Shown here piece after piece: positions 1 to 64,000 of a stretch of DNA of 64,000 bases. Numbering within the stretch: position 1 is the first letter of the stretch; every line of letters begins with the position of its first letter. The notes under the pieces were generated by a model. It was not told the origin of the DNA, ran no database searches, and worked only from the letters and a program-made list of their open reading frames with translations. The DNA is taken from assembly GCF_019924045.1 (NCBI RefSeq), contig NZ_JAHXBN010000007.1, forward strand, positions 62,001 to 126,000, in the 5' to 3' direction. The stretch is from Dyadobacter fermentans (GTDB lineage: Bacteria; Bacteroidota; Bacteroidia; Cytophagales; Spirosomataceae). The position numbers and the translations under genes were made by a program.

Positions 1-118
1 GCTAGCCACAGGGAAATACCTGCGCTAACCTGAATGCAAAATTGGCTGGTAGAGATACGGCAAAGAATGGACAAAAGTCGAAGCGGCATGCACATTTGGC
101 GATCCGTAAAGCCACACT

Positions 119-137
119 GAGATGTGTTAGCCATCTC
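119..137 (-). terminator. Possible hairpin after the SnoaL-like gene
   Basis: GAGATG and CATCTC (6-bp arms, 7-nt loop) sit directly after the stop codon of the minus-strand gene at 140-463. No clear T-run follows, so termination is only suggested. The first 118 bases hold no gene that I can support. Confidence 0.25.
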
Positions 138-139
138 TG

Positions 140-463
140 TTATCCCGTAACTTTTAATGACTGTATCAATCCATCGGCTATCTCTAAATGATAGGTTAAT
201 ACAATAGGGCTTCCTTCAAAATTCCCTGAAGTCTCTGCCATCAAAAGGCTTTTCGTTTCTTTTTCTTCAAAGCCGACAGGCTTTATTGTGGCCTTGTATC
301 GCTCGTTCGAATCGGCAATCCAATGCTCTATTTCCTTTTTTCCGTTGTGCGTTTTTCCTTCATCGAAAACTACGGCTGTTTCAGAAAAACAATTGGCGTA
401 CGCAATGCTGTCAAAGCTGTTTTGCGTTTCTATTAAATCCGATACTACTTTTGGTAAATTCAT
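140..463 (-). CDS. SnoaL-like / nuclear transport factor 2 family protein
   Basis: 107 residues, the usual size of a single cone-shaped alpha+beta NTF2/SnoaL domain. The N-terminal helix with a YANCFSETAVVFDEG-type segment and the later strands fit polyketide-cyclase-like proteins of unknown substrate; no catalytic pair can be assigned with certainty. It lies 19 bp downstream of the SDR gene at 483-1274 on the same strand and is probably cotranscribed. SDR plus SnoaL pairs are common small accessory units in soil bacteria. It could bind or isomerise a small hydrophobic compound that the reductase also acts on, but that is inference. Confidence 0.7.
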   Translation of the reverse strand: MNLPKVVSDLIETQNSFDSIAYANCFSETAVVFDEGKTHNGKKEIEHWIADSNERYKATIKPVGFEEKETKSLLMAETSGNFEGSPIVLTYHLEIADGLIQSLKVTG

Positions 464-482
464 TGTTTTGTTTTTTTAGGTG

Positions 483-1274
483 CTAGATAGTTGGTACAGT
501 TCCGCCGTCAATGACATATTCTGTCCCGGTGAGGTAGCCAGCTCTTGGCGAAACTAGAAAGCCGACAAATTCTGCAACCTCTTTGGGTTCTGCCGGACGT
601 CCGAACGGTATTCCGCCCAACGCATCCATTACACCTTGTTGCGCTTCTTCTATGGTACTATTCGCGTTTCTTGCAATTTCGCCCAGCCAGGCTTCCGATG
701 CGGTAGTATTGATCCAGCCTGGCGAGACAGTCAGCACACGAACACCCTTGGGGGTAACTTCATTCGATAAACTTTTACTGTAGTTTCTCAAACCTGCTTT
801 TGCCGCCGCGTATGGCAAAGTTGAATCGTATAAAGGGAGCTTACCTTGTATGGAAGCTATGTGAATGATCACACCGCTTCTTCGATCGATCATTTGTGGT
901 AGAAATCCTCTGTCCAGCCGGACGGGAGCGAGCAAATTCGCCTGCAGGGTTGATTCCCAATCGTCGTCGGTCAAGACAGAAAATCCACCGGCAGGCGTTG
1001 ATGATGACCCAAGGTTGTTTACCAGGATATCCAGCTTTCCATAAGTTGACAGCACCTCGCTTACGACCTGCTGTGATTCCTCTGCCTTACTTAAATCGGC
1101 GGAAATGAAATGTAATTTCTCGTTTTCTACTTCCGGCGCGTTCCTTGCGGTAATTATAACTGTTGCGCCGGCTTGCAAAAGCCTTTCTGCAATTGCTCTT
1201 CCAGCTCCTTTTGTACCTCCGGTTACCAGGGCAATCTTGCCTGATAATTCATTGTTGAAATTAAACTGTTCCAT
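483..1274 (-). CDS. SDR family oxidoreductase
   Basis: Classical short-chain dehydrogenase of about 263 residues. It has the N-terminal TGGTKGAGRA cofactor loop, an NNLGSS segment in place of the usual NNAG, the catalytic IASIQG serine region, a YAAAK tyrosine/lysine motif, and a C-terminal YVIDGG signature. I place the start at the ATG at 1274 (MEQFNFNNEL) rather than at 1292 because the homologous core starts there; both are in frame. It is followed by the SnoaL-like gene 19 bp downstream. Substrate is unknown. The glycine-rich loop suggests NAD(P)H use but does not settle which cofactor. Confidence 0.85.
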   Translation of the reverse strand: MEQFNFNNELSGKIALVTGGTKGAGRAIAERLLQAGATVIITARNAPEVENEKLHFISADLSKAEESQQVVSEVLSTYGKLDILVNNLGSSSTPAGGFSVLTDDDWESTLQANLLAPVRLDRGFLPQMIDRRSGVIIHIASIQGKLPLYDSTLPYAAAKAGLRNYSKSLSNEVTPKGVRVLTVSPGWINTTASEAWLGEIARNANSTIEEAQQGVMDALGGIPFGRPAEPKEVAEFVGFLVSPRAGYLTGTEYVIDGGTVPTI

Positions 1275-1567
1275 TGTATTTGTCCTTCTCATAGAATTGA
1301 TGATAGGGCAAAATTGGTATGTAATGGAAGTTTAGACAAGTACGGAATTACGATTCATATAGGGATAAATTTATCCACTATGCACCCGTTAAATCCCTTC
1401 CCTCGTATTGAAGTGTTGTTTTGGTCAATCAACCGATCCAGCAGAGTCGTCATTCGAGCTTTCTCGAATAATTTAAGTTTTGGCTGATGTTTGATAGGTA
1501 CATGAAGGACGCTTTTACGTCAAAAGTCATCAAATTGTCGGGTAAGCAGGTTGATGTTTTGGGGTTG

Positions 1568-2278
1568 TCAGGACGGAGCTTGCACCCCGTTTTTAAGTGT
1601 TGTTGTAAAGTAGGGAGTCAAATGCACATACATCGCGTTGCGGAATTGCCCCGCAGTGCCGTTTTTCAGGACTTCGAAAAGATCGGCGTGCGAAACGGGA
1701 TTGGGTAAATCCATATGAACGCCCTTCTCCAAATACTCCTTGAACACATGGTCGAAGACCGGGAACAACAGCGTTTGAAAACGCCTGAATGTATCGTTGC
1801 CCGTCATTTCGTATAATTTACCGTGAAACTCAATTTCGTCTTCCCGCGAAAGCGATTTGAGCCCTTTCTGTTTGTTGACAATCGCTTCGAGTTCTTCCAG
1901 GTCCTTATCGGTCTTTCGGGCGAACAAGAATTCGGCTATACCCATTTCAAGGATCAGACGTAGCTCGAAAAGGTCTTTCTGGTTGTCATGGCTCAGGATC
2001 GACGGGCTCATTACCTTTTCGATACCCGCAAACAGGTCGGGTTGTGCCATGATCATCCCGCGCCGTGTGCGGCTTTCGATCAGGCCCAGCATCCTTAGCC
2101 GGCTCAGCGCTTCGCGGACCACATTCCGGCTTACATTCAGTTTTTGTGCAATCTCGGTTTCGTTGGGCAACGAATCGCCCGGTTTGAAACCATTGTCCAT
2201 CAGATATTCCCTCAGAATGTTTTCCACCCTGTCGGTCATCGACAGGCTCTCCATAGGCCCTAGTGCGCTCGCTTTCAT
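1568..2278 (-). CDS. FadR-type GntR transcriptional regulator (FCD domain)
   Basis: 236 residues: a winged helix (about residues 15-80, with NETEIAQKLNVSRNVVREAL as recognition region) followed by an all-helical FCD ligand domain. Three histidines typical of the FCD metal site can be seen (in EFHGKLY, VSHADLF and YVHLTPYF). FCD regulators of the UxuR/KdgR/LldR group usually sense sugar acids or hydroxy acids and repress catabolic operons. It is transcribed divergently from the 16-gene catabolic operon that starts at 2466, and a TTTGT-N3-ACAAA palindrome lies between them at 2385-2399. I infer that it is the local repressor and that its effector is an acidic intermediate of that pathway. Confidence 0.9.
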   Translation of the reverse strand: MKASALGPMESLSMTDRVENILREYLMDNGFKPGDSLPNETEIAQKLNVSRNVVREALSRLRMLGLIESRTRRGMIMAQPDLFAGIEKVMSPSILSHDNQKDLFELRLILEMGIAEFLFARKTDKDLEELEAIVNKQKGLKSLSREDEIEFHGKLYEMTGNDTFRRFQTLLFPVFDHVFKEYLEKGVHMDLPNPVSHADLFEVLKNGTAGQFRNAMYVHLTPYFTTTLKNGVQAPS

Positions 2279-2381
2279 TGATCTCAGTTTCCTTTTGCGG
2301 GCAAAGGTAACTCAAAGATGGCTACATCGACAAGTTTTATAATATTTTCATACAAACACTTTTATATTAAAATCCTATAAT

Positions 2382-2389
2382 TACATTTG
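2382..2389 (+). promoter_or_regulatory. Bacteroidota-type -7 element (TACATTTG)
   Basis: An exact match to the TAnnTTTG -7 consensus, 77 bp before the ATG of the susC-like gene. I do not see a good -33 TTTG at the expected distance. Transcription would start near 2396, inside the palindrome at 2385-2399. Confidence 0.55.
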
Positions 2390-2399
2390 TAGGACAAAT
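2385..2399. promoter_or_regulatory. Candidate GntR/FadR-type operator
   Basis: Perfect 6-3-6 inverted repeat ATTTGT-AGG-ACAAAT in the gap between the divergent GntR gene and the catabolic operon. FCD-type GntR proteins typically bind short TNGT-N3-ACNA palindromes, which this fits. It overlaps the -7 element and the expected start point, so a bound protein would block RNA polymerase. Confidence 0.5.
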
Positions 2400-2465
2400 A
2401 AACAACCAATCATTCTTTCGCATTTCTGACAATTCCCGATATAAACCTTTATGATTTGAAATTTT

Positions 2466-5400
2466 ATGCGTTACATTAAAAGCAAAACGATCAAAACACT
2501 GATGATTCTCGCGGGGCTGTGCTTTGCGGTTTCGGCGGTGTATGCGCAAGATCTGGTAGTTTCCGGACAGGTAAAGTCCGGGCAGGACAACCAGCCGTTG
2601 CCCTTTGTGACTGTCGTAGTAAAAGGCAGTCAGCAGGGAGTGAACACGGACGCCGAAGGGAAATACAAGATCAGCGTAGCCAGTGAAAGCATTTTGATCT
2701 TTAGTTTCGTAGGCTATCGTACGCATGAAGAACGGGTCGGAAGCAGGAGCGAGGTGAATGTGACCCTGGAACCCGACCAGAACAACCTGAATGAGGTGGT
2801 AGTAGTGGGTTATGGAAAGCAGGAACGCGAAAATATCACTTCTTCTATCTCCAAGCTCGACAGCAAGGTTCTTGAAAATGTTCCCTTTGCCAATGCGGCT
2901 TCGGCTCTTCAGGGATCTATCGCCGGTCTGCGCGTGCAGAGTACGTCCGGTTTGCCCGGTAACGCACCCCGCATTATCCTGCGGGGAGGGACGTCGATCA
3001 ACAATCCGGACGGCTCGGCGCCGCTCTTCATTATAGATGGTGTGATCCGTTCCAATATGAATGACATCAGCTCGGAGGAAATCGAATCGATGCAGGTGTT
3101 GAAGGATGCTGCTGCAACGGCCATTTATGGCGCCAGGGCCTCTAATGGGGTGGTGATCATCACGACACGCTCGGGAAAGGCCGGCAAGGTGCGGGTCTCG
3201 TATCAGTACGACGCGACGATATCGAGCCTGGCAAAGGGATATGACCTGTTATCCGCGCGTGACTGGCTTTATTTTCAGCGGCTCGGCACGGTGGCTTCGT
3301 CGGTAAAGAACCCCGCCAACCTCAACAAGCTGACATTACCCAACAGCTCCGGCACCGGGAATGATCTGACAAACAACACCGCCTACACAACTCAGTATCT
3401 GACGCCGGCCAACGAGTACAAGCTCAAAGAAGGGTGGGAAAGCATGCCCGATCCGGTCGATCCGAGCAAGACGCTGCTGTTCAAAGGTACCGACTACCAG
3501 GACCTTCTGTTCAGGACGGCGCTATCGCAAAATCACCATGTGTCGGTGAGTGGCGGGACGGAAAAGGCGACTTACAGCGCCGGGCTTGGTTATATGGATG
3601 CCGAGGGGATCGCCATTACCACCAAGTACCGTAGGCTGAACTTTGACCTGAATGGTGATCTGACCGTGAGCAACAAGCTCCGTTTTTATAGCCGGCTGAT
3701 GTTTTCAAGCTCGGGCAACAACCAGGGCATTTCCGACAATGCGCTTTTCGAGCGCTCCATCGGCCTGGCCCCGACGGCCAAATATGCCTACGAAGACGGG
3801 ACCCTGGCCCCCGGCACCGGCCAGAGTATCGGTAACCCGGTGTATCAGCTCAATAAAATCAAAGCCAAGAACAATCGCGATAACCTGACGCTGGCAATCG
3901 GCTCGCATTGGGATATTTTGCCGGGACTCTCTTTCGATCCCCAGCTGTCGCTGTTCAAGTCTACGCTCGAGGCGCGATCTTTCCAGGAAGCATTTTACAA
4001 TGGGCCTGGCTTGTACGTGGATACGCGTAATGCGACCGGTTCTTTTGACAAAACCGAGCAGTATCAGGCGGATGGTGTGCTAACCTATGCCAAAACGTTC
4101 GGCGGCAGACACAATCTGGAGGTGAAGGCCGGGATTTCGTATTTCAATCGGATCAACACCGCATTGAGTGCGACCGGCAGAAAGGCAGCGTCTGATCTGG
4201 TGCCTACCCTGAATGCATCGGCGGAGCCGGTAGCGGTGGGCGGATCGGAGAGCAGCCAGGTTTTGATCGGCTATTTTTCGCGAATCAACTATGATTTCGA
4301 CCAAAAATACCTGGTATCGCTCAGCGCGCGCTACGACGGGGCCTCCAACCTGGGGCGCAATAACCAATGGGGCGTTTTCCCGGGCGTGTCGGTCGGCTGG
4401 AACCTGCATCGGGAGGAATTCTGGAAGGGACTCCCCGAAAATCTGCTGCGCGTGAAATTGCGGGCAAGCTATGGCGTGAACGGTAACATCAGCGGCTTGG
4501 GCGACTTCACCGCCCAGGGGAATTACAGCGTCGGTAATCAGTATTCGACCAACGCCGCTGTGCTCAATACGACCATCTCCAATTCGGATCTGAAATGGGA
4601 GCGTTCGAAGACATTTGATGTAGGGGCCGACGTCGGTTTGTTCGGAAACAGGATCAGTTTGCTATTTGACTATTACCGCAGGGTCACCGACAACCTGCTG
4701 ACCTCGCTGAGCCTTCCTATGTCGACCGGGTTTTCGAGCGTACTCACGAATTTGGGAAGCCTGGAAAACAAAGGCGTGGAGCTTGAATTGAGCGCTCGCG
4801 TGCTTCCGGCCAGCAGCGCCGTCAATTGGAGTGTCTCCTTCAATGCGGCGCAGACCAAGCATAAGATCCTCAGCCTGCCTTATAACGGCATTGAAAACAA
4901 TCGGATCGGCGGGGTGTACGTCTGGAACCCGGCTACGAACGGCTATGCCTGGATGGGCGGCTTGCAAGAGGGCGGCCGGATCGGCGACATGTATACTTAC
5001 AAGCAGCTGAGCATTTATGCTACCGACGAGGAAGCCGCCGCTGGTCCCGTGGACAACCTGGTAACCGGTGCCAACAAGACGAAATATGGCGGGGATGTGA
5101 ACTGGATGGATGCGGATCAGAACAAGGTGATCGACGAAAAGGACAGGGTGTATGTCGGTAATCCCTATCCTGTCTGGACGGGTGGTTTTACCAATTCATT
5201 GGAATACAAAGGGATCAGCCTGTTGCTGCGAATGGATTACACGACCGGTCACACGATTCAGAATTATCCGAGGGCACAGATGATCGGCCAGTTTCAGGGG
5301 GAAATAGGATTGCTTTCGGATGTGAAAAGGTCCTGGCAGAAACCCGGCGACATTACTGACATTCCCAGGTTTTACTGGGCCGATCAGCAGGTGCAGAACA

Positions 5401-5669
5401 ACTTGTACCGTGGTGGTATCGGCGGAGGGAACTCGATGTACTATGAAAAGGGCGATTACCTGGCTGTGCGGGAGCTTACCCTGGCATACAGCATACCCAA
5501 ATCCATCTTAAACAGAGCGAAAATCAACGGTTTGCGGCTTAATGTGACGGCGAATAACCTGCATTACTTCACCGGTTACAAGGGATTGAACCCCGAGGAG
5601 GGGGGAGTCGACCGGGGAAGGTACCCGATACCCCGCTCCATTATCCTGGGCTTGAATATTTCATTGTAA
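2466..5669 (+). CDS. SusC/RagA-family TonB-dependent outer-membrane receptor
   Basis: 1067 residues. A signal peptide ends near residue 28 (AVYAQ), followed by a carboxypeptidase-D-like regulatory domain (about 31-115), then a VVVVGYGKQ lead into the plug (LRGGTSINNP, FIIDGV), then the 22-strand barrel ending in LNISL. SusC proteins form the energised pore of glycan or peptide import complexes with a SusD lid. First gene of the operon, 7 bp before the susD-like gene. The -7 element and candidate operator lie 66-84 bp upstream. Companion genes suggest an acidic, acylated sugar as substrate; the receptor sequence itself does not show what it binds. Confidence 0.96.
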   Translation: MRYIKSKTIKTLMILAGLCFAVSAVYAQDLVVSGQVKSGQDNQPLPFVTVVVKGSQQGVNTDAEGKYKISVASESILIFSFVGYRTHEERVGSRSEVNVTLEPDQNNLNEVVVVGYGKQERENITSSISKLDSKVLENVPFANAASALQGSIAGLRVQSTSGLPGNAPRIILRGGTSINNPDGSAPLFIIDGVIRSNMNDISSEEIESMQVLKDAAATAIYGARASNGVVIITTRSGKAGKVRVSYQYDATISSLAKGYDLLSARDWLYFQRLGTVASSVKNPANLNKLTLPNSSGTGNDLTNNTAYTTQYLTPANEYKLKEGWESMPDPVDPSKTLLFKGTDYQDLLFRTALSQNHHVSVSGGTEKATYSAGLGYMDAEGIAITTKYRRLNFDLNGDLTVSNKLRFYSRLMFSSSGNNQGISDNALFERSIGLAPTAKYAYEDGTLAPGTGQSIGNPVYQLNKIKAKNNRDNLTLAIGSHWDILPGLSFDPQLSLFKSTLEARSFQEAFYNGPGLYVDTRNATGSFDKTEQYQADGVLTYAKTFGGRHNLEVKAGISYFNRINTALSATGRKAASDLVPTLNASAEPVAVGGSESSQVLIGYFSRINYDFDQKYLVSLSARYDGASNLGRNNQWGVFPGVSVGWNLHREEFWKGLPENLLRVKLRASYGVNGNISGLGDFTAQGNYSVGNQYSTNAAVLNTTISNSDLKWERSKTFDVGADVGLFGNRISLLFDYYRRVTDNLLTSLSLPMSTGFSSVLTNLGSLENKGVELELSARVLPASSAVNWSVSFNAAQTKHKILSLPYNGIENNRIGGVYVWNPATNGYAWMGGLQEGGRIGDMYTYKQLSIYATDEEAAAGPVDNLVTGANKTKYGGDVNWMDADQNKVIDEKDRVYVGNPYPVWTGGFTNSLEYKGISLLLRMDYTTGHTIQNYPRAQMIGQFQGEIGLLSDVKRSWQKPGDITDIPRFYWADQQVQNNLYRGGIGGGNSMYYEKGDYLAVRELTLAYSIPKSILNRAKINGLRLNVTANNLHYFTGYKGLNPEEGGVDRGRYPIPRSIILGLNISL

Positions 5670-5676
5670 AACCAAC

Positions 5677-7170
5677 ATGACGACTCAGATGAAGATCAAA
5701 TATAAAATGCTGACCTGCCTGGCATTGTTGTGTGCCGGGGTGAACCAGTCCTGCACCGATAATCTCGATGTCGCGCCTGTGAGCGTGATCACAGAGGCCT
5801 CGTACTGGAAATCGGAAAACGACGCGAATGGCGCATTGAACGGCCTGTATGTTCTTTTGAGAAGACAGGCATCGGAAAACCTGTACCTGTGGGGCGAGGG
5901 CCGCAGCGAGGTGATGGGGCTGGGCGTGCAGGGCTCCGGCGGCCGGGAACGGTATCATGATAACAGCCTGGATGTGACCACAGCGGGACCTAACTGGCTG
6001 GGTATGTATTACATTGTCCATCAGGCCAACCTGATCCTGAAATATGTGCCGCAAATCACCTTTACCTCCGAGGCAACTAAAAACAATATCCTCGCCCAGG
6101 CGTACACCATGCGGGCATTCACGTATTTCACCATGGCCAAAACCTGGGGAGACCTGCCGTTGGTAACGGAACCGACCGAGGGGTACGACCCGGCCTCCAT
6201 CCATAAACCCCGCACGCCGGTGAAGGAGATTTTCTCTTTTATCAAGGAGGATATCGCCAGGGCAGCCCAGCTTTTTGGTGAATCCAATGCCCTGGCGCAG
6301 GGGCGGCAGTTCTGGTCGAAACCTGCTCTGAATGCCCTGAAAGCGGATGTGTTTCTCTGGACTGGCAAAAGGCTTGGTGGCGGCGAGGCCGATTTCAACA
6401 TCGCGCTGGCCGCCATTACCGAGGCGGAGAAAGCGGATGTGAGCCTCCTGCCCAAATTCGAGGATGTTTTCGACTATACCAACAAAGGCAATAAGGAGAT
6501 TCTGATGGCGGTGCGTTTCAAGGATATCGAAGTGACCGACAACCATTACAGCCTGATGTACTTCCCGCAGGCGTTTTTACCGTCCGACTTGGATGCGGCA
6601 ACCAAAGCGGCGATCGGTCTGCCCGCCGGCCAGAACTACTGGGCACCTTCCGCAACGATCCGGAGCCAGTTCACGGCAGACGACAGCCGGAAGAATGCCT
6701 CTTTTATCGAAGTATACACCTCAGCGTCGGGTACACAAAAATTTGTCGGATCGCTGGCGGTGAAGTTCAATGGTTTTGTCAATTCCGGCATTAGGCTGTT
6801 CCTGGATGATGTGATCCTCTATCGGTATGCGGACCTGCTACTGATGAAGGCCGAAGCAAAGAATGCATTGGGGCAGGATCCGGCCGCTGAGATCAACAAG
6901 GTGCGGGAGCGGGCCTACGGCGCAGCGTATAAGCAGCATGTATTTGTAAGCGGCAGCAAGCAAGCCAACGACGAAGCCATTCTTCAGGAGCGTCTTTTCG
7001 AACTCGTTTTCGAAGGAAAAAGATGGTGGGACCTGGTGCGTTTTGGAAAAGCATTTGAAAAAATACCCTCGTTGAAGGACCGTGCCGGTAAGGATTATCT
7101 ACTGCTTTTCCCGATTTCAGAAGCTACATTAAGCCTCGAACCGCAGGTCAAACAAAACCCGGGCTATTGA
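5677..7170 (+). CDS. SusD/RagB-family substrate-binding lipoprotein
   Basis: 497 residues with a lipoprotein signal and lipobox cysteine at residue 26 (GVNQSC). It has a TPR-like SusD fold: early SYWKSENDANGALNGLY, a central AYTMRAFTYFTMAKTWGDLPLV segment, a late ERLFELVFEGKRWWDLVRFG helix and the KQNPGY end typical of the family. It caps the SusC channel on the cell surface and binds the incoming ligand. An in-frame ATG at 5689 gives a more compact signal peptide and may be the real start. Its length and coupling to the upstream SusC gene are normal. Confidence 0.95.
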   Translation: MTTQMKIKYKMLTCLALLCAGVNQSCTDNLDVAPVSVITEASYWKSENDANGALNGLYVLLRRQASENLYLWGEGRSEVMGLGVQGSGGRERYHDNSLDVTTAGPNWLGMYYIVHQANLILKYVPQITFTSEATKNNILAQAYTMRAFTYFTMAKTWGDLPLVTEPTEGYDPASIHKPRTPVKEIFSFIKEDIARAAQLFGESNALAQGRQFWSKPALNALKADVFLWTGKRLGGGEADFNIALAAITEAEKADVSLLPKFEDVFDYTNKGNKEILMAVRFKDIEVTDNHYSLMYFPQAFLPSDLDAATKAAIGLPAGQNYWAPSATIRSQFTADDSRKNASFIEVYTSASGTQKFVGSLAVKFNGFVNSGIRLFLDDVILYRYADLLLMKAEAKNALGQDPAAEINKVRERAYGAAYKQHVFVSGSKQANDEAILQERLFELVFEGKRWWDLVRFGKAFEKIPSLKDRAGKDYLLLFPISEATLSLEPQVKQNPGY

Positions 7171-7201
7171 TCAGACCTTACAGAATTAAACTCTTAACCT
7201 C

Positions 7202-8320
7202 ATGAAACAATTAATTCTTACTGCTTTTATCTTCCTGGCTGTTACATCCGGCATTTGTACACACGCCCAAAAGCCGTCGGGCGGCGAACCGCAGCTTGCA
7301 TTGCAGCTCAATCCCGGCCCGGACAATCCGCGAAACAGTGAAGGGGATTTTATTACACTCAAAAACGGGAACATCCTTTTTATATACAGCCGCTACACGG
7401 GTAGCTCCACCAGCGATCACGCGCCCGCCTACCTGGCCGGAAGACTGTCCCGCGACGGTGGTAAAACATGGACTTCTGCCGACCGATTGATCGTGGAGCG
7501 GGAAGGGGATATGAACGTGATGTCGGTGTCGCTGCTCCGCTTGAAAAATGGGAAGATAGCCCTGTTTTACCTGAAAAAGAATTCGGAGACCGACTGTATT
7601 CCTCAGATGAGGACCTCGGCCGACGAAGGCAAGACGTGGAGCGAGCCGGTGCCGTGTATTACCGATAAAAAAGGGTATTTCGTGCTGAACAACAGCCGGG
7701 TGATCCAGCTGTCGGATGGCCGCCTGATGATGGCTGTTGCGTTACATCGGGCTGTGGACGGCAAATGGCAGAATCAGGCCACGCTGTACAGCTACTATTC
7801 CGACGACCAGGGTGCCAGCTGGAAGTCGTCTTCGGCTATTCCTAACAATTCTCAAATCATCACTCAAGAACCAGGGCTGATCGAATTGAAAGACGGCCGG
7901 ATTATGATGTTCATTCGCGCCAGTGGCGGTGTGCAGCAATTGTCCTATTCGTCGGACAAGGGAGCCAGCTGGTCGCATATCGAGCCGAGCAACATTGCTT
8001 CGCCATTGTCGCCGGCTTCTATCAAGAGAATTCCCGGCACGTCGGATCTGCTGCTGGTATGGAACAACAACGACGGCAGCCAGCCCCAAACGAAAGATAA
8101 GCGCACGCCATTGACGGTAGCCATATCCAAAGACGATGGTAAAACCTGGATCAACACCCGCAACATAGAAACCGACCCGGATGGCTGGTACTGTTACATT
8201 GCGATCCATTTTACCAAAAAAGACGTGCTGCTGGGCTATTGTGCCGGAAGCCAGGCGAAAAAGACGCATTTATCGGTGACTAACGTAAAGCGGTTTTCGC
8301 AAAAATGGCTGTACCAATAG
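7202..8320 (+). CDS. Sialidase-like six-bladed propeller protein with five Asp-boxes
   Basis: 372 residues with a signal peptide ending near residue 22 (CTHAQ). Five Asp-boxes (S-x-D-x-G-x-x-W) are visible at residues 83-90, 139-146, 200-207, 250-257 and 309-316, spaced one per blade. The EPGLIELKDGR segment carries a glutamate at the place of the sialidase nucleophile-assisting acid, and several arginines could form the carboxylate-binding triad. It fits the BNR_2 sialidase-like group, found both as true exo-sialidases and as enzymes of unknown specificity. Export to periplasm or surface next to SusCD suggests it releases or trims an acidic sugar. I cannot prove GH33 activity from sequence alone. 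Confidence 0.75.
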   Translation: MKQLILTAFIFLAVTSGICTHAQKPSGGEPQLALQLNPGPDNPRNSEGDFITLKNGNILFIYSRYTGSSTSDHAPAYLAGRLSRDGGKTWTSADRLIVEREGDMNVMSVSLLRLKNGKIALFYLKKNSETDCIPQMRTSADEGKTWSEPVPCITDKKGYFVLNNSRVIQLSDGRLMMAVALHRAVDGKWQNQATLYSYYSDDQGASWKSSSAIPNNSQIITQEPGLIELKDGRIMMFIRASGGVQQLSYSSDKGASWSHIEPSNIASPLSPASIKRIPGTSDLLLVWNNNDGSQPQTKDKRTPLTVAISKDDGKTWINTRNIETDPDGWYCYIAIHFTKKDVLLGYCAGSQAKKTHLSVTNVKRFSQKWLYQ

Positions 8321-8328
8321 GCGGTGAT

Positions 8329-9135
8329 ATGAAAGACGGTGATCACAGCTCACGAAGATTTTTTCTGCTGCGTACGCTGGCAGGCGTGTTCACGGGCTTG
8401 TTGCCCGCATGGGCGACCGCGACCGCATCCGTCGGCAGGAAAGCAGGCTCGGCAGAGGGGGACCTGGAAAAGATTGCGGCTTTGCTGAGCGGCAAAACAC
8501 GTGGGGTTTGGGTTTTTACCGGGGACAGCATTACTCAGGGAGCGAAGCATACCCACGGCCAACGGAGTTATCCCGAAATTTTCGCGGAGCGCCTCCGGTG
8601 GGAACTGGCCCGGGTAGGCGACGTCGTCGTCAACACAGGTATGAGCGGGCACACAACCCGTCACGTTCTGAATGATATGGATTGGCGTGTCGGACAATTC
8701 AGGCCCTGGGTGGTATCGGTCATGCTGGGAACGAATGATTGCGCGCGAAATCAGGTAACCCTGGCGGATTTTGAAGCTAACCTGACCTCGATCGTAGCGC
8801 AAGTCCGTGCGATGAATGCCGTGCCGATCCTGCATACACCCAACCCGATTATCGCGGAAAAGGCCCCTGAGCGAGCGTCGCTTCCAGAGTACGTGGCGGT
8901 TATCAGAAAGGTGGCCGGGCGGGAAAATGCCATTCTGGTGGATCATTATGCTGAGTGGGATTCCGCGATGGCGAGCCGGTCGGCCGAAGCAGTTCGTCGC
9001 GAGCGGCTGAACGATCCGCTGCATCCCAATCAGACCGGGCACCGGCAGCTTGCCCAAGCTCTTTTTAAAAAGCTGAACATTTTTGACCCGGCCCAACCTA
9101 CTTGCGGGGCAGCCTACTATGAAGGAGAACATTGA
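8329..9135 (+). CDS. SGNH/GDSL-family esterase with a Tat-type leader
   Basis: 268 residues from the ATG at 8329, chosen because it follows the previous stop (8320); an in-frame ATG at 8305 would overlap that gene. SGNH blocks are present: GDSITQG (nucleophile Ser67), the NTGMSGHTT glycine block, LGTND, and DPLHP with the catalytic Asp/His. The leader contains SSRRFFLL followed by a hydrophobic stretch, a good twin-arginine motif, so export may be by Tat. Family members remove acetyl or other acyl groups from sugars. Beside a sialidase-like protein and a NanM-like mutarotase it may play the role of a sialate O-acetylesterase (inference). The 3' end overlaps the next gene by 17 bp. Confidence 0.8.
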   Translation: MKDGDHSSRRFFLLRTLAGVFTGLLPAWATATASVGRKAGSAEGDLEKIAALLSGKTRGVWVFTGDSITQGAKHTHGQRSYPEIFAERLRWELARVGDVVVNTGMSGHTTRHVLNDMDWRVGQFRPWVVSVMLGTNDCARNQVTLADFEANLTSIVAQVRAMNAVPILHTPNPIIAEKAPERASLPEYVAVIRKVAGRENAILVDHYAEWDSAMASRSAEAVRRERLNDPLHPNQTGHRQLAQALFKKLNIFDPAQPTCGAAYYEGEH

Positions 9136-10051
9136 AAACAAATTGACCACCGTCATCGCAGCGAAGCGGCAAGGCCCTTCCGTGCTGATTTCCGCCGGTG
9201 TGCATGGCGACGAATATGAGCCCATGGTTGCGGCAGCCGAGCTTGCGGCAGTCTTACCGGGGATGCTGGCGCACGGTCAGGTCACGGTGGTCACGGTCGT
9301 AAATCCCGATGCCTACGGGCACGGGACCCGGCAGGGGAGCGACGGGCTGGACCTCGCACGGATTTGCCCTGGGAACGATAGTGGATCGGTTTCCGAAGCC
9401 TATGCCGCCCGGATCAGTTCGATGATAGAACAGGTTGATTATTACGTGGATATGCATACCGGCGGGTTGACCTACGAAATCCACCCATTGGCAGGGTATA
9501 TGCTTCATCCCGACGAAGGCATCCTGGACATACAGCGGCAAATGGCCCGGTGTTTCGATGTGCCGGTGATCTGGGGTACCGATTACCGGCCGCAGGGGCG
9601 GACTTTATCGGTCGCAAGAGACGCACAGGTTCCCGCTGTTTACCTCGAATTCGGCGGCGGGACCGGATTTCGCCGCCAAGTGGTCGATACTTATGTGACC
9701 GGGGTGATCAACCTGCTCAGGTTTTTGGGGATGATTGAAGGGAAAGGGAGTCGATCGCCCGAACCCTATTGGCTGGAAGATCACCGTCCCGACAGCGGCT
9801 ATCTCCAGGGCAAAATGCCTTCGCCTGCCGAAGGTATCCTGATAGCCGGGGTTGCATTGGGGGAGACAGTCAGTGCTGGCCAGTATTTCGGACGCATTTT
9901 TGATCCGGTGTCAGGCATCAGCCATTCGGTTTCGGCAGACGTCGCTGGAATTGTCTTTCTCAAAAGGGCTATCGCGAAAGTGAAATCCGGCGACGCACTA
10001 GGGGGCATTCTGCCCATTACGCAAAAAGGAAAACATACGATTTATGAATAG
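9119..10051 (+). CDS. Succinylglutamate desuccinylase/aspartoacylase family deacylase (M14-like zinc amidase)
   Basis: 310 residues from the ATG at 9119; an upstream in-frame ATG at 9083 lies well inside the esterase gene. The zinc site is clear: HGDE (His29, Glu32) and DMHTGG (His113). YLEFGGG supplies the catalytic glutamate (Glu177). A beta domain follows, with biotinyl-like segments such as GVALGETVSAGQ. Relatives hydrolyse N-acyl amides of amino acids (aspartoacylase, AstE, and the ectoine-pathway EutE/DoeB deacetylase). No signal peptide, so it is cytoplasmic. In this operon it probably removes an acyl group from nitrogen once the substrate is inside the cell. Confidence 0.85.
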   Translation: MKENIENKLTTVIAAKRQGPSVLISAGVHGDEYEPMVAAAELAAVLPGMLAHGQVTVVTVVNPDAYGHGTRQGSDGLDLARICPGNDSGSVSEAYAARISSMIEQVDYYVDMHTGGLTYEIHPLAGYMLHPDEGILDIQRQMARCFDVPVIWGTDYRPQGRTLSVARDAQVPAVYLEFGGGTGFRRQVVDTYVTGVINLLRFLGMIEGKGSRSPEPYWLEDHRPDSGYLQGKMPSPAEGILIAGVALGETVSAGQYFGRIFDPVSGISHSVSADVAGIVFLKRAIAKVKSGDALGGILPITQKGKHTIYE

Positions 10052-10859
10052 GGATCAGGTGGTATTGATTACCGGGGCTACCGGGGGCATTGGACGCGCC
10101 ACAGCCCGGACATTTGCCTCGGCGGGCTGCAAGCTGGTGTTAACCGACACAGATCCATCGGCATTATCTGCACTGGAAGAGGAGTTGAAAGCAGACCATT
10201 GTCAGCCGATAATCTCCTTGCCGGGCGATTTGAGCGAGACCGGTTTTTGGGATGAACTCATCGCTAATGCTTTTGCAAAATGGGGAACTGTCGATGTCCT
10301 GGTTAACAATGCGGCCTGGCGGACGATCGAAACCATGCGGACAATCCCGGTTGAAACATGGGAGAAAACCCTGCGCATTTGCCTGACCGCGCCGGCGTTC
10401 CTCTCGCAAGCGGTAGCAAAGCGAATGGAAGCATTGCGACGACCGGCTGTGATTGTGAACGTGTCGAGTATGATGGCCGACCGGCCTGCCGGCACGTCCC
10501 CGGCCTACATTGCCTCCAAGGGCGCACTCAATAGCCTCACTGCCGAACTGGCTGTCACCTATGGGCGTAGCGGGATCAGGGTGGTAGGCGTGAGCCCGGG
10601 TTACGTGGATACCGCATTGAGCCGCGATTACCAGGATGCCGACGGAAATAATGTTAGTGCACGGCTGATCGACGCGGTAAGTGACAACGTACCGCTTGGA
10701 AGAGGGGCAAGCCCGGAGGAAATAGCTGCGGCAATATGCTGGCTGACCTCGGAAGGAGCCTCATACATTACCGGGACGACATTGGTTATTGACGGCGGTT
10801 TTAAGCCCAATTTCAGCGGGTATAGTGTTAAAAGAAATCAATTCCCCGATCAATTTTGA
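10044..10859 (+). CDS. SDR family oxidoreductase
   Basis: 271 residues. TGATGGIGRAT cofactor loop near residue 10, NNAAW, catalytic NVSSMM serine, YIASKG tyrosine/lysine and a C-terminal TLVIDGG. The start overlaps the previous stop by 8 bp and its own stop overlaps the next TTG start by 4 bp, so it is translated within the operon. It is one of three dehydrogenase-type enzymes here (with 18634-19569 and 19577-20368). Likely oxidises a sugar or sugar-acid hydroxyl; substrate unknown. Confidence 0.88.
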   Translation: MNRDQVVLITGATGGIGRATARTFASAGCKLVLTDTDPSALSALEEELKADHCQPIISLPGDLSETGFWDELIANAFAKWGTVDVLVNNAAWRTIETMRTIPVETWEKTLRICLTAPAFLSQAVAKRMEALRRPAVIVNVSSMMADRPAGTSPAYIASKGALNSLTAELAVTYGRSGIRVVGVSPGYVDTALSRDYQDADGNNVSARLIDAVSDNVPLGRGASPEEIAAAICWLTSEGASYITGTTLVIDGGFKPNFSGYSVKRNQFPDQF

Positions 10860-11947
10860 AAAATATCTGGAGACATTCAGCTCTGTTGCCTCAGGTGGCA
10901 GCGGAAAACCGGGTTTTACTCGGTGAAGCCGAGACCCCGTTGGTTCGGTCGCGGAGCATCGGAGCCGCGCTGGGCCTGGATGCATTGTATTTCAAACTGG
11001 AAAACCTGAATCCGACGGGTTCGTACAAGGACCGGTTTGCGGCGGTGCTTGTTTCGGAAATGCATATGCGCGGACAGAAAATTTGCATTGCCACGTCGAG
11101 CGGCAACACCGGCGCGGCGCTGAGTGCTTACTGTGCGGCGGCAGGCATCCGTTGCGTGATCGTCGCTGTGGATGGGGCGCCGGTTCAGAAGGTACAGCAA
11201 ATGCAGCTTTACGGGGCGGAAGTGGTGATGGTGAAAGATTTTGGCAAAGACCCGCAGATTACCACCTTCGTTTTTGATCAGCTGGAAGCACTTTGCCACA
11301 TGCATAACCTTCCGCTGCCGATTAGTGCCTACCGGTATTGTCCGTCTGCGATGAAGGGCGTTGAAACAATCGCCGCCGAAATAGCCGAGGTACTGCCGGC
11401 CGATGTACAGGTTTTTGTGCCAGCTGGTGGCGGTGGGCTCACACTAGCGCTATGCCGGGGAGCGGAGCAATCCGGCGTGGGTTTTACGGTGCATTGCGTG
11501 CAACCCGAGGGGAACAACACGATCGCGGGCGCGCTGCGGAACGGCGAAGCTACGGCAGTTCCTGTGAACGCGTCCACAACGGCGGTCAGCGGATTGCAGG
11601 TAGCCAGCGTTATCGACGGCGATGCGGTAATTGCGCATTGCCGGCGGTCGGGCGGCAATGGGTACAGCGTCAGCGACGAGCGGGTGTTTGGCTGGCAACG
11701 GACATTGGCGCAAAAGGAGGGCATTTTCTGCGAGCCAGCCGGAGCGGTAGCGCTGGCGGGACTGGAAGATGCCCTCCAACAAAACGAACTGGATAAAAGC
11801 CGCCCGGTAGTGTGCCTGGTAACCGGCAGCGGCTTCAAAGATATGAACGCGGTCCACCAGCGTTTTCAACTCCCTCCGACGGATACAATGCCGTCACACC
11901 AATGGATAAAAACAATTCAAACTCTTTTTAATCAAGATTATGCGTGA
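10856..11947 (+). CDS. Threonine-synthase-like PLP-dependent (fold type II) lyase
   Basis: 363 residues from a TTG start whose last two bases and the following A form the TGA stop of the upstream SDR. The first in-frame ATG is about 70 codons later, inside the conserved core, so TTG (or a later GTG) is needed. PLP features: NPTGSYKDR with Schiff-base Lys58, SSGNTGA (81-87), the PAGGGG phosphate loop (190-194) and VTGSGFKD near the C-terminus. The fold includes threonine synthase, threonine/serine dehydratases and diaminopropionate ammonia-lyase. A biosynthetic role is unlikely in this context. A beta- or gamma-elimination that yields an enamine would explain the RidA gene downstream. Confidence 0.85.
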   Translation: MKNIWRHSALLPQVAAENRVLLGEAETPLVRSRSIGAALGLDALYFKLENLNPTGSYKDRFAAVLVSEMHMRGQKICIATSSGNTGAALSAYCAAAGIRCVIVAVDGAPVQKVQQMQLYGAEVVMVKDFGKDPQITTFVFDQLEALCHMHNLPLPISAYRYCPSAMKGVETIAAEIAEVLPADVQVFVPAGGGGLTLALCRGAEQSGVGFTVHCVQPEGNNTIAGALRNGEATAVPVNASTTAVSGLQVASVIDGDAVIAHCRRSGGNGYSVSDERVFGWQRTLAQKEGIFCEPAGAVALAGLEDALQQNELDKSRPVVCLVTGSGFKDMNAVHQRFQLPPTDTMPSHQWIKTIQTLFNQDYA

Positions 11948-12839
11948 GCAAAATACTATCTTCCAGGGCCTGTGGCCGGCGCTTTTTACACCGGTGAACC
12001 CGGACGGAAGCCTTAATCCCAAAGAGCTCGAAAAACTCATCGAACTGTTGATCGCCCAAAAAGTGGACGGACTATACCTGCTGGGCTCGACGGGCCAGGG
12101 CTTCCTGTTTTCAGAAGAAGAGCGCAAACAGATTACCCGTCTGACACTTGAAATAGCCGGGAAACGTATTCCGGTGATGGTGCAGGTAGGGGCCCTCAAT
12201 ACGGAAGAATCCATACGCCTCGCACGGCACGCCGCCGACCATGGTGCCGACGGTATTTCGGCTGTTGGCCCGATCTATTACGGTGCTTCGGCCGACATGG
12301 CCTTTGAGCACTACCGGCGCATCGCGCAGGCAACCGACGTACCTTTTTTCCCTTACCAGATCGGCAATGCGGCCAATATGCAGGTGATCGACCGGCTGCT
12401 GACCCTGCCACAGGTACACGGGATGAAATTGACGACCGACAAGATGTTGGAAATCAGTACGATCAAAAACAGGGCGGGAGAGCAATGGAAGCTGTTCAGC
12501 GGAGCCGATGAGTTGATGTGCCAGGCTGCGCTTTGCGGCACTGTGGGGGCAATCGGCACGAGTTACAATTTGTTTGGCCCCACCTGCAAATACATCAGGG
12601 AGTCGTTCCTGGCCGGAGAAACGATGCATGCCATGGAGTATATGCTTACTTTCCAGAAGTTTATCGAGACAATCATTCCGGTTATCTGGTCCTTTTTCAA
12701 TCGTGCAATGTATTTACGCTACAATATCGTCATTGGCGAGCCCAAGCCGCCATTGCTGGCGAAGGCCCTTCCATGGACCGACGATCAGATTATGGCCATG
12801 ATGGAGGAAATAGAGAATTTCTATACGCCCGTCAGCTAA
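11940..12839 (+). CDS. N-acetylneuraminate lyase / dihydrodipicolinate synthase family aldolase
   Basis: 299 residues, a standard class I aldolase TIM barrel. Key residues: LGSTGQGF (49-55, pyruvate carboxylate loop), Tyr139 in FFPYQIG and Schiff-base Lys163 in GMKLTTDK, close to Tyr137 and Lys165 of E. coli NanA. The GSTG loop and the position of the tyrosine fit the NAL side of the family better than lysine-biosynthetic DapA, but KDG aldolase and related lyases share them. It should cleave a 2-keto-3-deoxy acid into pyruvate and an aldehyde. The start overlaps the PLP gene by 8 bp. A 54-bp gap follows before the transporter. Confidence 0.87.
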   Translation: MREQNTIFQGLWPALFTPVNPDGSLNPKELEKLIELLIAQKVDGLYLLGSTGQGFLFSEEERKQITRLTLEIAGKRIPVMVQVGALNTEESIRLARHAADHGADGISAVGPIYYGASADMAFEHYRRIAQATDVPFFPYQIGNAANMQVIDRLLTLPQVHGMKLTTDKMLEISTIKNRAGEQWKLFSGADELMCQAALCGTVGAIGTSYNLFGPTCKYIRESFLAGETMHAMEYMLTFQKFIETIIPVIWSFFNRAMYLRYNIVIGEPKPPLLAKALPWTDDQIMAMMEEIENFYTPVS

Positions 12840-12893
12840 TTAGGCAGTGTCACCGCCTGATTTTATCAAGAATATACTGCAAACCCACGGTTC

Positions 12894-14159
12894 ATGAAGA
12901 TCGCAAAACCCTTTCCGGAAGACAAGCCAGCTTTGTATGCCTGGCTGGTGGTTGTTATGCTTTGTCTGGTAGGCTGTCTCAACTACCTGGACAGGATGAT
13001 GATCACCACCATGCGCAGCTCGATTGTGGCAGCGATCCCGATGTCCGAGACGCAGTTCGGGCTGCTTACCTCTGTTTTCCTGTGGGTGTATGGGCTGCTC
13101 AGCCCGGTTGCGGGATTTCTGGCCGATCGGTTCAGTCGCAGCAAAGTGATCATCATCAGTCTGCTCGTATGGTCGCTCGTAACCTGGCTTACCTCGCAGG
13201 CGGTCACCTTCGAGCAACTGCTGGCGACCAGGGCATTGATGGGTATCAGCGAGGCATGTTACATTCCTGCCGCGCTGGCGCTGATCATGGATTATCACCC
13301 GGAAAAGACGAAATCGCTGGCCACGGGTATCCACATGGGTGGTGTGATGTTCGGGCAGAGCCTGGGCTTTATCGGTGGATGGCTTGCCGAAAACCATTCC
13401 TGGAATTTCGCATTCAAGGTTTTCGGAGGTTTCGGCATCGTTTACGCAGTGCTGCTGGCCCTCGCGTTGCGTGATCCCCGGATGGTAACTCAGCAATCAG
13501 GGAAGGACGTAAATAGGCCCGCGGGTTTTGCGGGCGCGATCGGCAGGCTGCTCGGGACGCCGTCCTACCTGTTTGCGATTCTGTACTGGGGATTAATCAG
13601 CATTGTTGGCTGGTTGGTGGTGGCATGGCTGCCGACCTATTTTAAGGAGCATTTTACCTTGTCGCAGAGTATGGCCGGGGTGTATTCGACCGGGTATTTC
13701 CATACCGCATCGCTGGCGGGCGTATTGCTGGGCGGCTTTCTGGCCGACCGGTGGAGTAGGCATAACCCCCGCGCGCGGGTGCTTGTACCCCTGTATGGTT
13801 TGCTGATCGGAGCGCCCGCGATCTTTCTGGCCAGCAATACTGCGGTACTCTCGGTGGCAGTCGGCTGTTTCATGTTGTATGCGCTCACACGCACTTTCAC
13901 GGATGCGAACATGATGCCCATTCTGAGCATGATCGTCGATGCGCGCTACCGGGCCACGGCATATGGCATTCTCAATATGTTCAGCTGCATTGTCGGCGGG
14001 CTGGGAATCTATGCGGGAGGGATGCTCCGGGATGCCGATGTACCGCTTTCAGCCATGTTCAAGGTTGCGGCAGGTTTGATGCTGGTCTGCGTGGTGGTTT
14101 TAAGATATATCAGGACGGAGCCTGTTGAGAATCAGGTATTAAATCAAATAGAAAAATGA
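12894..14159 (+). CDS. Major facilitator superfamily transporter
   Basis: 421 residues with 12 predicted membrane spans in two halves. The loop 2-3 signature GFLADRFSRSKV and its repeat GFLADRWSRHNP in the second half are clear. The group resembles anion:cation symporters that carry organic acids, sugar acids or sialic acid. It is the only inner-membrane permease in the operon and is presumably the uptake route for the monomer released in the periplasm. It overlaps the RraA-like gene by 4 bp (ATGA). Confidence 0.9.
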   Translation: MKIAKPFPEDKPALYAWLVVVMLCLVGCLNYLDRMMITTMRSSIVAAIPMSETQFGLLTSVFLWVYGLLSPVAGFLADRFSRSKVIIISLLVWSLVTWLTSQAVTFEQLLATRALMGISEACYIPAALALIMDYHPEKTKSLATGIHMGGVMFGQSLGFIGGWLAENHSWNFAFKVFGGFGIVYAVLLALALRDPRMVTQQSGKDVNRPAGFAGAIGRLLGTPSYLFAILYWGLISIVGWLVVAWLPTYFKEHFTLSQSMAGVYSTGYFHTASLAGVLLGGFLADRWSRHNPRARVLVPLYGLLIGAPAIFLASNTAVLSVAVGCFMLYALTRTFTDANMMPILSMIVDARYRATAYGILNMFSCIVGGLGIYAGGMLRDADVPLSAMFKVAAGLMLVCVVVLRYIRTEPVENQVLNQIEK

Positions 14160-14800
14160 ATATTGAAGAGCTAAAAGACAAATTGTATGTGGCCGTGCTT
14201 GCTGACGTGCTCGATCAGCTGGGGTTAACCCAACAGGCTACCCGAACGCCTTTTTTTGCTTACACCGGTACCAATAAATTGATGGGCCGCTGCAAGACTA
14301 CGCTTTGGGCGGATATGTACCATCAGGATCCCAACCCTTATGAGCTCGAATTGAAAGCGGTCGATTCATGCCAGCCCGGAGATGTGCTGATCTGCGCGGC
14401 GGGCGGCTCCAACCGGTCGGGTATCTGGGGCGAGCTGCTTTCTACCGCGGCACGCAATGCCGGCTGCGTGGGCGTAGTGGTGCATGGTTCGGTGCGTGAT
14501 ATTGATAAAATGACTGCCATGGAATTTCCAGTATTTGCAACCGGTAAAAACCCCTATGACAGCCAGAACCGCCAAAAGGTGGTCGACCTGGATGTGGTCG
14601 TGGAAATCGACGGGGTGAAATTTGTGCCCGGTGACCTTGTTATGGCCGACCAGGATGGGATTGTGGTAGTACCGCAGCAGGTGGAAGCACAGGTACTAGC
14701 AGCGGCGCTCGAAAAAGTTTCCGCAGAGAATGTCACGCGCGATGCGATCAGGAGCGGAATGAAGGCCATGGAGGCATATCAGAAATTTGGTGTACTATGA
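14156..14800 (+). CDS. RraA / HMG-CHA aldolase family protein
   Basis: 214 residues. The substrate-pocket motif is intact: GGSNRSGIWGELLS followed by HGSVRDID with Arg114-Asp115, the residues that hold the metal-bound oxaloacetate-type ligand in HMG/CHA aldolases. GDLVMADQDGIVVVP is the family's C-terminal signature. The name RraA comes from RNase E inhibition, but proteins in catabolic operons are usually class II pyruvate aldolases or oxaloacetate decarboxylases. A second C-C lyase next to the NAL-type aldolase is a notable feature of this pathway. Coupled by 4-bp overlaps on both sides. Confidence 0.85.
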   Translation: MNIEELKDKLYVAVLADVLDQLGLTQQATRTPFFAYTGTNKLMGRCKTTLWADMYHQDPNPYELELKAVDSCQPGDVLICAAGGSNRSGIWGELLSTAARNAGCVGVVVHGSVRDIDKMTAMEFPVFATGKNPYDSQNRQKVVDLDVVVEIDGVKFVPGDLVMADQDGIVVVPQQVEAQVLAAALEKVSAENVTRDAIRSGMKAMEAYQKFGVL

Positions 14801-15177
14801 GAACAAAACAGGTTGTTACCGGGCCAGTCCCGCAGAGTCATTTGCCTTTTTCGCCGGGGATTGTCTCGGGGGAATACCTATTTGTGTCCGGACAGGCAAG
14901 TGTCGACGATCAAGGCCAGATCGTCAACGACACCTTTGAGGGCGAATGCCGCCGTTCGTTTGATAATTTGAAAAGGATTGTCGAGGCCGCCGGGGCAACG
15001 CTGGACGACGCCGTGCAGGTCAGAAATTACGTTGGTCACCAGCAGAATCTGGCCAGTTTCAATGCCATTTACCGGGAATACTTCCGGGAGCCGTTTCCTG
15101 CACGCACTACGCTGATAGGCTGTTTGGGGGATTTGCTCAAATTCGAAGTCGACGCCGTCATTTATCTAGGTAAGTAA
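14797..15177 (+). CDS. ridA: RidA family enamine/imine deaminase
   Basis: 126 residues, the normal length for the trimeric RidA/YjgF/UK114 fold. Arg103 in PARTTLIG matches the active-site arginine that holds the carboxylate of 2-aminoacrylate-type enamines. LVSGQ and the final KFEVDAVIYL strand are typical. It speeds hydrolysis of reactive enamines or imines made by PLP-dependent eliminases. That fits the threonine-synthase-like gene four genes upstream and suggests that step releases an unstable nitrogen intermediate. An operon-specific copy may instead have a dedicated deaminase role. Confidence 0.88.
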   Translation: MRTKQVVTGPVPQSHLPFSPGIVSGEYLFVSGQASVDDQGQIVNDTFEGECRRSFDNLKRIVEAAGATLDDAVQVRNYVGHQQNLASFNAIYREYFREPFPARTTLIGCLGDLLKFEVDAVIYLGK

Positions 15178-15184
15178 TCCGATT

Positions 15185-16699
15185 ATGACTGAATCAGAGC
15201 CGCAGAGACCCAATTGTCGACAAACGCCCCAACGGGTTGGATTACTAGGAATTTACCATGAAACCAACACATTCATCGAATCCGCAACGACGCTCGCTGA
15301 TTTTCAGAATGGATATTGGCTGGAAACGAGCCGGATCAGAGACGAATATCAGGGAGCCAACCATGAAATCAGCGGATTGATCGAGGTGATAGACGGGGCT
15401 CCGGATATGGAACTGGTGCCGATATTTTACGCCATGGCTACGCCCGGAGGACTGATCACGAGGGATTGCTACCTGGCATTGCTGGATCGTATGATGCAGC
15501 TTCTGGACGAGGCGGGGCCATTGGATGCCTGCCTCGTCGCGCCGCATGGTGCTGGTGTGGCCGAGGGGTACCCGGATATGGACGGGCATTGGTTGTCGCT
15601 CCTGAGACAGAAACTGGGAGTTGGGGTGCCGATCATCGGTACACTGGACCCGCACGCCAATGTCAGCCAGGCGATGATTGATGCAACCGATGGCCTGATC
15701 GCCTATGCCACCAATCCGCACATTGATCAGAAGCAGACCGGTATAGAGGCTGCCCGCCTGCTGGTGAATACTTTGCGTGGTGAGGTTTCTCCCGTGCAGC
15801 TGCTGGTCAAGCCGCCCGTGGCCATCAGTATCGAGCAGCAGTTTACTTCAAATCAGCCTTGCCTTGGGCTTTATGCGCTTGCGCAGGAGCTGGAACAGCG
15901 TTTCGCCCTGGTTTCGATGAGCGTATTGCTGGGTTTTCCCTATGCGGATGTACATGAAATGGGGTCGGGGTTCATCGTGATCGCGGATCGCAATCAGTCG
16001 CCGGCTGCGATAAGCCAGGCAGAGGAAGCGGCATCTATACTTTCAGCCTTTTTAATGGAGCACAAGCAGGCATTCAACGGAAAAAAGTCGGGTGTACAGG
16101 CCGTATTGAGAGATTTTGAAAATCACCCGGAACCGGTATTGCTGCTGGATATGGGCGACAACATCGGAGGCGGGGCGCCGGGCGACAGTACGTTGATCCT
16201 CGAACATCTTGAAACAGGCGGATTTTCGGACTTCTTTATTTGCTTGTACGATCCGGAAAGTGTGGCGCAATGCGGAGAAGCAAAGGTCGGTGCGGATGTC
16301 TCCCTTTTCCTGGGAGGAAAGAGGGGCTTGAAAACCCGCGTTGAAGTCCTCGCATTGTACGACGGTCACTTTACGGAGGATGCTCCGCGGCATGGCGGAT
16401 TTGTCCATTACGATATGGGCCCTACGGCGGTGGTCCGCACGATGGGCGGGAACACGGTTATGCTCACAAGCAGGCGCACGCCACCGTACAGCCTTCGGCA
16501 GCTAACCGCTTTGGGTCTCGATCCGCATAGCTTCCGGGGGATTATTGCCAAGGGGGTCAATGCGCCTATTGCGGCATATGGTGACGTTTGTCCATCGATT
16601 GTTCAGGTCGATACACCCGGGGTGACCCAGGCCGATATGACCCTTTTTGAGTACAAAAACCGAAGGGCGCCCCTGTTTCCTTTTGAAGAATCTGTCTGA
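15185..16699 (+). CDS. M81 family metallopeptidase (MlrC-like)
   Basis: 504 residues with both MlrC domains: the N-terminal part with YHETNTF, DPHANVS and TNPHID segments that carry the metal ligands, and the C-terminal part opening with DMGDNIGGGAPGDST. No signal peptide, so cytoplasmic. MlrC is known from microcystin breakdown, where it cleaves a linear tetrapeptide, but most relatives occur in amino-acid or amide catabolic clusters with unknown substrates. Here it may hydrolyse an amide or cyclic amide bond of the imported compound. It lies 7 bp after ridA and 5 bp before the SMP-30 gene. Confidence 0.85.
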   Translation: MTESEPQRPNCRQTPQRVGLLGIYHETNTFIESATTLADFQNGYWLETSRIRDEYQGANHEISGLIEVIDGAPDMELVPIFYAMATPGGLITRDCYLALLDRMMQLLDEAGPLDACLVAPHGAGVAEGYPDMDGHWLSLLRQKLGVGVPIIGTLDPHANVSQAMIDATDGLIAYATNPHIDQKQTGIEAARLLVNTLRGEVSPVQLLVKPPVAISIEQQFTSNQPCLGLYALAQELEQRFALVSMSVLLGFPYADVHEMGSGFIVIADRNQSPAAISQAEEAASILSAFLMEHKQAFNGKKSGVQAVLRDFENHPEPVLLLDMGDNIGGGAPGDSTLILEHLETGGFSDFFICLYDPESVAQCGEAKVGADVSLFLGGKRGLKTRVEVLALYDGHFTEDAPRHGGFVHYDMGPTAVVRTMGGNTVMLTSRRTPPYSLRQLTALGLDPHSFRGIIAKGVNAPIAAYGDVCPSIVQVDTPGVTQADMTLFEYKNRRAPLFPFEESV

Positions 16700-16704
16700 C
16701 AGTT

Positions 16705-17535
16705 ATGAACCTGCAAAGCATTACCGTAAAACTACTGGATCTGCCCTTCTATACGGAGGGGCCCTGTGTGGACGACGTGGGGAATTTATTCTTTACGACT
16801 TTGAGCGGCGGTCAGCTCATGCGGACACGGCCTGGTGAAGTCCCGGTGAGATGGGCCGAAGCCGGCTGCCCGAACGGCCAGGTTATTACGAGCGAGGGCA
16901 CCCACCTGGTGTGCGACAGTGCAGAGAGGGCCATCGTGCAATTCGATCGCGCAGGCATCCGTACGGGAGAGCTGGTTAATGGGCAATGCGCAGGATATGC
17001 CGTGCATTGCCCGAACGACCTGATCGAAGACCGCGAGGGTAATGTATATTTTACCGATTCGGTACGCGAAAAGGGAAGGGTTTTCAAAGTGAGAAAAGAC
17101 GGGTCGCAACAATGCATTGCCGACAACCTGGATTATCCGAATGGACTTGCCCTGTCGCCGAACCACGCGTTGCTCTATGTTGCAGAAAGTTATCAGAACA
17201 GGATACTGGCCATTTCGCTGGGCGAGGAGCCGGTTCCGCCGGTCTTCGTTTGGGCTACGTTGCCGGGGCATCGCTCAGGCAGGCCGGTCGATAATCTGCC
17301 CGACGGGCTGGCAACCGATGCGCAGGGGCGTGTGTGGGTAGCCCATTATGGCATGCAGGCTGTTCAGGTATTTTCGGCTGAGGGGGCGTTGCTGGCTAGT
17401 TTGGACACTGCATTACCGCTTACCAGTAACCTATGTTTTGTCTCCGACCAGCCGCATCGGAAATCGGTTTTGATTACCGGCGGGTATGCGGAGCCCGGGC
17501 CGGGAGCGGTGTTGCTGATGACCGTCGACATGTGA
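16705..17535 (+). CDS. SMP-30/gluconolactonase family lactonase
   Basis: 276 residues, a six-bladed propeller. Metal-binding residues can be placed: Glu in YTEGP near residue 18, Asn in NDLIED (about 102), Asn in PNGLALS and Asp in DGLATD. It probably hydrolyses a sugar lactone made by one of the operon's dehydrogenases, giving the open aldonic-type acid. No signal peptide. It starts 5 bp after the M81 gene and ends one base before the mutarotase gene. Together with the SDRs it points to an oxidative entry into metabolism. Confidence 0.87.
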   Translation: MNLQSITVKLLDLPFYTEGPCVDDVGNLFFTTLSGGQLMRTRPGEVPVRWAEAGCPNGQVITSEGTHLVCDSAERAIVQFDRAGIRTGELVNGQCAGYAVHCPNDLIEDREGNVYFTDSVREKGRVFKVRKDGSQQCIADNLDYPNGLALSPNHALLYVAESYQNRILAISLGEEPVPPVFVWATLPGHRSGRPVDNLPDGLATDAQGRVWVAHYGMQAVQVFSAEGALLASLDTALPLTSNLCFVSDQPHRKSVLITGGYAEPGPGAVLLMTVDM

Positions 17536-17536
17536 T

Positions 17537-18604
17537 ATGAAAGCGTCTATGAAATATTTTCCAATTATAGTGATGATGATGGTAGTTGAAGCGGCTGTTG
17601 GTCAAACCGCATTGAAATGGAATGCATTGCCCGATTTGCCAGACGACCGAGGGTTTGCGGGCATGTTTGCGGGTGTAAGCCATGGCGCGTTGCTCTGCCT
17701 GGGCGGCGCGAATTTTCCCGACGGTTATCCCTGGGATGGCGGCGTCAAGAAATGGTATGACGGGATTTACTTGCTCGAACAAGGCGGTAGCTGGAAAAAG
17801 CTGCCACAGAAAATGGAAACCGCTGCCGGTTATGGCGTTTCGGTTTCCTATCAGGACCAAGTAATTCTGGTTGGCGGCAGTAATGCCAGAGAGCATTTGA
17901 GCCGGGTGATTGGCTACGAATGGGACGGCCAGGCGCTTGTCCGGCATAAATATCCTTCGCTGCCCTTTTCCCTGGCCAATATGTCAGGCGCCGTACTCGA
18001 AGACCTTCTGATTGTGGTCGGGGGGAATGTTTCGGCCACCGGTCCGGGGCTAGCTAAATGCCTGGTGCTGGATTTGAAGGATGTCCAAACCGGTTGGACT
18101 GAAATGGAACCCTGGCCTGGTCCGGGGCGTATCTTTCCGGTTTGCGCGACATTCGAGGGAGCTTTTTATATGTTCAGCGGTGAATCTACGGCGGTTAACT
18201 CCAAAGGAACCTCGTACAGGTTGATTCATCAGGACGGTTACCGGCTGAGCATCCAGTATTTGGCCGGACGGAGGAGCGTGCATTGGGAAAAGCTTGCAGC
18301 GATGCCAAGGGGTATGTCCGCTGGTGGTTCTTCGCTACCGGTGTTAAAGGGCGACCGGTTCTTGTTCTGGGGTGGGGTCGATGCCGTGACCGCCCAGCAT
18401 AAGACGCCTTCCTCGCACCCGGGGATTACCAACGATCTGTTGTACTACTTTCCCCACACCGATTCGTGGGAGTTTGTGGGCCGGCAGCAGCGTATTCCGG
18501 CCCGCGTGACGCTACCGGTAGTACATTGGCAAAATCAATGGTTTTACATTAGCGGGGAGATCAAACCCGGCATCAGAACGCCTGCTATTACGGGGGTTTA
18601 TTGA
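17537..18604 (+). CDS. Cyclically permuted mutarotase (NanM-like kelch protein)
   Basis: 355 residues with a signal peptide (cleavage near AVGQ, residue 23). Kelch-type blades are present, with the family hallmark GGANFPDGYPWDGG then KKWYDGIY, plus VGGSN and FWGGVD repeats. NanM of E. coli speeds conversion of alpha- to beta-N-acetylneuraminate in the periplasm, and this subfamily keeps that hallmark. It is the strongest sequence argument that the operon handles a sialic-acid-like sugar released by a retaining sialidase-type enzyme. It overlaps the TTG-initiated form of the next ORF by 4 bp. Confidence 0.87.
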   Translation: MKASMKYFPIIVMMMVVEAAVGQTALKWNALPDLPDDRGFAGMFAGVSHGALLCLGGANFPDGYPWDGGVKKWYDGIYLLEQGGSWKKLPQKMETAAGYGVSVSYQDQVILVGGSNAREHLSRVIGYEWDGQALVRHKYPSLPFSLANMSGAVLEDLLIVVGGNVSATGPGLAKCLVLDLKDVQTGWTEMEPWPGPGRIFPVCATFEGAFYMFSGESTAVNSKGTSYRLIHQDGYRLSIQYLAGRRSVHWEKLAAMPRGMSAGGSSLPVLKGDRFLFWGGVDAVTAQHKTPSSHPGITNDLLYYFPHTDSWEFVGRQQRIPARVTLPVVHWQNQWFYISGEIKPGIRTPAITGVY

Positions 18605-18633
18605 ATTTTATTGACTTTTGGCAGGGCAGATCC

Positions 18634-19569
18634 ATGAAAACCATCACATTTAAAGGATACCGTTTTTCCCAGCTCACATTGGGGACCGTTCAGTTGGGTA
18701 TGCCTTACGGGATATCCAATTTACAAGGCATGCCCGGCGACCGGGAAGCGCTTGACATGCTGCGCATGGCGGCGGGTGCAGGGATTACCACTTTCGATAC
18801 CGCCCGGCAGTATGGGGCTTCCGAGGCGCTCCTGGGTCGCTTTTTAGCAGACTATAAGGGAAAAAACCTGAATATGGTTTCCAAGTTTAAGATTGGCCCG
18901 CAGGGTGCCGTTTCATTGGAGCGGGCCTGGAAATCAGTAGAAACCAGTGTCAGAGCCTCTATCGAATGCCTGGGAGTCAGTAAACTGCCTGTATGCCTGC
19001 TGCACAAGGGAGAAGAGCCCATGGAAGCAGTGGCGGGCGTCCTGCCGGAGATCATTTCGCGGCTTAGGGAGCAGGAGTTGATCGATGTTGGCGGGGTGTC
19101 CGTGTATGAGCCGGCAGATGTTGCTTTTTGCCTGTCTGAGTCTCTTATTGAAGCGGTGCAGGTACCGGTCAACATTTTCGATCAGCGGCTGGTCGTTTCG
19201 GGCGCGTTGCAGCGCCTTGCACAGGCGCGAAAGCTGGTTTTTGCCCGCAGTGTGTTCCTGCAAGGATTGTTTTTCATGGATCCCGGTCAAATCAGTGGTA
19301 ATCTTAAACCAGCCATACCGTTTTTAAGGCAGCTTCATGCATTCGCCAGCGAATATCATCTTGATGTAGCGGGCATGGCGTTTTCTTACGTCAGGGACCT
19401 TCCAGGGATCGATAGTATCGTCGTGGGGGCAGTTACTTCGGCACAGCTGGCAGAGAATGTGAGGTTGCTCGACGCTCCGGAGATTCCAATGGCCCTTCGG
19501 GATGAATTTATCAAAGTATTTACAGCTGTCCCCGACGAAATTCTTACGCCGGGAAGATGGAAAGTTTAA
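18634..19569 (+). CDS. Aldo/keto reductase
   Basis: 311 residues from the ATG at 18634, preferred over an in-frame TTG at 18601 because the family core starts just after it (FSQLTLGTVQLGMPYG). A TIM-barrel AKR with FDTARQYG (catalytic Asp and Tyr), KFKIG lysine and a late SIVVGAVTSAQL cofactor loop. The GTVQLGMPYGISN opening recalls AKRs found in polysaccharide and nonulosonic-acid gene sets. Probably NAD(P)-dependent oxidation or reduction of a sugar aldehyde/keto group. It lies 29 bp after the mutarotase and 7 bp before the last SDR. Confidence 0.85.
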   Translation: MKTITFKGYRFSQLTLGTVQLGMPYGISNLQGMPGDREALDMLRMAAGAGITTFDTARQYGASEALLGRFLADYKGKNLNMVSKFKIGPQGAVSLERAWKSVETSVRASIECLGVSKLPVCLLHKGEEPMEAVAGVLPEIISRLREQELIDVGGVSVYEPADVAFCLSESLIEAVQVPVNIFDQRLVVSGALQRLAQARKLVFARSVFLQGLFFMDPGQISGNLKPAIPFLRQLHAFASEYHLDVAGMAFSYVRDLPGIDSIVVGAVTSAQLAENVRLLDAPEIPMALRDEFIKVFTAVPDEILTPGRWKV

Positions 19570-19576
19570 TCAGACG

Positions 19577-20368
19577 ATGAACCAGTTATTTAGTTTGACC
19601 GGCAAAGTGGCGATCGTAACGGGCGGAGCCGGTTTTTTTGGTACACCTATATCTACGGCCCTCGCGGAGGCGGGAGCTCGTGTAGTTATCGCCTCACGCA
19701 ATGTCAGCACAGGGGAGCTTTTAGCGGCCGGGTTGTCGTCCCGGGGCTTTCTTGCCACGGCCATGTTCCTGGACCTGGAAAATGAGGCTTCAATCCGGGC
19801 GCTTGTTGAAACTGTGACGGCCATGTTCGGCCGCATCGATATTCTCGTCAATAATGCTGTTTCGAGGCAGGGTTTTCAAAACCTGGAAGAAATAGAAATT
19901 GAAGGCTGGGAAGCTGCCCAGCGCGTTAATGCCACCGGACTTGTGCTGATGACGCGGGCGGTTATCGAACCTATGAAGGCCGCCGGCAAGGGAAGTATTA
20001 TTAATATCGGGTCGATCCAGGGCGCAGTAGGGCCGCATTTCCCTGTTTACGGACAGACCGGGATGACGAGTCCGGTCAACTATACCTACGACAAATGGGG
20101 TATGGTGGGCTTTACCAAATGGTTGGCCAATTTTTACGGTCGATACAACATCCGCGCCAATTGCATTAGTCCGGGGGGATACGGGCCCGGCGTTGCACAG
20201 CTGGAAGGCAAGGAGGAATTCATTGAAAACTATAAAAGGCTTACTCCGTTAGGACGGTTCGCCGATGATGCGGATATCAAAGGGCCCGTAGTATTTATGG
20301 CCTCGGATGCATCGGCATTCATAACCGGGCACAACCTGCTGGTCGATGGCGGCTGGACGAGCTGGTAG
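19577..20368 (+). CDS. SDR family oxidoreductase (PtmA-like)
   Basis: 263 residues from the ATG at 19577 (MNQLFSLTG); an in-frame ATG at 19502 lies inside the AKR gene and is unlikely. TGGAGFFGTPIS loop, NNAVSRQ, INIGSIQG serine, YTYDKWG (Tyr and Lys) and LLVDGGWTSW end. The GGAGF loop, insertion before the tyrosine and GGWT end resemble SDRs such as PtmA from nonulosonic-acid modification loci. Last gene of the operon. It may oxidise a hydroxyl of the sugar or of the aldolase product. Confidence 0.87.
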   Translation: MNQLFSLTGKVAIVTGGAGFFGTPISTALAEAGARVVIASRNVSTGELLAAGLSSRGFLATAMFLDLENEASIRALVETVTAMFGRIDILVNNAVSRQGFQNLEEIEIEGWEAAQRVNATGLVLMTRAVIEPMKAAGKGSIINIGSIQGAVGPHFPVYGQTGMTSPVNYTYDKWGMVGFTKWLANFYGRYNIRANCISPGGYGPGVAQLEGKEEFIENYKRLTPLGRFADDADIKGPVVFMASDASAFITGHNLLVDGGWTSW

Positions 20369-20450
20369 TTGGCAGCTAAGCTATTTCTGGCGATAATGAA
20401 CAGCTGATTTTGCTTGATCAGGTAGTTGTATTAAGTGTCCGATATTTTAG

Positions 20451-20477
20451 GGCTCCTGTTTATCTCGAAACAGAGCC
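20451..20477 (+). terminator. Hairpin between the catabolic operon and the TetR gene
   Basis: GGCT-C-CTGTTT pairs with AAACAG-AGCC (10 pairs, one bulged C, 6-nt loop) 83 bp after the operon's last stop and before the convergent TetR gene. No U-tract follows, so this is a weak terminator call. Confidence 0.3.
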
Positions 20478-20557
20478 GCCGCATTCGGATCGTTTAAAGC
20501 GGCCTGCATTGCTCTTGTATTATTGTATTTCGGCATACTAAAAATTCAAGCGCGATC

Positions 20558-21247
20558 TCAAACTTGCAAATCGCTCTTTCTAATGCTCCTAAAAAGCAGA
20601 TCTGTTAAAAAACTTACAACAAACGCGCGATCATCTCCGGTTTTATTGTCGGTAAGTCTTGGCAGGTAGCTGCAAAAAAACTGTTGGTAATGAGCGGTTT
20701 CGATCAGTGTGCTGCTTAGCGATCTTGGATAAGGGTAAGCGGGGTTGTATTCGGTGATGACCTGAGCGATTGTGGCACAAAGATCCTTATAGGGTTTAAA
20801 GACCTCAGATTTGTTGATTTCCCCTACCTCCTTGACCAGGTATACCTTGCTGCTTTCACTGATAATGATTTGGTTCAGGAATTTCACATTATAATTCAAT
20901 GCTCCAGCGCTCTGAGGTAATTCCTGCGTGAGCAGCTCGATAATTACATGCAGTTTTTGCCCAGGGTCCGCGACGTTCTGCAATTTGAACATTACAAGGA
21001 ACTCCATATAGCTCCAATACCAGTTCAGGATGTAGAGCAACAGCCGGTGTTTGTTTTCGAAATAGCGGTAAACGGTTGCTTCGGTAGTGTTCACCTGCAA
21101 TGCCAACTTCTTAAATGTAAAGTGCTCGAAGCCAAGTTCGTAAATGAGCTCAATGGCCGTCTTGATGAGCTGTTTACCCACCTCGCTGCTCTCAGGGTCT
21201 TTTAAGTAGACCTTCTCATTCAAATGAAAACTAACATGAAATTCCAT
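20558..21247 (-). CDS. TetR/AcrR family transcriptional regulator
   Basis: 229 residues. The N-terminal HTH is clear (FTFKKLALQVNTTEATVYRYFENKHRLL, about residues 42-70); the C-terminal helices are not assignable to a ligand. It is divergent from the ABC/HlyD/TolC operon that begins 147 bp away, the usual layout for a local exporter repressor. Two palindromes in the gap (21284-21296 and 21335-21345) are candidate operators. The inducer is probably a compound moved by the exporter or a membrane stress signal. Confidence 0.88.
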   Translation of the reverse strand: MEFHVSFHLNEKVYLKDPESSEVGKQLIKTAIELIYELGFEHFTFKKLALQVNTTEATVYRYFENKHRLLLYILNWYWSYMEFLVMFKLQNVADPGQKLHVIIELLTQELPQSAGALNYNVKFLNQIIISESSKVYLVKEVGEINKSEVFKPYKDLCATIAQVITEYNPAYPYPRSLSSTLIETAHYQQFFCSYLPRLTDNKTGDDRAFVVSFLTDLLFRSIRKSDLQV

Positions 21248-21283
21248 ACAACCATCGATTATTGCACTAAAATAGTAAAATGT

Positions 21284-21296
21284 CTGTCATGGACAG
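21284..21296. promoter_or_regulatory. Candidate TetR operator (CTGTC-ATG-GACAG)
   Basis: Perfect 5-3-5 inverted repeat, 37 bp upstream of the TetR start and 99 bp upstream of the ABC gene start. Its place in the divergent gap suggests autoregulation. Confidence 0.4.
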
Positions 21297-21334
21297 TAAA
21301 TATATCGGAATAAAAATTTCACTTTATTGTAAGG

Positions 21335-21345
21335 TAGTAATACTA
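21335..21345. promoter_or_regulatory. Second palindrome in the TetR/ABC gap (TAGTA-A-TACTA)
   Basis: Perfect 5-1-5 inverted repeat centred 28 bp upstream of the exporter's -7 element, where a repressor could block a -33 contact. It does not resemble the palindrome at 21284-21296. Confidence 0.3.
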
Positions 21346-21364
21346 TTATTGATGTAAGCATAGT

Positions 21365-21372
21365 TATATTTG
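21365..21372 (+). promoter_or_regulatory. -7 element (TATATTTG) for the exporter operon
   Basis: Exact TAnnTTTG match 22 bp before the ATG of the ABC gene, which implies a short leader starting near 21378. No convincing -33 TTTG is seen. Confidence 0.5.
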
Positions 21373-21394
21373 CGGTGAAACCCAATTAAGAACT

Positions 21395-23080
21395 ATGAAA
21401 AAGGTAAACCCCTTCAAGCGATTATGGGATTTGATATTGCTTGACCGGTCGGACATCATAGCGGTGTACTTCTACGCAATGCTAAGCGGCCTGGTCAATT
21501 TAAGTCTTCCCCTGGGCATTCAGGCAATCATCGGGTTCGTGTTGGGAGCCTCCATGGTGACCTCCATTTACGTATTGATAACCCTTGTTGTGACCGGCGT
21601 GGTGGTTGTAGGGCTCATGCAAATCAATCAGATGAGGATCATTGAAAAGATCCAGCAGAAAATTTTCACCCGCTACGCCTTCGAGTTCGCCGATAAAATA
21701 CCGCGCTTCGACCTGATCAAAACCGACAAGTTTTATCTCCCCGAGAAAGTCAACCGTTTTTTTGACGTTCTCAATGTCCAAAAAGGTTTATCCAAGCTTC
21801 TGCTCGACGTCCCTGCGGCAAGTATACAGATCGTCTTCGGCCTCATGCTGCTGGCACTTTATCACTCCTTCTTCATCGTATTCGGTCTTACGCTCATCGT
21901 CGTCCTCACCATTATTTTCCGTCTGACCGGTACGAAGGGCCTCGACACCAGCCTCGAAGAGAGCGTCCATAAATATAAAACAGTGGCATGGCTGCAAGAA
22001 ATGGCGCGGGTTATCAACCCGTTCAAGCTCAGCTATGACACCCATTTCAACCTCACCCGCACGGACGTCCATGTAAACGAATACCTGAACAGCCGCACGG
22101 AGCACTTTTCGGTGCTGCTGTTGCAATACAAGACGCTCGTGTTCACGAAGGTGGCGATCACCACTGCCATGCTGGCCGGAGGTGCTTTCCTCTTGCTGCG
22201 CCAGCAGCTGAATATCGGTGAGTTCATCGCGGCTGAAATTGTGGTGCTTGCGGTGATCAATGCAGTGGAGAAGCTGATCGTGAACCTCGATACCGTTTAC
22301 GATGTGGTGACCGGCCTCGAAAAGCTTGCGTCGGTGACGGAAAACCTCTCGGAGAAAGACGGTACACTTCCCGTCGACTCGGCCGGCAAGGGTGTAGCCA
22401 TTGAATTGCAGAACTTCTCGTTTTCTTTTCCCGATAACCGGAATGTGTTTTCCGGGATCAATTTGCAGATTCCGGCCGGCAGCCTGGTGGGTGTTTCCAC
22501 CATGGGGCGCCTCGGTAAATCAACTTTCCTGAAAATCCTCGCGGGGCATTACCAGGACTTCTCGGGCTCCCTGCTGTTCAACAAAGTGCCGCTTTGCAAT
22601 TACAGGCTTGCAGCGCTTCGGATGAAGATGGGCTTGTACCTGAACCAGCGGGAAGTTTTTACCGGTACGGTTTGGGACAACATTATCGACGGCAGAAGCC
22701 ACATTACCTCCGAGGAAATCATCGACCTCGCCGAGCAAAGTGGGCTCTCCGGCTTCCTCGACCAGCTTCCGCAAGGCTTTCAAACGCAGGTGGCGCCGCA
22801 TGGCAAAAACCTTCCGGGACATTATATCAAACGCATTTCACTTCTGAGGGCGTTGCTCAATAAGCCCCGGCTGCTCCTGCTCGAAGACCCATGGGAGGGG
22901 CTGGCAGGGCATGAAAGGCAGAAACTTACCCAATACCTGACGGGCAGGCCCAACGATGCGACGGTCATCGTGGCTGGCAGCGAACCAGCCTTCCTGAAAG
23001 CATGCGATTATCAGATTTTGCTCAGTAACGGTACAGCAACTCTAACCGAGAACATCGAAAATGGATCAGGCGAACTATAA
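21395..23080 (+). CDS. ABC exporter subunit (membrane + ATPase fusion) with degenerate ATPase motifs
   Basis: 561 residues: about six membrane helices (to about residue 310), then an ATPase domain. No C39 peptidase domain. Motifs differ from consensus: Walker A reads STMGRLGKST (about 368-377) with no first glycine; the signature is LPGHY (about 473-477) instead of LSGGQ; Walker B is LLLLED with the Asp-Glu order reversed; the H-loop has AGSEP without histidine (about 525). A Q-loop glutamine remains (YLNQREVF). Context is a type I secretion-like export unit with HlyD and TolC partners. ATP may still bind, but efficient hydrolysis by a homodimer is doubtful; an unlinked partner subunit is possible. 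Confidence 0.85.
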   Translation: MKKVNPFKRLWDLILLDRSDIIAVYFYAMLSGLVNLSLPLGIQAIIGFVLGASMVTSIYVLITLVVTGVVVVGLMQINQMRIIEKIQQKIFTRYAFEFADKIPRFDLIKTDKFYLPEKVNRFFDVLNVQKGLSKLLLDVPAASIQIVFGLMLLALYHSFFIVFGLTLIVVLTIIFRLTGTKGLDTSLEESVHKYKTVAWLQEMARVINPFKLSYDTHFNLTRTDVHVNEYLNSRTEHFSVLLLQYKTLVFTKVAITTAMLAGGAFLLLRQQLNIGEFIAAEIVVLAVINAVEKLIVNLDTVYDVVTGLEKLASVTENLSEKDGTLPVDSAGKGVAIELQNFSFSFPDNRNVFSGINLQIPAGSLVGVSTMGRLGKSTFLKILAGHYQDFSGSLLFNKVPLCNYRLAALRMKMGLYLNQREVFTGTVWDNIIDGRSHITSEEIIDLAEQSGLSGFLDQLPQGFQTQVAPHGKNLPGHYIKRISLLRALLNKPRLLLLEDPWEGLAGHERQKLTQYLTGRPNDATVIVAGSEPAFLKACDYQILLSNGTATLTENIENGSGEL

Positions 23081-24389
23081 AATCCCTCTTAAATCGTTCG
23101 ACACGATTTACATGCGCGAACACGAAAGCAAGGTCCGCTACTGGTTCTACGGAATCATGCTAATCCTTGTGCTGGGGCTTTTCCTGCCCTGGACGCAAAA
23201 TATCAAGGCGCGCGGGTCGATCACGACACTTTACCAGGAGCAGCGCCCCCAGGATATCGTTTCTCCGATCCCAGGCCGTATTGCCAAGTGGTATGTGAAG
23301 GAGGGAGATTTTGTGCAGAAAGGCGATACGATCGCACAGATTTCGGAGATCAAGGAAGATTATCTCGACCCGAACCTTGTGGGCCGTACGCAGCGACAGC
23401 TCGATGCGAAAAAGGGCTCCGTCCGGTACTACAAAGGCAAAGCAGCCACGGCCGCCTCGCAGATACAGGCATTGGAAGCATCCAAAAAACTGAAAATCCA
23501 GCAGCTCAAAAATAAACTCGGCCAACTCGACAGCAAATTGGCCAGCGAACAGGCGGAGCTGGAAGCGGTGAATAATGAGTACAACCTGGCGAAAGACCAG
23601 TACGAACGTCAGGAGAAAATGCAGCAGGAGGGGCTCGTGTCCAAAACCCAGCTGCAACAGCGCAATACCGCATTCCGGAATGCTATGGCCAAGCGCGTGA
23701 CGGCTGAAAACAAGGTAGCGCAGACCAAACAGGAAATCCTGATCACGCAGATCGAGCAGAATGGGGTGGAGCAGGAGTATGCTGAAAAGATCAGTAAGGC
23801 CGAGGGCGACCGGCTGCAAAGCCTGAGCAACATCGCTTCGGGCGAAGGCGAAATGGCGAAACTGGAAAACCAGGTAACCAACTATACGATCCGTAATGGG
23901 ATGTACATTATCACCGCCCCGCAGGACGGGCAGATCGTACAGGCTAACAAGGCCGGTATCGGGGAAATTCTCAAAGACGGCGAACGCATTACGGTGATCG
24001 TGCCCACGCGCACGCAATACGCGGTGGAAATGTTCGTCCGTCCGGTGGACCTGCCGCTGATCAGCGTCGGACAAAAAGTGCGATTCATGTTCGATGGCTT
24101 CCCGGCAATCATTTTCAGCGGTTGGCCCGAAAACAGCTATGGTACATTTGGGGGCAAAGTCGTTGCTTATGAGCATACGATCAGCACCAACGGGCTTTTC
24201 AGGGTACTGGTAGCCGAAGATACTACCGACCGCCCCTGGCCGCAGCAGTTGAAACTCGGCACCGGGGCGCAGGCCATTGCCTTGCTGAAAGACGTGCCGG
24301 TATGGTACGAACTCTGGCGTAATATCAATGGCTTTCCGCCCGACTACTACATGCTGAAAGAGCCGGCCGCAAAAAGTAAAGAAAAATGA
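23061..24389 (+). CDS. HlyD-family periplasmic adaptor
   Basis: 442 residues. One N-terminal membrane span (about 28-47, YGIMLILVLGLFLPW), a split lipoyl domain (VSPIPGRIAKWYVKEGDFVQKGD and later ITAPQDGQIVQANKAG), a long coiled coil between them (about 110-280, rich in Lys/Gln/Glu), then a beta-barrel domain with VGQKVRFMFDG. It bridges the inner-membrane ABC protein and the outer-membrane TolC channel. Its start overlaps the ABC gene by 20 bp and its stop overlaps the TolC gene by 4 bp, so the three subunits are coupled. Confidence 0.92.
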   Translation: MDQANYKIPLKSFDTIYMREHESKVRYWFYGIMLILVLGLFLPWTQNIKARGSITTLYQEQRPQDIVSPIPGRIAKWYVKEGDFVQKGDTIAQISEIKEDYLDPNLVGRTQRQLDAKKGSVRYYKGKAATAASQIQALEASKKLKIQQLKNKLGQLDSKLASEQAELEAVNNEYNLAKDQYERQEKMQQEGLVSKTQLQQRNTAFRNAMAKRVTAENKVAQTKQEILITQIEQNGVEQEYAEKISKAEGDRLQSLSNIASGEGEMAKLENQVTNYTIRNGMYIITAPQDGQIVQANKAGIGEILKDGERITVIVPTRTQYAVEMFVRPVDLPLISVGQKVRFMFDGFPAIIFSGWPENSYGTFGGKVVAYEHTISTNGLFRVLVAEDTTDRPWPQQLKLGTGAQAIALLKDVPVWYELWRNINGFPPDYYMLKEPAAKSKEK

Positions 24390-25816
24390 AGCGGCAGCCT
24401 ATGAGAACGATCGGAATACAGCTGGCCTTGCTGGTGGCTACGGCGCTTTTCGCTTCGGCATCGGCCCAGGATTCGACCCGGACACTAAGCGGCGCGCAGG
24501 TGCTGGAGTTGGTGCGTAGGTACCATCCCGTGGCCCGGCAGGCGCGCATTCATGTGGATAAGGCCCAGGCCGGGCTGCTCGTAGCTCGCGGTGGCTTCGA
24601 TCCTGTGGTGGGCGCCTATGTGGCCCGCAAGCGGTTCGGCGGGGTGGAATATTACGACCGCACGTCGCCGGAAATCGTGATCCCAACCTGGTACGGCATC
24701 GAAGTGTACAGCGGTATCGATAACTACACCGGCGAGCGTCTCGACCCAACCATGTCCAAAGGGCAATCGTCGTTCATCGGGGCGAGCATTCCGCTGGGCA
24801 AAGACCTGCTGATGGATAAGCGGCGTGCCTATTTAAAACAGGCCAAAATTTTCGCTTCCATGGCCGAAACGGAGCAACGGCTTTACATCAACGATTTGCT
24901 GATGGATGCCATGGAAGCCTACTGGGCTTGGGTGAGCAGCTATAACCTCTACCAGGTAATGCGGACGGCCGTAGCCATCAACGGGGAAAGGATGGAGTTC
25001 GTGCGGAAGGCATTCGAAAATGGGGAGCGCGCGGCCATCGACACCGTGGAGGCGCTGTCGCAGCTGCAAAGTTTCCAATACCAGGAGATGCAGTACCGCG
25101 TGCAGTTTCGGAACGCCGGTCTGGCGCTTTCCAGCTTTCTGTGGACCGAATCGGCGACTCCCTACAATCTCCCCGAAATCATTTCACCACCCGCTGCCTG
25201 GGACGACCCGAATCTGCTGAAAGACATGGAGCTGGACTTGAATGCCTTGCTGACGATCGTGGAAAATTCACACCCTGCTTTGCGTGTGTACGACTACAAG
25301 CTGCGTGCCCTGGATGTGGAAAAGAAACTGAAATTCCAGGAATTGCTACCGAAGGCCGATTTCCGGTATAACCACCTCAGCAAAGGTTACAATGCATTTT
25401 CGGGCATTTCTGAATCGGCGTTCCTGGGAAATAATTACCAATATGGTTTCAAATTTGAAATACCGCTGCGGTTGTCCGCAGGGCGGGGCGAGTACCGGAA
25501 AGCCGGCCTGAAAATCATGGAAACCCGCCTGGACCAGGCCCAAAAGCAGCTCGATCTGCAATTAAAAATAAAGCAGTACCACAATGAATATGCCATACTG
25601 AAAGAGCAGATCGGCCTGCAAACGATGAACTATGCCAACTACCAAAAGCTGCTGGAAGCCGAGCAAACGCGGCTGAACAATGGCGAAAGCTCGTTGTTTC
25701 TCGTCAACAGCCGCGAAAACAAAGTGCTCGAAGCGCAGCAAAAACTGATAGAGCTGAAAGCCAAATTTTTCAAAACGGCGTACGCGGTGCAATGGACGGC
25801 GGGCCTGCTTAACTAG
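24386..25816 (+). CDS. TolC family outer-membrane efflux protein
   Basis: 476 residues with a signal peptide ending near residue 28 (ASASAQ). Two OEP repeats are separated near residue 270, with heptad-rich helices such as RRAYLKQAKIFASMAETEQR and the late LEAEQTRLNNGESSLFLVNSRE helix. It forms the trimeric outer-membrane duct of the export system encoded by the two upstream genes. Third and last gene of the unit; a Crp/Fnr remnant follows. Confidence 0.92.
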   Translation: MKRQPMRTIGIQLALLVATALFASASAQDSTRTLSGAQVLELVRRYHPVARQARIHVDKAQAGLLVARGGFDPVVGAYVARKRFGGVEYYDRTSPEIVIPTWYGIEVYSGIDNYTGERLDPTMSKGQSSFIGASIPLGKDLLMDKRRAYLKQAKIFASMAETEQRLYINDLLMDAMEAYWAWVSSYNLYQVMRTAVAINGERMEFVRKAFENGERAAIDTVEALSQLQSFQYQEMQYRVQFRNAGLALSSFLWTESATPYNLPEIISPPAAWDDPNLLKDMELDLNALLTIVENSHPALRVYDYKLRALDVEKKLKFQELLPKADFRYNHLSKGYNAFSGISESAFLGNNYQYGFKFEIPLRLSAGRGEYRKAGLKIMETRLDQAQKQLDLQLKIKQYHNEYAILKEQIGLQTMNYANYQKLLEAEQTRLNNGESSLFLVNSRENKVLEAQQKLIELKAKFFKTAYAVQWTAGLLN

Positions 25817-25850
25817 TTGGTGGCAGCGCCGCCCCGGAGTAGATTCAATC

Positions 25851-26117
25851 GCCATCTCCGGGGAAGATATTGCTTCAATGTCGGGAACGGCGACCGAGAC
25901 GGTGATCCGTATGTTCTCCGATTTTAAGGACGAACTTTTGATCGAAATGAAAGGCAGGACTATCACCGCTCTGGAAAGCAGCAGGCCAAAGGCGTTGGGC
26001 CTATGCAAGAAATATCCGGACCTTTTAAGTAGTTACACCGGCCGGCTTGCAGTGCACCAGGATGTCTCATTGTTCTTTGTGTGGTTAGAATATGTGATTG
26101 ATAACCAATTGGTTTAG
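25851..26117 (+). pseudogene. Crp/Fnr-type helix-turn-helix remnant
   Basis: The open frame reads GEDIASMSGTATETVIRMFS then FKDELLIEMKGRTITALES, which matches the winged-helix C-terminus of Crp/Fnr regulators (ATETVIR recognition helix, short wing and final strand). The cyclic-nucleotide-binding domain is missing; upstream sequence runs straight into the TolC 3' end. After the HTH the frame continues for about 40 codons of unrelated sequence. An ATG at 25878 would give a 79-residue product without the first part of the HTH. I read it as a truncated gene in the otherwise empty 25817-26186 interval. Confidence 0.5.
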
Positions 26118-26118
26118 A

Positions 26119-26134
26119 TATGACTATGGTCATA
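26119..26134. promoter_or_regulatory. Palindrome upstream of the small membrane protein (TATGAC-TATG-GTCATA)
   Basis: Perfect 6-4-6 inverted repeat 53 bp before the ATG at 26187, next to a near -7 element (TAATTTGG). It looks like an operator; the regulator is unknown. Confidence 0.35.
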
Positions 26135-26186
26135 ATTTGGCAAAGTGATAACGAGCAACTTTGCGTAGCAACAATCACATGAAAAC

Positions 26187-26525
26187 ATGCTACGCTATCT
26201 GCTTTTCGCCGTTTTGATGCTTCATGGAGCTATTCACCTGGCGGGCCTTTTTACCCCGGTCGCCGGGCGGGTGATGGCGATTGACAGAGCCCCCGGGATT
26301 TATTGGGCGGTCTGTTCGACCCTGTTTGGACTCAGTGCTTTGCTACTGGTCCTGCATGAAAAGCACTGGTCCTGGGTAGCGCTTCTGGCTGCCTTAAGCT
26401 CGCAGGTGCTTATCGCATCGGCCTGGGAGCAGGCTCGTTTTGGGACGATACTTAATGTGGTGATCGTTTTGACCGTACTCGTGCTGCTATTTGTCAAAGA
26501 GGCGCCTGTAATGTTTCGGGATTGA
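26187..26525 (+). CDS. Small four-helix membrane protein, function unknown
   Basis: 112 residues, almost all hydrophobic, with about four membrane spans (starting MLRYLLFAVLMLHGAIHLAG and ending VVIVLTVLVLLFVKE). I do not recognise a functional family. It lies 37 bp before a DinB-like gene on the same strand and may share its promoter and the palindrome at 26119-26134. Confidence 0.6.
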   Translation: MLRYLLFAVLMLHGAIHLAGLFTPVAGRVMAIDRAPGIYWAVCSTLFGLSALLLVLHEKHWSWVALLAALSSQVLIASAWEQARFGTILNVVIVLTVLVLLFVKEAPVMFRD

Positions 26526-26562
26526 TCTTCCGGTTTACTTCAAACACTTATTCGAATATCTG

Positions 26563-27066
26563 ATGGCTTTCTTTACAACAACTCAGACCTTATTGGCATT
26601 GTGGCGTCAGGCCCGCTCACGATTTTCTGATCAGCTGCCAGCATTGACAGAAGCGGATCTAACAAAAAAGTTGCCAGGAACACAAAATAGCGTGGGTTTT
26701 CTGATCAGGCATATCGGCGAAGTTGAGATGCTTTTTGTGAAGAACGTCTTCGGTGAACATGTCGAGGTGAAAGCCAAAACCCTGATTGCGCAGCATGATA
26801 CCGGGGAATGGACCGATCTGGATGCGTTGCTGTCTTTTGTGAGCCAGTCAGTTGGGGCACTTGAATCGGTGATCTCCAAACAGACCGACCAGGATTGGCA
26901 GCGAGAGGTCGTTACCAGGGAATTCGGTCGGAAGACACTGGCTGAATCGCTCGGTAGAATTATCTCGCATACCGCTCATCACGGTGGTCAAATGGCTGTG
27001 ATTCTTAAATATGCTGCCACGCAGCCATTGGTAGCGCGGGAAATCAAACTCGATACTGAGCCGTGA
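26563..27066 (+). CDS. DinB-like (DUF664/YfiT-type) four-helix-bundle protein
   Basis: 167 residues. Metal-site histidines of the DinB/YfiT fold are visible: His in FLIRHIGEVE and the pair in SHTAHHGGQM. The family includes mycothiol- and bacillithiol-dependent transferases as well as many proteins of unknown activity. Despite the name, a DNA-damage role is not supported by sequence. It follows the small membrane protein gene. Confidence 0.82.
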   Translation: MAFFTTTQTLLALWRQARSRFSDQLPALTEADLTKKLPGTQNSVGFLIRHIGEVEMLFVKNVFGEHVEVKAKTLIAQHDTGEWTDLDALLSFVSQSVGALESVISKQTDQDWQREVVTREFGRKTLAESLGRIISHTAHHGGQMAVILKYAATQPLVAREIKLDTEP

Positions 27067-27201
27067 CAGCCACGTTTGTCTCCTCAAAAACCTCACCAGG
27101 AGCTTGCCGTATCAGCACGGGTACAGTGTTGTCAGCAGGCTTGTTTCGATCCGATCGCATCGGGCCGGGCGAATTATCCAAATGGAAAATGGGAGAGTAA
27201 G

Positions 27202-28029
27202 CTATTTTTTGACTGTTTTTGTGGCCAGGTATATCCCTTGAAGAACTACAACGGCGCTGACAATCATGGGAACTTCGGCTGGCAGGTACTCACTGGCGGT
27301 GATAAGATCAAATGTTCCGTGCCAGATTATCAACGGGATAATACTCCCGGACTTTTGAAAAAGCCACCCGAGCAAAATTGCTCCGAAGAAAAGGCTGATT
27401 GCCCATCCGATTATTCCCCAACCCATTTCCTGGTAATTTTCGTTGAACGCAAATGCAGGCAAGTGCCATAGCATCCATATGGCGGTTACGATGCCCGCTG
27501 CCCGAATCGGAGAATTTCTTTGGAGGAGTGTCGGGTAGAACCAGCCTCGCCAACCGGATTCCTCACCCAGACCAAATGTGAGCATCCATATGCATAAAAC
27601 TGCGACCGGCGGCATGCCTGGCAGTTTTTGGGTCTGGCCCAAATGGCGCAGAGATGAAATTTCTCCGGTTACGACCCAGGTGGTGATTGCTGCGACAGCC
27701 AGATAAGCCGCCAACATGGCGCCTGTCAGGTATACCAGCTCGCGGTCAAACCGAAAACAAAAGATGCTGCTCAACCATGCGGTAACTGCCGAACTGCCTC
27801 CCCGATAGTAGCTTGCTGCAATGCCGCCAGCCAGAGGGCCGAATGAAGCGAAGAAAAACTGGCCCGGAAAATGCCAAGTTTTGAACTTGAATAGTGCCTC
27901 AATTGCCAGTGGCGCCCAAAAACTCCATGAAAATAAAAATGTTGTCAGGATATAAACAAGCAGGGCCTGGTGGCCAGCGCAGGCAGGACCGCATGTTTTG
28001 CCGGGGCTGTACTTGCTTGCATCACTCAT
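27202..28029 (-). CDS. CPBP family intramembrane metalloprotease
   Basis: 275 residues with seven or eight membrane helices. The three CPBP motifs are intact: EESGWRGWFYP (Glu-Glu and Arg), WHLPAF and IIWHGTFD. Relatives are CAAX prenyl-protease-like enzymes used in bacteriocin self-immunity, peptide maturation or membrane stress. The start overlaps the stop of the shortened universal stress gene by 8 bp, so the two are probably cotranslated. Nothing nearby identifies a prenylated or peptide substrate. Confidence 0.87.
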   Translation of the reverse strand: MSDASKYSPGKTCGPACAGHQALLVYILTTFLFSWSFWAPLAIEALFKFKTWHFPGQFFFASFGPLAGGIAASYYRGGSSAVTAWLSSIFCFRFDRELVYLTGAMLAAYLAVAAITTWVVTGEISSLRHLGQTQKLPGMPPVAVLCIWMLTFGLGEESGWRGWFYPTLLQRNSPIRAAGIVTAIWMLWHLPAFAFNENYQEMGWGIIGWAISLFFGAILLGWLFQKSGSIIPLIIWHGTFDLITASEYLPAEVPMIVSAVVVLQGIYLATKTVKK

Positions 28030-28264
28030 CGTTTCTCAGGTGACATACCAGCAGCGGAACATCAGTCGAAAGTGCCAGCTTACGGGCGAGGCCCGGGCCA
28101 TTCAGCAACAGTTGCAGTAAATTCTTGTCGCGCCTGCAAAGGATCAGCATATCGACCTGTGCCTGGTGGCAGTATGTTTGAATACCCTCAGGGACACCAC
28201 CGACGAAAGAGAGCGCTTTTTGGGCGTTCTCTGAAAAATCGATGGGTACGAGGATTTTTTTCAT
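28022..28264 (-). CDS. Shortened universal stress protein (UspA-like)
   Basis: 80 residues. It has a UspA N-terminus (MKKILVPIDFSENAQKALSF) joined straight to UspA C-terminal sequence (HQAQVDMLILCRRDKN, then LARKLALSTDVPLLVCH). About 60 residues of the usual 140 are missing from the middle, including helices 2 and 3 and part of the ATP-site loop. The frame is still open and couples to the CPBP gene. It is either an in-frame deletion remnant or a minimal Usp-like peptide. An FNR-box-like palindrome lies 78 bp upstream. Confidence 0.6.
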   Translation of the reverse strand: MKKILVPIDFSENAQKALSFVGGVPEGIQTYCHQAQVDMLILCRRDKNLLQLLLNGPGLARKLALSTDVPLLVCHLRNDE

Positions 28265-28341
28265 GAGCTTTTCAAGTCAATATGTGGCAGACCATGGTGA
28301 TTCCACGCCAGCAAATTTCTTGCTGGCTGCCGGAAACATAT

Positions 28342-28355
28342 ATGATTTACATCAT
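28342..28355. promoter_or_regulatory. FNR/Crp-type box (ATGAT-TTAC-ATCAT)
   Basis: Perfect 5-4-5 palindrome very close to the FNR/ANR consensus TTGAT-N4-ATCAA, between the two universal stress genes and upstream of the shortened one (start 28264). Universal stress genes are classic FNR-type targets under low oxygen, so the fit with context is good. Confidence 0.5.
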
Positions 28356-28384
28356 TCTGCTTATGGCTATTTGTGGGAAGTATT

Positions 28385-29224
28385 TTAGGGATGCGCGATA
28401 AAAACAGGCAGGTTCAGGCTATGGATCAGCGGATCGGCGGTGCTCCGTGTGACCATATTTGAAAACGTGCTGCGCCCATAGGATCCCATGACAACCAGCG
28501 TTTTTTTCTTGTTCATCAAAAAGGCGAAGAGCTCCGAATTGGGCTGGCCGTAAAGTCTCTTGAAATGCGCGTTGGAGTAGTGGGCGCTGACTAGCTTTGC
28601 GAGTTTCCCCTCGTCAGGGTGGTCCTGCGCGCCTTCATCCATCACGCGCACAATCGTTAACCGGCAATCTTCCAACTCCGGCAAAAGATAGGAAAACTGC
28701 TTGATGGCATGAACAGCCGCGGCATTTCCATCGTAGGCGAAGACAATTTCCTCGATTCCTTCGAATAGATCGGGCGCTATCATTACGGGACATTCGACGG
28801 CGCAAAGCACATCTTTGAGAAACGCGCTGGGCTTTTTCTCATCCCACGGCTCGAAAGCCAGATCGCTGCCGATAATCATCAGATCGGTGTAACGGCTTTC
28901 GGCCAGAATCTGTTCAAGCGGTTCGTGCGGATTCTCATGCACGCTTACGTGTACGCCCTGCCGTTCACAGATCGCACGGAAAGTGCTTTCGTTTTCGCGG
29001 AGCAGTGCCTGCTTTTCTGCAAAATGGGGTAGGTCGCTGATCGTAATTGTTTCTGCAAAGGGCGTCCCTAATAGGACTTTCATCTCAGGGATCTGTTGGT
29101 AGGGTGCATTTTGCATAAAGATCCCGGTGAGCCTTGACCGGGTCAGCGAGGCCAGATAGCAGGCGAACTGTACGTGATGGGTATTCAGGTGACTTGCATC
29201 CATCACCAAACGAATGTTTTTCAT
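28385..29224 (-). CDS. Tandem-domain universal stress protein
   Basis: 279 residues from the ATG at 29224 (MKNIRLVMDASHLN); an in-frame ATG at 29326 adds 34 residues with no family match. Two Usp folds in series: first about 1-145, second from about 150, with GSYGRSTFSNMV as a nucleotide-binding-like loop near the C-terminus. The first half has degenerate ATP-site residues. It probably acts in survival during respiratory or nutrient stress. An 11-bp gap separates it from a small Cys-rich ORF upstream on the same strand. Confidence 0.85.
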   Translation of the reverse strand: MKNIRLVMDASHLNTHHVQFACYLASLTRSRLTGIFMQNAPYQQIPEMKVLLGTPFAETITISDLPHFAEKQALLRENESTFRAICERQGVHVSVHENPHEPLEQILAESRYTDLMIIGSDLAFEPWDEKKPSAFLKDVLCAVECPVMIAPDLFEGIEEIVFAYDGNAAAVHAIKQFSYLLPELEDCRLTIVRVMDEGAQDHPDEGKLAKLVSAHYSNAHFKRLYGQPNSELFAFLMNKKKTLVVMGSYGRSTFSNMVTRSTADPLIHSLNLPVFIAHP

Positions 29225-29235
29225 ATGGAAGATTA

Positions 29236-29400
29236 TTAAATGGATGATAGGATACGGGCTTTCATTGAGCGGGTTACGGCTAGGTCGGCATGTACGTCCA
29301 TGGTGCATCCAGCGCAGTGCAGGCATTGAAAACCGCAGCGAACGTTGCAGCTACCGTAAAAGCCCCGGGAGACCATGTCAAAGAATTTGATTGAATCCAT
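29236..29400 (-). CDS. Small cysteine-rich protein, unknown
   Basis: A 54-residue open frame from the ATG at 29400 to the TAA at 29236, ending 11 bp before the start of the universal stress gene. Its middle reads SCNVRCGFQCLHCAGC, five cysteines in a C-x3-C-x3-C-x2-C-x2-C pattern, with basic flanks and an acidic/His patch (MDVHADL). Chance frames rarely place five cysteines within 14 residues. I recognise no family. The pattern could bind zinc or an iron-sulphur cluster or respond to redox. No SD is seen, as is common in this phylum. Confidence 0.5.
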   Translation of the reverse strand: MDSIKFFDMVSRGFYGSCNVRCGFQCLHCAGCTMDVHADLAVTRSMKARILSSI

Positions 29401-29502
29401 AATGCTGGTTGTCCAAATGGCTGTACTTATTTAACTGCCTCAAAATAAGCGCTATGTTTCAGTAAAAAACTTGACCGGCCTTATGTGGTATGATGATCTG
29501 CG

Positions 29503-29700
29503 TCAGGTTTCAGCATAAATGCGGCTGCCACTTTCGATGGCGGTGACCATTCCGTCCGGATCGCGCGCAATTTGAGCATACGTAATCTGTGACTTTTACC
29601 CGCCCGACTCACTGATTGCCTTGAAACTTCCCGCCATGTCGGTCAGAACTGCAATGGGTATAATCTTCGCAATGCCCAGTCTGAAAATGATGTGGCGTAA
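29503..29700 (-). pseudogene. Remnant resembling a VOC (glyoxalase/bleomycin-resistance) protein
   Basis: The minus strand reads, in one frame, an IPIAVLTDMAGSFKAISESGG segment, an in-frame TAA, then a QITYAQIARDPDGMVTAIES segment ending at a TGA at 29503. The order 'strand - helix with SGG - strand with DPDG' is that of the second half of a VOC-fold module. The in-frame stop and missing N-terminal half suggest a dead fragment. It is the main content of the 29401-29847 interval; the rest shows nothing I can assign. Confidence 0.35.
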
Positions 29701-29847
29701 ATACTACAAACAGTTCATAATTAGTCGTACGAGCGGAGAGTAACCATTGGCTACCTTTCCGACTGTTAAACTGTAATCAGTCGCATGCGTTCTGGTTCCG
29801 GTAATTCATGTAACACATCGACATTCCATTAACCTTTTATCTGATTA

Positions 29848-31899
29848 ATGAAAAACCTCTTTACGTTCATTTTCGCGTTTTTGCTATCTGCACTCCACGC
29901 GAGCGGCCAGTATATCACCGTTTGGAAAACAGACAATATTGGTGAAAGTGCAAACAACCAGATCATCATTCCGGCAACAGGCACCGATTACAGCGTAGCC
30001 TGGGAGGAAGTGGGCAATCCAACGAACAATGGTGCTACAACGGCATCAGGTCATTATACGCTCACCTTTCCTGCACCGGGAATTTACCAGGTAAGTATCT
30101 CACCAGGCAGCGGAACGTTTACACAAATTAACTTTGGCGGTGAAAGTGATAGATTCAAGCTGATTGAATTAAAACAATGGGGCGACATCCAATGGGAGAG
30201 CATGGAAACCGCATATTTATTCTGCAATAAGATGATAATTACGGCAACCGATATCCCGAACCTGCAACATGTTACTTCAATGAGTAACATGTTTAGCAGC
30301 AGCGGGGTTACATCAATTCCGGGTATTAACAGCTGGGATGTGAGCGGGGTAACCAATATGCAAGGGTTGTTTTCCTATACGAGAATGAATGAGCCCCTTG
30401 AAAATTGGGACGTAGGGAATGTTACTAATATGAACGGAATGTTCTCAAACTCCGATTTCAACCAACCTATTGGAAATTGGGACGTGAGCAAGGTGACGGA
30501 TATGTCCTTTATGTTTTCACAAGCACGTAACTTCAACCAGCCGATCGGTTCGTGGGACGTCAGCAAGGTGACGGATATGCCTTTTATGTTTTCAGAAGCA
30601 GGTAACTTCAACCAGCCGATCGGTTCGTGGGATGTAAGCAGTGTGACCACCATGCAAGGTATGTTTAGTGGTGCGTCGAACTTTAATCAGGCATTGGATA
30701 GCTGGCAGGTAGGAGAGGTTACCGACATGCAATATATGTTTGACGATGCAGCTGCGTTCAATGGCGCTATCGGCGGCTGGGATGTGGGTAATGTGACGAA
30801 CATGGGTGGAATGTTCAACGGGGCAGTCGCGTTCAACCAGCCTATTGGAAATTGGGACGTCAGCAAAGTAACTGATATGTCGTCCATGTTCAATGGGGCC
30901 ACAGCCTTCAATCAATCCCTGGCGAACTGGGATGTCAGCAACGTAACAGCTATGCCCAATATGTTCTATCAGGCAACTTCGTTCAACCAGCCTGTCGATT
31001 CGTGGAATGTAGGCAAGGTGACCGATATGTATCTGATGTTTGCATTTGCCAATAGTTTCAACCAGCCGGTTAATAATTGGGACGTCAGCAAGGTTACGAA
31101 CATGGTTTACATGTTTGCCATGGCCCCGAATTTTAATCAGCCACTGAATAAATGGACACTCGCATCTGCGCCTTTCATGATATCGATGTTGCTGGGTACC
31201 AAAATGGATTGTGTAAATATGGGCCTCACATTGCAAGGGTGGGCAGCCAATGTCGCCACACCCGATAGCATTATTTTCGGTGCGGAAAACATTAGCTATG
31301 GCAGTCAGGCGGCGACAGCTCTGGAGACTTTAACCAATTCTAAAGGCTGGACGATTACGATTGGCGATGATGTGGAGTGTGAAGCTCTGGAGGTTTCACT
31401 TATTCATTTTAATGCAAAAAATGTAGGCGCGGCCGTCAAACTTGACTGGGCCACTGCTTCGGAAACGGACAATGATTATTTCGAAGTGGAGCGTTCGGCC
31501 GACGTGCGGGCCTGGACTACAATTGGCCGGCTCAAAGGGGCAGGAACTGTAAGCATCGTGCAAAATTATGCATTCACCGACTCAAATCCGCTTGAAGGTG
31601 TTTCCTATTACCGGCTCAAAATCGTTGACTTCAATGGAAAGGTCGATTATTCAATGATCAAACCGATCAATATACAACCGGGCCCTGCTTTGAGCATTTA
31701 TCCTAACCCGGCTACCAGTTCGGTGACCATCTCGGGGAAAGCAGCAGGATATTTCAAAATATTCCATAGTTCAGGTCGGAAGGTAATGCAAATGAGAGTC
31801 CATGCTGAGAAAACGACCATTCCGATCAGTGGACTGCCGGCGGGAGCCTACGTTATTGTATCTGATAATGGTTTGATTTCGAAATTTGTGAAGGATTAG
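29848..31899 (+). CDS. BspA-like DUF285 repeat surface protein with T9SS C-terminal domain
   Basis: 683 residues. Signal peptide to about residue 20 (ALHASGQ). An N-terminal beta domain (about 21-150) is followed by eleven 25-residue DUF285 repeats of the form FNQPIGNWDVSKVTDMSxMF plus a degenerate twelfth (about 160-440), a second beta domain (about 510-600), and a type A type-IX-secretion sorting domain with SIYPNPATSSVTISG. BspA-like repeat proteins act as surface adhesins. The C-terminal domain directs transport across the outer membrane and attachment to the cell surface. No -7 element is seen nearby. Confidence 0.88.
   Translation: MKNLFTFIFAFLLSALHASGQYITVWKTDNIGESANNQIIIPATGTDYSVAWEEVGNPTNNGATTASGHYTLTFPAPGIYQVSISPGSGTFTQINFGGESDRFKLIELKQWGDIQWESMETAYLFCNKMIITATDIPNLQHVTSMSNMFSSSGVTSIPGINSWDVSGVTNMQGLFSYTRMNEPLENWDVGNVTNMNGMFSNSDFNQPIGNWDVSKVTDMSFMFSQARNFNQPIGSWDVSKVTDMPFMFSEAGNFNQPIGSWDVSSVTTMQGMFSGASNFNQALDSWQVGEVTDMQYMFDDAAAFNGAIGGWDVGNVTNMGGMFNGAVAFNQPIGNWDVSKVTDMSSMFNGATAFNQSLANWDVSNVTAMPNMFYQATSFNQPVDSWNVGKVTDMYLMFAFANSFNQPVNNWDVSKVTNMVYMFAMAPNFNQPLNKWTLASAPFMISMLLGTKMDCVNMGLTLQGWAANVATPDSIIFGAENISYGSQAATALETLTNSKGWTITIGDDVECEALEVSLIHFNAKNVGAAVKLDWATASETDNDYFEVERSADVRAWTTIGRLKGAGTVSIVQNYAFTDSNPLEGVSYYRLKIVDFNGKVDYSMIKPINIQPGPALSIYPNPATSSVTISGKAAGYFKIFHSSGRKVMQMRVHAEKTTIPISGLPAGAYVIVSDNGLISKFVKD
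30328..31160 (+). repeat. Tandem 75-bp repeat array inside the BspA-like gene
   Basis: About eleven units of 75 bp, each coding W-[DNQ]-V-x(2)-V-T-x-M-x(3)-F. Two neighbouring units (about 30480-30640) are nearly identical at DNA level, which points to recent duplication; others differ more. Such arrays expand and contract by slippage or recombination. Confidence 0.85.
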
Positions 31900-31938
31900 A
31901 AGTAATAGCTGTAGTCAAATTAAACAACCCGGTAAAAG

Positions 31939-31955
31939 CAGGTAGGATGTACCTG
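31939..31955 (+). terminator. Possible terminator after the BspA-like gene
   Basis: CAGGTA-GGATG-TACCTG, a 6-5-6 inverted repeat 40 bp after the stop, followed by T-rich sequence. A modest hairpin. Confidence 0.35.
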
Positions 31956-32021
31956 GTTTCAACTTTTGAGTTTTTGTCAATAAGATGGCCAGATTAACAT
32001 TCCCAATTTAACTTGACTGTA

Positions 32022-32594
32022 ATGAATCGAAAAGTATTGATCGTCACCGGCGACGGCGGCGAAAGTTATGAAACACTCTATGCCGTGCACCGCTTCCAGG
32101 AAGAGGGGGATATCGTAAAAATAGCTGCGCCCAGCAGACGCCGTCTCAACCTGGTCATGCACGATTTTGAACCGGGTTGGGATACATATGTTGAGCGACC
32201 AGGCTATTGTCTTGATGCCGATTTGACGATTGACGAAGTGGTGGTAGGCGACTATGATGCCATACTCTTGTTGGGCGGCCGCGCCCCTGAATACCTGCGC
32301 AACCACGCAGCGCTGTTGGAAATAGTCCGGGAGTTTGACCGGCAAGGTAAATGGGTGTTTGCCATCTGCCACGGTATCCAGATTTTGGTAACAGCAGGAT
32401 TGGCCGATAAGCGAATACTAACGGCCTATGAACATGTGCGTGCGGAAATTGAGATGGGGGGCGGCACGTATTCCACCCGGCAGGCTGTTCGTGACGGAAA
32501 TATCATAACAGGACAAACTTGGCAATCACACCCGGACTTCTACCGTGAGGTCTTTCATGTAATGTCTGCTATGACGCATGAAAAGACCTCCTGA
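32022..32594 (+). CDS. DJ-1/PfpI family protein
   Basis: 190 residues from the ATG at 32022; an in-frame TTG at 32013 adds only three residues. A class I glutamine-amidotransferase-like fold with the nucleophile elbow AICHGIQIL (Cys then His) and a LLLGGRAPEYLR loop. Relatives are glyoxalases/deglycases, chaperones or proteases, and exact activity cannot be read from sequence. The 3' end overlaps the convergent AraC gene by 26 bp. It may answer carbonyl stress. Confidence 0.83.
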   Translation: MNRKVLIVTGDGGESYETLYAVHRFQEEGDIVKIAAPSRRRLNLVMHDFEPGWDTYVERPGYCLDADLTIDEVVVGDYDAILLLGGRAPEYLRNHAALLEIVREFDRQGKWVFAICHGIQILVTAGLADKRILTAYEHVRAEIEMGGGTYSTRQAVRDGNIITGQTWQSHPDFYREVFHVMSAMTHEKTS

Positions 32595-33495
32595 ATTCAA
32601 GCGGTGAAAGGCTGGTTTTGATCTTGAAAAGTTTACTGAATGACTGCGAATGTTCGAAACCCAAGGCATAAGCCACTTCCCGCACGGTCAGATTGGTGGT
32701 GGAGAGCGTTTCCTTGGCTTTTTCAATGAGCTTATCATGAATATATTGCTGTGCGTTCTGTCCGATCTGCGACCGCAGCATGTCGCTTAGGTAACTAGGC
32801 GACAAATTAACCTTTTCGGCAAGATATGCGACGGAAGGTAGTCCTTGTTCGAGCGCTATTTCGCCGGAAAAGTAATCGTCCAGGACGTCTTCCAGTTTTT
32901 GCAACAGATCATTATTGACAGCCTTGCGGGTGATGAACTGCCGTTTGTAAAAACGATTGGCATAGGTGAGCAGCAGTTCGATCTGCGAGATCACCACATC
33001 CTGGCTGAAATCGTCGATCCGACCGGACAGCTCTTTTTCGATCATATGAAAGAGCTCGAAGATCGTGCTTTTTTCCTCCTCGGAAAGATGCAACGTTTCG
33101 CGCGTCGAGTAGGAGAAGAAGCCATATTGTTTGATGTTCTTCGCAATGGGATAGCCGAGGAAAAAGTCCGGGTGGATAAGCAGGGTGTACTCCGAACAGA
33201 CGCTGAGGTCATTATCATTGCTGCCGATCACCTGGCCGGGTGAGGCAAACAGCAACCCGCCTTCGTCGAAATCGTAGTAGCTTTGCCCATACTTCAAATT
33301 CCCGCTCAGCCTGGGCTTGTAAGCGATTTTGTAAAAACTCAATACATGGAAATGCGGAATGTTGCTTTCCTGCACCTGCGTGTAAGCGCCGTTGATTAGG
33401 CTCACCAGCGGGTGCTGTGGTTTCAGCAGGCCGAATTCGCGGTGTGCATCGGCCAGCGACGCTATTCTTTTTGGACTGGTATCTTCCTTTTTCAT
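32569..33495 (-). CDS. AraC family transcriptional regulator (paralogue of 48623-49540)
   Basis: 308 residues with a C-terminal AraC double HTH (about 205-305; LAEKVNLSPSYLSDMLRSQIG and REVAYALGFEHSQSFSKLFK). The N-terminal domain has a DFDEGGLLFASPGQ cupin-like strand pair. It is plainly homologous along its whole length to the AraC protein at 48623-49540, and both follow an SDR gene. It lies 59 bp after the SDR at 33555-34430 and probably controls it. Candidate direct-repeat sites lie upstream of that SDR at 34483-34521. Confidence 0.9.
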   Translation of the reverse strand: MKKEDTSPKRIASLADAHREFGLLKPQHPLVSLINGAYTQVQESNIPHFHVLSFYKIAYKPRLSGNLKYGQSYYDFDEGGLLFASPGQVIGSNDNDLSVCSEYTLLIHPDFFLGYPIAKNIKQYGFFSYSTRETLHLSEEEKSTIFELFHMIEKELSGRIDDFSQDVVISQIELLLTYANRFYKRQFITRKAVNNDLLQKLEDVLDDYFSGEIALEQGLPSVAYLAEKVNLSPSYLSDMLRSQIGQNAQQYIHDKLIEKAKETLSTTNLTVREVAYALGFEHSQSFSKLFKIKTSLSPLEFRRSFHAS

Positions 33496-33554
33496 CGGTC
33501 GAAATCTTTAACGCCGACCAACGGCGTTTGCCGTCGGTCGGCATGGTTGCATTG

Positions 33555-34430
33555 TTAAGCGTTTTTGGTGTCGGCGAGTTCCTCAGGCAGAGTTGTTTGC
33601 GCCGCATTGGACACTTCTTCCCACGCTTCCCACGTGGCCAGGCGCTCCGCGTAGGCCTGGCGTACCCACGGCAGGCATTGATTGCCAAGGAAGATTCGCA
33701 AGGGCGGCTGGTCGGTATCCACGATCCGGAAAATCGCATTGGAAGTGGCATCGGGATCCCCCCTTTTCATATCGCCCAGGTGCCCGAAAAACTCCTGTTT
33801 AAATGCAGCATAGAGATCCATACCTGGTGAAAATTTCAGCGATTCCTGGCTGCCAAACTCGGTGGCGTAGGCGCCGGGCTCGATGATGGTCACCTTGATC
33901 CCGAAGGCTTTTACTTCCTCTGCAAGACTTTCATGAATGGCCTCGAAAGCCCATTTCGAAGAAGCGTAATAGCCTATAACCGGCAGCGTCACGTGACCGA
34001 GATTGCTCGATGTTCCCAGGATATGCCCGCCACCCTGTGCCCGGAGCAGGGGCAACGCAGCCTGGATGACGGCCACAGGTCCGAGAATGTTGGTTTCATA
34101 AAGCGCCCGGATTTCGTCTGCGCCGGCCTCTTCAATGGTGCCAACCAGGGAGTAACCGGCATTGTTAAGGACAATATCAAGGCGGCCGAAATGGGCATGG
34201 GCCTGCTGAACGGCCAATTTGACCTGTGCTGCGTTCGTCACGTCGAGTTCGAGCGTCAGCACATTTTCACCGTATTTTTCTTTTAATCCGGCAATACTTT
34301 CCGGTTTCCGGGCGGTAGCGGCAACCTTATCGCCCCGGTTCAGGGCTGCTTCGGTCCAAACGCGTCCGAATCCACGGGAAGCACCAGTGATAAACCATAC
34401 TTTGGGCGAATTTTTACTTTGTTGTATCAT
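33555..34430 (-). CDS. SDR family oxidoreductase
   Basis: 291 residues, a classical SDR: ITGASRGFGR loop near residue 14, LNNAGYS, catalytic TSSNLG serine and YYASSKWA tyrosine/lysine. No C-terminal DGG motif, which places it with the retinol-dehydrogenase/YpbA-like 'SDR family' of broad carbonyl reductases. It heads an SDR-AraC pair repeated at 47839-49540 with a different SDR. Likely an inducible aldehyde or ketone reductase. Confidence 0.88.
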   Translation of the reverse strand: MIQQSKNSPKVWFITGASRGFGRVWTEAALNRGDKVAATARKPESIAGLKEKYGENVLTLELDVTNAAQVKLAVQQAHAHFGRLDIVLNNAGYSLVGTIEEAGADEIRALYETNILGPVAVIQAALPLLRAQGGGHILGTSSNLGHVTLPVIGYYASSKWAFEAIHESLAEEVKAFGIKVTIIEPGAYATEFGSQESLKFSPGMDLYAAFKQEFFGHLGDMKRGDPDATSNAIFRIVDTDQPPLRIFLGNQCLPWVRQAYAERLATWEAWEEVSNAAQTTLPEELADTKNA

Positions 34431-34482
34431 AACTGTTGATGGATATTAATGATACCTCAAAGGTCATCACCCGCGAGCGGGC

Positions 34483-34521
34483 ATATGTAGCCTGAATGCG
34501 GGGATGTGTAGCCAGAATGGG
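34483..34521. promoter_or_regulatory. Two 21-bp-spaced direct repeats (TGTAGCC-x-GAATG)
   Basis: ATATGTAGCCTGAATGCGGG and GTGTAGCCAGAATGGGAA are near-identical and exactly 21 bp apart (TGTAGCC at 34486 and 34507), two helical turns. AraC proteins typically bind such direct repeats. They lie 53-91 bp before the SDR start that heads the SDR-AraC unit. Confidence 0.45.
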
Positions 34522-34659
34522 AAATGTGCTTACCCGACAGCCGACGGTTCGGGATATCGGCCTGGGCCCACAGCCGGTGTGCCGCTTCGTTTTTGACCCA
34601 TTTGAAGATGTGAAAGATTCGATCTGTCCAGGACGATAGCGAACACCGGAACAGGCATT

Positions 34660-35391
34660 TTATCTGTTTCGGCTCAATAATTTTCCTGTTACAAAATCAT
34701 CAAAAAACCGCGTCCGGTAAGCATCTCCAATCGGAATTTCATATTTGTCTATAAAGGCGGTATTGTTATCAAAAGATGTTACCTGGCTCATATTGATAAT
34801 GTATGACTTGCTCACGCGCGCAAACGTATTTTGCGGGAGCTGGTCGTAGATGGTTTTGATATTCATGGCGGTGATTACTTTCTGCGATACGGTCTGAATG
34901 ACTACATAATCCTTCAAGCCTTCTATAAAAAGGATATCATTGAACTGTATCTTGAAAATGCGTCTTTCGGCTTTTACGAAGAAGTAGCCGTCTGTGATCT
35001 GTTGTATGCTGTTCGCCGAAATGGAGCTCGATTTCAACAGGTCCAGGTAGTTGGATGCCTTATGAACGGCCTTGTGAAAACGCTCGATCCTGATCGGCTT
35101 AATCAGGTAATCCACTGCTTCCACCTCGTAACTATCCAAAGCATATTCCGCGTACGCCGTCGTGAAAATCACCAATGTCAGTGGCGGTACGGATTTGGCG
35201 AAATCGATGCCGTTCATTCCCGGCATTTGAATGTCCAGAAAGAGCAGATCCACCGCCTCGTCGGACAGGAACCTGGCTGCTGCATTCGCACTGGTGTAAG
35301 TACCCACCAGTTCCACGCCCGGCGTTTTACTTATCAGGGACGCAATGCCCTCTCTGGCCAAAGGCTCATCATCGACGACGATACATCTCAT
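34660..35391 (-). CDS. LytTR response regulator
   Basis: 243 residues. Receiver domain: DDE acidic pocket near residue 7, phospho-acceptor Asp53 in LFLDIQMPG, and Lys in LIKPI. A C-terminal LytTR DNA-binding domain starts near residue 140 (FFVKAERRIFKIQFNDILFIEG). It overlaps the kinase gene by 4 bp, so kinase and regulator form one unit. The TonB receptor and DUF4249 lipoprotein genes lie on the other side of the kinase and are probable targets. Confidence 0.93.
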   Translation of the reverse strand: MRCIVVDDEPLAREGIASLISKTPGVELVGTYTSANAAARFLSDEAVDLLFLDIQMPGMNGIDFAKSVPPLTLVIFTTAYAEYALDSYEVEAVDYLIKPIRIERFHKAVHKASNYLDLLKSSSISANSIQQITDGYFFVKAERRIFKIQFNDILFIEGLKDYVVIQTVSQKVITAMNIKTIYDQLPQNTFARVSKSYIINMSQVTSFDNNTAFIDKYEIPIGDAYRTRFFDDFVTGKLLSRNR

Positions 35392-36419
35392 AACTTTATG
35401 ATTAAGCTTAGCGAATAGGTTTTTGCGGAATCCTCCGCTTTCAAAAAGTGCCGACCGGGGTAAAGCAAGGATATCCTGCGTTTAACGTTTGTCAGTCCAA
35501 GGCCTCCGGGCCCTGGCAGCGTTGCTTGCAGCGGAGGTTTTGAGTTGATGCATTTGAAACTCAGTTCACCGTTATGTACGCCGAAATAGATATGAACCCA
35601 GGACCCGTTGTCGGCATCCAGGCTGTGTTTCACCGCATTCTCGACAAAGGTCATAAACAGCAGGGGAGCGACCTGAATACCGCTGAGCTGCCCTTCGTTT
35701 GAAATGGTAAATTCAAAATTGTCCCTCCTTATTTTCTCCATATTGAGCAGGTCGTGAATAAAGCGAATCTCGGAGGTTAACAATACCTTGGGCCTGGCGC
35801 TGTCGTATAATTGGTATCTCAAAAAATCGCTGAGCTTTTCGAGTACCTGGGATGCTTTTTCCGGGTCCTTTTGCGTAAGTACATTGACATTATTGAGCAT
35901 GTTGAACAGGAAATGGGGATTAATCTGGTTTTTGAGCTGTTCCAGTTCGGCGGATTGCGTCAGATGTTCCAGCTCGCTGATACGCTGGGAATCGATCAGC
36001 CAGCGCTGAAATAGCTTAATGGCCGAAGAGGCAGCAACCCACACCAGGGAGATGAATACATATTTCGCCACTCCCCAGTACGGCGTGGTGGAAAAGCCAT
36101 CGGCGTTGTAGTTGAAAAAGACCAGGGGATAGGCGATAGTTATAAATAACGCGATGGCCGCCACAAACCGGACGTGTTTGTTCTTGAAGAGAAAATGCGG
36201 GACCAGCAAATACATATTCGTGTACAGAAGGAACACGAAAAAAATGAAGAAACGCAGTTTTAACAGATCTTCGGAGGTGTCGCTGTGGCCTGGATCCATG
36301 CTCAGCACAAAAGTACCGAGCATGACTACCAGTGCCAGGTGCCGGTATATCCGGTACTTTCGCGCAATCAGCAATTCCATGTATGTATTGCGGGCTGAAA
36401 GTCCGCTGGCTGGTTCCAT
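35388..36419 (-). CDS. LytS-type sensor histidine kinase
   Basis: 343 residues from 36419; a start at 36380 (MELLIARKYR) would remove 13 poorly conserved residues. Four membrane spans (about 27-140), then a His_kinase domain with Gln-Ile-Asn-Pro-His-Phe-Leu-Phe (His169) and a compact ATPase domain (FVENAVKH, GGLGLTNVKRR). The input domain is only the membrane helices, so the signal is probably in or near the membrane. Diverges from the TonB receptor gene across a 237-bp gap. Confidence 0.9.
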   Translation of the reverse strand: MEPASGLSARNTYMELLIARKYRIYRHLALVVMLGTFVLSMDPGHSDTSEDLLKLRFFIFFVFLLYTNMYLLVPHFLFKNKHVRFVAAIALFITIAYPLVFFNYNADGFSTTPYWGVAKYVFISLVWVAASSAIKLFQRWLIDSQRISELEHLTQSAELEQLKNQINPHFLFNMLNNVNVLTQKDPEKASQVLEKLSDFLRYQLYDSARPKVLLTSEIRFIHDLLNMEKIRRDNFEFTISNEGQLSGIQVAPLLFMTFVENAVKHSLDADNGSWVHIYFGVHNGELSFKCINSKPPLQATLPGPGGLGLTNVKRRISLLYPGRHFLKAEDSAKTYSLSLIIKL

Positions 36420-36628
36420 CTGGTAGTCTTCACTTTTGCAACTCCAAGATAACGATCTAAATGCTGCGCAAATGCTGAATTATACAAACGGCTTGGTTTG
36501 TTATACCAACCCATCTCCCTGACTTCCATTGCCGCGAGGCGGGTTGGGGTTCTATAATGCCCTGCTCCTTTGGTATAAAAGTTAGGCTCCTTCCTATAAT
36601 TCGCAAATGCCCCTGAGGCATAGAAAAG

Positions 36629-36636
36629 TAGCTTTG
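36629..36636 (+). promoter_or_regulatory. -7 element (TAGCTTTG) for the receptor/DUF4249 pair
   Basis: Exact TAnnTTTG match 20 bp before the ATG at 36657, leaving a leader of about 14 bases. No clear -33 match. Confidence 0.45.
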
Positions 36637-36656
36637 TTCGACTTCAATCCTATTTT

Positions 36657-38969
36657 ATGAACAAACTACTCATCTTGGGCATGTTGCTTTTTGCCAGTTT
36701 AAGCAGCGTTGCCCAGAAAAGATATACAATTAGCGGCACCGTGACCGACAAAGCTACGGGTGAGTCGCTGATTGGCGCGACCGTCAGCGTGGAAGGCACT
36801 CATGAAGGGACGGTTACGAATGAATACGGCTTTTTTTCCATCTCCCTTCCCGCAGCCTCTTACACGATCTATGCGAGCTATATCGGATACACAAGGTATG
36901 CGGAAAAGCTGGTGCTCAATCAGGATTACAAATTAAAGGTAACATTGGCCGCCGAAGGCAGCACATTACAGGAGGTAGTCGTAAGTGATAAAGCCCAAAA
37001 CGAGGCGGTGACCTCGGCGCAGATGGGGCGGGAAAATCTGAATGTGAAACAATTGGCTTCGCTGCCGGTATTATTCGGTGAAAAAGATGTGATGAAAATC
37101 GTCCAGCTCTTGCCGGGCGTGAAAGCCGCCGGTGAAGGCAGCACCGGCTTTTATGTCAGGGGGGGCGCGGCCGACCAGAACCTGGTTCTGCTGGACGAGG
37201 CTATCGTGTATAACCCCTCACACTTGCTGAGTTTTTTCTCCGTCTTCAATTCAGATGCGATCAAGAACCTTACGCTGTACAAGGGCAACCAGCCGGCACA
37301 GTATGGCGGCCGTTTGTCGTCGGTCATGGATGTGAAAACGAATGACGGTAACGATCAGTCGTATCACGCAAGCGGCGGGATCGGCCTGATCGCCGCCCGG
37401 TTAAATGCGGAGGGCCCGATCGTAAAAGGCAAGGGGTCATTTTTAGTGAGTGCACGGCGTACCTATGCCGATGCGTTCCTTGGGCTGTCCGGGGATTCCA
37501 CGGTACGGAACAACCGGCTGTATTTCTACGATCTGAATGCCAAGTTTAATTACAAAATCACCGACAAGGACCGGATTTATCTTTCCGGCTATTATGGCAA
37601 AGATGTCCTGGCGTTTGGAGACGTTTTGGGCATCGACTGGGGCAATGCCACGGCAACCCTTCGATGGAATCATATTTTCAGCTCGAAACTATTTTCAAAC
37701 ACCACTCTTATTTACAGCGATTACCGGTATAAAGTCCACGTAAATACCGCCGGCGTAAACGGCAACATGTTGTCGTCTATCAAAGACTGGAACTTCAAGG
37801 AGGGGCTGGACTACTATCCATACAGTAACCATTCCCTGCATTTTGGATTCAATTCCATTCACCATACCATCACACCCGGAATTATTACCGCCAGCCCGGC
37901 CGTCCCGGACACGGCCAATTCACGAACGTGGGAAAATGCGGTTTACGTCAGCGACAGCTGGAAGGTAACAAGGGGGCTTAACATAGACGTCGGGCTGCGG
38001 TTGAGTGCTTTTGTGGTGCTGGGAGGCGATTCCAGGTTCTATACGCTCGATGACAACCGCCAAATCGTCGATACCCTTCAATTTCCGCCGAACCATGTAT
38101 TTAAGACCTATGTCAATTTTGAACCCAGGATATCTGCCAGCTACCAACTGGGCAATTCGTCATTCATTAAGGCGGCTTACGCGAGAAACGCACAGTACCT
38201 GCATCTGTATTCCAATTTCATTACGAGCAATCCGATCGACAAATGGGTGGCCACGAATAACATTATCAAGCCGACGGTCGCCGATCAGGTATCGCTCGGC
38301 TTCTTCCGGAATCTGAAAGAAAACACTTACGAATCCAGTGTGGAAGCGTATTACAAGGCGATGCATAATGTGGCCGATTACAAAGACAATGCCCGGATTT
38401 TGAACAGCAATGAACCGATTGAGCCCCAGCTTTTATTCGGGCGGGGGCGTGCGTATGGTATTGAATTCAGTGTGAAAAAGAACGAAGGACGGTTAACGGG
38501 CTGGTTGTCTTACACGTTATCGCGAACAGAACTTCGGATCGACAGCGTAAACGACAACAAATGGTATCCCGCGACTCAGGACCGTACCCATGACCTGTCC
38601 GTCGTGGGCATGTATAAATTATCGAAGAAATGGACTTTGTCGGCCGATTTCGTTTACTATACCGGTAATGCCGCTACCTTCCCGAGCGGCAAATATGAGG
38701 TCGACGATCAGGCAATACCATACTACACGGGCCGAAATGAATACAGAAGACCGGCCTATCACAGACTGGACGTGGGTGCTGTTCTCAAATTAAAGGAACG
38801 TAAGCGTTTCTCTTCCGAACTTGCTTTCAGCATTTACAACGCCTATGGAAGGCAGAACCCCTACGTTATCACTTTCCAGACCGACCCCGACGATCCAACC
38901 AAGACCCAGGCGCTCCAGACCTCATTATTCCGATGGGTACCTTCTATTTCCTACAATTTCAAATTTTAG
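36657..38969 (+). CDS. TonB-dependent receptor with carboxypeptidase-like N-terminal domain
   Basis: 770 residues. Signal peptide to about residue 19 (SSVAQ), carboxypeptidase-D-like domain (about 22-105, GATVSVEGTHEGTVTNEYGFF), plug (VKAAGEGSTGFYVRGGAADQN, about 155-230) and a barrel ending in aromatic NFKF. Too short for SusC. This receptor type is always found beside DUF4249 lipoproteins, as here (4 bp downstream). Substrate is unknown; metal chelates, peptides or sugars are all possible. Confidence 0.93.
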   Translation: MNKLLILGMLLFASLSSVAQKRYTISGTVTDKATGESLIGATVSVEGTHEGTVTNEYGFFSISLPAASYTIYASYIGYTRYAEKLVLNQDYKLKVTLAAEGSTLQEVVVSDKAQNEAVTSAQMGRENLNVKQLASLPVLFGEKDVMKIVQLLPGVKAAGEGSTGFYVRGGAADQNLVLLDEAIVYNPSHLLSFFSVFNSDAIKNLTLYKGNQPAQYGGRLSSVMDVKTNDGNDQSYHASGGIGLIAARLNAEGPIVKGKGSFLVSARRTYADAFLGLSGDSTVRNNRLYFYDLNAKFNYKITDKDRIYLSGYYGKDVLAFGDVLGIDWGNATATLRWNHIFSSKLFSNTTLIYSDYRYKVHVNTAGVNGNMLSSIKDWNFKEGLDYYPYSNHSLHFGFNSIHHTITPGIITASPAVPDTANSRTWENAVYVSDSWKVTRGLNIDVGLRLSAFVVLGGDSRFYTLDDNRQIVDTLQFPPNHVFKTYVNFEPRISASYQLGNSSFIKAAYARNAQYLHLYSNFITSNPIDKWVATNNIIKPTVADQVSLGFFRNLKENTYESSVEAYYKAMHNVADYKDNARILNSNEPIEPQLLFGRGRAYGIEFSVKKNEGRLTGWLSYTLSRTELRIDSVNDNKWYPATQDRTHDLSVVGMYKLSKKWTLSADFVYYTGNAATFPSGKYEVDDQAIPYYTGRNEYRRPAYHRLDVGAVLKLKERKRFSSELAFSIYNAYGRQNPYVITFQTDPDDPTKTQALQTSLFRWVPSISYNFKF

Positions 38970-38973
38970 TAAG

Positions 38974-39747
38974 ATGAAAACATCGGTTTGGATGCTCGCA
39001 TTTTGCGCAACCGCTTTTTATTCCTGTCAAAAAGTGATTGAGGTCGAACTCAATCCGTCGTCTCCCAGGTATGTCATCACGGGTAATGTCACAGACCGGC
39101 CCGGCCCGTATGAGGTAAAAATAACAAGCTCCATCAACTTTGATCAGGATAACAATTTCCCCGTCGTAAGTGGTGCCAAAGTCTGCATTACGGATCAGAA
39201 CGTCGGATTGACGGATACGTTGACAGAGGTGGCCCCGGGCCGGTACCTGACGCACGTTTTAGTGGGCGCTCCCAGGCACACCTACAAACTGGTGGTTACG
39301 CTGGGAAATGAAATGTTTTCCGCCGTTTCTACAATGCCGGCACCCATTGCACTGGACAGCCTGTATACGCAGCCGGCTACATTCGGGGATGGCACCGATG
39401 TTGTCGCTTTATATAACGATCCCGCCGTGCGGAGAAACTTTTACCACCTTGTACTTGCTGTTCAGGACCGGCCGTCGCAAGAGATATACCTGCACAACGA
39501 CAAAATCAACAACGGGGCAAGAGTGACGCACGTTTTAAATAATGACGCAGACATCAGAACGGGCGATATCATTACGGTGGAGCTGCAATGCATCGATACC
39601 GACGTGTATGACTTTTACTACTCCCTGGACGAGGCTTTGAAGCAAAATTCAGCGGTGATATCCAATCCGAAAACAAATATACGCGGGGGGGCTATGGGCT
39701 ATTTCTCAGCACACACCACCAGGACAACAAGCTTTGCGTACCGGTAG
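38974..39747 (+). CDS. DUF4249 domain lipoprotein
   Basis: 257 residues from the ATG at 38974, the first start after the receptor stop; the open frame continues upstream only as a shadow inside the receptor gene. Lipobox cysteine in CATAFYSCQKV (residue 17). An Ig-like first domain (VIEVELNPSSPRYVITGNVTD...) and a GYFSAHTT end, both normal for DUF4249. It probably serves as the surface partner of the upstream receptor, similar to how SusD serves SusC; this is family knowledge, not proven here. Confidence 0.85.
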   Translation: MKTSVWMLAFCATAFYSCQKVIEVELNPSSPRYVITGNVTDRPGPYEVKITSSINFDQDNNFPVVSGAKVCITDQNVGLTDTLTEVAPGRYLTHVLVGAPRHTYKLVVTLGNEMFSAVSTMPAPIALDSLYTQPATFGDGTDVVALYNDPAVRRNFYHLVLAVQDRPSQEIYLHNDKINNGARVTHVLNNDADIRTGDIITVELQCIDTDVYDFYYSLDEALKQNSAVISNPKTNIRGGAMGYFSAHTTRTTSFAYR

Positions 39748-39849
39748 GAATCCTTGCAAAGCAATGATGTACACGTGTATGGAAAGCTTGCCCGTTTTCT
39801 CTACCTTGTCATTTTGAGGGTATTCGGTTACAAAATCGTCGAAGTATAA

Positions 39850-40746
39850 ATGAGCAAGGGCATGACCAGCAGAAATGACGGGCAAATGATGGAATTGATC
39901 CTTACTGTTGCCCGAAACAATCCCTGGATTCGGGCGGTAATACAGGATGGGTCGCGCTCGAACCCCTCTGTATCCGGAGACATCTTCCAGGATTTTGATA
40001 TTATCTACATCGTAAAAAATTTGCGTCCTTTTACCAAAGACCATCGTTGGGTGGATGTGTTTGGCGAGCGTATGATTATGCAGATGCCCGAGGCTATGGA
40101 ATTATACCCCCCTGACGAAAGTATGAAAGGTGGCTTCTCGTACCTGCTGCAATTCATGGACGGCAATCGCATCGATCTGACGCTGGTGCCGGTGAAGCAT
40201 TCCAAACGATTTACAGAAGACAGCCTTTGCAAGCTATTGCTCGATAAGGATGGTTTGTTTGAGGCAACACCTCTTCCCCCGGCCAGCGAGCGTGACTATC
40301 TGGTGAAAGCGCCCACGGCCCGGTCGTTTACCGATTGCTGTAATGAGTTTTGGTACACCAATTCCGGTCTGGCAAAAGGATTGTGGCGCAAGGAAATGGT
40401 GTTGGTGAAAGAACTTTACCACAAGGTCATTCACGAAGCACTCATGCAAATGATTGACTGGTATATAGAAAGCCGTCACGGTGCGGTAAATGTCGGTAAG
40501 TTCGGCAAATACTACGAACGTTACCTGGAACCGGAGATCTATGCGCAATTTCTGGCTACGTATGCATCGGCGGATTGGGAGGAAAACTGGCGTTGTGTGT
40601 ATGCGACGATCGACTTGTTCAGGAATGTAGCCTCGCTGGTGGCAGATAAGCACGGATATGCTTATCTGATGGAGGAAGATGCCCGTGTTACGGCATTTTT
40701 GAGGCACGTCGAGCAGCTGCCCCCAGGGGCGATCAGGATATATTGA
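39850..40746 (+). CDS. aadE: Aminoglycoside 6-adenylyltransferase, ANT(6) family
   Basis: 298 residues, collinear with ANT(6)-I/AadE from end to end. Nucleotidyltransferase core: GSR (34-36) and the metal pair DFD (48-50). Conserved blocks include QFMDGNRIDLTLVPV, SLCKLLLDKD, KAPTARSFTDCCNEFW and GKFGKYYERYLEPE. It would transfer AMP from ATP to position 6 of streptomycin. There is no mobile element nearby and base composition fits neighbours, so it looks like a native chromosomal gene rather than a recent resistance cassette. Whether it confers resistance is not shown by sequence. Confidence 0.9.
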   Translation: MSKGMTSRNDGQMMELILTVARNNPWIRAVIQDGSRSNPSVSGDIFQDFDIIYIVKNLRPFTKDHRWVDVFGERMIMQMPEAMELYPPDESMKGGFSYLLQFMDGNRIDLTLVPVKHSKRFTEDSLCKLLLDKDGLFEATPLPPASERDYLVKAPTARSFTDCCNEFWYTNSGLAKGLWRKEMVLVKELYHKVIHEALMQMIDWYIESRHGAVNVGKFGKYYERYLEPEIYAQFLATYASADWEENWRCVYATIDLFRNVASLVADKHGYAYLMEEDARVTAFLRHVEQLPPGAIRIY

Positions 40747-40924
40747 ATGCAAGCCATCGCGCAGTGGGCAAATTTTGCACAGGTTTACTGTAACGCGTGC
40801 ATTTCACGAGCGGGATATTCCAATGCATCCGTATTTGAATAATACGGATGATTAAATAACAAATGTCAAGCGCCGGGGACCCGGAAGTCTTGAATTTTGT
40901 CCCAAACAATCAGAAAGATTAACA

Positions 40925-41938
40925 ATGGGACAAAGGAATTTAGCGCTGGTTTCCGGCGCAAACGGACATCTGGGCAACAACCTGGTTCGACTGTTGGTAT
41001 CGAAGGGCATCCCGGTGAGGGCTTCGATACGCAATATTGAAAACAAAGCCTCGCTTTCGGGGGTGGATTGTGAAGTAGTTCAAGCGGATATTACCGATAA
41101 AGCCTCGCTTCTAAAAGCACTCGAGGGTGTGGAGGTGTTTTACGCGGTAGGCGCGGCATTTAAGCTTTGGGCAAGAGATCCGCAAAAGGAGATCTACGAT
41201 GTAAATCTGAACGGTACGCGCAACATGATTGAAGCCGCGGCTGAAATGGGGGTCAAACGAATCGTGTATGTAAGCTCGGTCGCCGCACTTAATTATTCGA
41301 AACTTCCCACGAAGGAGAGCTACGGTTATAATCCCGAAAGACGAGACATGTATTATAACTCAAAAAATGACGGCGAACAGCTGGCATTTCGGTTGGCCGA
41401 CGAGCTTGGCGTTGAGTTAGTAGCCGTATTGCCCTCGGCGATGATAGGAGGGGACGCTACGCTTCCGTTAAATGTTTCTTACGGCGTTTTGAAATTGATC
41501 CTGAACAAGCAGATTCCTGTCGACACCCAAATCACCTTGAACTGGATCGATGTCAGGGATGTGGCCCAAGGGTGTTACCTGGCTGCCCAAAAGGGCCTTT
41601 CGGGGGAACGCTATATCCTGGCCAACGAGCAGTGTATGAGCATTACCCAAACAACCCGGTTGGCCAGCAGCCTTTACCCCGAACTGAATTTGAAAGTGCC
41701 GGGAGCCTTGCCCGGATTTATGCTGCTGGGCCTGGCGGCAATGATGGAATTGTCGGCGAAGTTCTCAGGAAAGGCACCCCTGCTGACCCGAAAGGACATA
41801 AAGATATTCTCGGGACTGCAGCAAAATTTCGATATTGAAAAAGCGCGAACGGAACTTGGTTTTAATCCCGGCAGACCTGAACAAGCCGTTACATCGGCAC
41901 TGGCCTACCTGATGGAACATCAGAACCTGCTTCAATAG
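40925..41938 (+). CDS. NAD(P)-dependent epimerase / dihydroflavonol-reductase-like extended SDR
   Basis: 337 residues. Extended-SDR Rossmann fold with SGANGHLGNNLVR, the serine segment VSSVAAL and YYNSKNDGE (Tyr and Lys). Overall it resembles dihydroflavonol-4-reductase-like and 3-beta-HSD-like proteins that reduce hydroxy-ketones or act on sterol-like compounds. A Crp-type gene follows 38 bp downstream on the same strand and may control it. Substrate unknown. Confidence 0.87.
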   Translation: MGQRNLALVSGANGHLGNNLVRLLVSKGIPVRASIRNIENKASLSGVDCEVVQADITDKASLLKALEGVEVFYAVGAAFKLWARDPQKEIYDVNLNGTRNMIEAAAEMGVKRIVYVSSVAALNYSKLPTKESYGYNPERRDMYYNSKNDGEQLAFRLADELGVELVAVLPSAMIGGDATLPLNVSYGVLKLILNKQIPVDTQITLNWIDVRDVAQGCYLAAQKGLSGERYILANEQCMSITQTTRLASSLYPELNLKVPGALPGFMLLGLAAMMELSAKFSGKAPLLTRKDIKIFSGLQQNFDIEKARTELGFNPGRPEQAVTSALAYLMEHQNLLQ

Positions 41939-41976
41939 TTTTGCTTATATTGAATGCCTCGATCAAGCGACGGTCA

Positions 41977-42579
41977 ATGCACAACAAACTCATCGATTTT
42001 ATCAGGCAAGACCACGCTCTTCCGGAACCAGAAGCAATGCTGATCCGGAAGGCGTTTGACCCTGTGCTTTTTCCGAAGAACCGGGTCATTGAGGAGCAAG
42101 GGGCGGTTCCTAAATACTTGTATTACATCGTTTCCGGCTTCTTGCGCCTCTTCCACTATAATGAGAACGGGGACGAAGTGACGACACACATTAACTGCCC
42201 GCCCGGTTTTTTTACGTCCTATGGCCATTTTATTACCCAAACCATCTCGGGCGAAAATGTTGAATGCATTACGGAATGCGAACTCCTGAGAATTACGAAA
42301 CCGGCACTGGACCAACTGATCGCTTCCAGCCCCGCCATGAAGGATTTCAGCATATCCGTCTTTCAGCACTCCATTACTTATAATGAAAATCGGTCAAAGG
42401 AACTTGCCACGCTCAACGCCGAGCAACGGTACCGCAAGCTGATCGGCTCGCATCCGGAAATACTGCACAATGTGCCGGTCCAATACATCGCATCTTTCCT
42501 GGGTATGAAGCCCGAAAGTTTGAGCCGGATCCGACGGAAAGTCGCGCTCGAAAACTTCCCCCAGGGTAATGCATGCTAA
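41977..42579 (+). CDS. Crp/Fnr family transcriptional regulator
   Basis: 200 residues from the ATG at 41977; the longer frame from a TTG at 41941 is less likely. A cNMP-binding-like beta roll (about 20-130; PKNRVIEEQGAVPKYLYYIVSG) is followed by a short HTH with LGMKPESLSRIRRK (about 170-185). No FNR cysteine cluster and no clear cAMP arginine, so the ligand is unknown. Many members of this phylum-specific group control neighbouring small-molecule genes. Confidence 0.9.
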   Translation: MHNKLIDFIRQDHALPEPEAMLIRKAFDPVLFPKNRVIEEQGAVPKYLYYIVSGFLRLFHYNENGDEVTTHINCPPGFFTSYGHFITQTISGENVECITECELLRITKPALDQLIASSPAMKDFSISVFQHSITYNENRSKELATLNAEQRYRKLIGSHPEILHNVPVQYIASFLGMKPESLSRIRRKVALENFPQGNAC

Positions 42580-42707
42580 GTTTACGCAGCTTTGTGCATC
42601 AAAGACTTGGAGAGTTCGGTTGAAGAGTGGATTCATATCGCTCACTTGACGTGGGGTATGGTTTATCCGTGAATAAGCTTGCAATTTAATGGAAGCCTTC
42701 AAAATGA

Positions 42708-43118
42708 TTATAAGCGCCTTTCTGTCTCGTTGATTTCGAGATCATTGATACTCGCATACCGTTTTGCCATCAGGCCATTTTCATCGAATTCCCAGTTTTC
42801 GTTACCGTAAGCTCTGAACCATTTGCCTTCTTTGTCCCTGTACTCATATTCAAACCTCACAGCAATTCTGTTGTCAGTATGCGCCCAGTATTCTTTTTTG
42901 AGCTTATAGTTTAATTCCTTTTCCCATTTTTGGGTCAAAAATTTTACAATTTCGTCCCGGCCATTAACAAATACATTTCTATTTCGCCATTCACTGTCGA
43001 TGGTGTAAGCCATTGATACTTTTTCCGGGTTTTGGCTGTTCCAGGCATCTTCCGCCAACTGGATCTTTTGTAGTGCCGTTTCTAATGTGAACGGAGGCAA
43101 AGGAAGTTTCTGTTCCAT
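42708..43118 (-). CDS. DUF1348 / SnoaL-like protein
   Basis: 136 residues, full length for the DUF1348 branch of the NTF2 fold, with the conserved [38 protein letters not shown] and [20 protein letters not shown] blocks. Function unknown. It lies 24 bp downstream of a TetR gene on the same strand and is probably a target of that regulator. In other bacteria DUF1348 genes often sit in TetR-controlled detoxification pairs. Confidence 0.87.
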
Positions 43119-43142
43119 GTTTTTTATGAATTACGGTGGACA

Positions 43143-43667
43143 TTATATTAAACTATCTACAATTTCTTTTGATTTATAGACCAACTCATTTGATTTAAAT
43201 AGTTGACTTTCGATGATTGAGCTTTCAAATAATAAATATATGTGGTCGGACAGCGACTCGCTTATATCTTCGTTTTTGAAAAATTTTCTCAGATCTTTCT
43301 TGTGTGCTTGTATAAGGGAGAGTATTGAAGCCTGATCTTGTGATATTTCCGATAAAATATTCAGGAAACTGCATCCCCGGAAATCTTCCTTTTCATTCAT
43401 GTAAATGATGAAGTCAAATGCAGCTAACAGGCGTTGCTTAGTTCCTGTCGATTTTGAACAAAATGTGTTCAGTTCATAAAACCAATATTCATGTCTCGCA
43501 CTCAGGAACGCAATGCAAAGATCATCCTTCGACTTAAAGTGACTATAAAAACTTGCTTTGGCTACTGCGGCTTCACTAATGATCTGATTAATACCTGTGC
43601 TATTGTAGCCCTGCTGATGAAACAAGCCCGATGCTGTCTCAAGTATTCTTTCTTTCGGTGAGCTCAT
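43143..43667 (-). CDS. TetR family transcriptional regulator
   Basis: 174 residues from the ATG at 43667 (MSSPKERILETASGLF). The frame stays open upstream to 43937, but that part does not belong to the TetR family. HTH: TGINQIISEAAVAKASFYSHFKSKDDL (about 28-55). It is followed by the DUF1348 gene. A strong palindrome lies 41 bp upstream, right for autorepression. Confidence 0.9.
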   Translation of the reverse strand: MSSPKERILETASGLFHQQGYNSTGINQIISEAAVAKASFYSHFKSKDDLCIAFLSARHEYWFYELNTFCSKSTGTKQRLLAAFDFIIYMNEKEDFRGCSFLNILSEISQDQASILSLIQAHKKDLRKFFKNEDISESLSDHIYLLFESSIIESQLFKSNELVYKSKEIVDSLI

Positions 43668-43707
43668 GTTCGTTGTTATTGCGATACAAATGTATACAGT
43701 TAAAATT

Positions 43708-43725
43708 AGACAGACAAGTCTGTCT
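43708..43725. promoter_or_regulatory. TetR operator candidate (AGACAGAC-AA-GTCTGTCT)
   Basis: Perfect 8-2-8 inverted repeat upstream of the TetR gene. TetR repressors often bind AGAC-type palindromes of this size, so TetR control of the TetR-DUF1348 unit is likely. Confidence 0.6.
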
Positions 43726-43769
43726 GTTATTTTTTTAAATTTAGTTGTCCTACTTGAAGGCAAGCAAAG

Positions 43770-43937
43770 CTCGATCTTATTTTTATTCAAAAATTCAAAA
43801 TGGGACGTGCTATGCTGGTAAGGTAAGAAGTTGATGGTGGGCACGCCCGTACTCGTAGCCTTGGCTTCCAACACCAACGTACTTCGTCGCGTCCAGATGA
43901 GAAATTCGCTCAATCGATAAGATTTACCTATGTGCAT
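43770..43937 (-). pseudogene. Possible 5' fragment of a bestrophin-like channel gene
   Basis: Minus strand from the ATG at 43937 reads MHIGKSYRLSEFLIWTRR, then GVPTINFLPYQH. From memory, Bacteroidota bestrophins begin with such a K-x-Y-x-x-x-E-F-x-x-W-T-R-R helix and a V-P-T element. The transmembrane helices that should follow are missing, and the frame runs on into the TetR gene. The rest of the 43668-44084 interval holds only the TetR operator. Confidence 0.3.
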
Positions 43938-44084
43938 CGTGTTTTACAGTTGTTTTGCCGGGGCAGGATTTTTGGACCTTATCATGGGCATACTTTTTTA
44001 AAACAATGGCGAGCTGTTGTTTTGAAAAAATGTCGCTTCAATGGCACATTGATTTCAACCATTCATAATCAATCGCGTGGCTCT

Positions 44085-44792
44085 ATGACCAGAATTGTAC
44101 TTGTTTTTGCAGCATCCGTGATGATGCTCTCCTGCGGTGTCCTGAAAAACAGTCCGAAGTATAAAATGACCGACGGTGTCTACAATACGAAGACCGGCGA
44201 GCAGAAAACGCAGGTTTATGTGGAGAATGCAGACGACTCTATGCTGGTCTACCGATTAGAGCCAGGCTGGAAAACAAACAGTTACAGCGGCAAGGCAATG
44301 AAGCCAACCATCTATCCACGTGGTGTAGACAAGGAGATCGCTGCAAGCCGGTATTGGAAAAATAGCTTTGACCTGGATATACTGACTATACCCTTTAAAT
44401 ACAGGCCTTCTACGAGCTCCTTTACACCGCAGCTCAGCAATCATTTGAATGGCGCATTGTATGTTGGATACAGAAACGACACCTATGAATTATCTTATAA
44501 AAGCAACCCGATCGGCAAGCTGCACCAGCGCGTAACGCATCTTGGTTTTTCCGCGGGGCTGGCAACGGGCATTGGCGTAACGCCGCTCAATCCGTGGGTT
44601 ACAGACAACAACATTAATGTGGAATACGATGGCTTTATCTGGTCGAAGGCGGTTTGCATCCTGATGGCTGTGGAGAAGCTTAATTTCGGGCTCGCATTAG
44701 GCATGGACCATTTGTTGGATAGCAATAAAAAGTACTGGATATACCAGGGAAAGCCATACCTCGGGCTCACTGTTGGCTTAAACATTAACTGA
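44085..44792 (+). CDS. Lipoprotein of unknown function
   Basis: 235 residues from the ATG at 44085, where a lipoprotein signal begins (MTRIVLVFAASVMMLSC, Cys17); the longer frame from 43932 has no signal peptide. The C-terminal 120 residues are rich in alternating polar/aromatic strands and glycine (GFSAGLATGIGVTPLNPW, LNFGLALGMDHLL), like an outer-membrane beta domain. I do not recognise the family. The gene stands alone between a TetR unit and a convergent DUF72 gene. Confidence 0.7.
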   Translation: MTRIVLVFAASVMMLSCGVLKNSPKYKMTDGVYNTKTGEQKTQVYVENADDSMLVYRLEPGWKTNSYSGKAMKPTIYPRGVDKEIAASRYWKNSFDLDILTIPFKYRPSTSSFTPQLSNHLNGALYVGYRNDTYELSYKSNPIGKLHQRVTHLGFSAGLATGIGVTPLNPWVTDNNINVEYDGFIWSKAVCILMAVEKLNFGLALGMDHLLDSNKKYWIYQGKPYLGLTVGLNIN

Positions 44793-44798
44793 CGGGCG

Positions 44799-45560
44799 TC
44801 ACCCCATTATGTAATCCTCCTGCAGAAACCTTTCTAACGTTTTCAAGTTATCCACTGCCGCACCGATCGTGTTGTTGAAATAAACGTAGACTGATTTTCC
44901 CTCGCTTAACCATTCGGCAATATACCCGGCATACTCGTAGAGTAGGCCCTGGTCGTAGCTACCTTTATAATCTCCGCCAGGTCCATGGAATCGCAGGTAA
45001 ATATGGGCTGCTTGCAATGGGGGATGAGGCGATGTGCTGCCTGCTTTGTCGTGGTAAACCATAGCTGCGCCGTAAGCATTGAGCAGCTCGTACACCGGCT
45101 CCTTGTACCATTCCGGGCTTCTGAATTCTACGGCTATCGGCCAGCCGCTCGTATTTGCCTGCTGAATGCCGAGCAGCAGGAATTCTAGCTTTTTAAACAA
45201 CACGGCTTTGACCGAGGCGGGAAACTGGATCAGAATGCATCCACTGCGGTCCGCGGCTCCGGCAATCACATTAAAGAACGCTTCGATATCGGCCTGATCA
45301 AATGCCAGTTCCTTGTTATGGGTAATTTGCTTCCACAGCTTAAAGGTGAAACGGAAGTTATCAGGAACCGATTGGCCCCATTGATTGATCGTCGAAGGGC
45401 GCGGCAGCTTATAGAAAATCGAATTGATTTCTATCGAATTAAAAAGTGCGCCATAAAGCTGGAGGCGGCTTCGGCCTTCGAATTCCGGGGGGTACGCGTT
45501 GCGGTTCTTAAATGGCAAGACCAAACCACTCGTTCCCATAAATAGCTGCTGACTATACAT
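44799..45560 (-). CDS. DUF72 family TIM-barrel protein
   Basis: 253 residues from the ATG at 45560 (MYSQQLFMGTSGL). Features of the YecE/DUF72 family: GTSGL start, FNSIEINSIFYKLPRPSTI, FRFTFKLWKQITH, an IAVEFRSPEWY strand and YVYFNNT near the end. The fold is TIM-barrel-like; molecular function is unknown, though a metal site and a link to Fe-S or nucleic-acid metabolism have been suggested for the family. Convergent with the lipoprotein gene 6 bp away. Confidence 0.88.
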   Translation of the reverse strand: MYSQQLFMGTSGLVLPFKNRNAYPPEFEGRSRLQLYGALFNSIEINSIFYKLPRPSTINQWGQSVPDNFRFTFKLWKQITHNKELAFDQADIEAFFNVIAGAADRSGCILIQFPASVKAVLFKKLEFLLLGIQQANTSGWPIAVEFRSPEWYKEPVYELLNAYGAAMVYHDKAGSTSPHPPLQAAHIYLRFHGPGGDYKGSYDQGLLYEYAGYIAEWLSEGKSVYVYFNNTIGAAVDNLKTLERFLQEDYIMG

Positions 45561-45742
45561 ATCAAGAGTTTTATGCCGCGCCTTTGTCAAAATACTGTTC
45601 CAGAGCAAAACACCGCTTTAATTGTTCGTTAGCCGTTGGCGAGATGGCATTTCAGGATCGTGTAAGACGATGGGGCATGATCAATGAAGGCAAGCACTTT
45701 GCCTGGCCACTTTTCAAAGAAGCGCGTAAGCCCGATCTCAGA

Positions 45743-46936
45743 TCAAGTGGCAGTGTTTGGATTGTTTTCCCTTTCAATTAGTGTCTTCGGGTTCTTGAAT
45801 GCGAATTTTCTGAGTGCGGTGATCCATATAGTGGACAACAAGAGCGACAGAGCCGTAACAGCGATGCCGGTCTTAAAAAGGTCCTGATCGATCACTTCCA
45901 TTTTGTAAGCCAGCGAGCAAGCGAGGATTCCAAATTCCCCGATTTGTGACAACAGTGCCCCGGCGTAAAGACTGTCGGCCCATGAGTATTTTAGCCCTTT
46001 GAATATAAGCGCGGACAAACAGCTATTGACTGCAAGCAGCAGTAGGGTACCCATCCCTATGGTGAGCAGGTGACTTTTCATATAATCCACGTCCAGGCGC
46101 AATCCGATCGTAACGAAAAATAAAGCGACGAAAAATACTTTAAAAGGGTGTAGCGCGCTGCCCAGCCATTTAAATGCATCCAGCTTGCCAATCAAAATGC
46201 CTGCTACGAAACTCCCGAGTGCGCCACTGAGCCCGGACAGTTCGGCAAGCAGGCCAAACCCCAGGCACAGCAGGCAACCTGCGAAAATCTGAAGCTCTTG
46301 GTCGTCTCGAAAAATGTACTTGATCTTTAGCTGAACCAGGTCGCGATTCCGAATGGCGCGTAACAAGACAAATACCAGTACCGACGCCACGGCAGATAAC
46401 CCTAAATGCAACCAGGAAAAGGGCTTCGAACCTGCAAACTGCAAGACGCCCAGTATGGGTGCGAGCATTAAATCCTGCAATAAGAGAATATTTAATATAG
46501 TCACGCCAAACTCTGTTTTAAGCTCCCCGTTTTTACGCAGATACTCGCTCACAACGGCCGTGCTGTTAAAGATCAGTAAAACGAAAATGATGGCACCCGT
46601 CAGCCATGGCCATCCCACTAAAAATGAAATCGGCATCACCAAACCAAAAGTCAGCACGATCTTCATTCCTTGGGCTATCAATGGCTTAAACAACAGCGAC
46701 TTGTTATCCGGGATGTCGATTTCCATACCCAAGAAAATCATAAGCAACAGAATGCCGATCTCAGCGACTGGCTCGACGTCCTCTGCACCCTTAAAAATGT
46801 TGGCGGCATAGGGACCGATCAGGAAGCCTGCAATGATGTAAGCGATCATGTAAGGCTGCTGAAACCTCTTAAGCACAATGACGAGCAGCAGGATCAGCAA
46901 ACTCAAAACGCTGAGCGAAATTAAAACCTGATTCAT
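45743..46936 (-). CDS. CPA2 family cation:proton antiporter (KefB/RosB-like)
   Basis: 397 residues with about 12 membrane helices and no C-terminal RCK/TrkA-N domain, so it is a membrane-only form. The early GFLIGPYAANIFKG and later LSGLSGALGSFVAGILIG segments are typical of CPA2 transporters; FVTIGLRLD carries an acidic residue in the ion path. It probably exchanges K+ or Na+ for protons. Without an RCK domain, gating by NAD(H) or glutathione is not expected. Confidence 0.88.
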   Translation of the reverse strand: MNQVLISLSVLSLLILLLVIVLKRFQQPYMIAYIIAGFLIGPYAANIFKGAEDVEPVAEIGILLLMIFLGMEIDIPDNKSLLFKPLIAQGMKIVLTFGLVMPISFLVGWPWLTGAIIFVLLIFNSTAVVSEYLRKNGELKTEFGVTILNILLLQDLMLAPILGVLQFAGSKPFSWLHLGLSAVASVLVFVLLRAIRNRDLVQLKIKYIFRDDQELQIFAGCLLCLGFGLLAELSGLSGALGSFVAGILIGKLDAFKWLGSALHPFKVFFVALFFVTIGLRLDVDYMKSHLLTIGMGTLLLLAVNSCLSALIFKGLKYSWADSLYAGALLSQIGEFGILACSLAYKMEVIDQDLFKTGIAVTALSLLLSTIWITALRKFAFKNPKTLIERENNPNTAT

Positions 46937-47063
46937 TAGCCCAAACTCTTATTTGTTAAATGAATGCGTCGCATTACTACACGGCGCTATCGAAGATTGA
47001 AGTGCTTAAAAGCATCGCCGGCGATCATGCAGGTGTTATTGCGGTGTTTACCATCAGAAAGGT

Positions 47064-47103
47064 TAAAATAATAGGGCTTGCATTCGCAAGCCCTATTATT
47101 TTA
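47064..47103. terminator. Strong hairpin terminator overlapping the hsp20 stop codon
   Basis: An 18-bp perfect stem (TAAAATAATAGGGCTTGC / GCAAGCCCTATTATTTTA) with an ATTC loop. The TAA stop of hsp20 (47101-47103) is part of the stem. AT-rich outer pairs give a U-tract on both strands, so it can stop transcription in either direction. Confidence 0.8.
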
Positions 47104-47550
47104 TGCTATCTCAATTAAGCGCGGGGCCTTTTGTTTGGCTTGCTCTTGTTTTGGAATGGTTAGATGGAGCAAACCATTCTCGTACCTTGCTGCGATGTGC
47201 TCGACATCAACGACATCCTTGGGAAGGACGAAACTGCGCTGGAAAGATTGATAGCTGAACTCCCGGCGGCTGTACCCTTCATGATCGGTTTCCTGTTCAC
47301 GCTCTTTCTGAGAGCTGATGGTGAGCGTGTTGCCATTCAGCTCTATTTTGAAGTCAGTCTTATCCATGCCCGGAGCGGCCATTTCCACTTCGAAGTTGTC
47401 GCCGGTTTCACGGATATTGACCGAGGGCACAGTTGTGCTGGTCGCTGAATAATTATTGTTACCCCAGTTAAAAAGTTCGCGGCCAAAGAAATCGTCGAAC
47501 AGCGCTGGGAATGTTGTGGGCGTAAGCCCGTTCCTTTTGATGAGTGACAT
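47101..47550 (-). CDS. hsp20: Hsp20 / alpha-crystallin small heat-shock protein
   Basis: 149 residues from the ATG at 47550, chosen because AGGAGG lies about 7 bases before it; an in-frame ATG at 47580 has no such site. Alpha-crystallin domain about 43-140 with VNIRETGDNFEVEMAAPGMDK, FKIELNGNTLTISSQKE and a GLLHLTIPK end. C-terminal extension is short. It binds unfolded proteins during heat or other stress without ATP. A strong SD is unusual for this phylum and suggests high output. Confidence 0.95.
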   Translation of the reverse strand: MSLIKRNGLTPTTFPALFDDFFGRELFNWGNNNYSATSTTVPSVNIRETGDNFEVEMAAPGMDKTDFKIELNGNTLTISSQKEREQETDHEGYSRREFSYQSFQRSFVLPKDVVDVEHIAARYENGLLHLTIPKQEQAKQKAPRLIEIA

Positions 47551-47680
47551 AATTAACCTCCTTTTTAAAAAGTTAAACAATCAATAAACAAAGGCCTTTT
47601 AAGCCTTCATGGACGTCTGATTCAAACTGCGTACCAATATTTAAATCCCGGAAAAAATTTCAGTACTGTGACATTTTTTT

Positions 47681-47701
47681 CTGACAAATTGTAAGTGTCA
47701 G
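47681..47701. promoter_or_regulatory. TGAC-type inverted repeat upstream of hsp20 (CTGACA-N9-TGTCAG)
   Basis: Perfect 6-9-6 inverted repeat, nested within a second pair (TGTGAC at 47667 and GTCACA at 47703). It lies in the 288-bp divergent gap between hsp20 and the SDR at 47839 and could serve either gene. The regulator is unknown. Confidence 0.4.
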
Positions 47702-47838
47702 CGTCACAAAAGTTCATTTCCTGTACTGATTGGTAATTACTGCCAATCCGCGTTTTTGTTACAAGAATCCTCAAATGGGTTAAGTCCGGCAGCCAATGCC
47801 TGGCGACCTTTACCATTCAATATTTAAACCAATAGAGA

Positions 47839-48597
47839 ATGAAAAAGGTATTGATAACAGGTGCCAACAAAGGGATTGGGCTCGAACTAACGAGGCAACT
47901 CGTTGAAAAAGGTTACTACGTCTATTTAGGTAGCCGGGAGCTTGCCAACGGGCTGAATGCGGTACAAAAACTAAAAGAGGAAGGACTTGAAAACGTGGAA
48001 GCCATACAACTGGATGTAACCAACCAGGAATCGGTTGCCGCGGCCAGATCCGAAATAGGAAAAAGAACAGCTGTGCTGGACATACTGATTAACAATGCAG
48101 GCATCAACGGCATTGTATTCGACGGGAACACACCGATCATGCATAAAGCGGTAAGTACGGGCATTGATGTGTTCAAAGAAGTATACGACGTCAATGTGTT
48201 TGGTGTGATACGTGTCACCCAGGAATTTTTAGACTTGTTGGAAAGATCTGCTGAACCCCGCATCACGAATGTGAGTTCCAGTCAGGGGTCGCTTACGCTG
48301 CACAGCGATCCTGGTTATAAATATTACAGGAATAAAGGTGTTGTTTACCAATCATCGAAGTCGGCTTTGAACATGTATACCATTAACCTGGCTTTTGAGC
48401 TGCGGGATACCCATTTCAAAGTTAACGCGGTGAGCCCGCCTTCTACGGCCACTGATTTCAACCATCACCTGGGCACGGGTACGGTTGAAGTGGCAGCACA
48501 ACATATTCTGAAATACACCCTGATCGGCAATGACGGACCAACCGGCAAGTTTTTCTGTGAAGACAATAATCCGGAAACTGGCGAAATTCCGTGGTAA
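47839..48597 (+). CDS. SDR family oxidoreductase
   Basis: 252 residues. TGANKGIGLE loop near residue 8, INNAGING, VSSSQGSL serine and YQSSKSAL tyrosine/lysine; C-terminus ends FFCEDNNPETGEIPW with no DGG, typical of the carbonyl-reductase-like 'SDR family' group that acts on aldehydes or ketones. It precedes an AraC gene by 25 bp, as in the module at 32569-34430. The two SDRs are not close copies, whereas the two AraC proteins are. Confidence 0.88.
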   Translation: MKKVLITGANKGIGLELTRQLVEKGYYVYLGSRELANGLNAVQKLKEEGLENVEAIQLDVTNQESVAAARSEIGKRTAVLDILINNAGINGIVFDGNTPIMHKAVSTGIDVFKEVYDVNVFGVIRVTQEFLDLLERSAEPRITNVSSSQGSLTLHSDPGYKYYRNKGVVYQSSKSALNMYTINLAFELRDTHFKVNAVSPPSTATDFNHHLGTGTVEVAAQHILKYTLIGNDGPTGKFFCEDNNPETGEIPW

Positions 48598-48622
48598 GCG
48601 ATCAGTTTGTTAAATTCACAGC

Positions 48623-49540
48623 ATGAAAAAGGACAGGGATATTCCTCACCATTTCGATTCGTTGTCTGACCTGCACCGGATGCTCGGGCTTCCCAAGCCC
48701 CTGCATCCTCTGGTCAGCCTGATAATCAACGGCGGCGACCGTCTGGATGGTAGTAAAATTCCAAGCTCTCACACTTCCGTTTTCTACAAGATTTCTTACA
48801 AAAAAAGCCTTAGTGGAAAACTAAGATATGGGCAGCATTATTACGATTTTGATGAGGGCGGGATGTTTTTTGTTTCACCTAATCAGCTGACGGCAAACGG
48901 CGATAACAATGGGGACCATTCGGGATACACCCTGATTGTCCACCCTGATTTCTTTTTATCGTACCCGCTGGCAAAAAAGATCAGGCAGTACGGGTTTTTC
49001 TCCTATTCTGCCAACGAAGCGCTGCATCTTTCGGCCAGGGAGAAGGAAACTATCATTTCCATTTTCAACAACATAGAAGAAGAATTGCAGGGCCGGATAG
49101 ATGATTTCAGCCAGGACGTGATCATATCACAGATCGAATCGCTGCTGACTTACAGCAACCGGTTTTACAGGCGGCAATTCATTACCCGCAAAGTTGCCGG
49201 CCACGACGTGCTGCAAAAGCTGGAAGAGATCCTGAATGATTGCTTTAATACCGGCAGACTATCAGAGCAAGGAATCCCGACCGTTCAGTATCTTGCAGAA
49301 CAACTGCATTTTTCGCCAGGCTACCTGAGCGACATGTTACGGACGCTGACGGGACAAAATGCGCAACAGCACATTCATAATAAACTGATCGAAACCGCTA
49401 AGGAAAAACTGTGTTCAACAACATTGACCATTTCCGAGATTGCTTACGAACTGGGCTTTGAGCATCCGCAGTCATTCAGCAGGCTCTTTAAAACAAAAAC
49501 TGATCTTTCTCCGGTGGAATTCCGTCAGACTTTTAACTGA
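48623..49540 (+). CDS. AraC family transcriptional regulator (paralogue of 32569-33495)
   Basis: 305 residues with a C-terminal double HTH (EIAYELGFEHPQSFSRLFKTKT). Shares long blocks with the AraC protein at 32569-33495, including YYDFDEGG, RIDDFSQDVIISQIE and RRQFITRK, so both probably sense related signals. It follows the SDR gene by 25 bp and presumably controls it. Confidence 0.92.
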   Translation: MKKDRDIPHHFDSLSDLHRMLGLPKPLHPLVSLIINGGDRLDGSKIPSSHTSVFYKISYKKSLSGKLRYGQHYYDFDEGGMFFVSPNQLTANGDNNGDHSGYTLIVHPDFFLSYPLAKKIRQYGFFSYSANEALHLSAREKETIISIFNNIEEELQGRIDDFSQDVIISQIESLLTYSNRFYRRQFITRKVAGHDVLQKLEEILNDCFNTGRLSEQGIPTVQYLAEQLHFSPGYLSDMLRTLTGQNAQQHIHNKLIETAKEKLCSTTLTISEIAYELGFEHPQSFSRLFKTKTDLSPVEFRQTFN

Positions 49541-49564
49541 AGTCTCAAACTGATGCAGGTAAAT

Positions 49565-49945
49565 CTAATGGAGCTGCATAAAACTTGCGCCGATCACTTT
49601 TAATTCTGCACCAAAGCGTTTCCAAACTCTGAAATACCTGAATTTTCCCTCTAATGGTGTGCCCATCATTTCTCCTTTCGCTGTCATTGTGACAATCGAA
49701 AGTGCGGTCTCGCCATTTATTTTAATCTCATCAATGATTGTTGAGGCGTCGTCAATACGCATTGCTTTTGCCCGGTGTGCGTCCAGGTCCATTTGTTTGG
49801 TCAGGATTTGTCCTGTCGGCGAAACCGCAATCAAATCATGGTGTAGCAGTTGGTCTAGAACTTCCACATCGCTCACAAGTTGAGCCGAAAAGAGTTTGTT
49901 TTCAGCCTCAACAACGTCTTGTCTGCTAATTTTCGTTTTTTTCAT
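49565..49945 (-). CDS. DUF4440-like SnoaL/NTF2-fold protein
   Basis: 126 residues. An N-terminal helix (VVEAENKLFSAQLVSDVEVLDQLLHHDLIAVSPTGQ) is followed by strands ending FRYFRVWKRFGAELKVIGASFMQLH, a typical one-domain NTF2-like protein of the DUF4440 group. Function unknown. Convergent with the AraC gene, 24 bp away. Confidence 0.82.
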   Translation of the reverse strand: MKKTKISRQDVVEAENKLFSAQLVSDVEVLDQLLHHDLIAVSPTGQILTKQMDLDAHRAKAMRIDDASTIIDEIKINGETALSIVTMTAKGEMMGTPLEGKFRYFRVWKRFGAELKVIGASFMQLH

Positions 49946-50055
49946 ACTCCTATTTTGGGTTGTTTGAGGCGGCCTCGCCGACTCCGTGGTAGCATAGCCG
50001 GTGCCTTACGCCTGGCTAGAAAATCCATCAGGATCCATTGGCATGGCGTCGCTGC

Positions 50056-50085
50056 CGGCCAGGCAAAAGTATATTGGCCTGGCCG
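50056..50085 (-). terminator. Hairpin downstream of the VCBS lipoprotein gene
   Basis: CGGCCAGGC and GCCTGGCCG (9-bp arms, 12-nt loop) lie about 120 bp after the stop of the minus-strand gene at 50202. No U-tract follows, so Rho-independent termination is uncertain. The rest of 49946-50201 holds no recognisable gene. Confidence 0.35.
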
Positions 50086-50201
50086 TAATGCCTTGTCGGT
50101 AAACCTTGAGATTATGTGCGATTTACTTGAGATGCCGGAAAATAATATTCCCTTTAATCACAATCAGGTCAGGTATGTTGATTGGTCGAATAAAAGATAC
50201 A

Positions 50202-53200
50202 TTACTCCTGCTTATACAGTGCAGTCGAAATGCGGTGGACCGTAACGCCTTTCGAATGCATGGCTGTCAACAACAGGTGTTGATTTTTCGGGCCGCGAAG
50301 CAGCCTGCTCGAACGCGCATCACCTTGGAGCAGCAGGCCGCTCTTCGCGGGACTTTGCGGAGCAAATGCACCTTTACCATTGCCGAGCAGTAACAGACCT
50401 GTTGATGCGTCCTGTCTGCCCATATTGACCTCGTTGGGGTAAAAGTTGCCGGATAGGATCACGTCCGGATTATGATCCGCGTTCACGTCAGTCACCACAA
50501 TCCCGAACACCGGCGCCATTTGCGCTTCTATCGGTAATGCCTTTACAGCGAAATGCCCATTACCCTGATTCTCCATGTAGGCGGTTTGTAAAAAAGCCGC
50601 CTTTACTGCATATGCACCTTTCTTCTCGTCCGCGCTTAGTAAATCGTCAAAAGTAGCTTTGGCATAATCGATATAATGCGGGTATTTTCTGCGAAATTGA
50701 ATAACCTGCTGGTTCAACGCATCACGGGGGACGCTGGGGTAGGAGACTCCCTGGATAAAATAGCCCATCAATGGATCGAAAGTACCGTCGTTGTTAAAAT
50801 CCTTCGCCACCAATGTCACAGGCTCACGTTCCGACGCCCGGTAAAACGTATTGATCCCCTCGTTGCCGGCAATGAAGTCGACGTCGCCGTCGTGATCGAA
50901 ATCCCCTGCTGCCAGGCTATTCCACCAGCCGGAATAGGGGCTCAGGGACGTTTGGATGGATTCGGTTTCCAGGAATTTCGTTTGCTGGTTTTTGAATATG
51001 CGTACGGGCATCCATTCTCCGGCGATCACCAGATCGTCCAGACCATCGTTGTCGGCATCGGCCCATATCGCGGCGCACACCATACCTGCCGAAAGCAGCC
51101 CGGGGCAATGCGAAGCCGTAATATCGGTAAATGCCGGTTTGCCGTGATGCGAATCGTTACGAAGCAGGTAACTGCGCGCGGGTAGCGGGTATTTGCCCGG
51201 GACCATTCGCCCGCCGATAAACAGGTCGGCGTCGCCATCCTTGTCAAAATCATGGGCTACCACGCAAGAGCCGCTTAGTGAAATGGCGGGAAAATTCCCG
51301 GCAGGTGCAAGTTTGAAATTGCCTCTGCCGTCGTTTAAATACAACTGTACGTGATAAAATGCCTGATCGCTCACAGGTCTTTCACTACCGCCATTGACCA
51401 CAACCAGATCCTGGTCCTGATCCCCGTCCGCATCGAAAAATGTTGCAGCTATATTTTCATGCAGCGAATCCTGCGCGATTTCGCGTTTGGCGAAAGTGCC
51501 CGACGCCTGCTGAAAGTAGATGCAGGGCTTGCCATTCAGATAACTTGCCCCGGCGAAGAAATCGTCCAGGCCGTCCTGGTTCGCGTCGCCTACCGCAATG
51601 GCAAACCCGCTTTTGGAAAGCATTTTGTGCAATGCGGCGGTTTGTTTGAAGTCGATGTAGCCCGATTTTTTGTGTACGAAATCGATCTTTAAGTCTTCTG
51701 TAACATCCCGGAAAAATGGCTCGGGGGCCTTGGGGGCTGTCGGAAGCATGTTTCGGGCATCTTTTCTCCTGAACTCCAAATGCTGGTTCGCAGCAACTTT
51801 ATAAAGCTTTTGAGTCATCCCGCCCGGCCATGTTACGAGCAGGCTATCAACCAATCCGCTATTTCCCAGCCCGAAATGCAAGCCGGAGCCTACCGATGAA
51901 ATAAAGCCGCGCGCGACATACATTTCAGCGTACTGTGCCTGTTTGCCCTGCCATATTGTGACGTTGCAGCCGATCCCGTCCAGGTTTCCCTTGTCGCCTT
52001 TAAAAGTGACGGAAAGGAAGTTGCCACGCGCTTTCTCGCGGCTTTGGTTCTGATAGATTAGTGGCTCCGAATCGATATTGTTGACCACCAGATCCAGGTC
52101 GCCATCACCGTCCAGATCGGCGTAGGCAGCGCCGTTTGAATACGATAATTCGTCGAGGCCCCATTCTTTGGATGTGTTCTGAAAGGTCAGACTTCCCGCA
52201 TTTTTATAGGCGTAGTTGCGGATTTTTACTTCGGGTACCTTTTGAATCAATTCCAGCGCATTTTGTTGCTTGAAATCGTTGGTGCCGAAGTTTGAAAAAT
52301 CTTCTTTGAACTGAATAAAATCCCGGTCGGTCACATCGCGCCGGTAGCCATTTGTAATGAAAATATCTTTCAGACCGTCATTGTCATAGTCGGCGATAAG
52401 CGGTGCCCAGCTCCAATCTGTTTTGGAAATACCCGCCAACAACCCTATTTCGGCGAACCTGGGCGTGACGGGGGCATTTCCATTTTTTTCATGAAGCGGG
52501 CCCAGGTTCAATTGAAGCATATTCCGCATGTACTGCAATTGATAGCCGTATTGGTCTGAAATGCTCATTTCCTTCCGGTCGTAATCCTGGCCGGCCAGCA
52601 TTTTTTTCTGCCTCAGGTTGTCTTCGGGCAGCATATCGAGCTGGAATATGTCGGGATACGTATCATTGTTGATGTCGGCGATGTCTACACCCATACCGAA
52701 CAGGCTGGTATGAGCCGTTGCCTCCTTGATTACATTACTAAAAAGAGGTTGAGCGCCCTTCCCCGCGTTGAGGTAGAGCATATCGCTGCTGATGAAGTCG
52801 TTAGAGCAATAAATGTCCGGGTAACCGTCCTTGTTCATATCGCTCACAGCCAGGCCCAGACCAAGACCTTCGTATTTTACGCCGGCGTCTTTGGAAATGT
52901 CGGTGTATCTGGGCAGCCCGTTTGTTTGCCAGCCTTCATTGAGGTAAAACCTGCCCGTACTGGGATAGGAGCCGTCGTGATAAGTTTTGCGGATAAAGTT
53001 GGGATTTTGCAGGTCCGGAGCGGTGTTCATCATGTACGCGTCGAGATCGCCATCCAGGTCCGCATCGAAAAAGGCGGTTTGGGTGGTGAATGCACGGGTA
53101 TTCAACCGGTATGCTTTTGCGAGCTCTTTAAACGTGGGCACGCCATCGGCTCCGTTCCCCTGATTGACAAAAAGCAGGTTTTCCGAATCCTGCATTTTGA

Positions 53201-53699
53201 CATGGCTGGCTACGCTGATGTAAATGTCGAGCAGCCCGTCCTGGTTGATATCTACCATCGAAATACCGCTGCACCACCGGGAAGTGGTTACACCCGCTTG
53301 TTCGGTGATGTCTTCGAATGCCCATTTCTGAGAAATGGTGTCGATCCTGCTTAAATAAAGCTTGCTGCTGACCTGGTTACCGCCGAAGAAAATGTCGGGT
53401 TTCCCGTCCCTGTTCACATCCCCGATCCCGACGCCGCCACCGTTGTAAAAATTGGTAAAAGTGAATGGGTTAATGGAATCGTTGGGTGTGAGCCGGTTGA
53501 CAAAGCTGACCTGTGTTTCATCGGGCGAGTGCAGCCGAAACAGGGTATCGTTGTTGTTTTTGCAAGAAACGAATAGATGGATGATCGATAGGTATAGCAA
53601 GCAGAAGACACCGGTCGTAAACCGGTGCCGTCTTGCATTTGCGCTGTTATTTTCAGGATCAATAACCCGGATTCTGATCTTTGGCGTCAATCTTTGCAT
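50202..53699 (-). CDS. VCBS/FG-GAP repeat lipoprotein with ASPIC/UnbV domains
   Basis: 1165 residues. An N-terminal hydrophobic segment ends in a lipobox cysteine (FVSCKNN, Cys46) after an unusually long, basic lead. Many FG-GAP repeats with calcium-type loops follow (e.g. VNRDGKPDIFFGG, DADLDGDLDAYM, DYDNDGLKDIFITNG), interrupted near residue 540-650 by an ASPIC/UnbV-like domain (FGLGNSGLVDSLLVTWPGG). Such CRTAC1-like proteins sit downstream of SusCD and are thought to aid glycan binding or processing at the surface. It overlaps the SusD gene by 41 bp. Confidence 0.9.
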   Translation of the reverse strand: MQRLTPKIRIRVIDPENNSANARRHRFTTGVFCLLYLSIIHLFVSCKNNNDTLFRLHSPDETQVSFVNRLTPNDSINPFTFTNFYNGGGVGIGDVNRDGKPDIFFGGNQVSSKLYLSRIDTISQKWAFEDITEQAGVTTSRWCSGISMVDINQDGLLDIYISVASHVKMQDSENLLFVNQGNGADGVPTFKELAKAYRLNTRAFTTQTAFFDADLDGDLDAYMMNTAPDLQNPNFIRKTYHDGSYPSTGRFYLNEGWQTNGLPRYTDISKDAGVKYEGLGLGLAVSDMNKDGYPDIYCSNDFISSDMLYLNAGKGAQPLFSNVIKEATAHTSLFGMGVDIADINNDTYPDIFQLDMLPEDNLRQKKMLAGQDYDRKEMSISDQYGYQLQYMRNMLQLNLGPLHEKNGNAPVTPRFAEIGLLAGISKTDWSWAPLIADYDNDGLKDIFITNGYRRDVTDRDFIQFKEDFSNFGTNDFKQQNALELIQKVPEVKIRNYAYKNAGSLTFQNTSKEWGLDELSYSNGAAYADLDGDGDLDLVVNNIDSEPLIYQNQSREKARGNFLSVTFKGDKGNLDGIGCNVTIWQGKQAQYAEMYVARGFISSVGSGLHFGLGNSGLVDSLLVTWPGGMTQKLYKVAANQHLEFRRKDARNMLPTAPKAPEPFFRDVTEDLKIDFVHKKSGYIDFKQTAALHKMLSKSGFAIAVGDANQDGLDDFFAGASYLNGKPCIYFQQASGTFAKREIAQDSLHENIAATFFDADGDQDQDLVVVNGGSERPVSDQAFYHVQLYLNDGRGNFKLAPAGNFPAISLSGSCVVAHDFDKDGDADLFIGGRMVPGKYPLPARSYLLRNDSHHGKPAFTDITASHCPGLLSAGMVCAAIWADADNDGLDDLVIAGEWMPVRIFKNQQTKFLETESIQTSLSPYSGWWNSLAAGDFDHDGDVDFIAGNEGINTFYRASEREPVTLVAKDFNNDGTFDPLMGYFIQGVSYPSVPRDALNQQVIQFRRKYPHYIDYAKATFDDLLSADEKKGAYAVKAAFLQTAYMENQGNGHFAVKALPIEAQMAPVFGIVVTDVNADHNPDVILSGNFYPNEVNMGRQDASTGLLLLGNGKGAFAPQSPAKSGLLLQGDARSSRLLRGPKNQHLLLTAMHSKGVTVHRISTALYKQE

Positions 53700-55200
53700 T
53701 GTTATCTACTTCCTGTTGAGGGATAGGGAGTAATTCATGTTTTTTAGCCTGGAAATAGGCGATCGGCTCGGTTTTGAGCTTACCGTTTTTACGCCATCTC
53801 AGGATGTCGCGATTGCGGATCTGCTCCCCGCTCAACTCAACGCGGCGCTCGTGCATGATAGCGGCGAATACCTGGTCTTTGGTCGTAACCGGGTATTTCG
53901 CAGTAGGGTAGGCCGGCATTGAAACGCTTTTCCGGGCACGTGTCATATTCAGGTATTTGATCGCCTGCGGGATATTGCCCAGTTCGTTTTCCACTTCGGC
54001 CAGGGAAAGAATGGTTTCGGCAAACCGCATGATCCGCTGATTGATCCCACCCGTCAGAAACGACTCGTTCATTTTGTACATCAGCGAATATTTTTGCCAG
54101 CTTACTTTTTTGGTAACGCCATCCACAACTGACGAACTGCCGTTCTGCTGGCCGTCGGTCAGCGTCGACATCCCGTTATTGTACTTTTCTCCCGTGAAAT
54201 AAAACGAGTCCTCGTACCGCGGATCGGTCTTGGCGTCGCCTTTGGTGGTTTTTTCAAATTCATTGAGCAAACCGTTTGAAGGGATCACATTACGCCAGCC
54301 GATAGCTGAATACTCTTGAGTGCGAACGGTCTCGGTGCCGGCCGTGGCGCCGTTTCCGTCACCGTCCCAGTTGTAAACCCCGCCGGAAGGATAGAAGTTA
54401 ACTTCGAAAATGGATTCCTTGTTAAACTCGGTTTCTTCCAGATAGTTATCGTTGTAGTTGTCGACTAACGCGTACAGGTTGGAATCGTACACTTTCAACA
54501 GTTCCGTTTTGGCATTTGCATAGTCGCCCTGCTGCATGAAAACCCGCGCCAGCAGCATTTGTGCGGCTCCCTTGGTCGCTCTTCCCTGGTTTGCGGCATT
54601 ATAGGTTGCGGGAAGCTGGTCCTGGATTTCTTTCAGTTCGGCAACGACGTAAGCGTATACTTCGGCGTCGGTAGATCTGGGTAAGCTTCCGTCGACCGTT
54701 AAGACATAATTTTTATACAAAGGCACGCCGCCCCACATGCTCACCAGCTCGTAATAGGCATACGCCCGCAGGAAGCGGGCTTCGGCGAGCAAACGGGCCT
54801 TATCGGCCGCCGGAATGTCGGAGACTGCCGTGGAGTTATCCACCACCGAGTTGGCGCGGTGGATCAGCCGGTAATAGGCCAGCCATACGGTACCCATCAC
54901 CGAGTTGCCACTATCGTGCGTGCCGAGCAGCAACTGGTTGCGGGGCGTTTCCAGCTGCCCGCCGCCCGCTGCCATGTCGTCGCTCCGGAGATCGTGCAGA
55001 AAGAACCATTCGCGTGCTACGAGGTTGTTGGCTTTGAGCATGGAGTACACGCTGGTCACGCCGCTGGTCAGTTCGGCGCCGTTTTTATAGTAATTCTCGA
55101 CAGTAACACCGTTTGGATTGGTCTTTTCCAGCACATCCTGGTTACAGGAAAGGACCATGCCCAGTAAAAGCGTTGACGCCAATATGATATTTCTTTTCAT
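53659..55200 (-). CDS. SusD/RagB-family substrate-binding lipoprotein
   Basis: 513 residues with a lipobox at Cys19 (GMVLSCNQD). SusD features: ENYYKNGAELTSGVTSVYSM, ARFLRAYAYYELVSMWGGVPLY, RRVELSGEQIRNRDILRWRKNG and the KDQNPGY end. It is the surface lid of the SusC importer encoded just upstream. Its 3' end overlaps the VCBS gene by 41 bp, which suggests coupled translation. Confidence 0.95.
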   Translation of the reverse strand: MKRNIILASTLLLGMVLSCNQDVLEKTNPNGVTVENYYKNGAELTSGVTSVYSMLKANNLVAREWFFLHDLRSDDMAAGGGQLETPRNQLLLGTHDSGNSVMGTVWLAYYRLIHRANSVVDNSTAVSDIPAADKARLLAEARFLRAYAYYELVSMWGGVPLYKNYVLTVDGSLPRSTDAEVYAYVVAELKEIQDQLPATYNAANQGRATKGAAQMLLARVFMQQGDYANAKTELLKVYDSNLYALVDNYNDNYLEETEFNKESIFEVNFYPSGGVYNWDGDGNGATAGTETVRTQEYSAIGWRNVIPSNGLLNEFEKTTKGDAKTDPRYEDSFYFTGEKYNNGMSTLTDGQQNGSSSVVDGVTKKVSWQKYSLMYKMNESFLTGGINQRIMRFAETILSLAEVENELGNIPQAIKYLNMTRARKSVSMPAYPTAKYPVTTKDQVFAAIMHERRVELSGEQIRNRDILRWRKNGKLKTEPIAYFQAKKHELLPIPQQEVDNNAKIDAKDQNPGY

Positions 55201-55222
55201 TGCAATGCTTTTTCAAATGTGG

Positions 55223-58200
55223 TTAGAAGCCAAAACTCAATCCTACCTGTAAGGTCCTCGGCTGCGGGTACATGCCGTAGTCAATCCCATTGATCAGCTG
55301 TGTGCCGGTGGCCGTCGACGAACCGTTCGCGCCGATTTCCGGGTCGAGGCCCGAGTACTTGGTGAACGTGAGCAAGTTGGTTGCCGAAACATACACCCGG
55401 GCTTTGGTAATGGTATTCCGGGTCAGCGCGGAAAGTCCTTTGGAAGGGATCGTGTAGCCGATGCTGAAATTTTTGATACGCATGTAGGAGCCGTTCTCCA
55501 CGAATCGGTCGCTCGTTTTACTGTTGTTGTTCGGGTCGCCGCTCACGGCGCGGGGAACGTCGGTGTCGGTATTGGTGGGAGTCCACGCATTCAGCACATC
55601 GGTTCCTGCATTGAAGAGCCGCAGCATACCCTGCTCGATCACCTTGGTACCATTGTAAATCTTATTACCCTGAACACCCTGCAGATAGAGCGTCACATCG
55701 AAACCCTTGTAGCTGCCGCCGAAGTTGCCGCCGTAGCTGAATTTTGGAATAAAACTGCCCAGGTACTGGCGGTCGTTTCCGTCGATGATGCCGTCACCGT
55801 TCAGGTCTTTGAATCGGATATCGCCGGGTGCCGCTGCCGGCTGATACTTGGTCTGGTCGTTGCCATCGGCGGCATTAGCCTGGTCGATCTCGGCCTGGCT
55901 CTGGAAAATGCCGTCGACTTTCCATCCGTAGAACGACTGGATCGGGTGCCCCGCTTCCGTTTTCGTGATGTCGAAGCCGCCGAAGTCGTCATTTTTTCCG
56001 GAGAAAATGGAAGCATTTTCAGTGGCCAGACTTACCACCTTATTTCTGGTGATATCCAGATTTACAGAAGCATTCCACTTGAAATCACCGTCGTTTTTGT
56101 TAAAGCCCAATTGAAACTCGTATCCCCAGTTCTTCATCTTTCCGATGTTGGACAATGGCGAGGACGAGTAACCCAGTGAATTAGGGATGGGTACTTCCAG
56201 CAGAAGTCCGTCGGTATTGCGGTTGTAGCGCTCGGCGGTAAATGTGAGGCTGTTGTTGAATAAAGCCAGGTCGATACCCACGTTGGTCATGGCAGTGCTC
56301 TCCCATTTCAGCTGGGTATTGCCCAGGGCACTGAAGTAGGACCCCAGCAGCTTGCTTCCCCCGAAAACGTAGTTGGAATTGTCCGCCTGCACCAGCGACT
56401 GCCACGCGTAACTTCCGATTCCGTTGAAACCGGTCTGGCCATAGCTCGCGCGGATTTTAAGTTCCGAGATTTCCGGAACGCTTTTCAAAAATTCCTCCTC
56501 GCTGATACGCCAGCCCAGGGACACGGAAGGGAAAGTACCCCATTTGTTGCCGGGTGCAAACCGTGACGAACCATCCCGGCGAACCGAGCCGCTGAGCAGG
56601 TATTTGCCGCCATATTCATAGTTCAACCTGCCGACGTACGAAATGAGCGCGCTTTCATCCAGTGAACTGTTGGCATTCGGATTGGAAATGCCCTGCATTT
56701 GGTCAATATCGTTGTTGGGCCTGTAACCCGAGCCGTTGAGCGTGTTGGTGCGGAATGTCTGTTTGTCGACGATCGCCGTGACGTTCAGCATATGCTTGCC
56801 GAATGTCTTGTCAAATGTCAGCTGGTTGGTAATCACCGGCGAGTAGTAGGCCGTGCGGCCGTTGCGGATCTCGAATTGGGTTCGGGACTTGTAGCCGTCG
56901 TTATAGATCGGGAACTGATCGTTAGACAATGCGCTCACAACGTCGGCCCCGAAACTGAAACGGTATTTGAGGAAACTGGTCAGGTTTAGTTCCGCGAACA
57001 CCGAGCCGAGCACTTTAATGCGCTGGCTGCGCGAGACGTCCATCTGCGTGATCCGCAGAGGGTTATCCGGGTCGCTTCCGTCGGCTGCTGTCGGGGAGCT
57101 GTATCCGCCCAGCTTGGTAGGGTCGGTGACGGGCCAGTAGGGGAGGTTGCGGATCGCCTGCATAACCAGCGTGCGTCCGCCGCCAAAGCCTTGCTCTCCG
57201 CGGCTTTTGTCATAGGAAAAGGTGAGCGTCTGGCCGATTTTCAGGAATTTGGTGATCTGATGGTCTGAATTGATCCGGAAATTGGCGCGTTTGTAGTTCG
57301 TGCCAACCAGAATACCTTCCTGGTCGAAATAGCCTGCGGAGGTAAAAAAGCGGGATACACTGTTTCCTCCGCTGACCGAAAACTGATGCTGCTGAACGGG
57401 CGCATTTCTGAAAAGTACGTCCTGCCAGTCGGTGTGCGTCTGGGCAAACGTCTGGGTCGCCCCTTCGTAAATGGGTTTATTCAGATCGGAAAGTCTGCCC
57501 GGCATCGCTATACCGGCATTGCCCAGCAAAGCGGTAGCATATTGGATGTACTGGTCGGTATTGAGCAGGTCCAGCTTTTTCCAGGCCGATTGCGTGCCGA
57601 AATAGGTGTCTACATTCACATGCAGCTTGCCATCCTGCGAACCTTTTTTGGTGGTAATGATGATCACCCCGTTGGAGGCACGTGAACCGTAGATCGCCGC
57701 CGAACTGGCATCTTTGAGGACTTCCATGGATTCAATATCCTTCGGGTCCAGATTGTTGAGGTCGCCGGAAGGAATTCCGTCGATCACATAGAGCGGTCCG
57801 GATGCATAGTTGATCGAGCCGATCCCGCGAATACGGACGATCGGCGTTTGGCCGGGGCTACCGTTATTTACTACACGAACGCCCGGCACACGCCCTTGAA
57901 GGGCCTGCTCTGCGCTCACGACCGGAAGGGCAGTTAGTTCTTTGGGGGAAACGGAAGATACCGCGCCTGTCAGCGAAGATTTCTTTTGGGAGCCGTACCC
58001 GATCACGACCATCTCTTCCAGCGCCTGATTTTCGGTGGCGAGCTTTACTTCAATATGTGTTTTTGTTCCAACCTCGATTTCCTGCTTACCAAATCCGATA
58101 AAGCTGAATACCAATATGCTGCTTTCAGAGGGAACGGTGATCGTGAAATCGCCTTTCGCATCGGTGCTTGTACCGATGCTGGATCCCTTCAATGTTACGT

Positions 58201-58363
58201 TTACACCCGGCAGCGCGTCTCCGTCTTCCGATGTTACCCGGCCGGTTACCTGTTTGTCGGCAACCTTTGCCAGCACCAGATTGGCCGAGGCGATGGCTAT
58301 GAATATCGTTAACAACCATTGCCTGGGCCTTTTCGAATGAAATTCTAGTAGAAGGTCTTTCAT
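55223..58363 (-). CDS. SusC/RagA-family TonB-dependent outer-membrane receptor
   Basis: 1046 residues. Signal peptide about 1-32 (ASANLVLA), carboxypeptidase-D-like domain (about 38-120), EEMVVIGYGSQKKSSLTGAVSS lead, plug with VRIRGIGSINY and YVIDGIPSGD, barrel to the C-terminal GLSFGF. It imports an oligosaccharide captured by the SusD partner 22 bp downstream. The neighbouring hybrid two-component sensor probably controls transcription. A 12-base sequence shared with the sensor's own upstream region lies at 58476-58487. Confidence 0.96.
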   Translation of the reverse strand: MKDLLLEFHSKRPRQWLLTIFIAIASANLVLAKVADKQVTGRVTSEDGDALPGVNVTLKGSSIGTSTDAKGDFTITVPSESSILVFSFIGFGKQEIEVGTKTHIEVKLATENQALEEMVVIGYGSQKKSSLTGAVSSVSPKELTALPVVSAEQALQGRVPGVRVVNNGSPGQTPIVRIRGIGSINYASGPLYVIDGIPSGDLNNLDPKDIESMEVLKDASSAAIYGSRASNGVIIITTKKGSQDGKLHVNVDTYFGTQSAWKKLDLLNTDQYIQYATALLGNAGIAMPGRLSDLNKPIYEGATQTFAQTHTDWQDVLFRNAPVQQHQFSVSGGNSVSRFFTSAGYFDQEGILVGTNYKRANFRINSDHQITKFLKIGQTLTFSYDKSRGEQGFGGGRTLVMQAIRNLPYWPVTDPTKLGGYSSPTAADGSDPDNPLRITQMDVSRSQRIKVLGSVFAELNLTSFLKYRFSFGADVVSALSNDQFPIYNDGYKSRTQFEIRNGRTAYYSPVITNQLTFDKTFGKHMLNVTAIVDKQTFRTNTLNGSGYRPNNDIDQMQGISNPNANSSLDESALISYVGRLNYEYGGKYLLSGSVRRDGSSRFAPGNKWGTFPSVSLGWRISEEEFLKSVPEISELKIRASYGQTGFNGIGSYAWQSLVQADNSNYVFGGSKLLGSYFSALGNTQLKWESTAMTNVGIDLALFNNSLTFTAERYNRNTDGLLLEVPIPNSLGYSSSPLSNIGKMKNWGYEFQLGFNKNDGDFKWNASVNLDITRNKVVSLATENASIFSGKNDDFGGFDITKTEAGHPIQSFYGWKVDGIFQSQAEIDQANAADGNDQTKYQPAAAPGDIRFKDLNGDGIIDGNDRQYLGSFIPKFSYGGNFGGSYKGFDVTLYLQGVQGNKIYNGTKVIEQGMLRLFNAGTDVLNAWTPTNTDTDVPRAVSGDPNNNSKTSDRFVENGSYMRIKNFSIGYTIPSKGLSALTRNTITKARVYVSATNLLTFTKYSGLDPEIGANGSSTATGTQLINGIDYGMYPQPRTLQVGLSFGF

Positions 58364-58475
58364 AAGCGTGATAGATATGGACTAAAATGACAAAAACTTG
58401 CACCAATCAAAGGTTGGGCAAATTTGAGGAAATGTCAACGCCACACTTAACCGCTACGGCATCCGGGCCACTGAA

Positions 58476-58487
58476 TTGAACATTTGT
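58476..58487 (+). promoter_or_regulatory. Copy 1 of a shared 12-mer (TTGAACATTTGT)
   Basis: Lies 113 bp upstream of the susC start and is identical to the 12-mer at 62664-62675 near the sensor start. A short shared site is consistent with HTCS control of both units, but 12 bases is only suggestive. The copy here also forms GAAC-ATTT-GTTC. Confidence 0.3.
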
Positions 58488-58506
58488 TCCCTTCATTCTA
58501 ACATTT

Positions 58507-61500
58507 TTACCCTTGGAAAGACAAAAAATTTCGGCGGGCCTGTATGTATTCGGAAGGGAGTACGCCGAATTTTGCTTTGAAAGATTTGGTGAAATAGTTG
58601 GGTGCGGCAAACCCGGTGGCATAGGAAATCTGCGCAATGTTCAGGTCGCTTTTTTCGAGTAGCAACGCGGCCTTTTCCAGTTTGATCGCCTTGATAAATT
58701 CGATGGGCGTTTGCCCGGTGATTTCCAGTAGCTTGCTGTACAATGTCCCGCGGCTCATTCCCAGTTGTTTGCTCAGTTTTTCGACGCTGAGCTGGGAACT
58801 GTTGTTAATATGCTCATCGATGTAGGCCAGAATGTTCTTGATCAGTTTTTCATTGCCCGACATGATTTGAGGTTCAGGCCGTGTAACGTCAATTTGCCGG
58901 GTGTAGGCATTTTTGAGGAGCCGGTTGAGCAGCAACAGATTGTTGATCTTGGCATTTAAAATATCGAAGTTGAAGGGCTTGGTCAGGTAGTCGTTAGCGC
59001 CGGAGTTCAATCCGTTCAGTTCGTGTTCCTCGCCGGTTGAAGCCGTCAACAGAATGATCGGAATATGTGCCGTGCGCTTATCCGATTTAATCTTCCGGGC
59101 CAGCTCGTTACCATCCATTTCAGGCATGGCAATGTCGCTGATGATGATCTGCGGATGCTGGGCGAGGGCTTTCTGCCATCCTTCCGATCCGGTTGAGGCT
59201 TCGATGACCCTGTAATGGCATTCCAGGCTGCTTTTGAGGTAATGCCGGAATTCGTCGTTATCTTCTATGATCAGAATTTCGGCAGGCGCCTCAGCGGGGT
59301 GCAGGGGCATCGCTGGTGTTTTGGAAGCCGGGGCGTCCTGCGGTCGGTAATCATCAGAAATTACGGCAATGGCGGGTATTGTTCCCACATCAGCCGGAGA
59401 AATACCGCAAGGCAGCAGTACCGTAAAGGTGCTTCCTTTTCCGGGAGCGCTATCCACGTGAATAGACCCGTAATGCATCTGGACAAATTCCCTGACGATC
59501 GAAAGGCCGATACCACTTCCCTGATTAAGAATCGAGACCGCGGAATCATGCTGAAAAAACCGGTCAAAGATTTTTTCGTGCTTCCCGGCGGGGATACCCA
59601 CACCGGTATCCGACACTTTAATATGAAGCCATTGTCCCGCATCTTCTGTCTGCGAGAGCGATAGCGTTACTTTTCCGCCCCTTCGGGTATATTTAAATGC
59701 ATTGGACAGCAGATTCAGGATAATGCGTTCAATTTTGTTAGCGTCGAAATCCATATGCAGGCTGCTTACCTGGCTTTCGAAAACATAGTCGATGCCCTTT
59801 GTCTGGGATAAGTACCGGAATGATTCCGAAGTTTCCTGAATAAAGGAGACGATCTCGCCCCGCGAAGCTTCGAGCTTCGATTCGTGTTCCTGAAGATTCT
59901 TGAAGTCAAGCAATTGATCGACCAGGTTGAGAAGCCGTCTGGCGTTGCGCTTGATACCTTGTAAATGCGGTGTGTTTTCGGCCAGCGCCGCCCTGTTGAG
60001 GAGCTGGTCCAGCGGCGCCAGTATCAGGGAAATAGGGGTTCTGAACTCGTGACTGAGATTGGTCAGAAACTTGATTTTCATTTCATCGAGTTCCCTCTTT
60101 CGCTCGATTTCCCGCTCAAACTGTTCCTGCCTGAATTTGTTTTCAAGCTTTTGAATACCCCTGCGTCTGATCAGATACATTAAGCCGACAAAACTTAGCA
60201 CGTAGAAAACGTAAGCGTAAATGGTCATGTAGAAGGGCGGCTCCACCACGATTTCAACGGCAGCTCCCCGGCTATTCCAGCTCCCGTTGTGATTTTTGGC
60301 TTGTACTTCAAACCGATAGGTACCTGGTGACAGGTTTGTATAGCCGGCGGTTTGAGACGTGCCTGCATCTTGCCATTCGCTGTCGAAACCATCCAGCCGG
60401 TAGCGGTACACGGTCTGCGACGGATCGGAATAATTGAGCGCCGCGTAGGAGAGGGTAAAGTTTTGCTTGTAAGCCAGATGTATGGATTTCGCGACTGAAA
60501 TATGCTCGCTGAGCGTTGTGGAATCGGCGGGCGTGATGGATTTGTTACCCACTCTGAGCTCTTTCAAAATTACCGGCATCGGGTGGCTGTTCTGTCTGAG
60601 CGTGCGGGTATCCAGGTAATTAAAGCCCTGAATGCCGCCGAAAAACAACAGGTTATCCTTTGTTCTGATGCCGGCGCCGAGGATAAAAGTGTTGTTCTGC
60701 AAACCGTTGTGCGGCGAGTAGTTGGTAAACTTTTTGGTGGTTTGGTCGAGGTAGCTAACTCCCTGGTCGGTACTCACCCAGATACGCCCCTGCGCGTCTT
60801 CGAGAATTTTGTTGATCACCCCGCTGGCAAGTCCCGCTTTTTGATCATAAACTGTGAAGCTGCGTGTTCCGGCGTCGAACCGGGCCAATCCTTCGCCGCC
60901 GGTACCGACCCAGACCGCGCCTTTACTGTCCTGATGCAGGGAAAGCACATTGTTTCCCGGGAGGTTGCTGTTTAGCTTGTCGTACTGTACAGATTTTTTC
61001 TGAACCGGATCAAATATGGCCACGCCGGTTCCGTGCGACGCGATCCAGATGCGGCCGTTTTTGTCTTGGAGAATATCCCGGATGTAGCCATTCAGCGGAA
61101 TCGTTCGTCTTGCTATGGGGATGCCGGCGTCAAAATAGCGTTCAAATTGCTGTTTTTCAGGGTCGAATACATTGATGCCGCCGCCGTTGGTCCCCACCCA
61201 GAGTTTGCCCTGCTTGTCGGTCATCAACGAGAAAATGTCATCGTTGTTCAGCGATGAGGGACTCGGGCCTTGCGTGTATTGCCGGTACTGTCCCGTGTGG
61301 ATGTCAAATGCGAAAAGCCCGTCCTGGAAGCTGCCGATCCACAGCTTGTCACCGGATAGTTCCAGCGACATAATCGCCAAACCCGAGCATCCGGGCTTAT
61401 TTTGGGGCAAGACCGGAATTTTGGTAAACAGGTTTGTCTTCCGGTGGTAAAGGTTCAAGCCGCCGCCGTCGGTGCCTACGAAAAGATCGCCGTTTGTTTT

Positions 61501-62616
61501 CTCAGCAAAAGAGGTTACAAATGGGGCGCTCAGCCCATGAGGATCATAAGGGTTTGAGCGTTTCAGAGCGAAGGTGGTCAGGTTTTTATCAAACTTGTTG
61601 ACGCCTCCTTTGTAAGTCCCCAACCAGAAAATGCCTTGTTTGTCGATAAGGATGCTCCGTATCGACTTGTTCGTCAGGCTGAAAGATGCGCGGGCATCCG
61701 GCGCATAGCGGGTTACTTTTCCGGTTTTAATATTCATCAGGTTCAGGCCGCTATCCGTGCATATCCAGAGCGTTTGGCGGTTTTCCGGAGCGACGGCGTA
61801 GATCATGTCGCTACTAATCGAATGTTGGTCATTGGCCTGGTATTTAAAGCTTTGAAGCAGGGTGCCGTCAGCCGAAAATTGGTATAAGCCGTTAAATGTA
61901 CCTGCCCAGATGTAGCCCATTTGGTCGCCATTGATGGTTTTTACCTGATTGGCATTGGCGGCGACCGCATTCGCGCCGTAGACGACGCGTGCGAAGCGGC
62001 TGGTTTTAAAGTCGAACCGGAATAGGCCGGTCTCGGTGCCCACCCACATATGCCCTTGCTGATCTTCGAAAAAGCTCTGTACCAGTCCGTTTTGGATTGG
62101 ATCGGGGACGCCGGCGCGCTGGCTCAGCCGTGTGGCCTTGAATGTTGCCGGGTCGACCAGGATGAGCCCGGTGGTGGTAGCCACCCATAACTGGCCTGTA
62201 TGGTCGCTCGTGATTGCCGTGACACTTTCGCTGCCCATCACGCGCACAAAGGCATCCTTCTTCCGGTCATACAAATGCAGGGATCCCTGGATCGTGCCAA
62301 CCCACATCCGGCCCGCTTTGTCTTCGTGGAGCGACGAGATATCGTTCGAGGCCAGACTTGACGGGTTTGACCTGTCGTGCCGGTAAATGGTAAAATCCGT
62401 TCCATCGTATTTATTCAGGCCGTCGTCGGTACCAAACCACAGCAGGCCATAGTGATCCTTCAAAATCGTATGGACCGTGTTGGACGAGAGTCCGTCCAGG
62501 GATGTGATCGCGGTAAAGTTCAACTGCAAATCGCTCCCGCCGGCATTGCAGCTGTGCGGCTGCACAAGCGTAAGGCCGGTTAAAACGATGATCAGAAATT
62601 TCAGCAACGCCGACAT
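58507..62616 (-). CDS. Hybrid two-component sensor/regulator (HTCS)
   Basis: 1369 residues in one chain: signal peptide (about 1-25), two seven-bladed Reg_prop propellers (about 30-690; repeats like LWVGTxxGGINVFD), a Y_Y_Y domain (about 700-785), a membrane span (about 796-815), a histidine kinase with NLSHEFRTP (His856) and GSGIGLSIV, a receiver with DIAMPEMDG (Asp1161) and a C-terminal AraC HTH (about 1265-1365). The periplasmic propellers bind glycan fragments, and the DNA-binding domain switches on the linked SusCD operon. The TATATTTG -7 element lies at 62690-62697. Confidence 0.96.
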   Translation of the reverse strand: MSALLKFLIIVLTGLTLVQPHSCNAGGSDLQLNFTAITSLDGLSSNTVHTILKDHYGLLWFGTDDGLNKYDGTDFTIYRHDRSNPSSLASNDISSLHEDKAGRMWVGTIQGSLHLYDRKKDAFVRVMGSESVTAITSDHTGQLWVATTTGLILVDPATFKATRLSQRAGVPDPIQNGLVQSFFEDQQGHMWVGTETGLFRFDFKTSRFARVVYGANAVAANANQVKTINGDQMGYIWAGTFNGLYQFSADGTLLQSFKYQANDQHSISSDMIYAVAPENRQTLWICTDSGLNLMNIKTGKVTRYAPDARASFSLTNKSIRSILIDKQGIFWLGTYKGGVNKFDKNLTTFALKRSNPYDPHGLSAPFVTSFAEKTNGDLFVGTDGGGLNLYHRKTNLFTKIPVLPQNKPGCSGLAIMSLELSGDKLWIGSFQDGLFAFDIHTGQYRQYTQGPSPSSLNNDDIFSLMTDKQGKLWVGTNGGGINVFDPEKQQFERYFDAGIPIARRTIPLNGYIRDILQDKNGRIWIASHGTGVAIFDPVQKKSVQYDKLNSNLPGNNVLSLHQDSKGAVWVGTGGEGLARFDAGTRSFTVYDQKAGLASGVINKILEDAQGRIWVSTDQGVSYLDQTTKKFTNYSPHNGLQNNTFILGAGIRTKDNLLFFGGIQGFNYLDTRTLRQNSHPMPVILKELRVGNKSITPADSTTLSEHISVAKSIHLAYKQNFTLSYAALNYSDPSQTVYRYRLDGFDSEWQDAGTSQTAGYTNLSPGTYRFEVQAKNHNGSWNSRGAAVEIVVEPPFYMTIYAYVFYVLSFVGLMYLIRRRGIQKLENKFRQEQFEREIERKRELDEMKIKFLTNLSHEFRTPISLILAPLDQLLNRAALAENTPHLQGIKRNARRLLNLVDQLLDFKNLQEHESKLEASRGEIVSFIQETSESFRYLSQTKGIDYVFESQVSSLHMDFDANKIERIILNLLSNAFKYTRRGGKVTLSLSQTEDAGQWLHIKVSDTGVGIPAGKHEKIFDRFFQHDSAVSILNQGSGIGLSIVREFVQMHYGSIHVDSAPGKGSTFTVLLPCGISPADVGTIPAIAVISDDYRPQDAPASKTPAMPLHPAEAPAEILIIEDNDEFRHYLKSSLECHYRVIEASTGSEGWQKALAQHPQIIISDIAMPEMDGNELARKIKSDKRTAHIPIILLTASTGEEHELNGLNSGANDYLTKPFNFDILNAKINNLLLLNRLLKNAYTRQIDVTRPEPQIMSGNEKLIKNILAYIDEHINNSSQLSVEKLSKQLGMSRGTLYSKLLEITGQTPIEFIKAIKLEKAALLLEKSDLNIAQISYATGFAAPNYFTKSFKAKFGVLPSEYIQARRNFLSFQG

Positions 62617-62663
62617 AGTATGGTCCGGTTTTATAGTTTATTTTTCATCGCATCAGCCCCCCG

Positions 62664-62675
62664 TTGAACATTTGT
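62664..62675 (+). promoter_or_regulatory. Copy 2 of a shared 12-mer (TTGAACATTTGT)
   Basis: Lies 48 bp upstream of the HTCS start, between its -7 element and ATG. Identical to the copy before susC (58476-58487) and in the same orientation relative to the genes. Confidence 0.3.
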
Positions 62676-62689
62676 GGCATTAGTTTTAA

Positions 62690-62697
62690 CAAATATA
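62690..62697 (-). promoter_or_regulatory. -7 element (TATATTTG) for the HTCS gene
   Basis: Exact TAnnTTTG match on the minus strand, 74 bp before the HTCS ATG. No clear -33 element. Confidence 0.45.
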
Positions 62698-62770
62698 CTC
62701 ATGACAAACGCCCAGGGTTATCTACATTTGCTCCTTAATAAATTAAATATAATGTTGGAAAAATGATGAG

Positions 62771-62783
62771 TTGGCAATGCCAA
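62771..62783. promoter_or_regulatory. Inverted repeat TTGGC-AAT-GCCAA
   Basis: Perfect 5-3-5 inverted repeat in the 297-bp gap between the divergent sensor and esterase genes. Its half-site TTGGCAAT resembles TTGTCAAT of the palindrome 42 bp away (62812-62826). Confidence 0.35.
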
Positions 62784-62811
62784 TATAGAAGTAGTATGTG
62801 CAGGAAATATA

Positions 62812-62826
62812 TTGTCAATTTGACAA
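62812..62826. promoter_or_regulatory. Inverted repeat TTGTCAA-T-TTGACAA
   Basis: Perfect 7-1-7 palindrome, 88 bp upstream of the esterase start. Centre-to-centre distance from the palindrome at 62771-62783 is 42 bp, four helical turns, as for cooperative binding by one dimeric factor. Confidence 0.4.
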
Positions 62827-62895
62827 ATAATACTTGAAAACTTTCAATAGCTCCATTTGTGGATTCCTTAAATAGTTGGTATTCAATTTAAATAA

Positions 62896-64000
<1,105 letters not shown>

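Follow-up and report, generated by a model that had tools for sequence, protein, structure and literature searches.

The main question raised by this locus is how a sialic acid-type sugar could be degraded by an operon that encodes no sugar kinase. The window (the whole 64,000-nucleotide stretch of the Dyadobacter fermentans genome that was analyzed) contains 16 open reading frames on the + strand between positions 2466 and 20368. The original prediction described them as one tightly packed catabolic operon, in which oxidation and lactone-opening families take the place of a kinase. All 16 genes were recovered in the same order, and Pfam and NCBIfam agreed on their families: SusC, NanU-like SusD, BNR/sialidase, SGNH esterase, AstE/aspartoacylase-like, SDR, PALP, DHDPS/NAL, MFS, RraA-like, RidA, M81/MlrC, SMP-30, NanM-like mutarotase, aldo-keto reductase and a second SDR. 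When the probable ATG starts were used for astE (9119) and sdr2 (19577), 13 of the 15 junctions overlapped or left no more than 7 bp between genes; the remaining two gaps measured 31 and 54 bp. The general reading was partly supported, with ammonia-elimination families added to it. On balance, we lean towards an oxidative, kinase-free route for an N-acyl-neuraminate-type sialic acid, which would be a new variant of sialate catabolism. Oxidation probably replaces phosphorylation of the amino-sugar half; such a route, should it be confirmed, would be a new one for sugars of this type. The substrates, reactions and compartments given below are those we infer from protein families and motifs.

To characterize conservation of the gene set, loci were collected via the PALP family and the best 80 of 574 confirmed loci were fetched, so that near relatives are over-represented. 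Hits were counted from 40% identity upwards (35% for nanM, bnr and gntR) when they covered 40% or more of the query, and phyla were read from record titles (36 Bacteroidota and 44 others). After omission of eight Bacteroidota loci shorter than 20.9 kb, astE, sdr1, ridA and smp30 were each found in all 28 full-length Bacteroidota loci among these best 80 of 574, and m81, nal and nanM in 27, 26 and 25, respectively. For all 36 Bacteroidota loci of the same sample, the numbers were 36 for sdr1, 34 each for astE and ridA, 33 each for smp30, m81 and nal, and 29 for nanM, and 35 neighboring sdr1-palp pairs were observed when no identity limit was applied. The block recurs across many genera. Splitting of the genes into unrelated pairs, which had been named as a possible outcome, did not occur in Bacteroidota, where the block was conserved as a unit, and its recurrence in the 28 full-length loci ruled out a chance gathering of unrelated genes. 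In six control stretches from the same genome (positions 21401-64000 of the window and five loci, a DHDPS gene having guided the choice of three and an epimerase that of a fourth, so that the set was not random), we found NAL-family (22-26% identity), SusC/SusD (23-31%) and one SDR (28%) relatives, and no astE, palp, m81, ridA, smp30 or nanM.

The proposed route would begin outside the cell or in the periplasm, where a GH33-like exo-sialidase (7202..8320) and an SGNH esterase (8305..9135; Lipase_GDSL_2, 104 bits) would free and de-O-acylate the sugar. The former has a predicted six-bladed sialidase propeller with the Arg triad, Asp, Glu and Tyr expected of GH33, and would release sialic acid. 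The latter has a twin-arginine signal, identified by eye, and is a possible sialate O-acylesterase. A SusC-type TonB-dependent outer-membrane transporter (2466..5669; TIGR04056, 795 bits, cut-off 368) and a NanU-like SusD-type lipoprotein (5677..7170; NanU model, 337 bits, below the cut-off of 425) would bind and import the sugar. A NanM-like cyclically permuted mutarotase (17537..18604; Pfam NANM, 118.9 bits, cut-off 45; TIGR03548, 143.8 bits, below the cut-off of 243) would set the anomer, and an MFS permease (12894..14159), whose best match was a D-galactonate transporter model (128 bits, cut-off 395), may be the inner-membrane importer that carries the sugar into the cytoplasm.

There, the N-acetylneuraminate-lyase-type aldolase (NAL, 11940..12839) would yield pyruvate and an N-acyl-mannosamine, a ManNAc-type aldose. 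NAL retains the lysine of the Schiff base, the Tyr and the G-x-D-E motif (34 of the 35 aligned sequences reaching it), with residue roles as in Escherichia coli NanA; the Asp-Glu pair of E. coli NanA contacts the glycerol tail of the substrate. NAL passed the Pfam cut-off and scored 176 bits in NCBIfam (cut-off 281). It should be noted that the scores of NAL, SusD and NanM below NCBIfam cut-offs count against the pathway, although NAL and NanM pass those of Pfam.

SDR1 (10044..10859), the proposed N-acyl-mannosamine 1-dehydrogenase, would then oxidize C1 to give a lactone, which the SMP-30/gluconolactonase family protein (16705..17535; 107.9 bits) would open to N-acyl-mannosaminate; by family, the two may correspond to an aldose 1-dehydrogenase plus lactonase. 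The N-acyl-D-mannosamine 1-dehydrogenase of Flavobacterium sp. 141-8, likewise an SDR, reportedly oxidizes ManNAc to the lactone, the same reaction as that proposed for SDR1. This activity is given as an SDR example in the accessible part of one paper (PMC12133307). An attempt to name SDR1 via homologues failed: among 120 listed of 7309 homologues of its orthologue in locus L043, most of them unnamed, no named ManNAc dehydrogenase was present.

The acyl group of N-acyl-mannosaminate would be stripped by the AstE/DoeB-like zinc amidohydrolase (9119..10051; longest reading frame from TTG 9083), the proposed deacylase. PALP (10856..11947), a fold-type II PLP enzyme of a family often annotated as threonine synthase and here the proposed mannosaminate ammonia-lyase, would act together with the enamine/imine deaminase RidA (14797..15177; family match with R103 conserved) to eliminate water and ammonia, giving 2-keto-3-deoxygluconate. 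The DoeB/AstE and threonine-synthase-like fold-type II families mostly act on L-amino acids and hence fit the ManNAc-derived acid with its 2S center, whereas the D-type enzymes of the ong pathway discussed below suit a 2R substrate. Some fold-type II enzymes, such as DsdA, do use D-amino acids, which counts against this stereochemical argument. Finally, an aldolase, for which the RraA-like protein (14156..14800) is the candidate, would release a second pyruvate and glyceraldehyde, and the latter would be oxidized to glycerate and then phosphorylated. Two pyruvate-type cleavages are plausible within this scheme. On the other hand, rraA was absent from 13 of the 28 full-length Bacteroidota loci (best 80 of 574), which counts against the pathway; HpcH/HpaI-type aldolases occur in some relatives.

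Several known systems share parts of this scheme. Weimberg/Dahms-type pathways involve an aldose dehydrogenase, an SMP-30-type lactonase, a 2-keto-3-deoxy acid and aldol cleavage. The same elements would appear here, except that an N-acyl amino sugar calls for deacylation and ammonia elimination in place of dehydration. According to the accessible part of its description, the ong pathway of Pseudoalteromonas converts GlcNAc1A from oxidized chitin to 2-keto-3-deoxygluconate (KDG) via a deacetylase and a PLP deaminase, and RidA is needed for growth (PMC9537276). The two systems would share removal of the N-acetyl group from an unphosphorylated aldonate, a PLP-dependent deamination that yields KDG, a RidA gene in the cluster and TonB-dependent receptors; judged by family, the operon combines RidA with a putative deacetylase and a putative PLP deaminase. 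However, ong relies on a D-aminoacylase (OngB) and a fold-type III enzyme (OngC), whereas the operon has AstE_AspA_cat and fold-type II PALP; in addition, the ong acid arises from LPMO oxidation, a KDG kinase follows, and that part of the source names no sialidase, NAL, NanM, SDR or lactonase (PMC9537276). As far as the accessible part of PMC10017367 describes them, the E. coli NanA/NanK/NanE system shares the neuraminate lyase and a GntR regulator with the operon, and the Bacteroides fragilis-type nan system (NanL, NanE-II and RokA) shares the lyase and SusCD-type uptake. The operon differs from the former in that no ManNAc kinase or ManNAc-6-P epimerase accompanies the lyase and its MFS permease scored 41 bits with the sialate:H+ symporter model (cut-off 553), and from the latter in its oxidative enzymes and in having neither a kinase nor an AGE-type epimerase, the latter being encoded elsewhere in the genome. 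Among the literature matches listed, which mostly did not cover subscription papers, no oxidative sialate pathway was described.

The lack of NanE, NanK, NagA and NagB noted in the original prediction holds for the operon; elsewhere in the genome, epimerase and NagB-type enzymes are present. None of the 16 genes matched a kinase, NanE, NagA or NagB family (for the SDRs, PALP and MFS, among the best 25 NCBIfam matches each), and a hidden phosphorylative route in the operon was thus rejected. Classical NanE (PF04131) had no match in the genome, in a search in which 8 of 14 controls were positive; 11 of 25 related genomes had a match at E 0.001, three of them over the cut-off (25.7-28.1 bits, in frames of ~500 aa), and these were judged to be unrelated proteins. 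AGE epimerases, NagB and ROK proteins are nevertheless encoded in the genome. One B. fragilis-like, nan-like locus (C106) carries NAL, a NanM-symporter fusion, a SASA esterase, a sialidase-like gene and an AGE epimerase (368 bits, cut-off 600); a further locus, C65, encodes a ROK protein and an AGE epimerase that exceeds its cut-off at 690 bits. A NagB over its cut-off is located in L110. The best PF01182 match was read by sequence inspection as 6-phosphogluconolactonase-like, beside a zwf-like gene. In the 25 genomes with the module, AGE epimerases scored over the cut-off in 12 and 362-377 bits in nine others, and one further genome had a broken-frame match at 489 bits. The genome may therefore hold two routes side by side, possibly for different sialic acids. 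Since a different ManNAc route is likely in this genome and AGE epimerase matches recur in the others, a second route for plain Neu5Ac looks redundant, which counts against the pathway.

A divergent GntR/FCD gene (1568..2278, - strand; GntR 61.9 bits, FCD 48.1 bits), with NanR as its top NCBIfam match (72.3 bits, cut-off 260), encodes a probable local repressor of the operon. The palindrome ATTTGT-AGG-ACAAAT (2385..2399) is probably the GntR operator, and overlaps TACATTTG (2382-2389), which we take to fit the Bacteroidota -7 element TAnnTTTG. Relatives keep this palindrome, which was present in 5 of the 12 regions examined (the window, L028, L029, L035 and L038). In the 8.0 Mb genome, the exact pattern had a single site, at the operon, and its rarity is weak evidence because a backwards control pattern occurred just twice. 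An operator common to other loci was accordingly rejected for exact matches, the 25 bases upstream of susC in C106 having also been inspected. A coregulated kinase and epimerase set elsewhere had been named as evidence against the proposal: NagB and AGE genes are indeed present, whereas the operator, by exact pattern only, is confined to the operon.

The same oxidative logic might instead serve a legionaminic-type nonulosonic acid with two N-acyl groups from bacterial glycans, which we consider unlikely. NAL would then yield a 2,4-diacylamino hexose, AstE would remove the 2-N-acyl group and the M81/MlrC-type zinc amidase (15185..16699; family match) the second one, with class-III aminotransferases removing the second amine in some clusters. 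Nearly every full-length Bacteroidota cluster encodes these two zinc amidases with conserved metal sites. Among 33 sequences, M81 residues E26, D155, H157 and H179 were retained in 95% or more, and they are ordered and spaced like the zinc ligands described in the accessible part of PMC9982164; the only solved relatives passing the filter, 7ylq and 3iuu, give no hint of the substrate. Relatives of class-III aminotransferases occurred in 12 of the 80 loci (six Bacteroidota; 30% identity in L054; two Pfam-confirmed), and the nan-like genes elsewhere in the genome suggest a different substrate for the operon. However, the operon itself has no aminotransferase, NAL keeps the Asp-Glu pair, and a glycerate kinase, collinear with the cluster in L073, adjoining it in L041 and with a relative in L085, points to a C3 product of the glyceraldehyde type. 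Pseudaminate would give a 2R (D-type) center, a poorer match to the enzyme families. It should be noted that M81, found in 27 of the 28 full-length Bacteroidota loci, has no place in the N-acyl-neuraminate scheme, which counts against that pathway.

An auxiliary scavenging role is improbable. Here, sialidase, esterase, NAL and NanM would feed Neu5Ac to the epimerase route elsewhere, for which the AGE epimerases, NagB and nan-like locus speak, and SDR, lactonase, AstE, PALP, RidA and M81 would serve an unrelated N-acyl hydroxy-amino acid. In the 44 loci from other phyla (best 80 of 574), mainly the AstE/PALP/SDR part remained, SMP-30 was undetected and NAL-family relatives were distant only (nine loci, 42-60 bits), so that the deacylase-lyase pair appears separable from the sialate genes; the same findings on SMP-30 and NAL count against the N-acyl-neuraminate route. 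AstE-type genes and PALP shared a locus in at least 30 of these 44, a lower bound since script-picked reading frames recovered PALP in 36 of them; such sharing is expected if one enzyme feeds the other. However, both halves are interleaved in one Bacteroidota block across many genera, in some Opitutae loci, such as L060 and L066, AstE/PALP are again found together with a sialidase-like gene, MFS and NanM, and the exact operator lies at the operon only. Moreover, Dyadobacter endophyticus has the operon, yet its top epimerase-model match reached just 105 bits and PF04131 had no match there. A role of the operon in the breakdown of a uronate or a different acylated amino-sugar acid, with the sialidase-like protein acting as a non-sialate glycosidase or lyase, would agree with the sialate-specific NCBIfam scores below cut-offs and with the best fit of MFS to a sugar-acid transporter model, and is quite doubtful.

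In the preferred N-acyl-neuraminate route, the KidO-like aldo-keto reductase (18601..19569; likelier start ATG 18634) and the gluconate-5-dehydrogenase-like SDR2 (19577..20368; longest reading frame from 19502) are, like M81, without a firm place. As a rather unlikely reading, we suggest a complete, so far undescribed nonulosonate pathway without early kinases, in which the NAL product would be oxidized and its lactone opened before AstE-type deacylation and deamination by a fold-type II lyase, with M81 taking the second N-acyl group. By this route, environmental members of the Bacteroidota, and to some extent those of the Verrucomicrobiota and Planctomycetota, would recycle both sialic acid and bacterial di-N-acyl nonulosonic acids. 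If the proposed route is true, sialic acid could be used without epimerase and kinase, with glyceraldehyde, ammonia, an acyl acid and two molecules of pyruvate as the products. The route would give a pathway to the ManNAc dehydrogenase activity and would assign roles to an AstE-like clade and a fold-type II PLP family. Sialate use would become predictable in genomes lacking NanE and NanK, and the operon would offer an entry to the recycling of bacterial nonulosonic acids by environmental microbes.

The sixteen plus-strand open reading frames at 2466-20368 were confirmed, and matches to Pfam and NCBIfam profiles agreed with the families originally predicted for them. With ATG starts at 9119 for astE and 19577 for sdr2, 13 of the 15 junctions were overlaps or gaps of at most 7 bp, the wider ones being susD-bnr (31 bp) and nal-mfs (54 bp). 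The genome is an 8.0 Mb draft of 173 contigs (99.99% complete), in which the window occupies contig C154:62001-126000. Homologs of the operon's PLP enzyme, PALP, at 90% identity were from Dyadobacter, and on this basis the genome is assigned to that genus or its vicinity. Elsewhere in the window were a type I secretion-like set at 21395-25816 (ABC exporter, HlyD-family protein and outer-membrane efflux protein), a 683-aa protein at 29848-31896 that carries a Por secretion tail and consists mostly of repeats of DUF285 (503.6 bits), which takes its family name from Mycoplasma, and, on the minus strand at 50202-62616, a second SusCD-like locus that also encodes a hybrid two-component regulator and an FG-GAP/ASPIC-UnbV protein.

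Relatives of PALP provided 80 named loci, the best 80 of 574 confirmed, of which 36 belonged to Bacteroidota, including Larkinella, Runella, Spirosoma, Niabella, Parapedobacter, Pedobacter, Cyclobacterium and Membranihabitans. Gene content was scored by tblastn in the 28 full-length Bacteroidota loci. Apart from palp, by which the loci were selected, astE, sdr1, ridA and smp30 were present in all 28, followed by m81 (27), nal (26), nanM (25), bnr (22), mfs (18), rraA (15), sgnh (14), sdr2 (13), akr (12), susD (11), susC (10) and gntR (9). Among all 36 loci, sdr1-palp were neighbors in 35 and astE-sdr1 in 33; akr and sdr2, which have no assigned steps, adjoined 13 times. None of astE, palp, m81, ridA, smp30 and nanM was found in control stretches of the same genome. 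Judging from this conservation and these neighbor counts, the core is therefore a real functional unit in Bacteroidota. In the other 44 loci, from Verrucomicrobiota and Planctomycetota, an HMM survey whose counts are lower bounds detected AstE-type proteins in at least 30, SDR1-type in at least 26 and M81 in at least 15, against just 5 loci with RidA, 8 with NanM, 9 with sialidase-like genes and none with SMP-30. In some Opitutae loci (L060, L066 and, less completely, L065 and L069), AstE and PALP were combined with NanM, a sialidase-like gene and an MFS permease of about 55% identity. The deacylase-lyase pair, AstE and PALP, is the most widespread part of the core. The PALP family was rare in the phylum sample, with 2 of 395 genomes at E 1e-60, our own included. 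Four Planctomycete modules (L086, L090, L098 and L106) carried AstE, SDR1, PALP and M81 together with class-III aminotransferase relatives, and in L090 genes of the M24 peptidase, acetamidase-like, PIG-L and DUF4432 types lay nearby.

On balance, we lean towards an oxidative route for Neu5Ac-type substrates. SDR1 would oxidize C1 of a ManNAc-type aldose, SMP-30 would open the resulting lactone, the AstE-like enzyme would de-N-acylate the aldonate, and PALP would eliminate ammonia, with RidA hydrolyzing the enamine to 2-keto-3-deoxygluconate (KDG). No specific name was found among the 120 listed relatives of an SDR1 ortholog, and our search of open-licence literature found no published oxidative sialate pathway. 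A published parallel is the oxidized-chitin (ong) cluster of Pseudoalteromonas, in which GlcNAc1A is deacetylated by a D-aminoacylase-family enzyme, GlcN1A is deaminated to KDG by a fold-type III enzyme that acts on D-serine and D-threonine, and a RidA protein of unknown role is required for growth (PMC9537276). The operon, on the other hand, has an AstE/DoeB-like deacylase and a threonine-synthase-like PLP enzyme in these two positions. Such operon-type families act mostly on L-amino acids; the GlcNAc-derived acid is 2R (D-like), and the ManNAc-derived acid is 2S (L-like). Thus, the enzyme types would match the unepimerized product of NAL, an argument from family habits that have known exceptions.

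KDG would then be cleaved to pyruvate and glyceraldehyde, the latter proceeding to glycerate. Glycerate kinase genes were found collinear with the cluster in L073 and adjoining it in L041, where a 2-hydroxyacid dehydrogenase also occurs, and L085 has a relative; these fit the cleavage weakly, being from just 3 of the 36 Bacteroidota loci. Some RraA-like proteins are pyruvate aldolases, but rraA was missing from 13 of the 28 full-length loci, and HpcH/HpaI aldolase relatives occurred in nine loci. Two KDPG aldolases of the genome could also drain KDG, provided that a KDG kinase exists.

M81 has no role in the Neu5Ac scheme; four of its conserved residues match the zinc ligands of MlrC in order and spacing (PMC9982164). 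A substrate with a second N-acyl group could give it one, and we therefore considered that the same oxidative logic might act on a di-N-acyl nonulosonate of the legionaminic type. Class-III aminotransferase relatives in 12 of the 80 loci speak for this substrate, but none is present in the operon itself, and we regard it as rather unlikely. Still less probable is that two pathways share one operon, and we give little credence to the operon serving another sugar.

With regard to regulation of the proposed Neu5Ac-type route, a GntR/FCD gene (1568-2278) is divergent from the operon; NanR was its top NCBIfam model, at a score far under the cut-off. The interval separating this gene from susC contains the palindrome ATTTGT-AGG-ACAAAT (2385-2399), which was found in 5 of 12 upstream regions checked (the window, L028, L029, L035 and L038). 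The regions of the window, L028 and L029 are near-identical throughout, whereas L035 and L038 have diverged around the palindrome. Its exact pattern occurs once in the genome and the reversed control pattern twice, so the evidence is one of conservation, not rarity. The palindrome overlaps TACATTTG, which we take to fit the Bacteroidota -7 element; therefore, repression by occlusion of this putative element is likely.

The original prediction of a non-phosphorylative operon for a sialic-acid-like sugar was largely sensible in that the operon is real and unusual, but other sialate and GlcNAc enzymes exist elsewhere in the genome: four AGE-type epimerases, six ROK proteins (an in-frame stop interrupts one of them) and one NagB above the cut-off. 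A locus apart from the operon (L019, C106:86000-105500) resembles the Bacteroides fragilis nan locus, with SusCD, NAL, a SASA esterase, a sialidase-like gene, NanM fused to a sodium symporter and an AGE epimerase of 368 bits against a cut-off of 600. A third nan-like locus (L024, C103:64000-78263) has sialidase-like, NAL and NanM-symporter fusion genes, together with a GntR protein that is 52% identical to the operon's regulator. A SusCD-type locus (L020, C65:103000-122000) holds a ROK protein and an AGE epimerase over the curated cut-off (690 bits). Across 25 module-bearing genomes, the epimerase model scored above the cut-off in 12, 362-377 bits in nine, 489 bits in one genome where the reading frame is broken, and 242-246 bits in two Runella; in Dyadobacter endophyticus, which has the module, it scored 105 bits. 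The coexistence with other sialate routes suggests that the operon serves another substrate or is used under other conditions.
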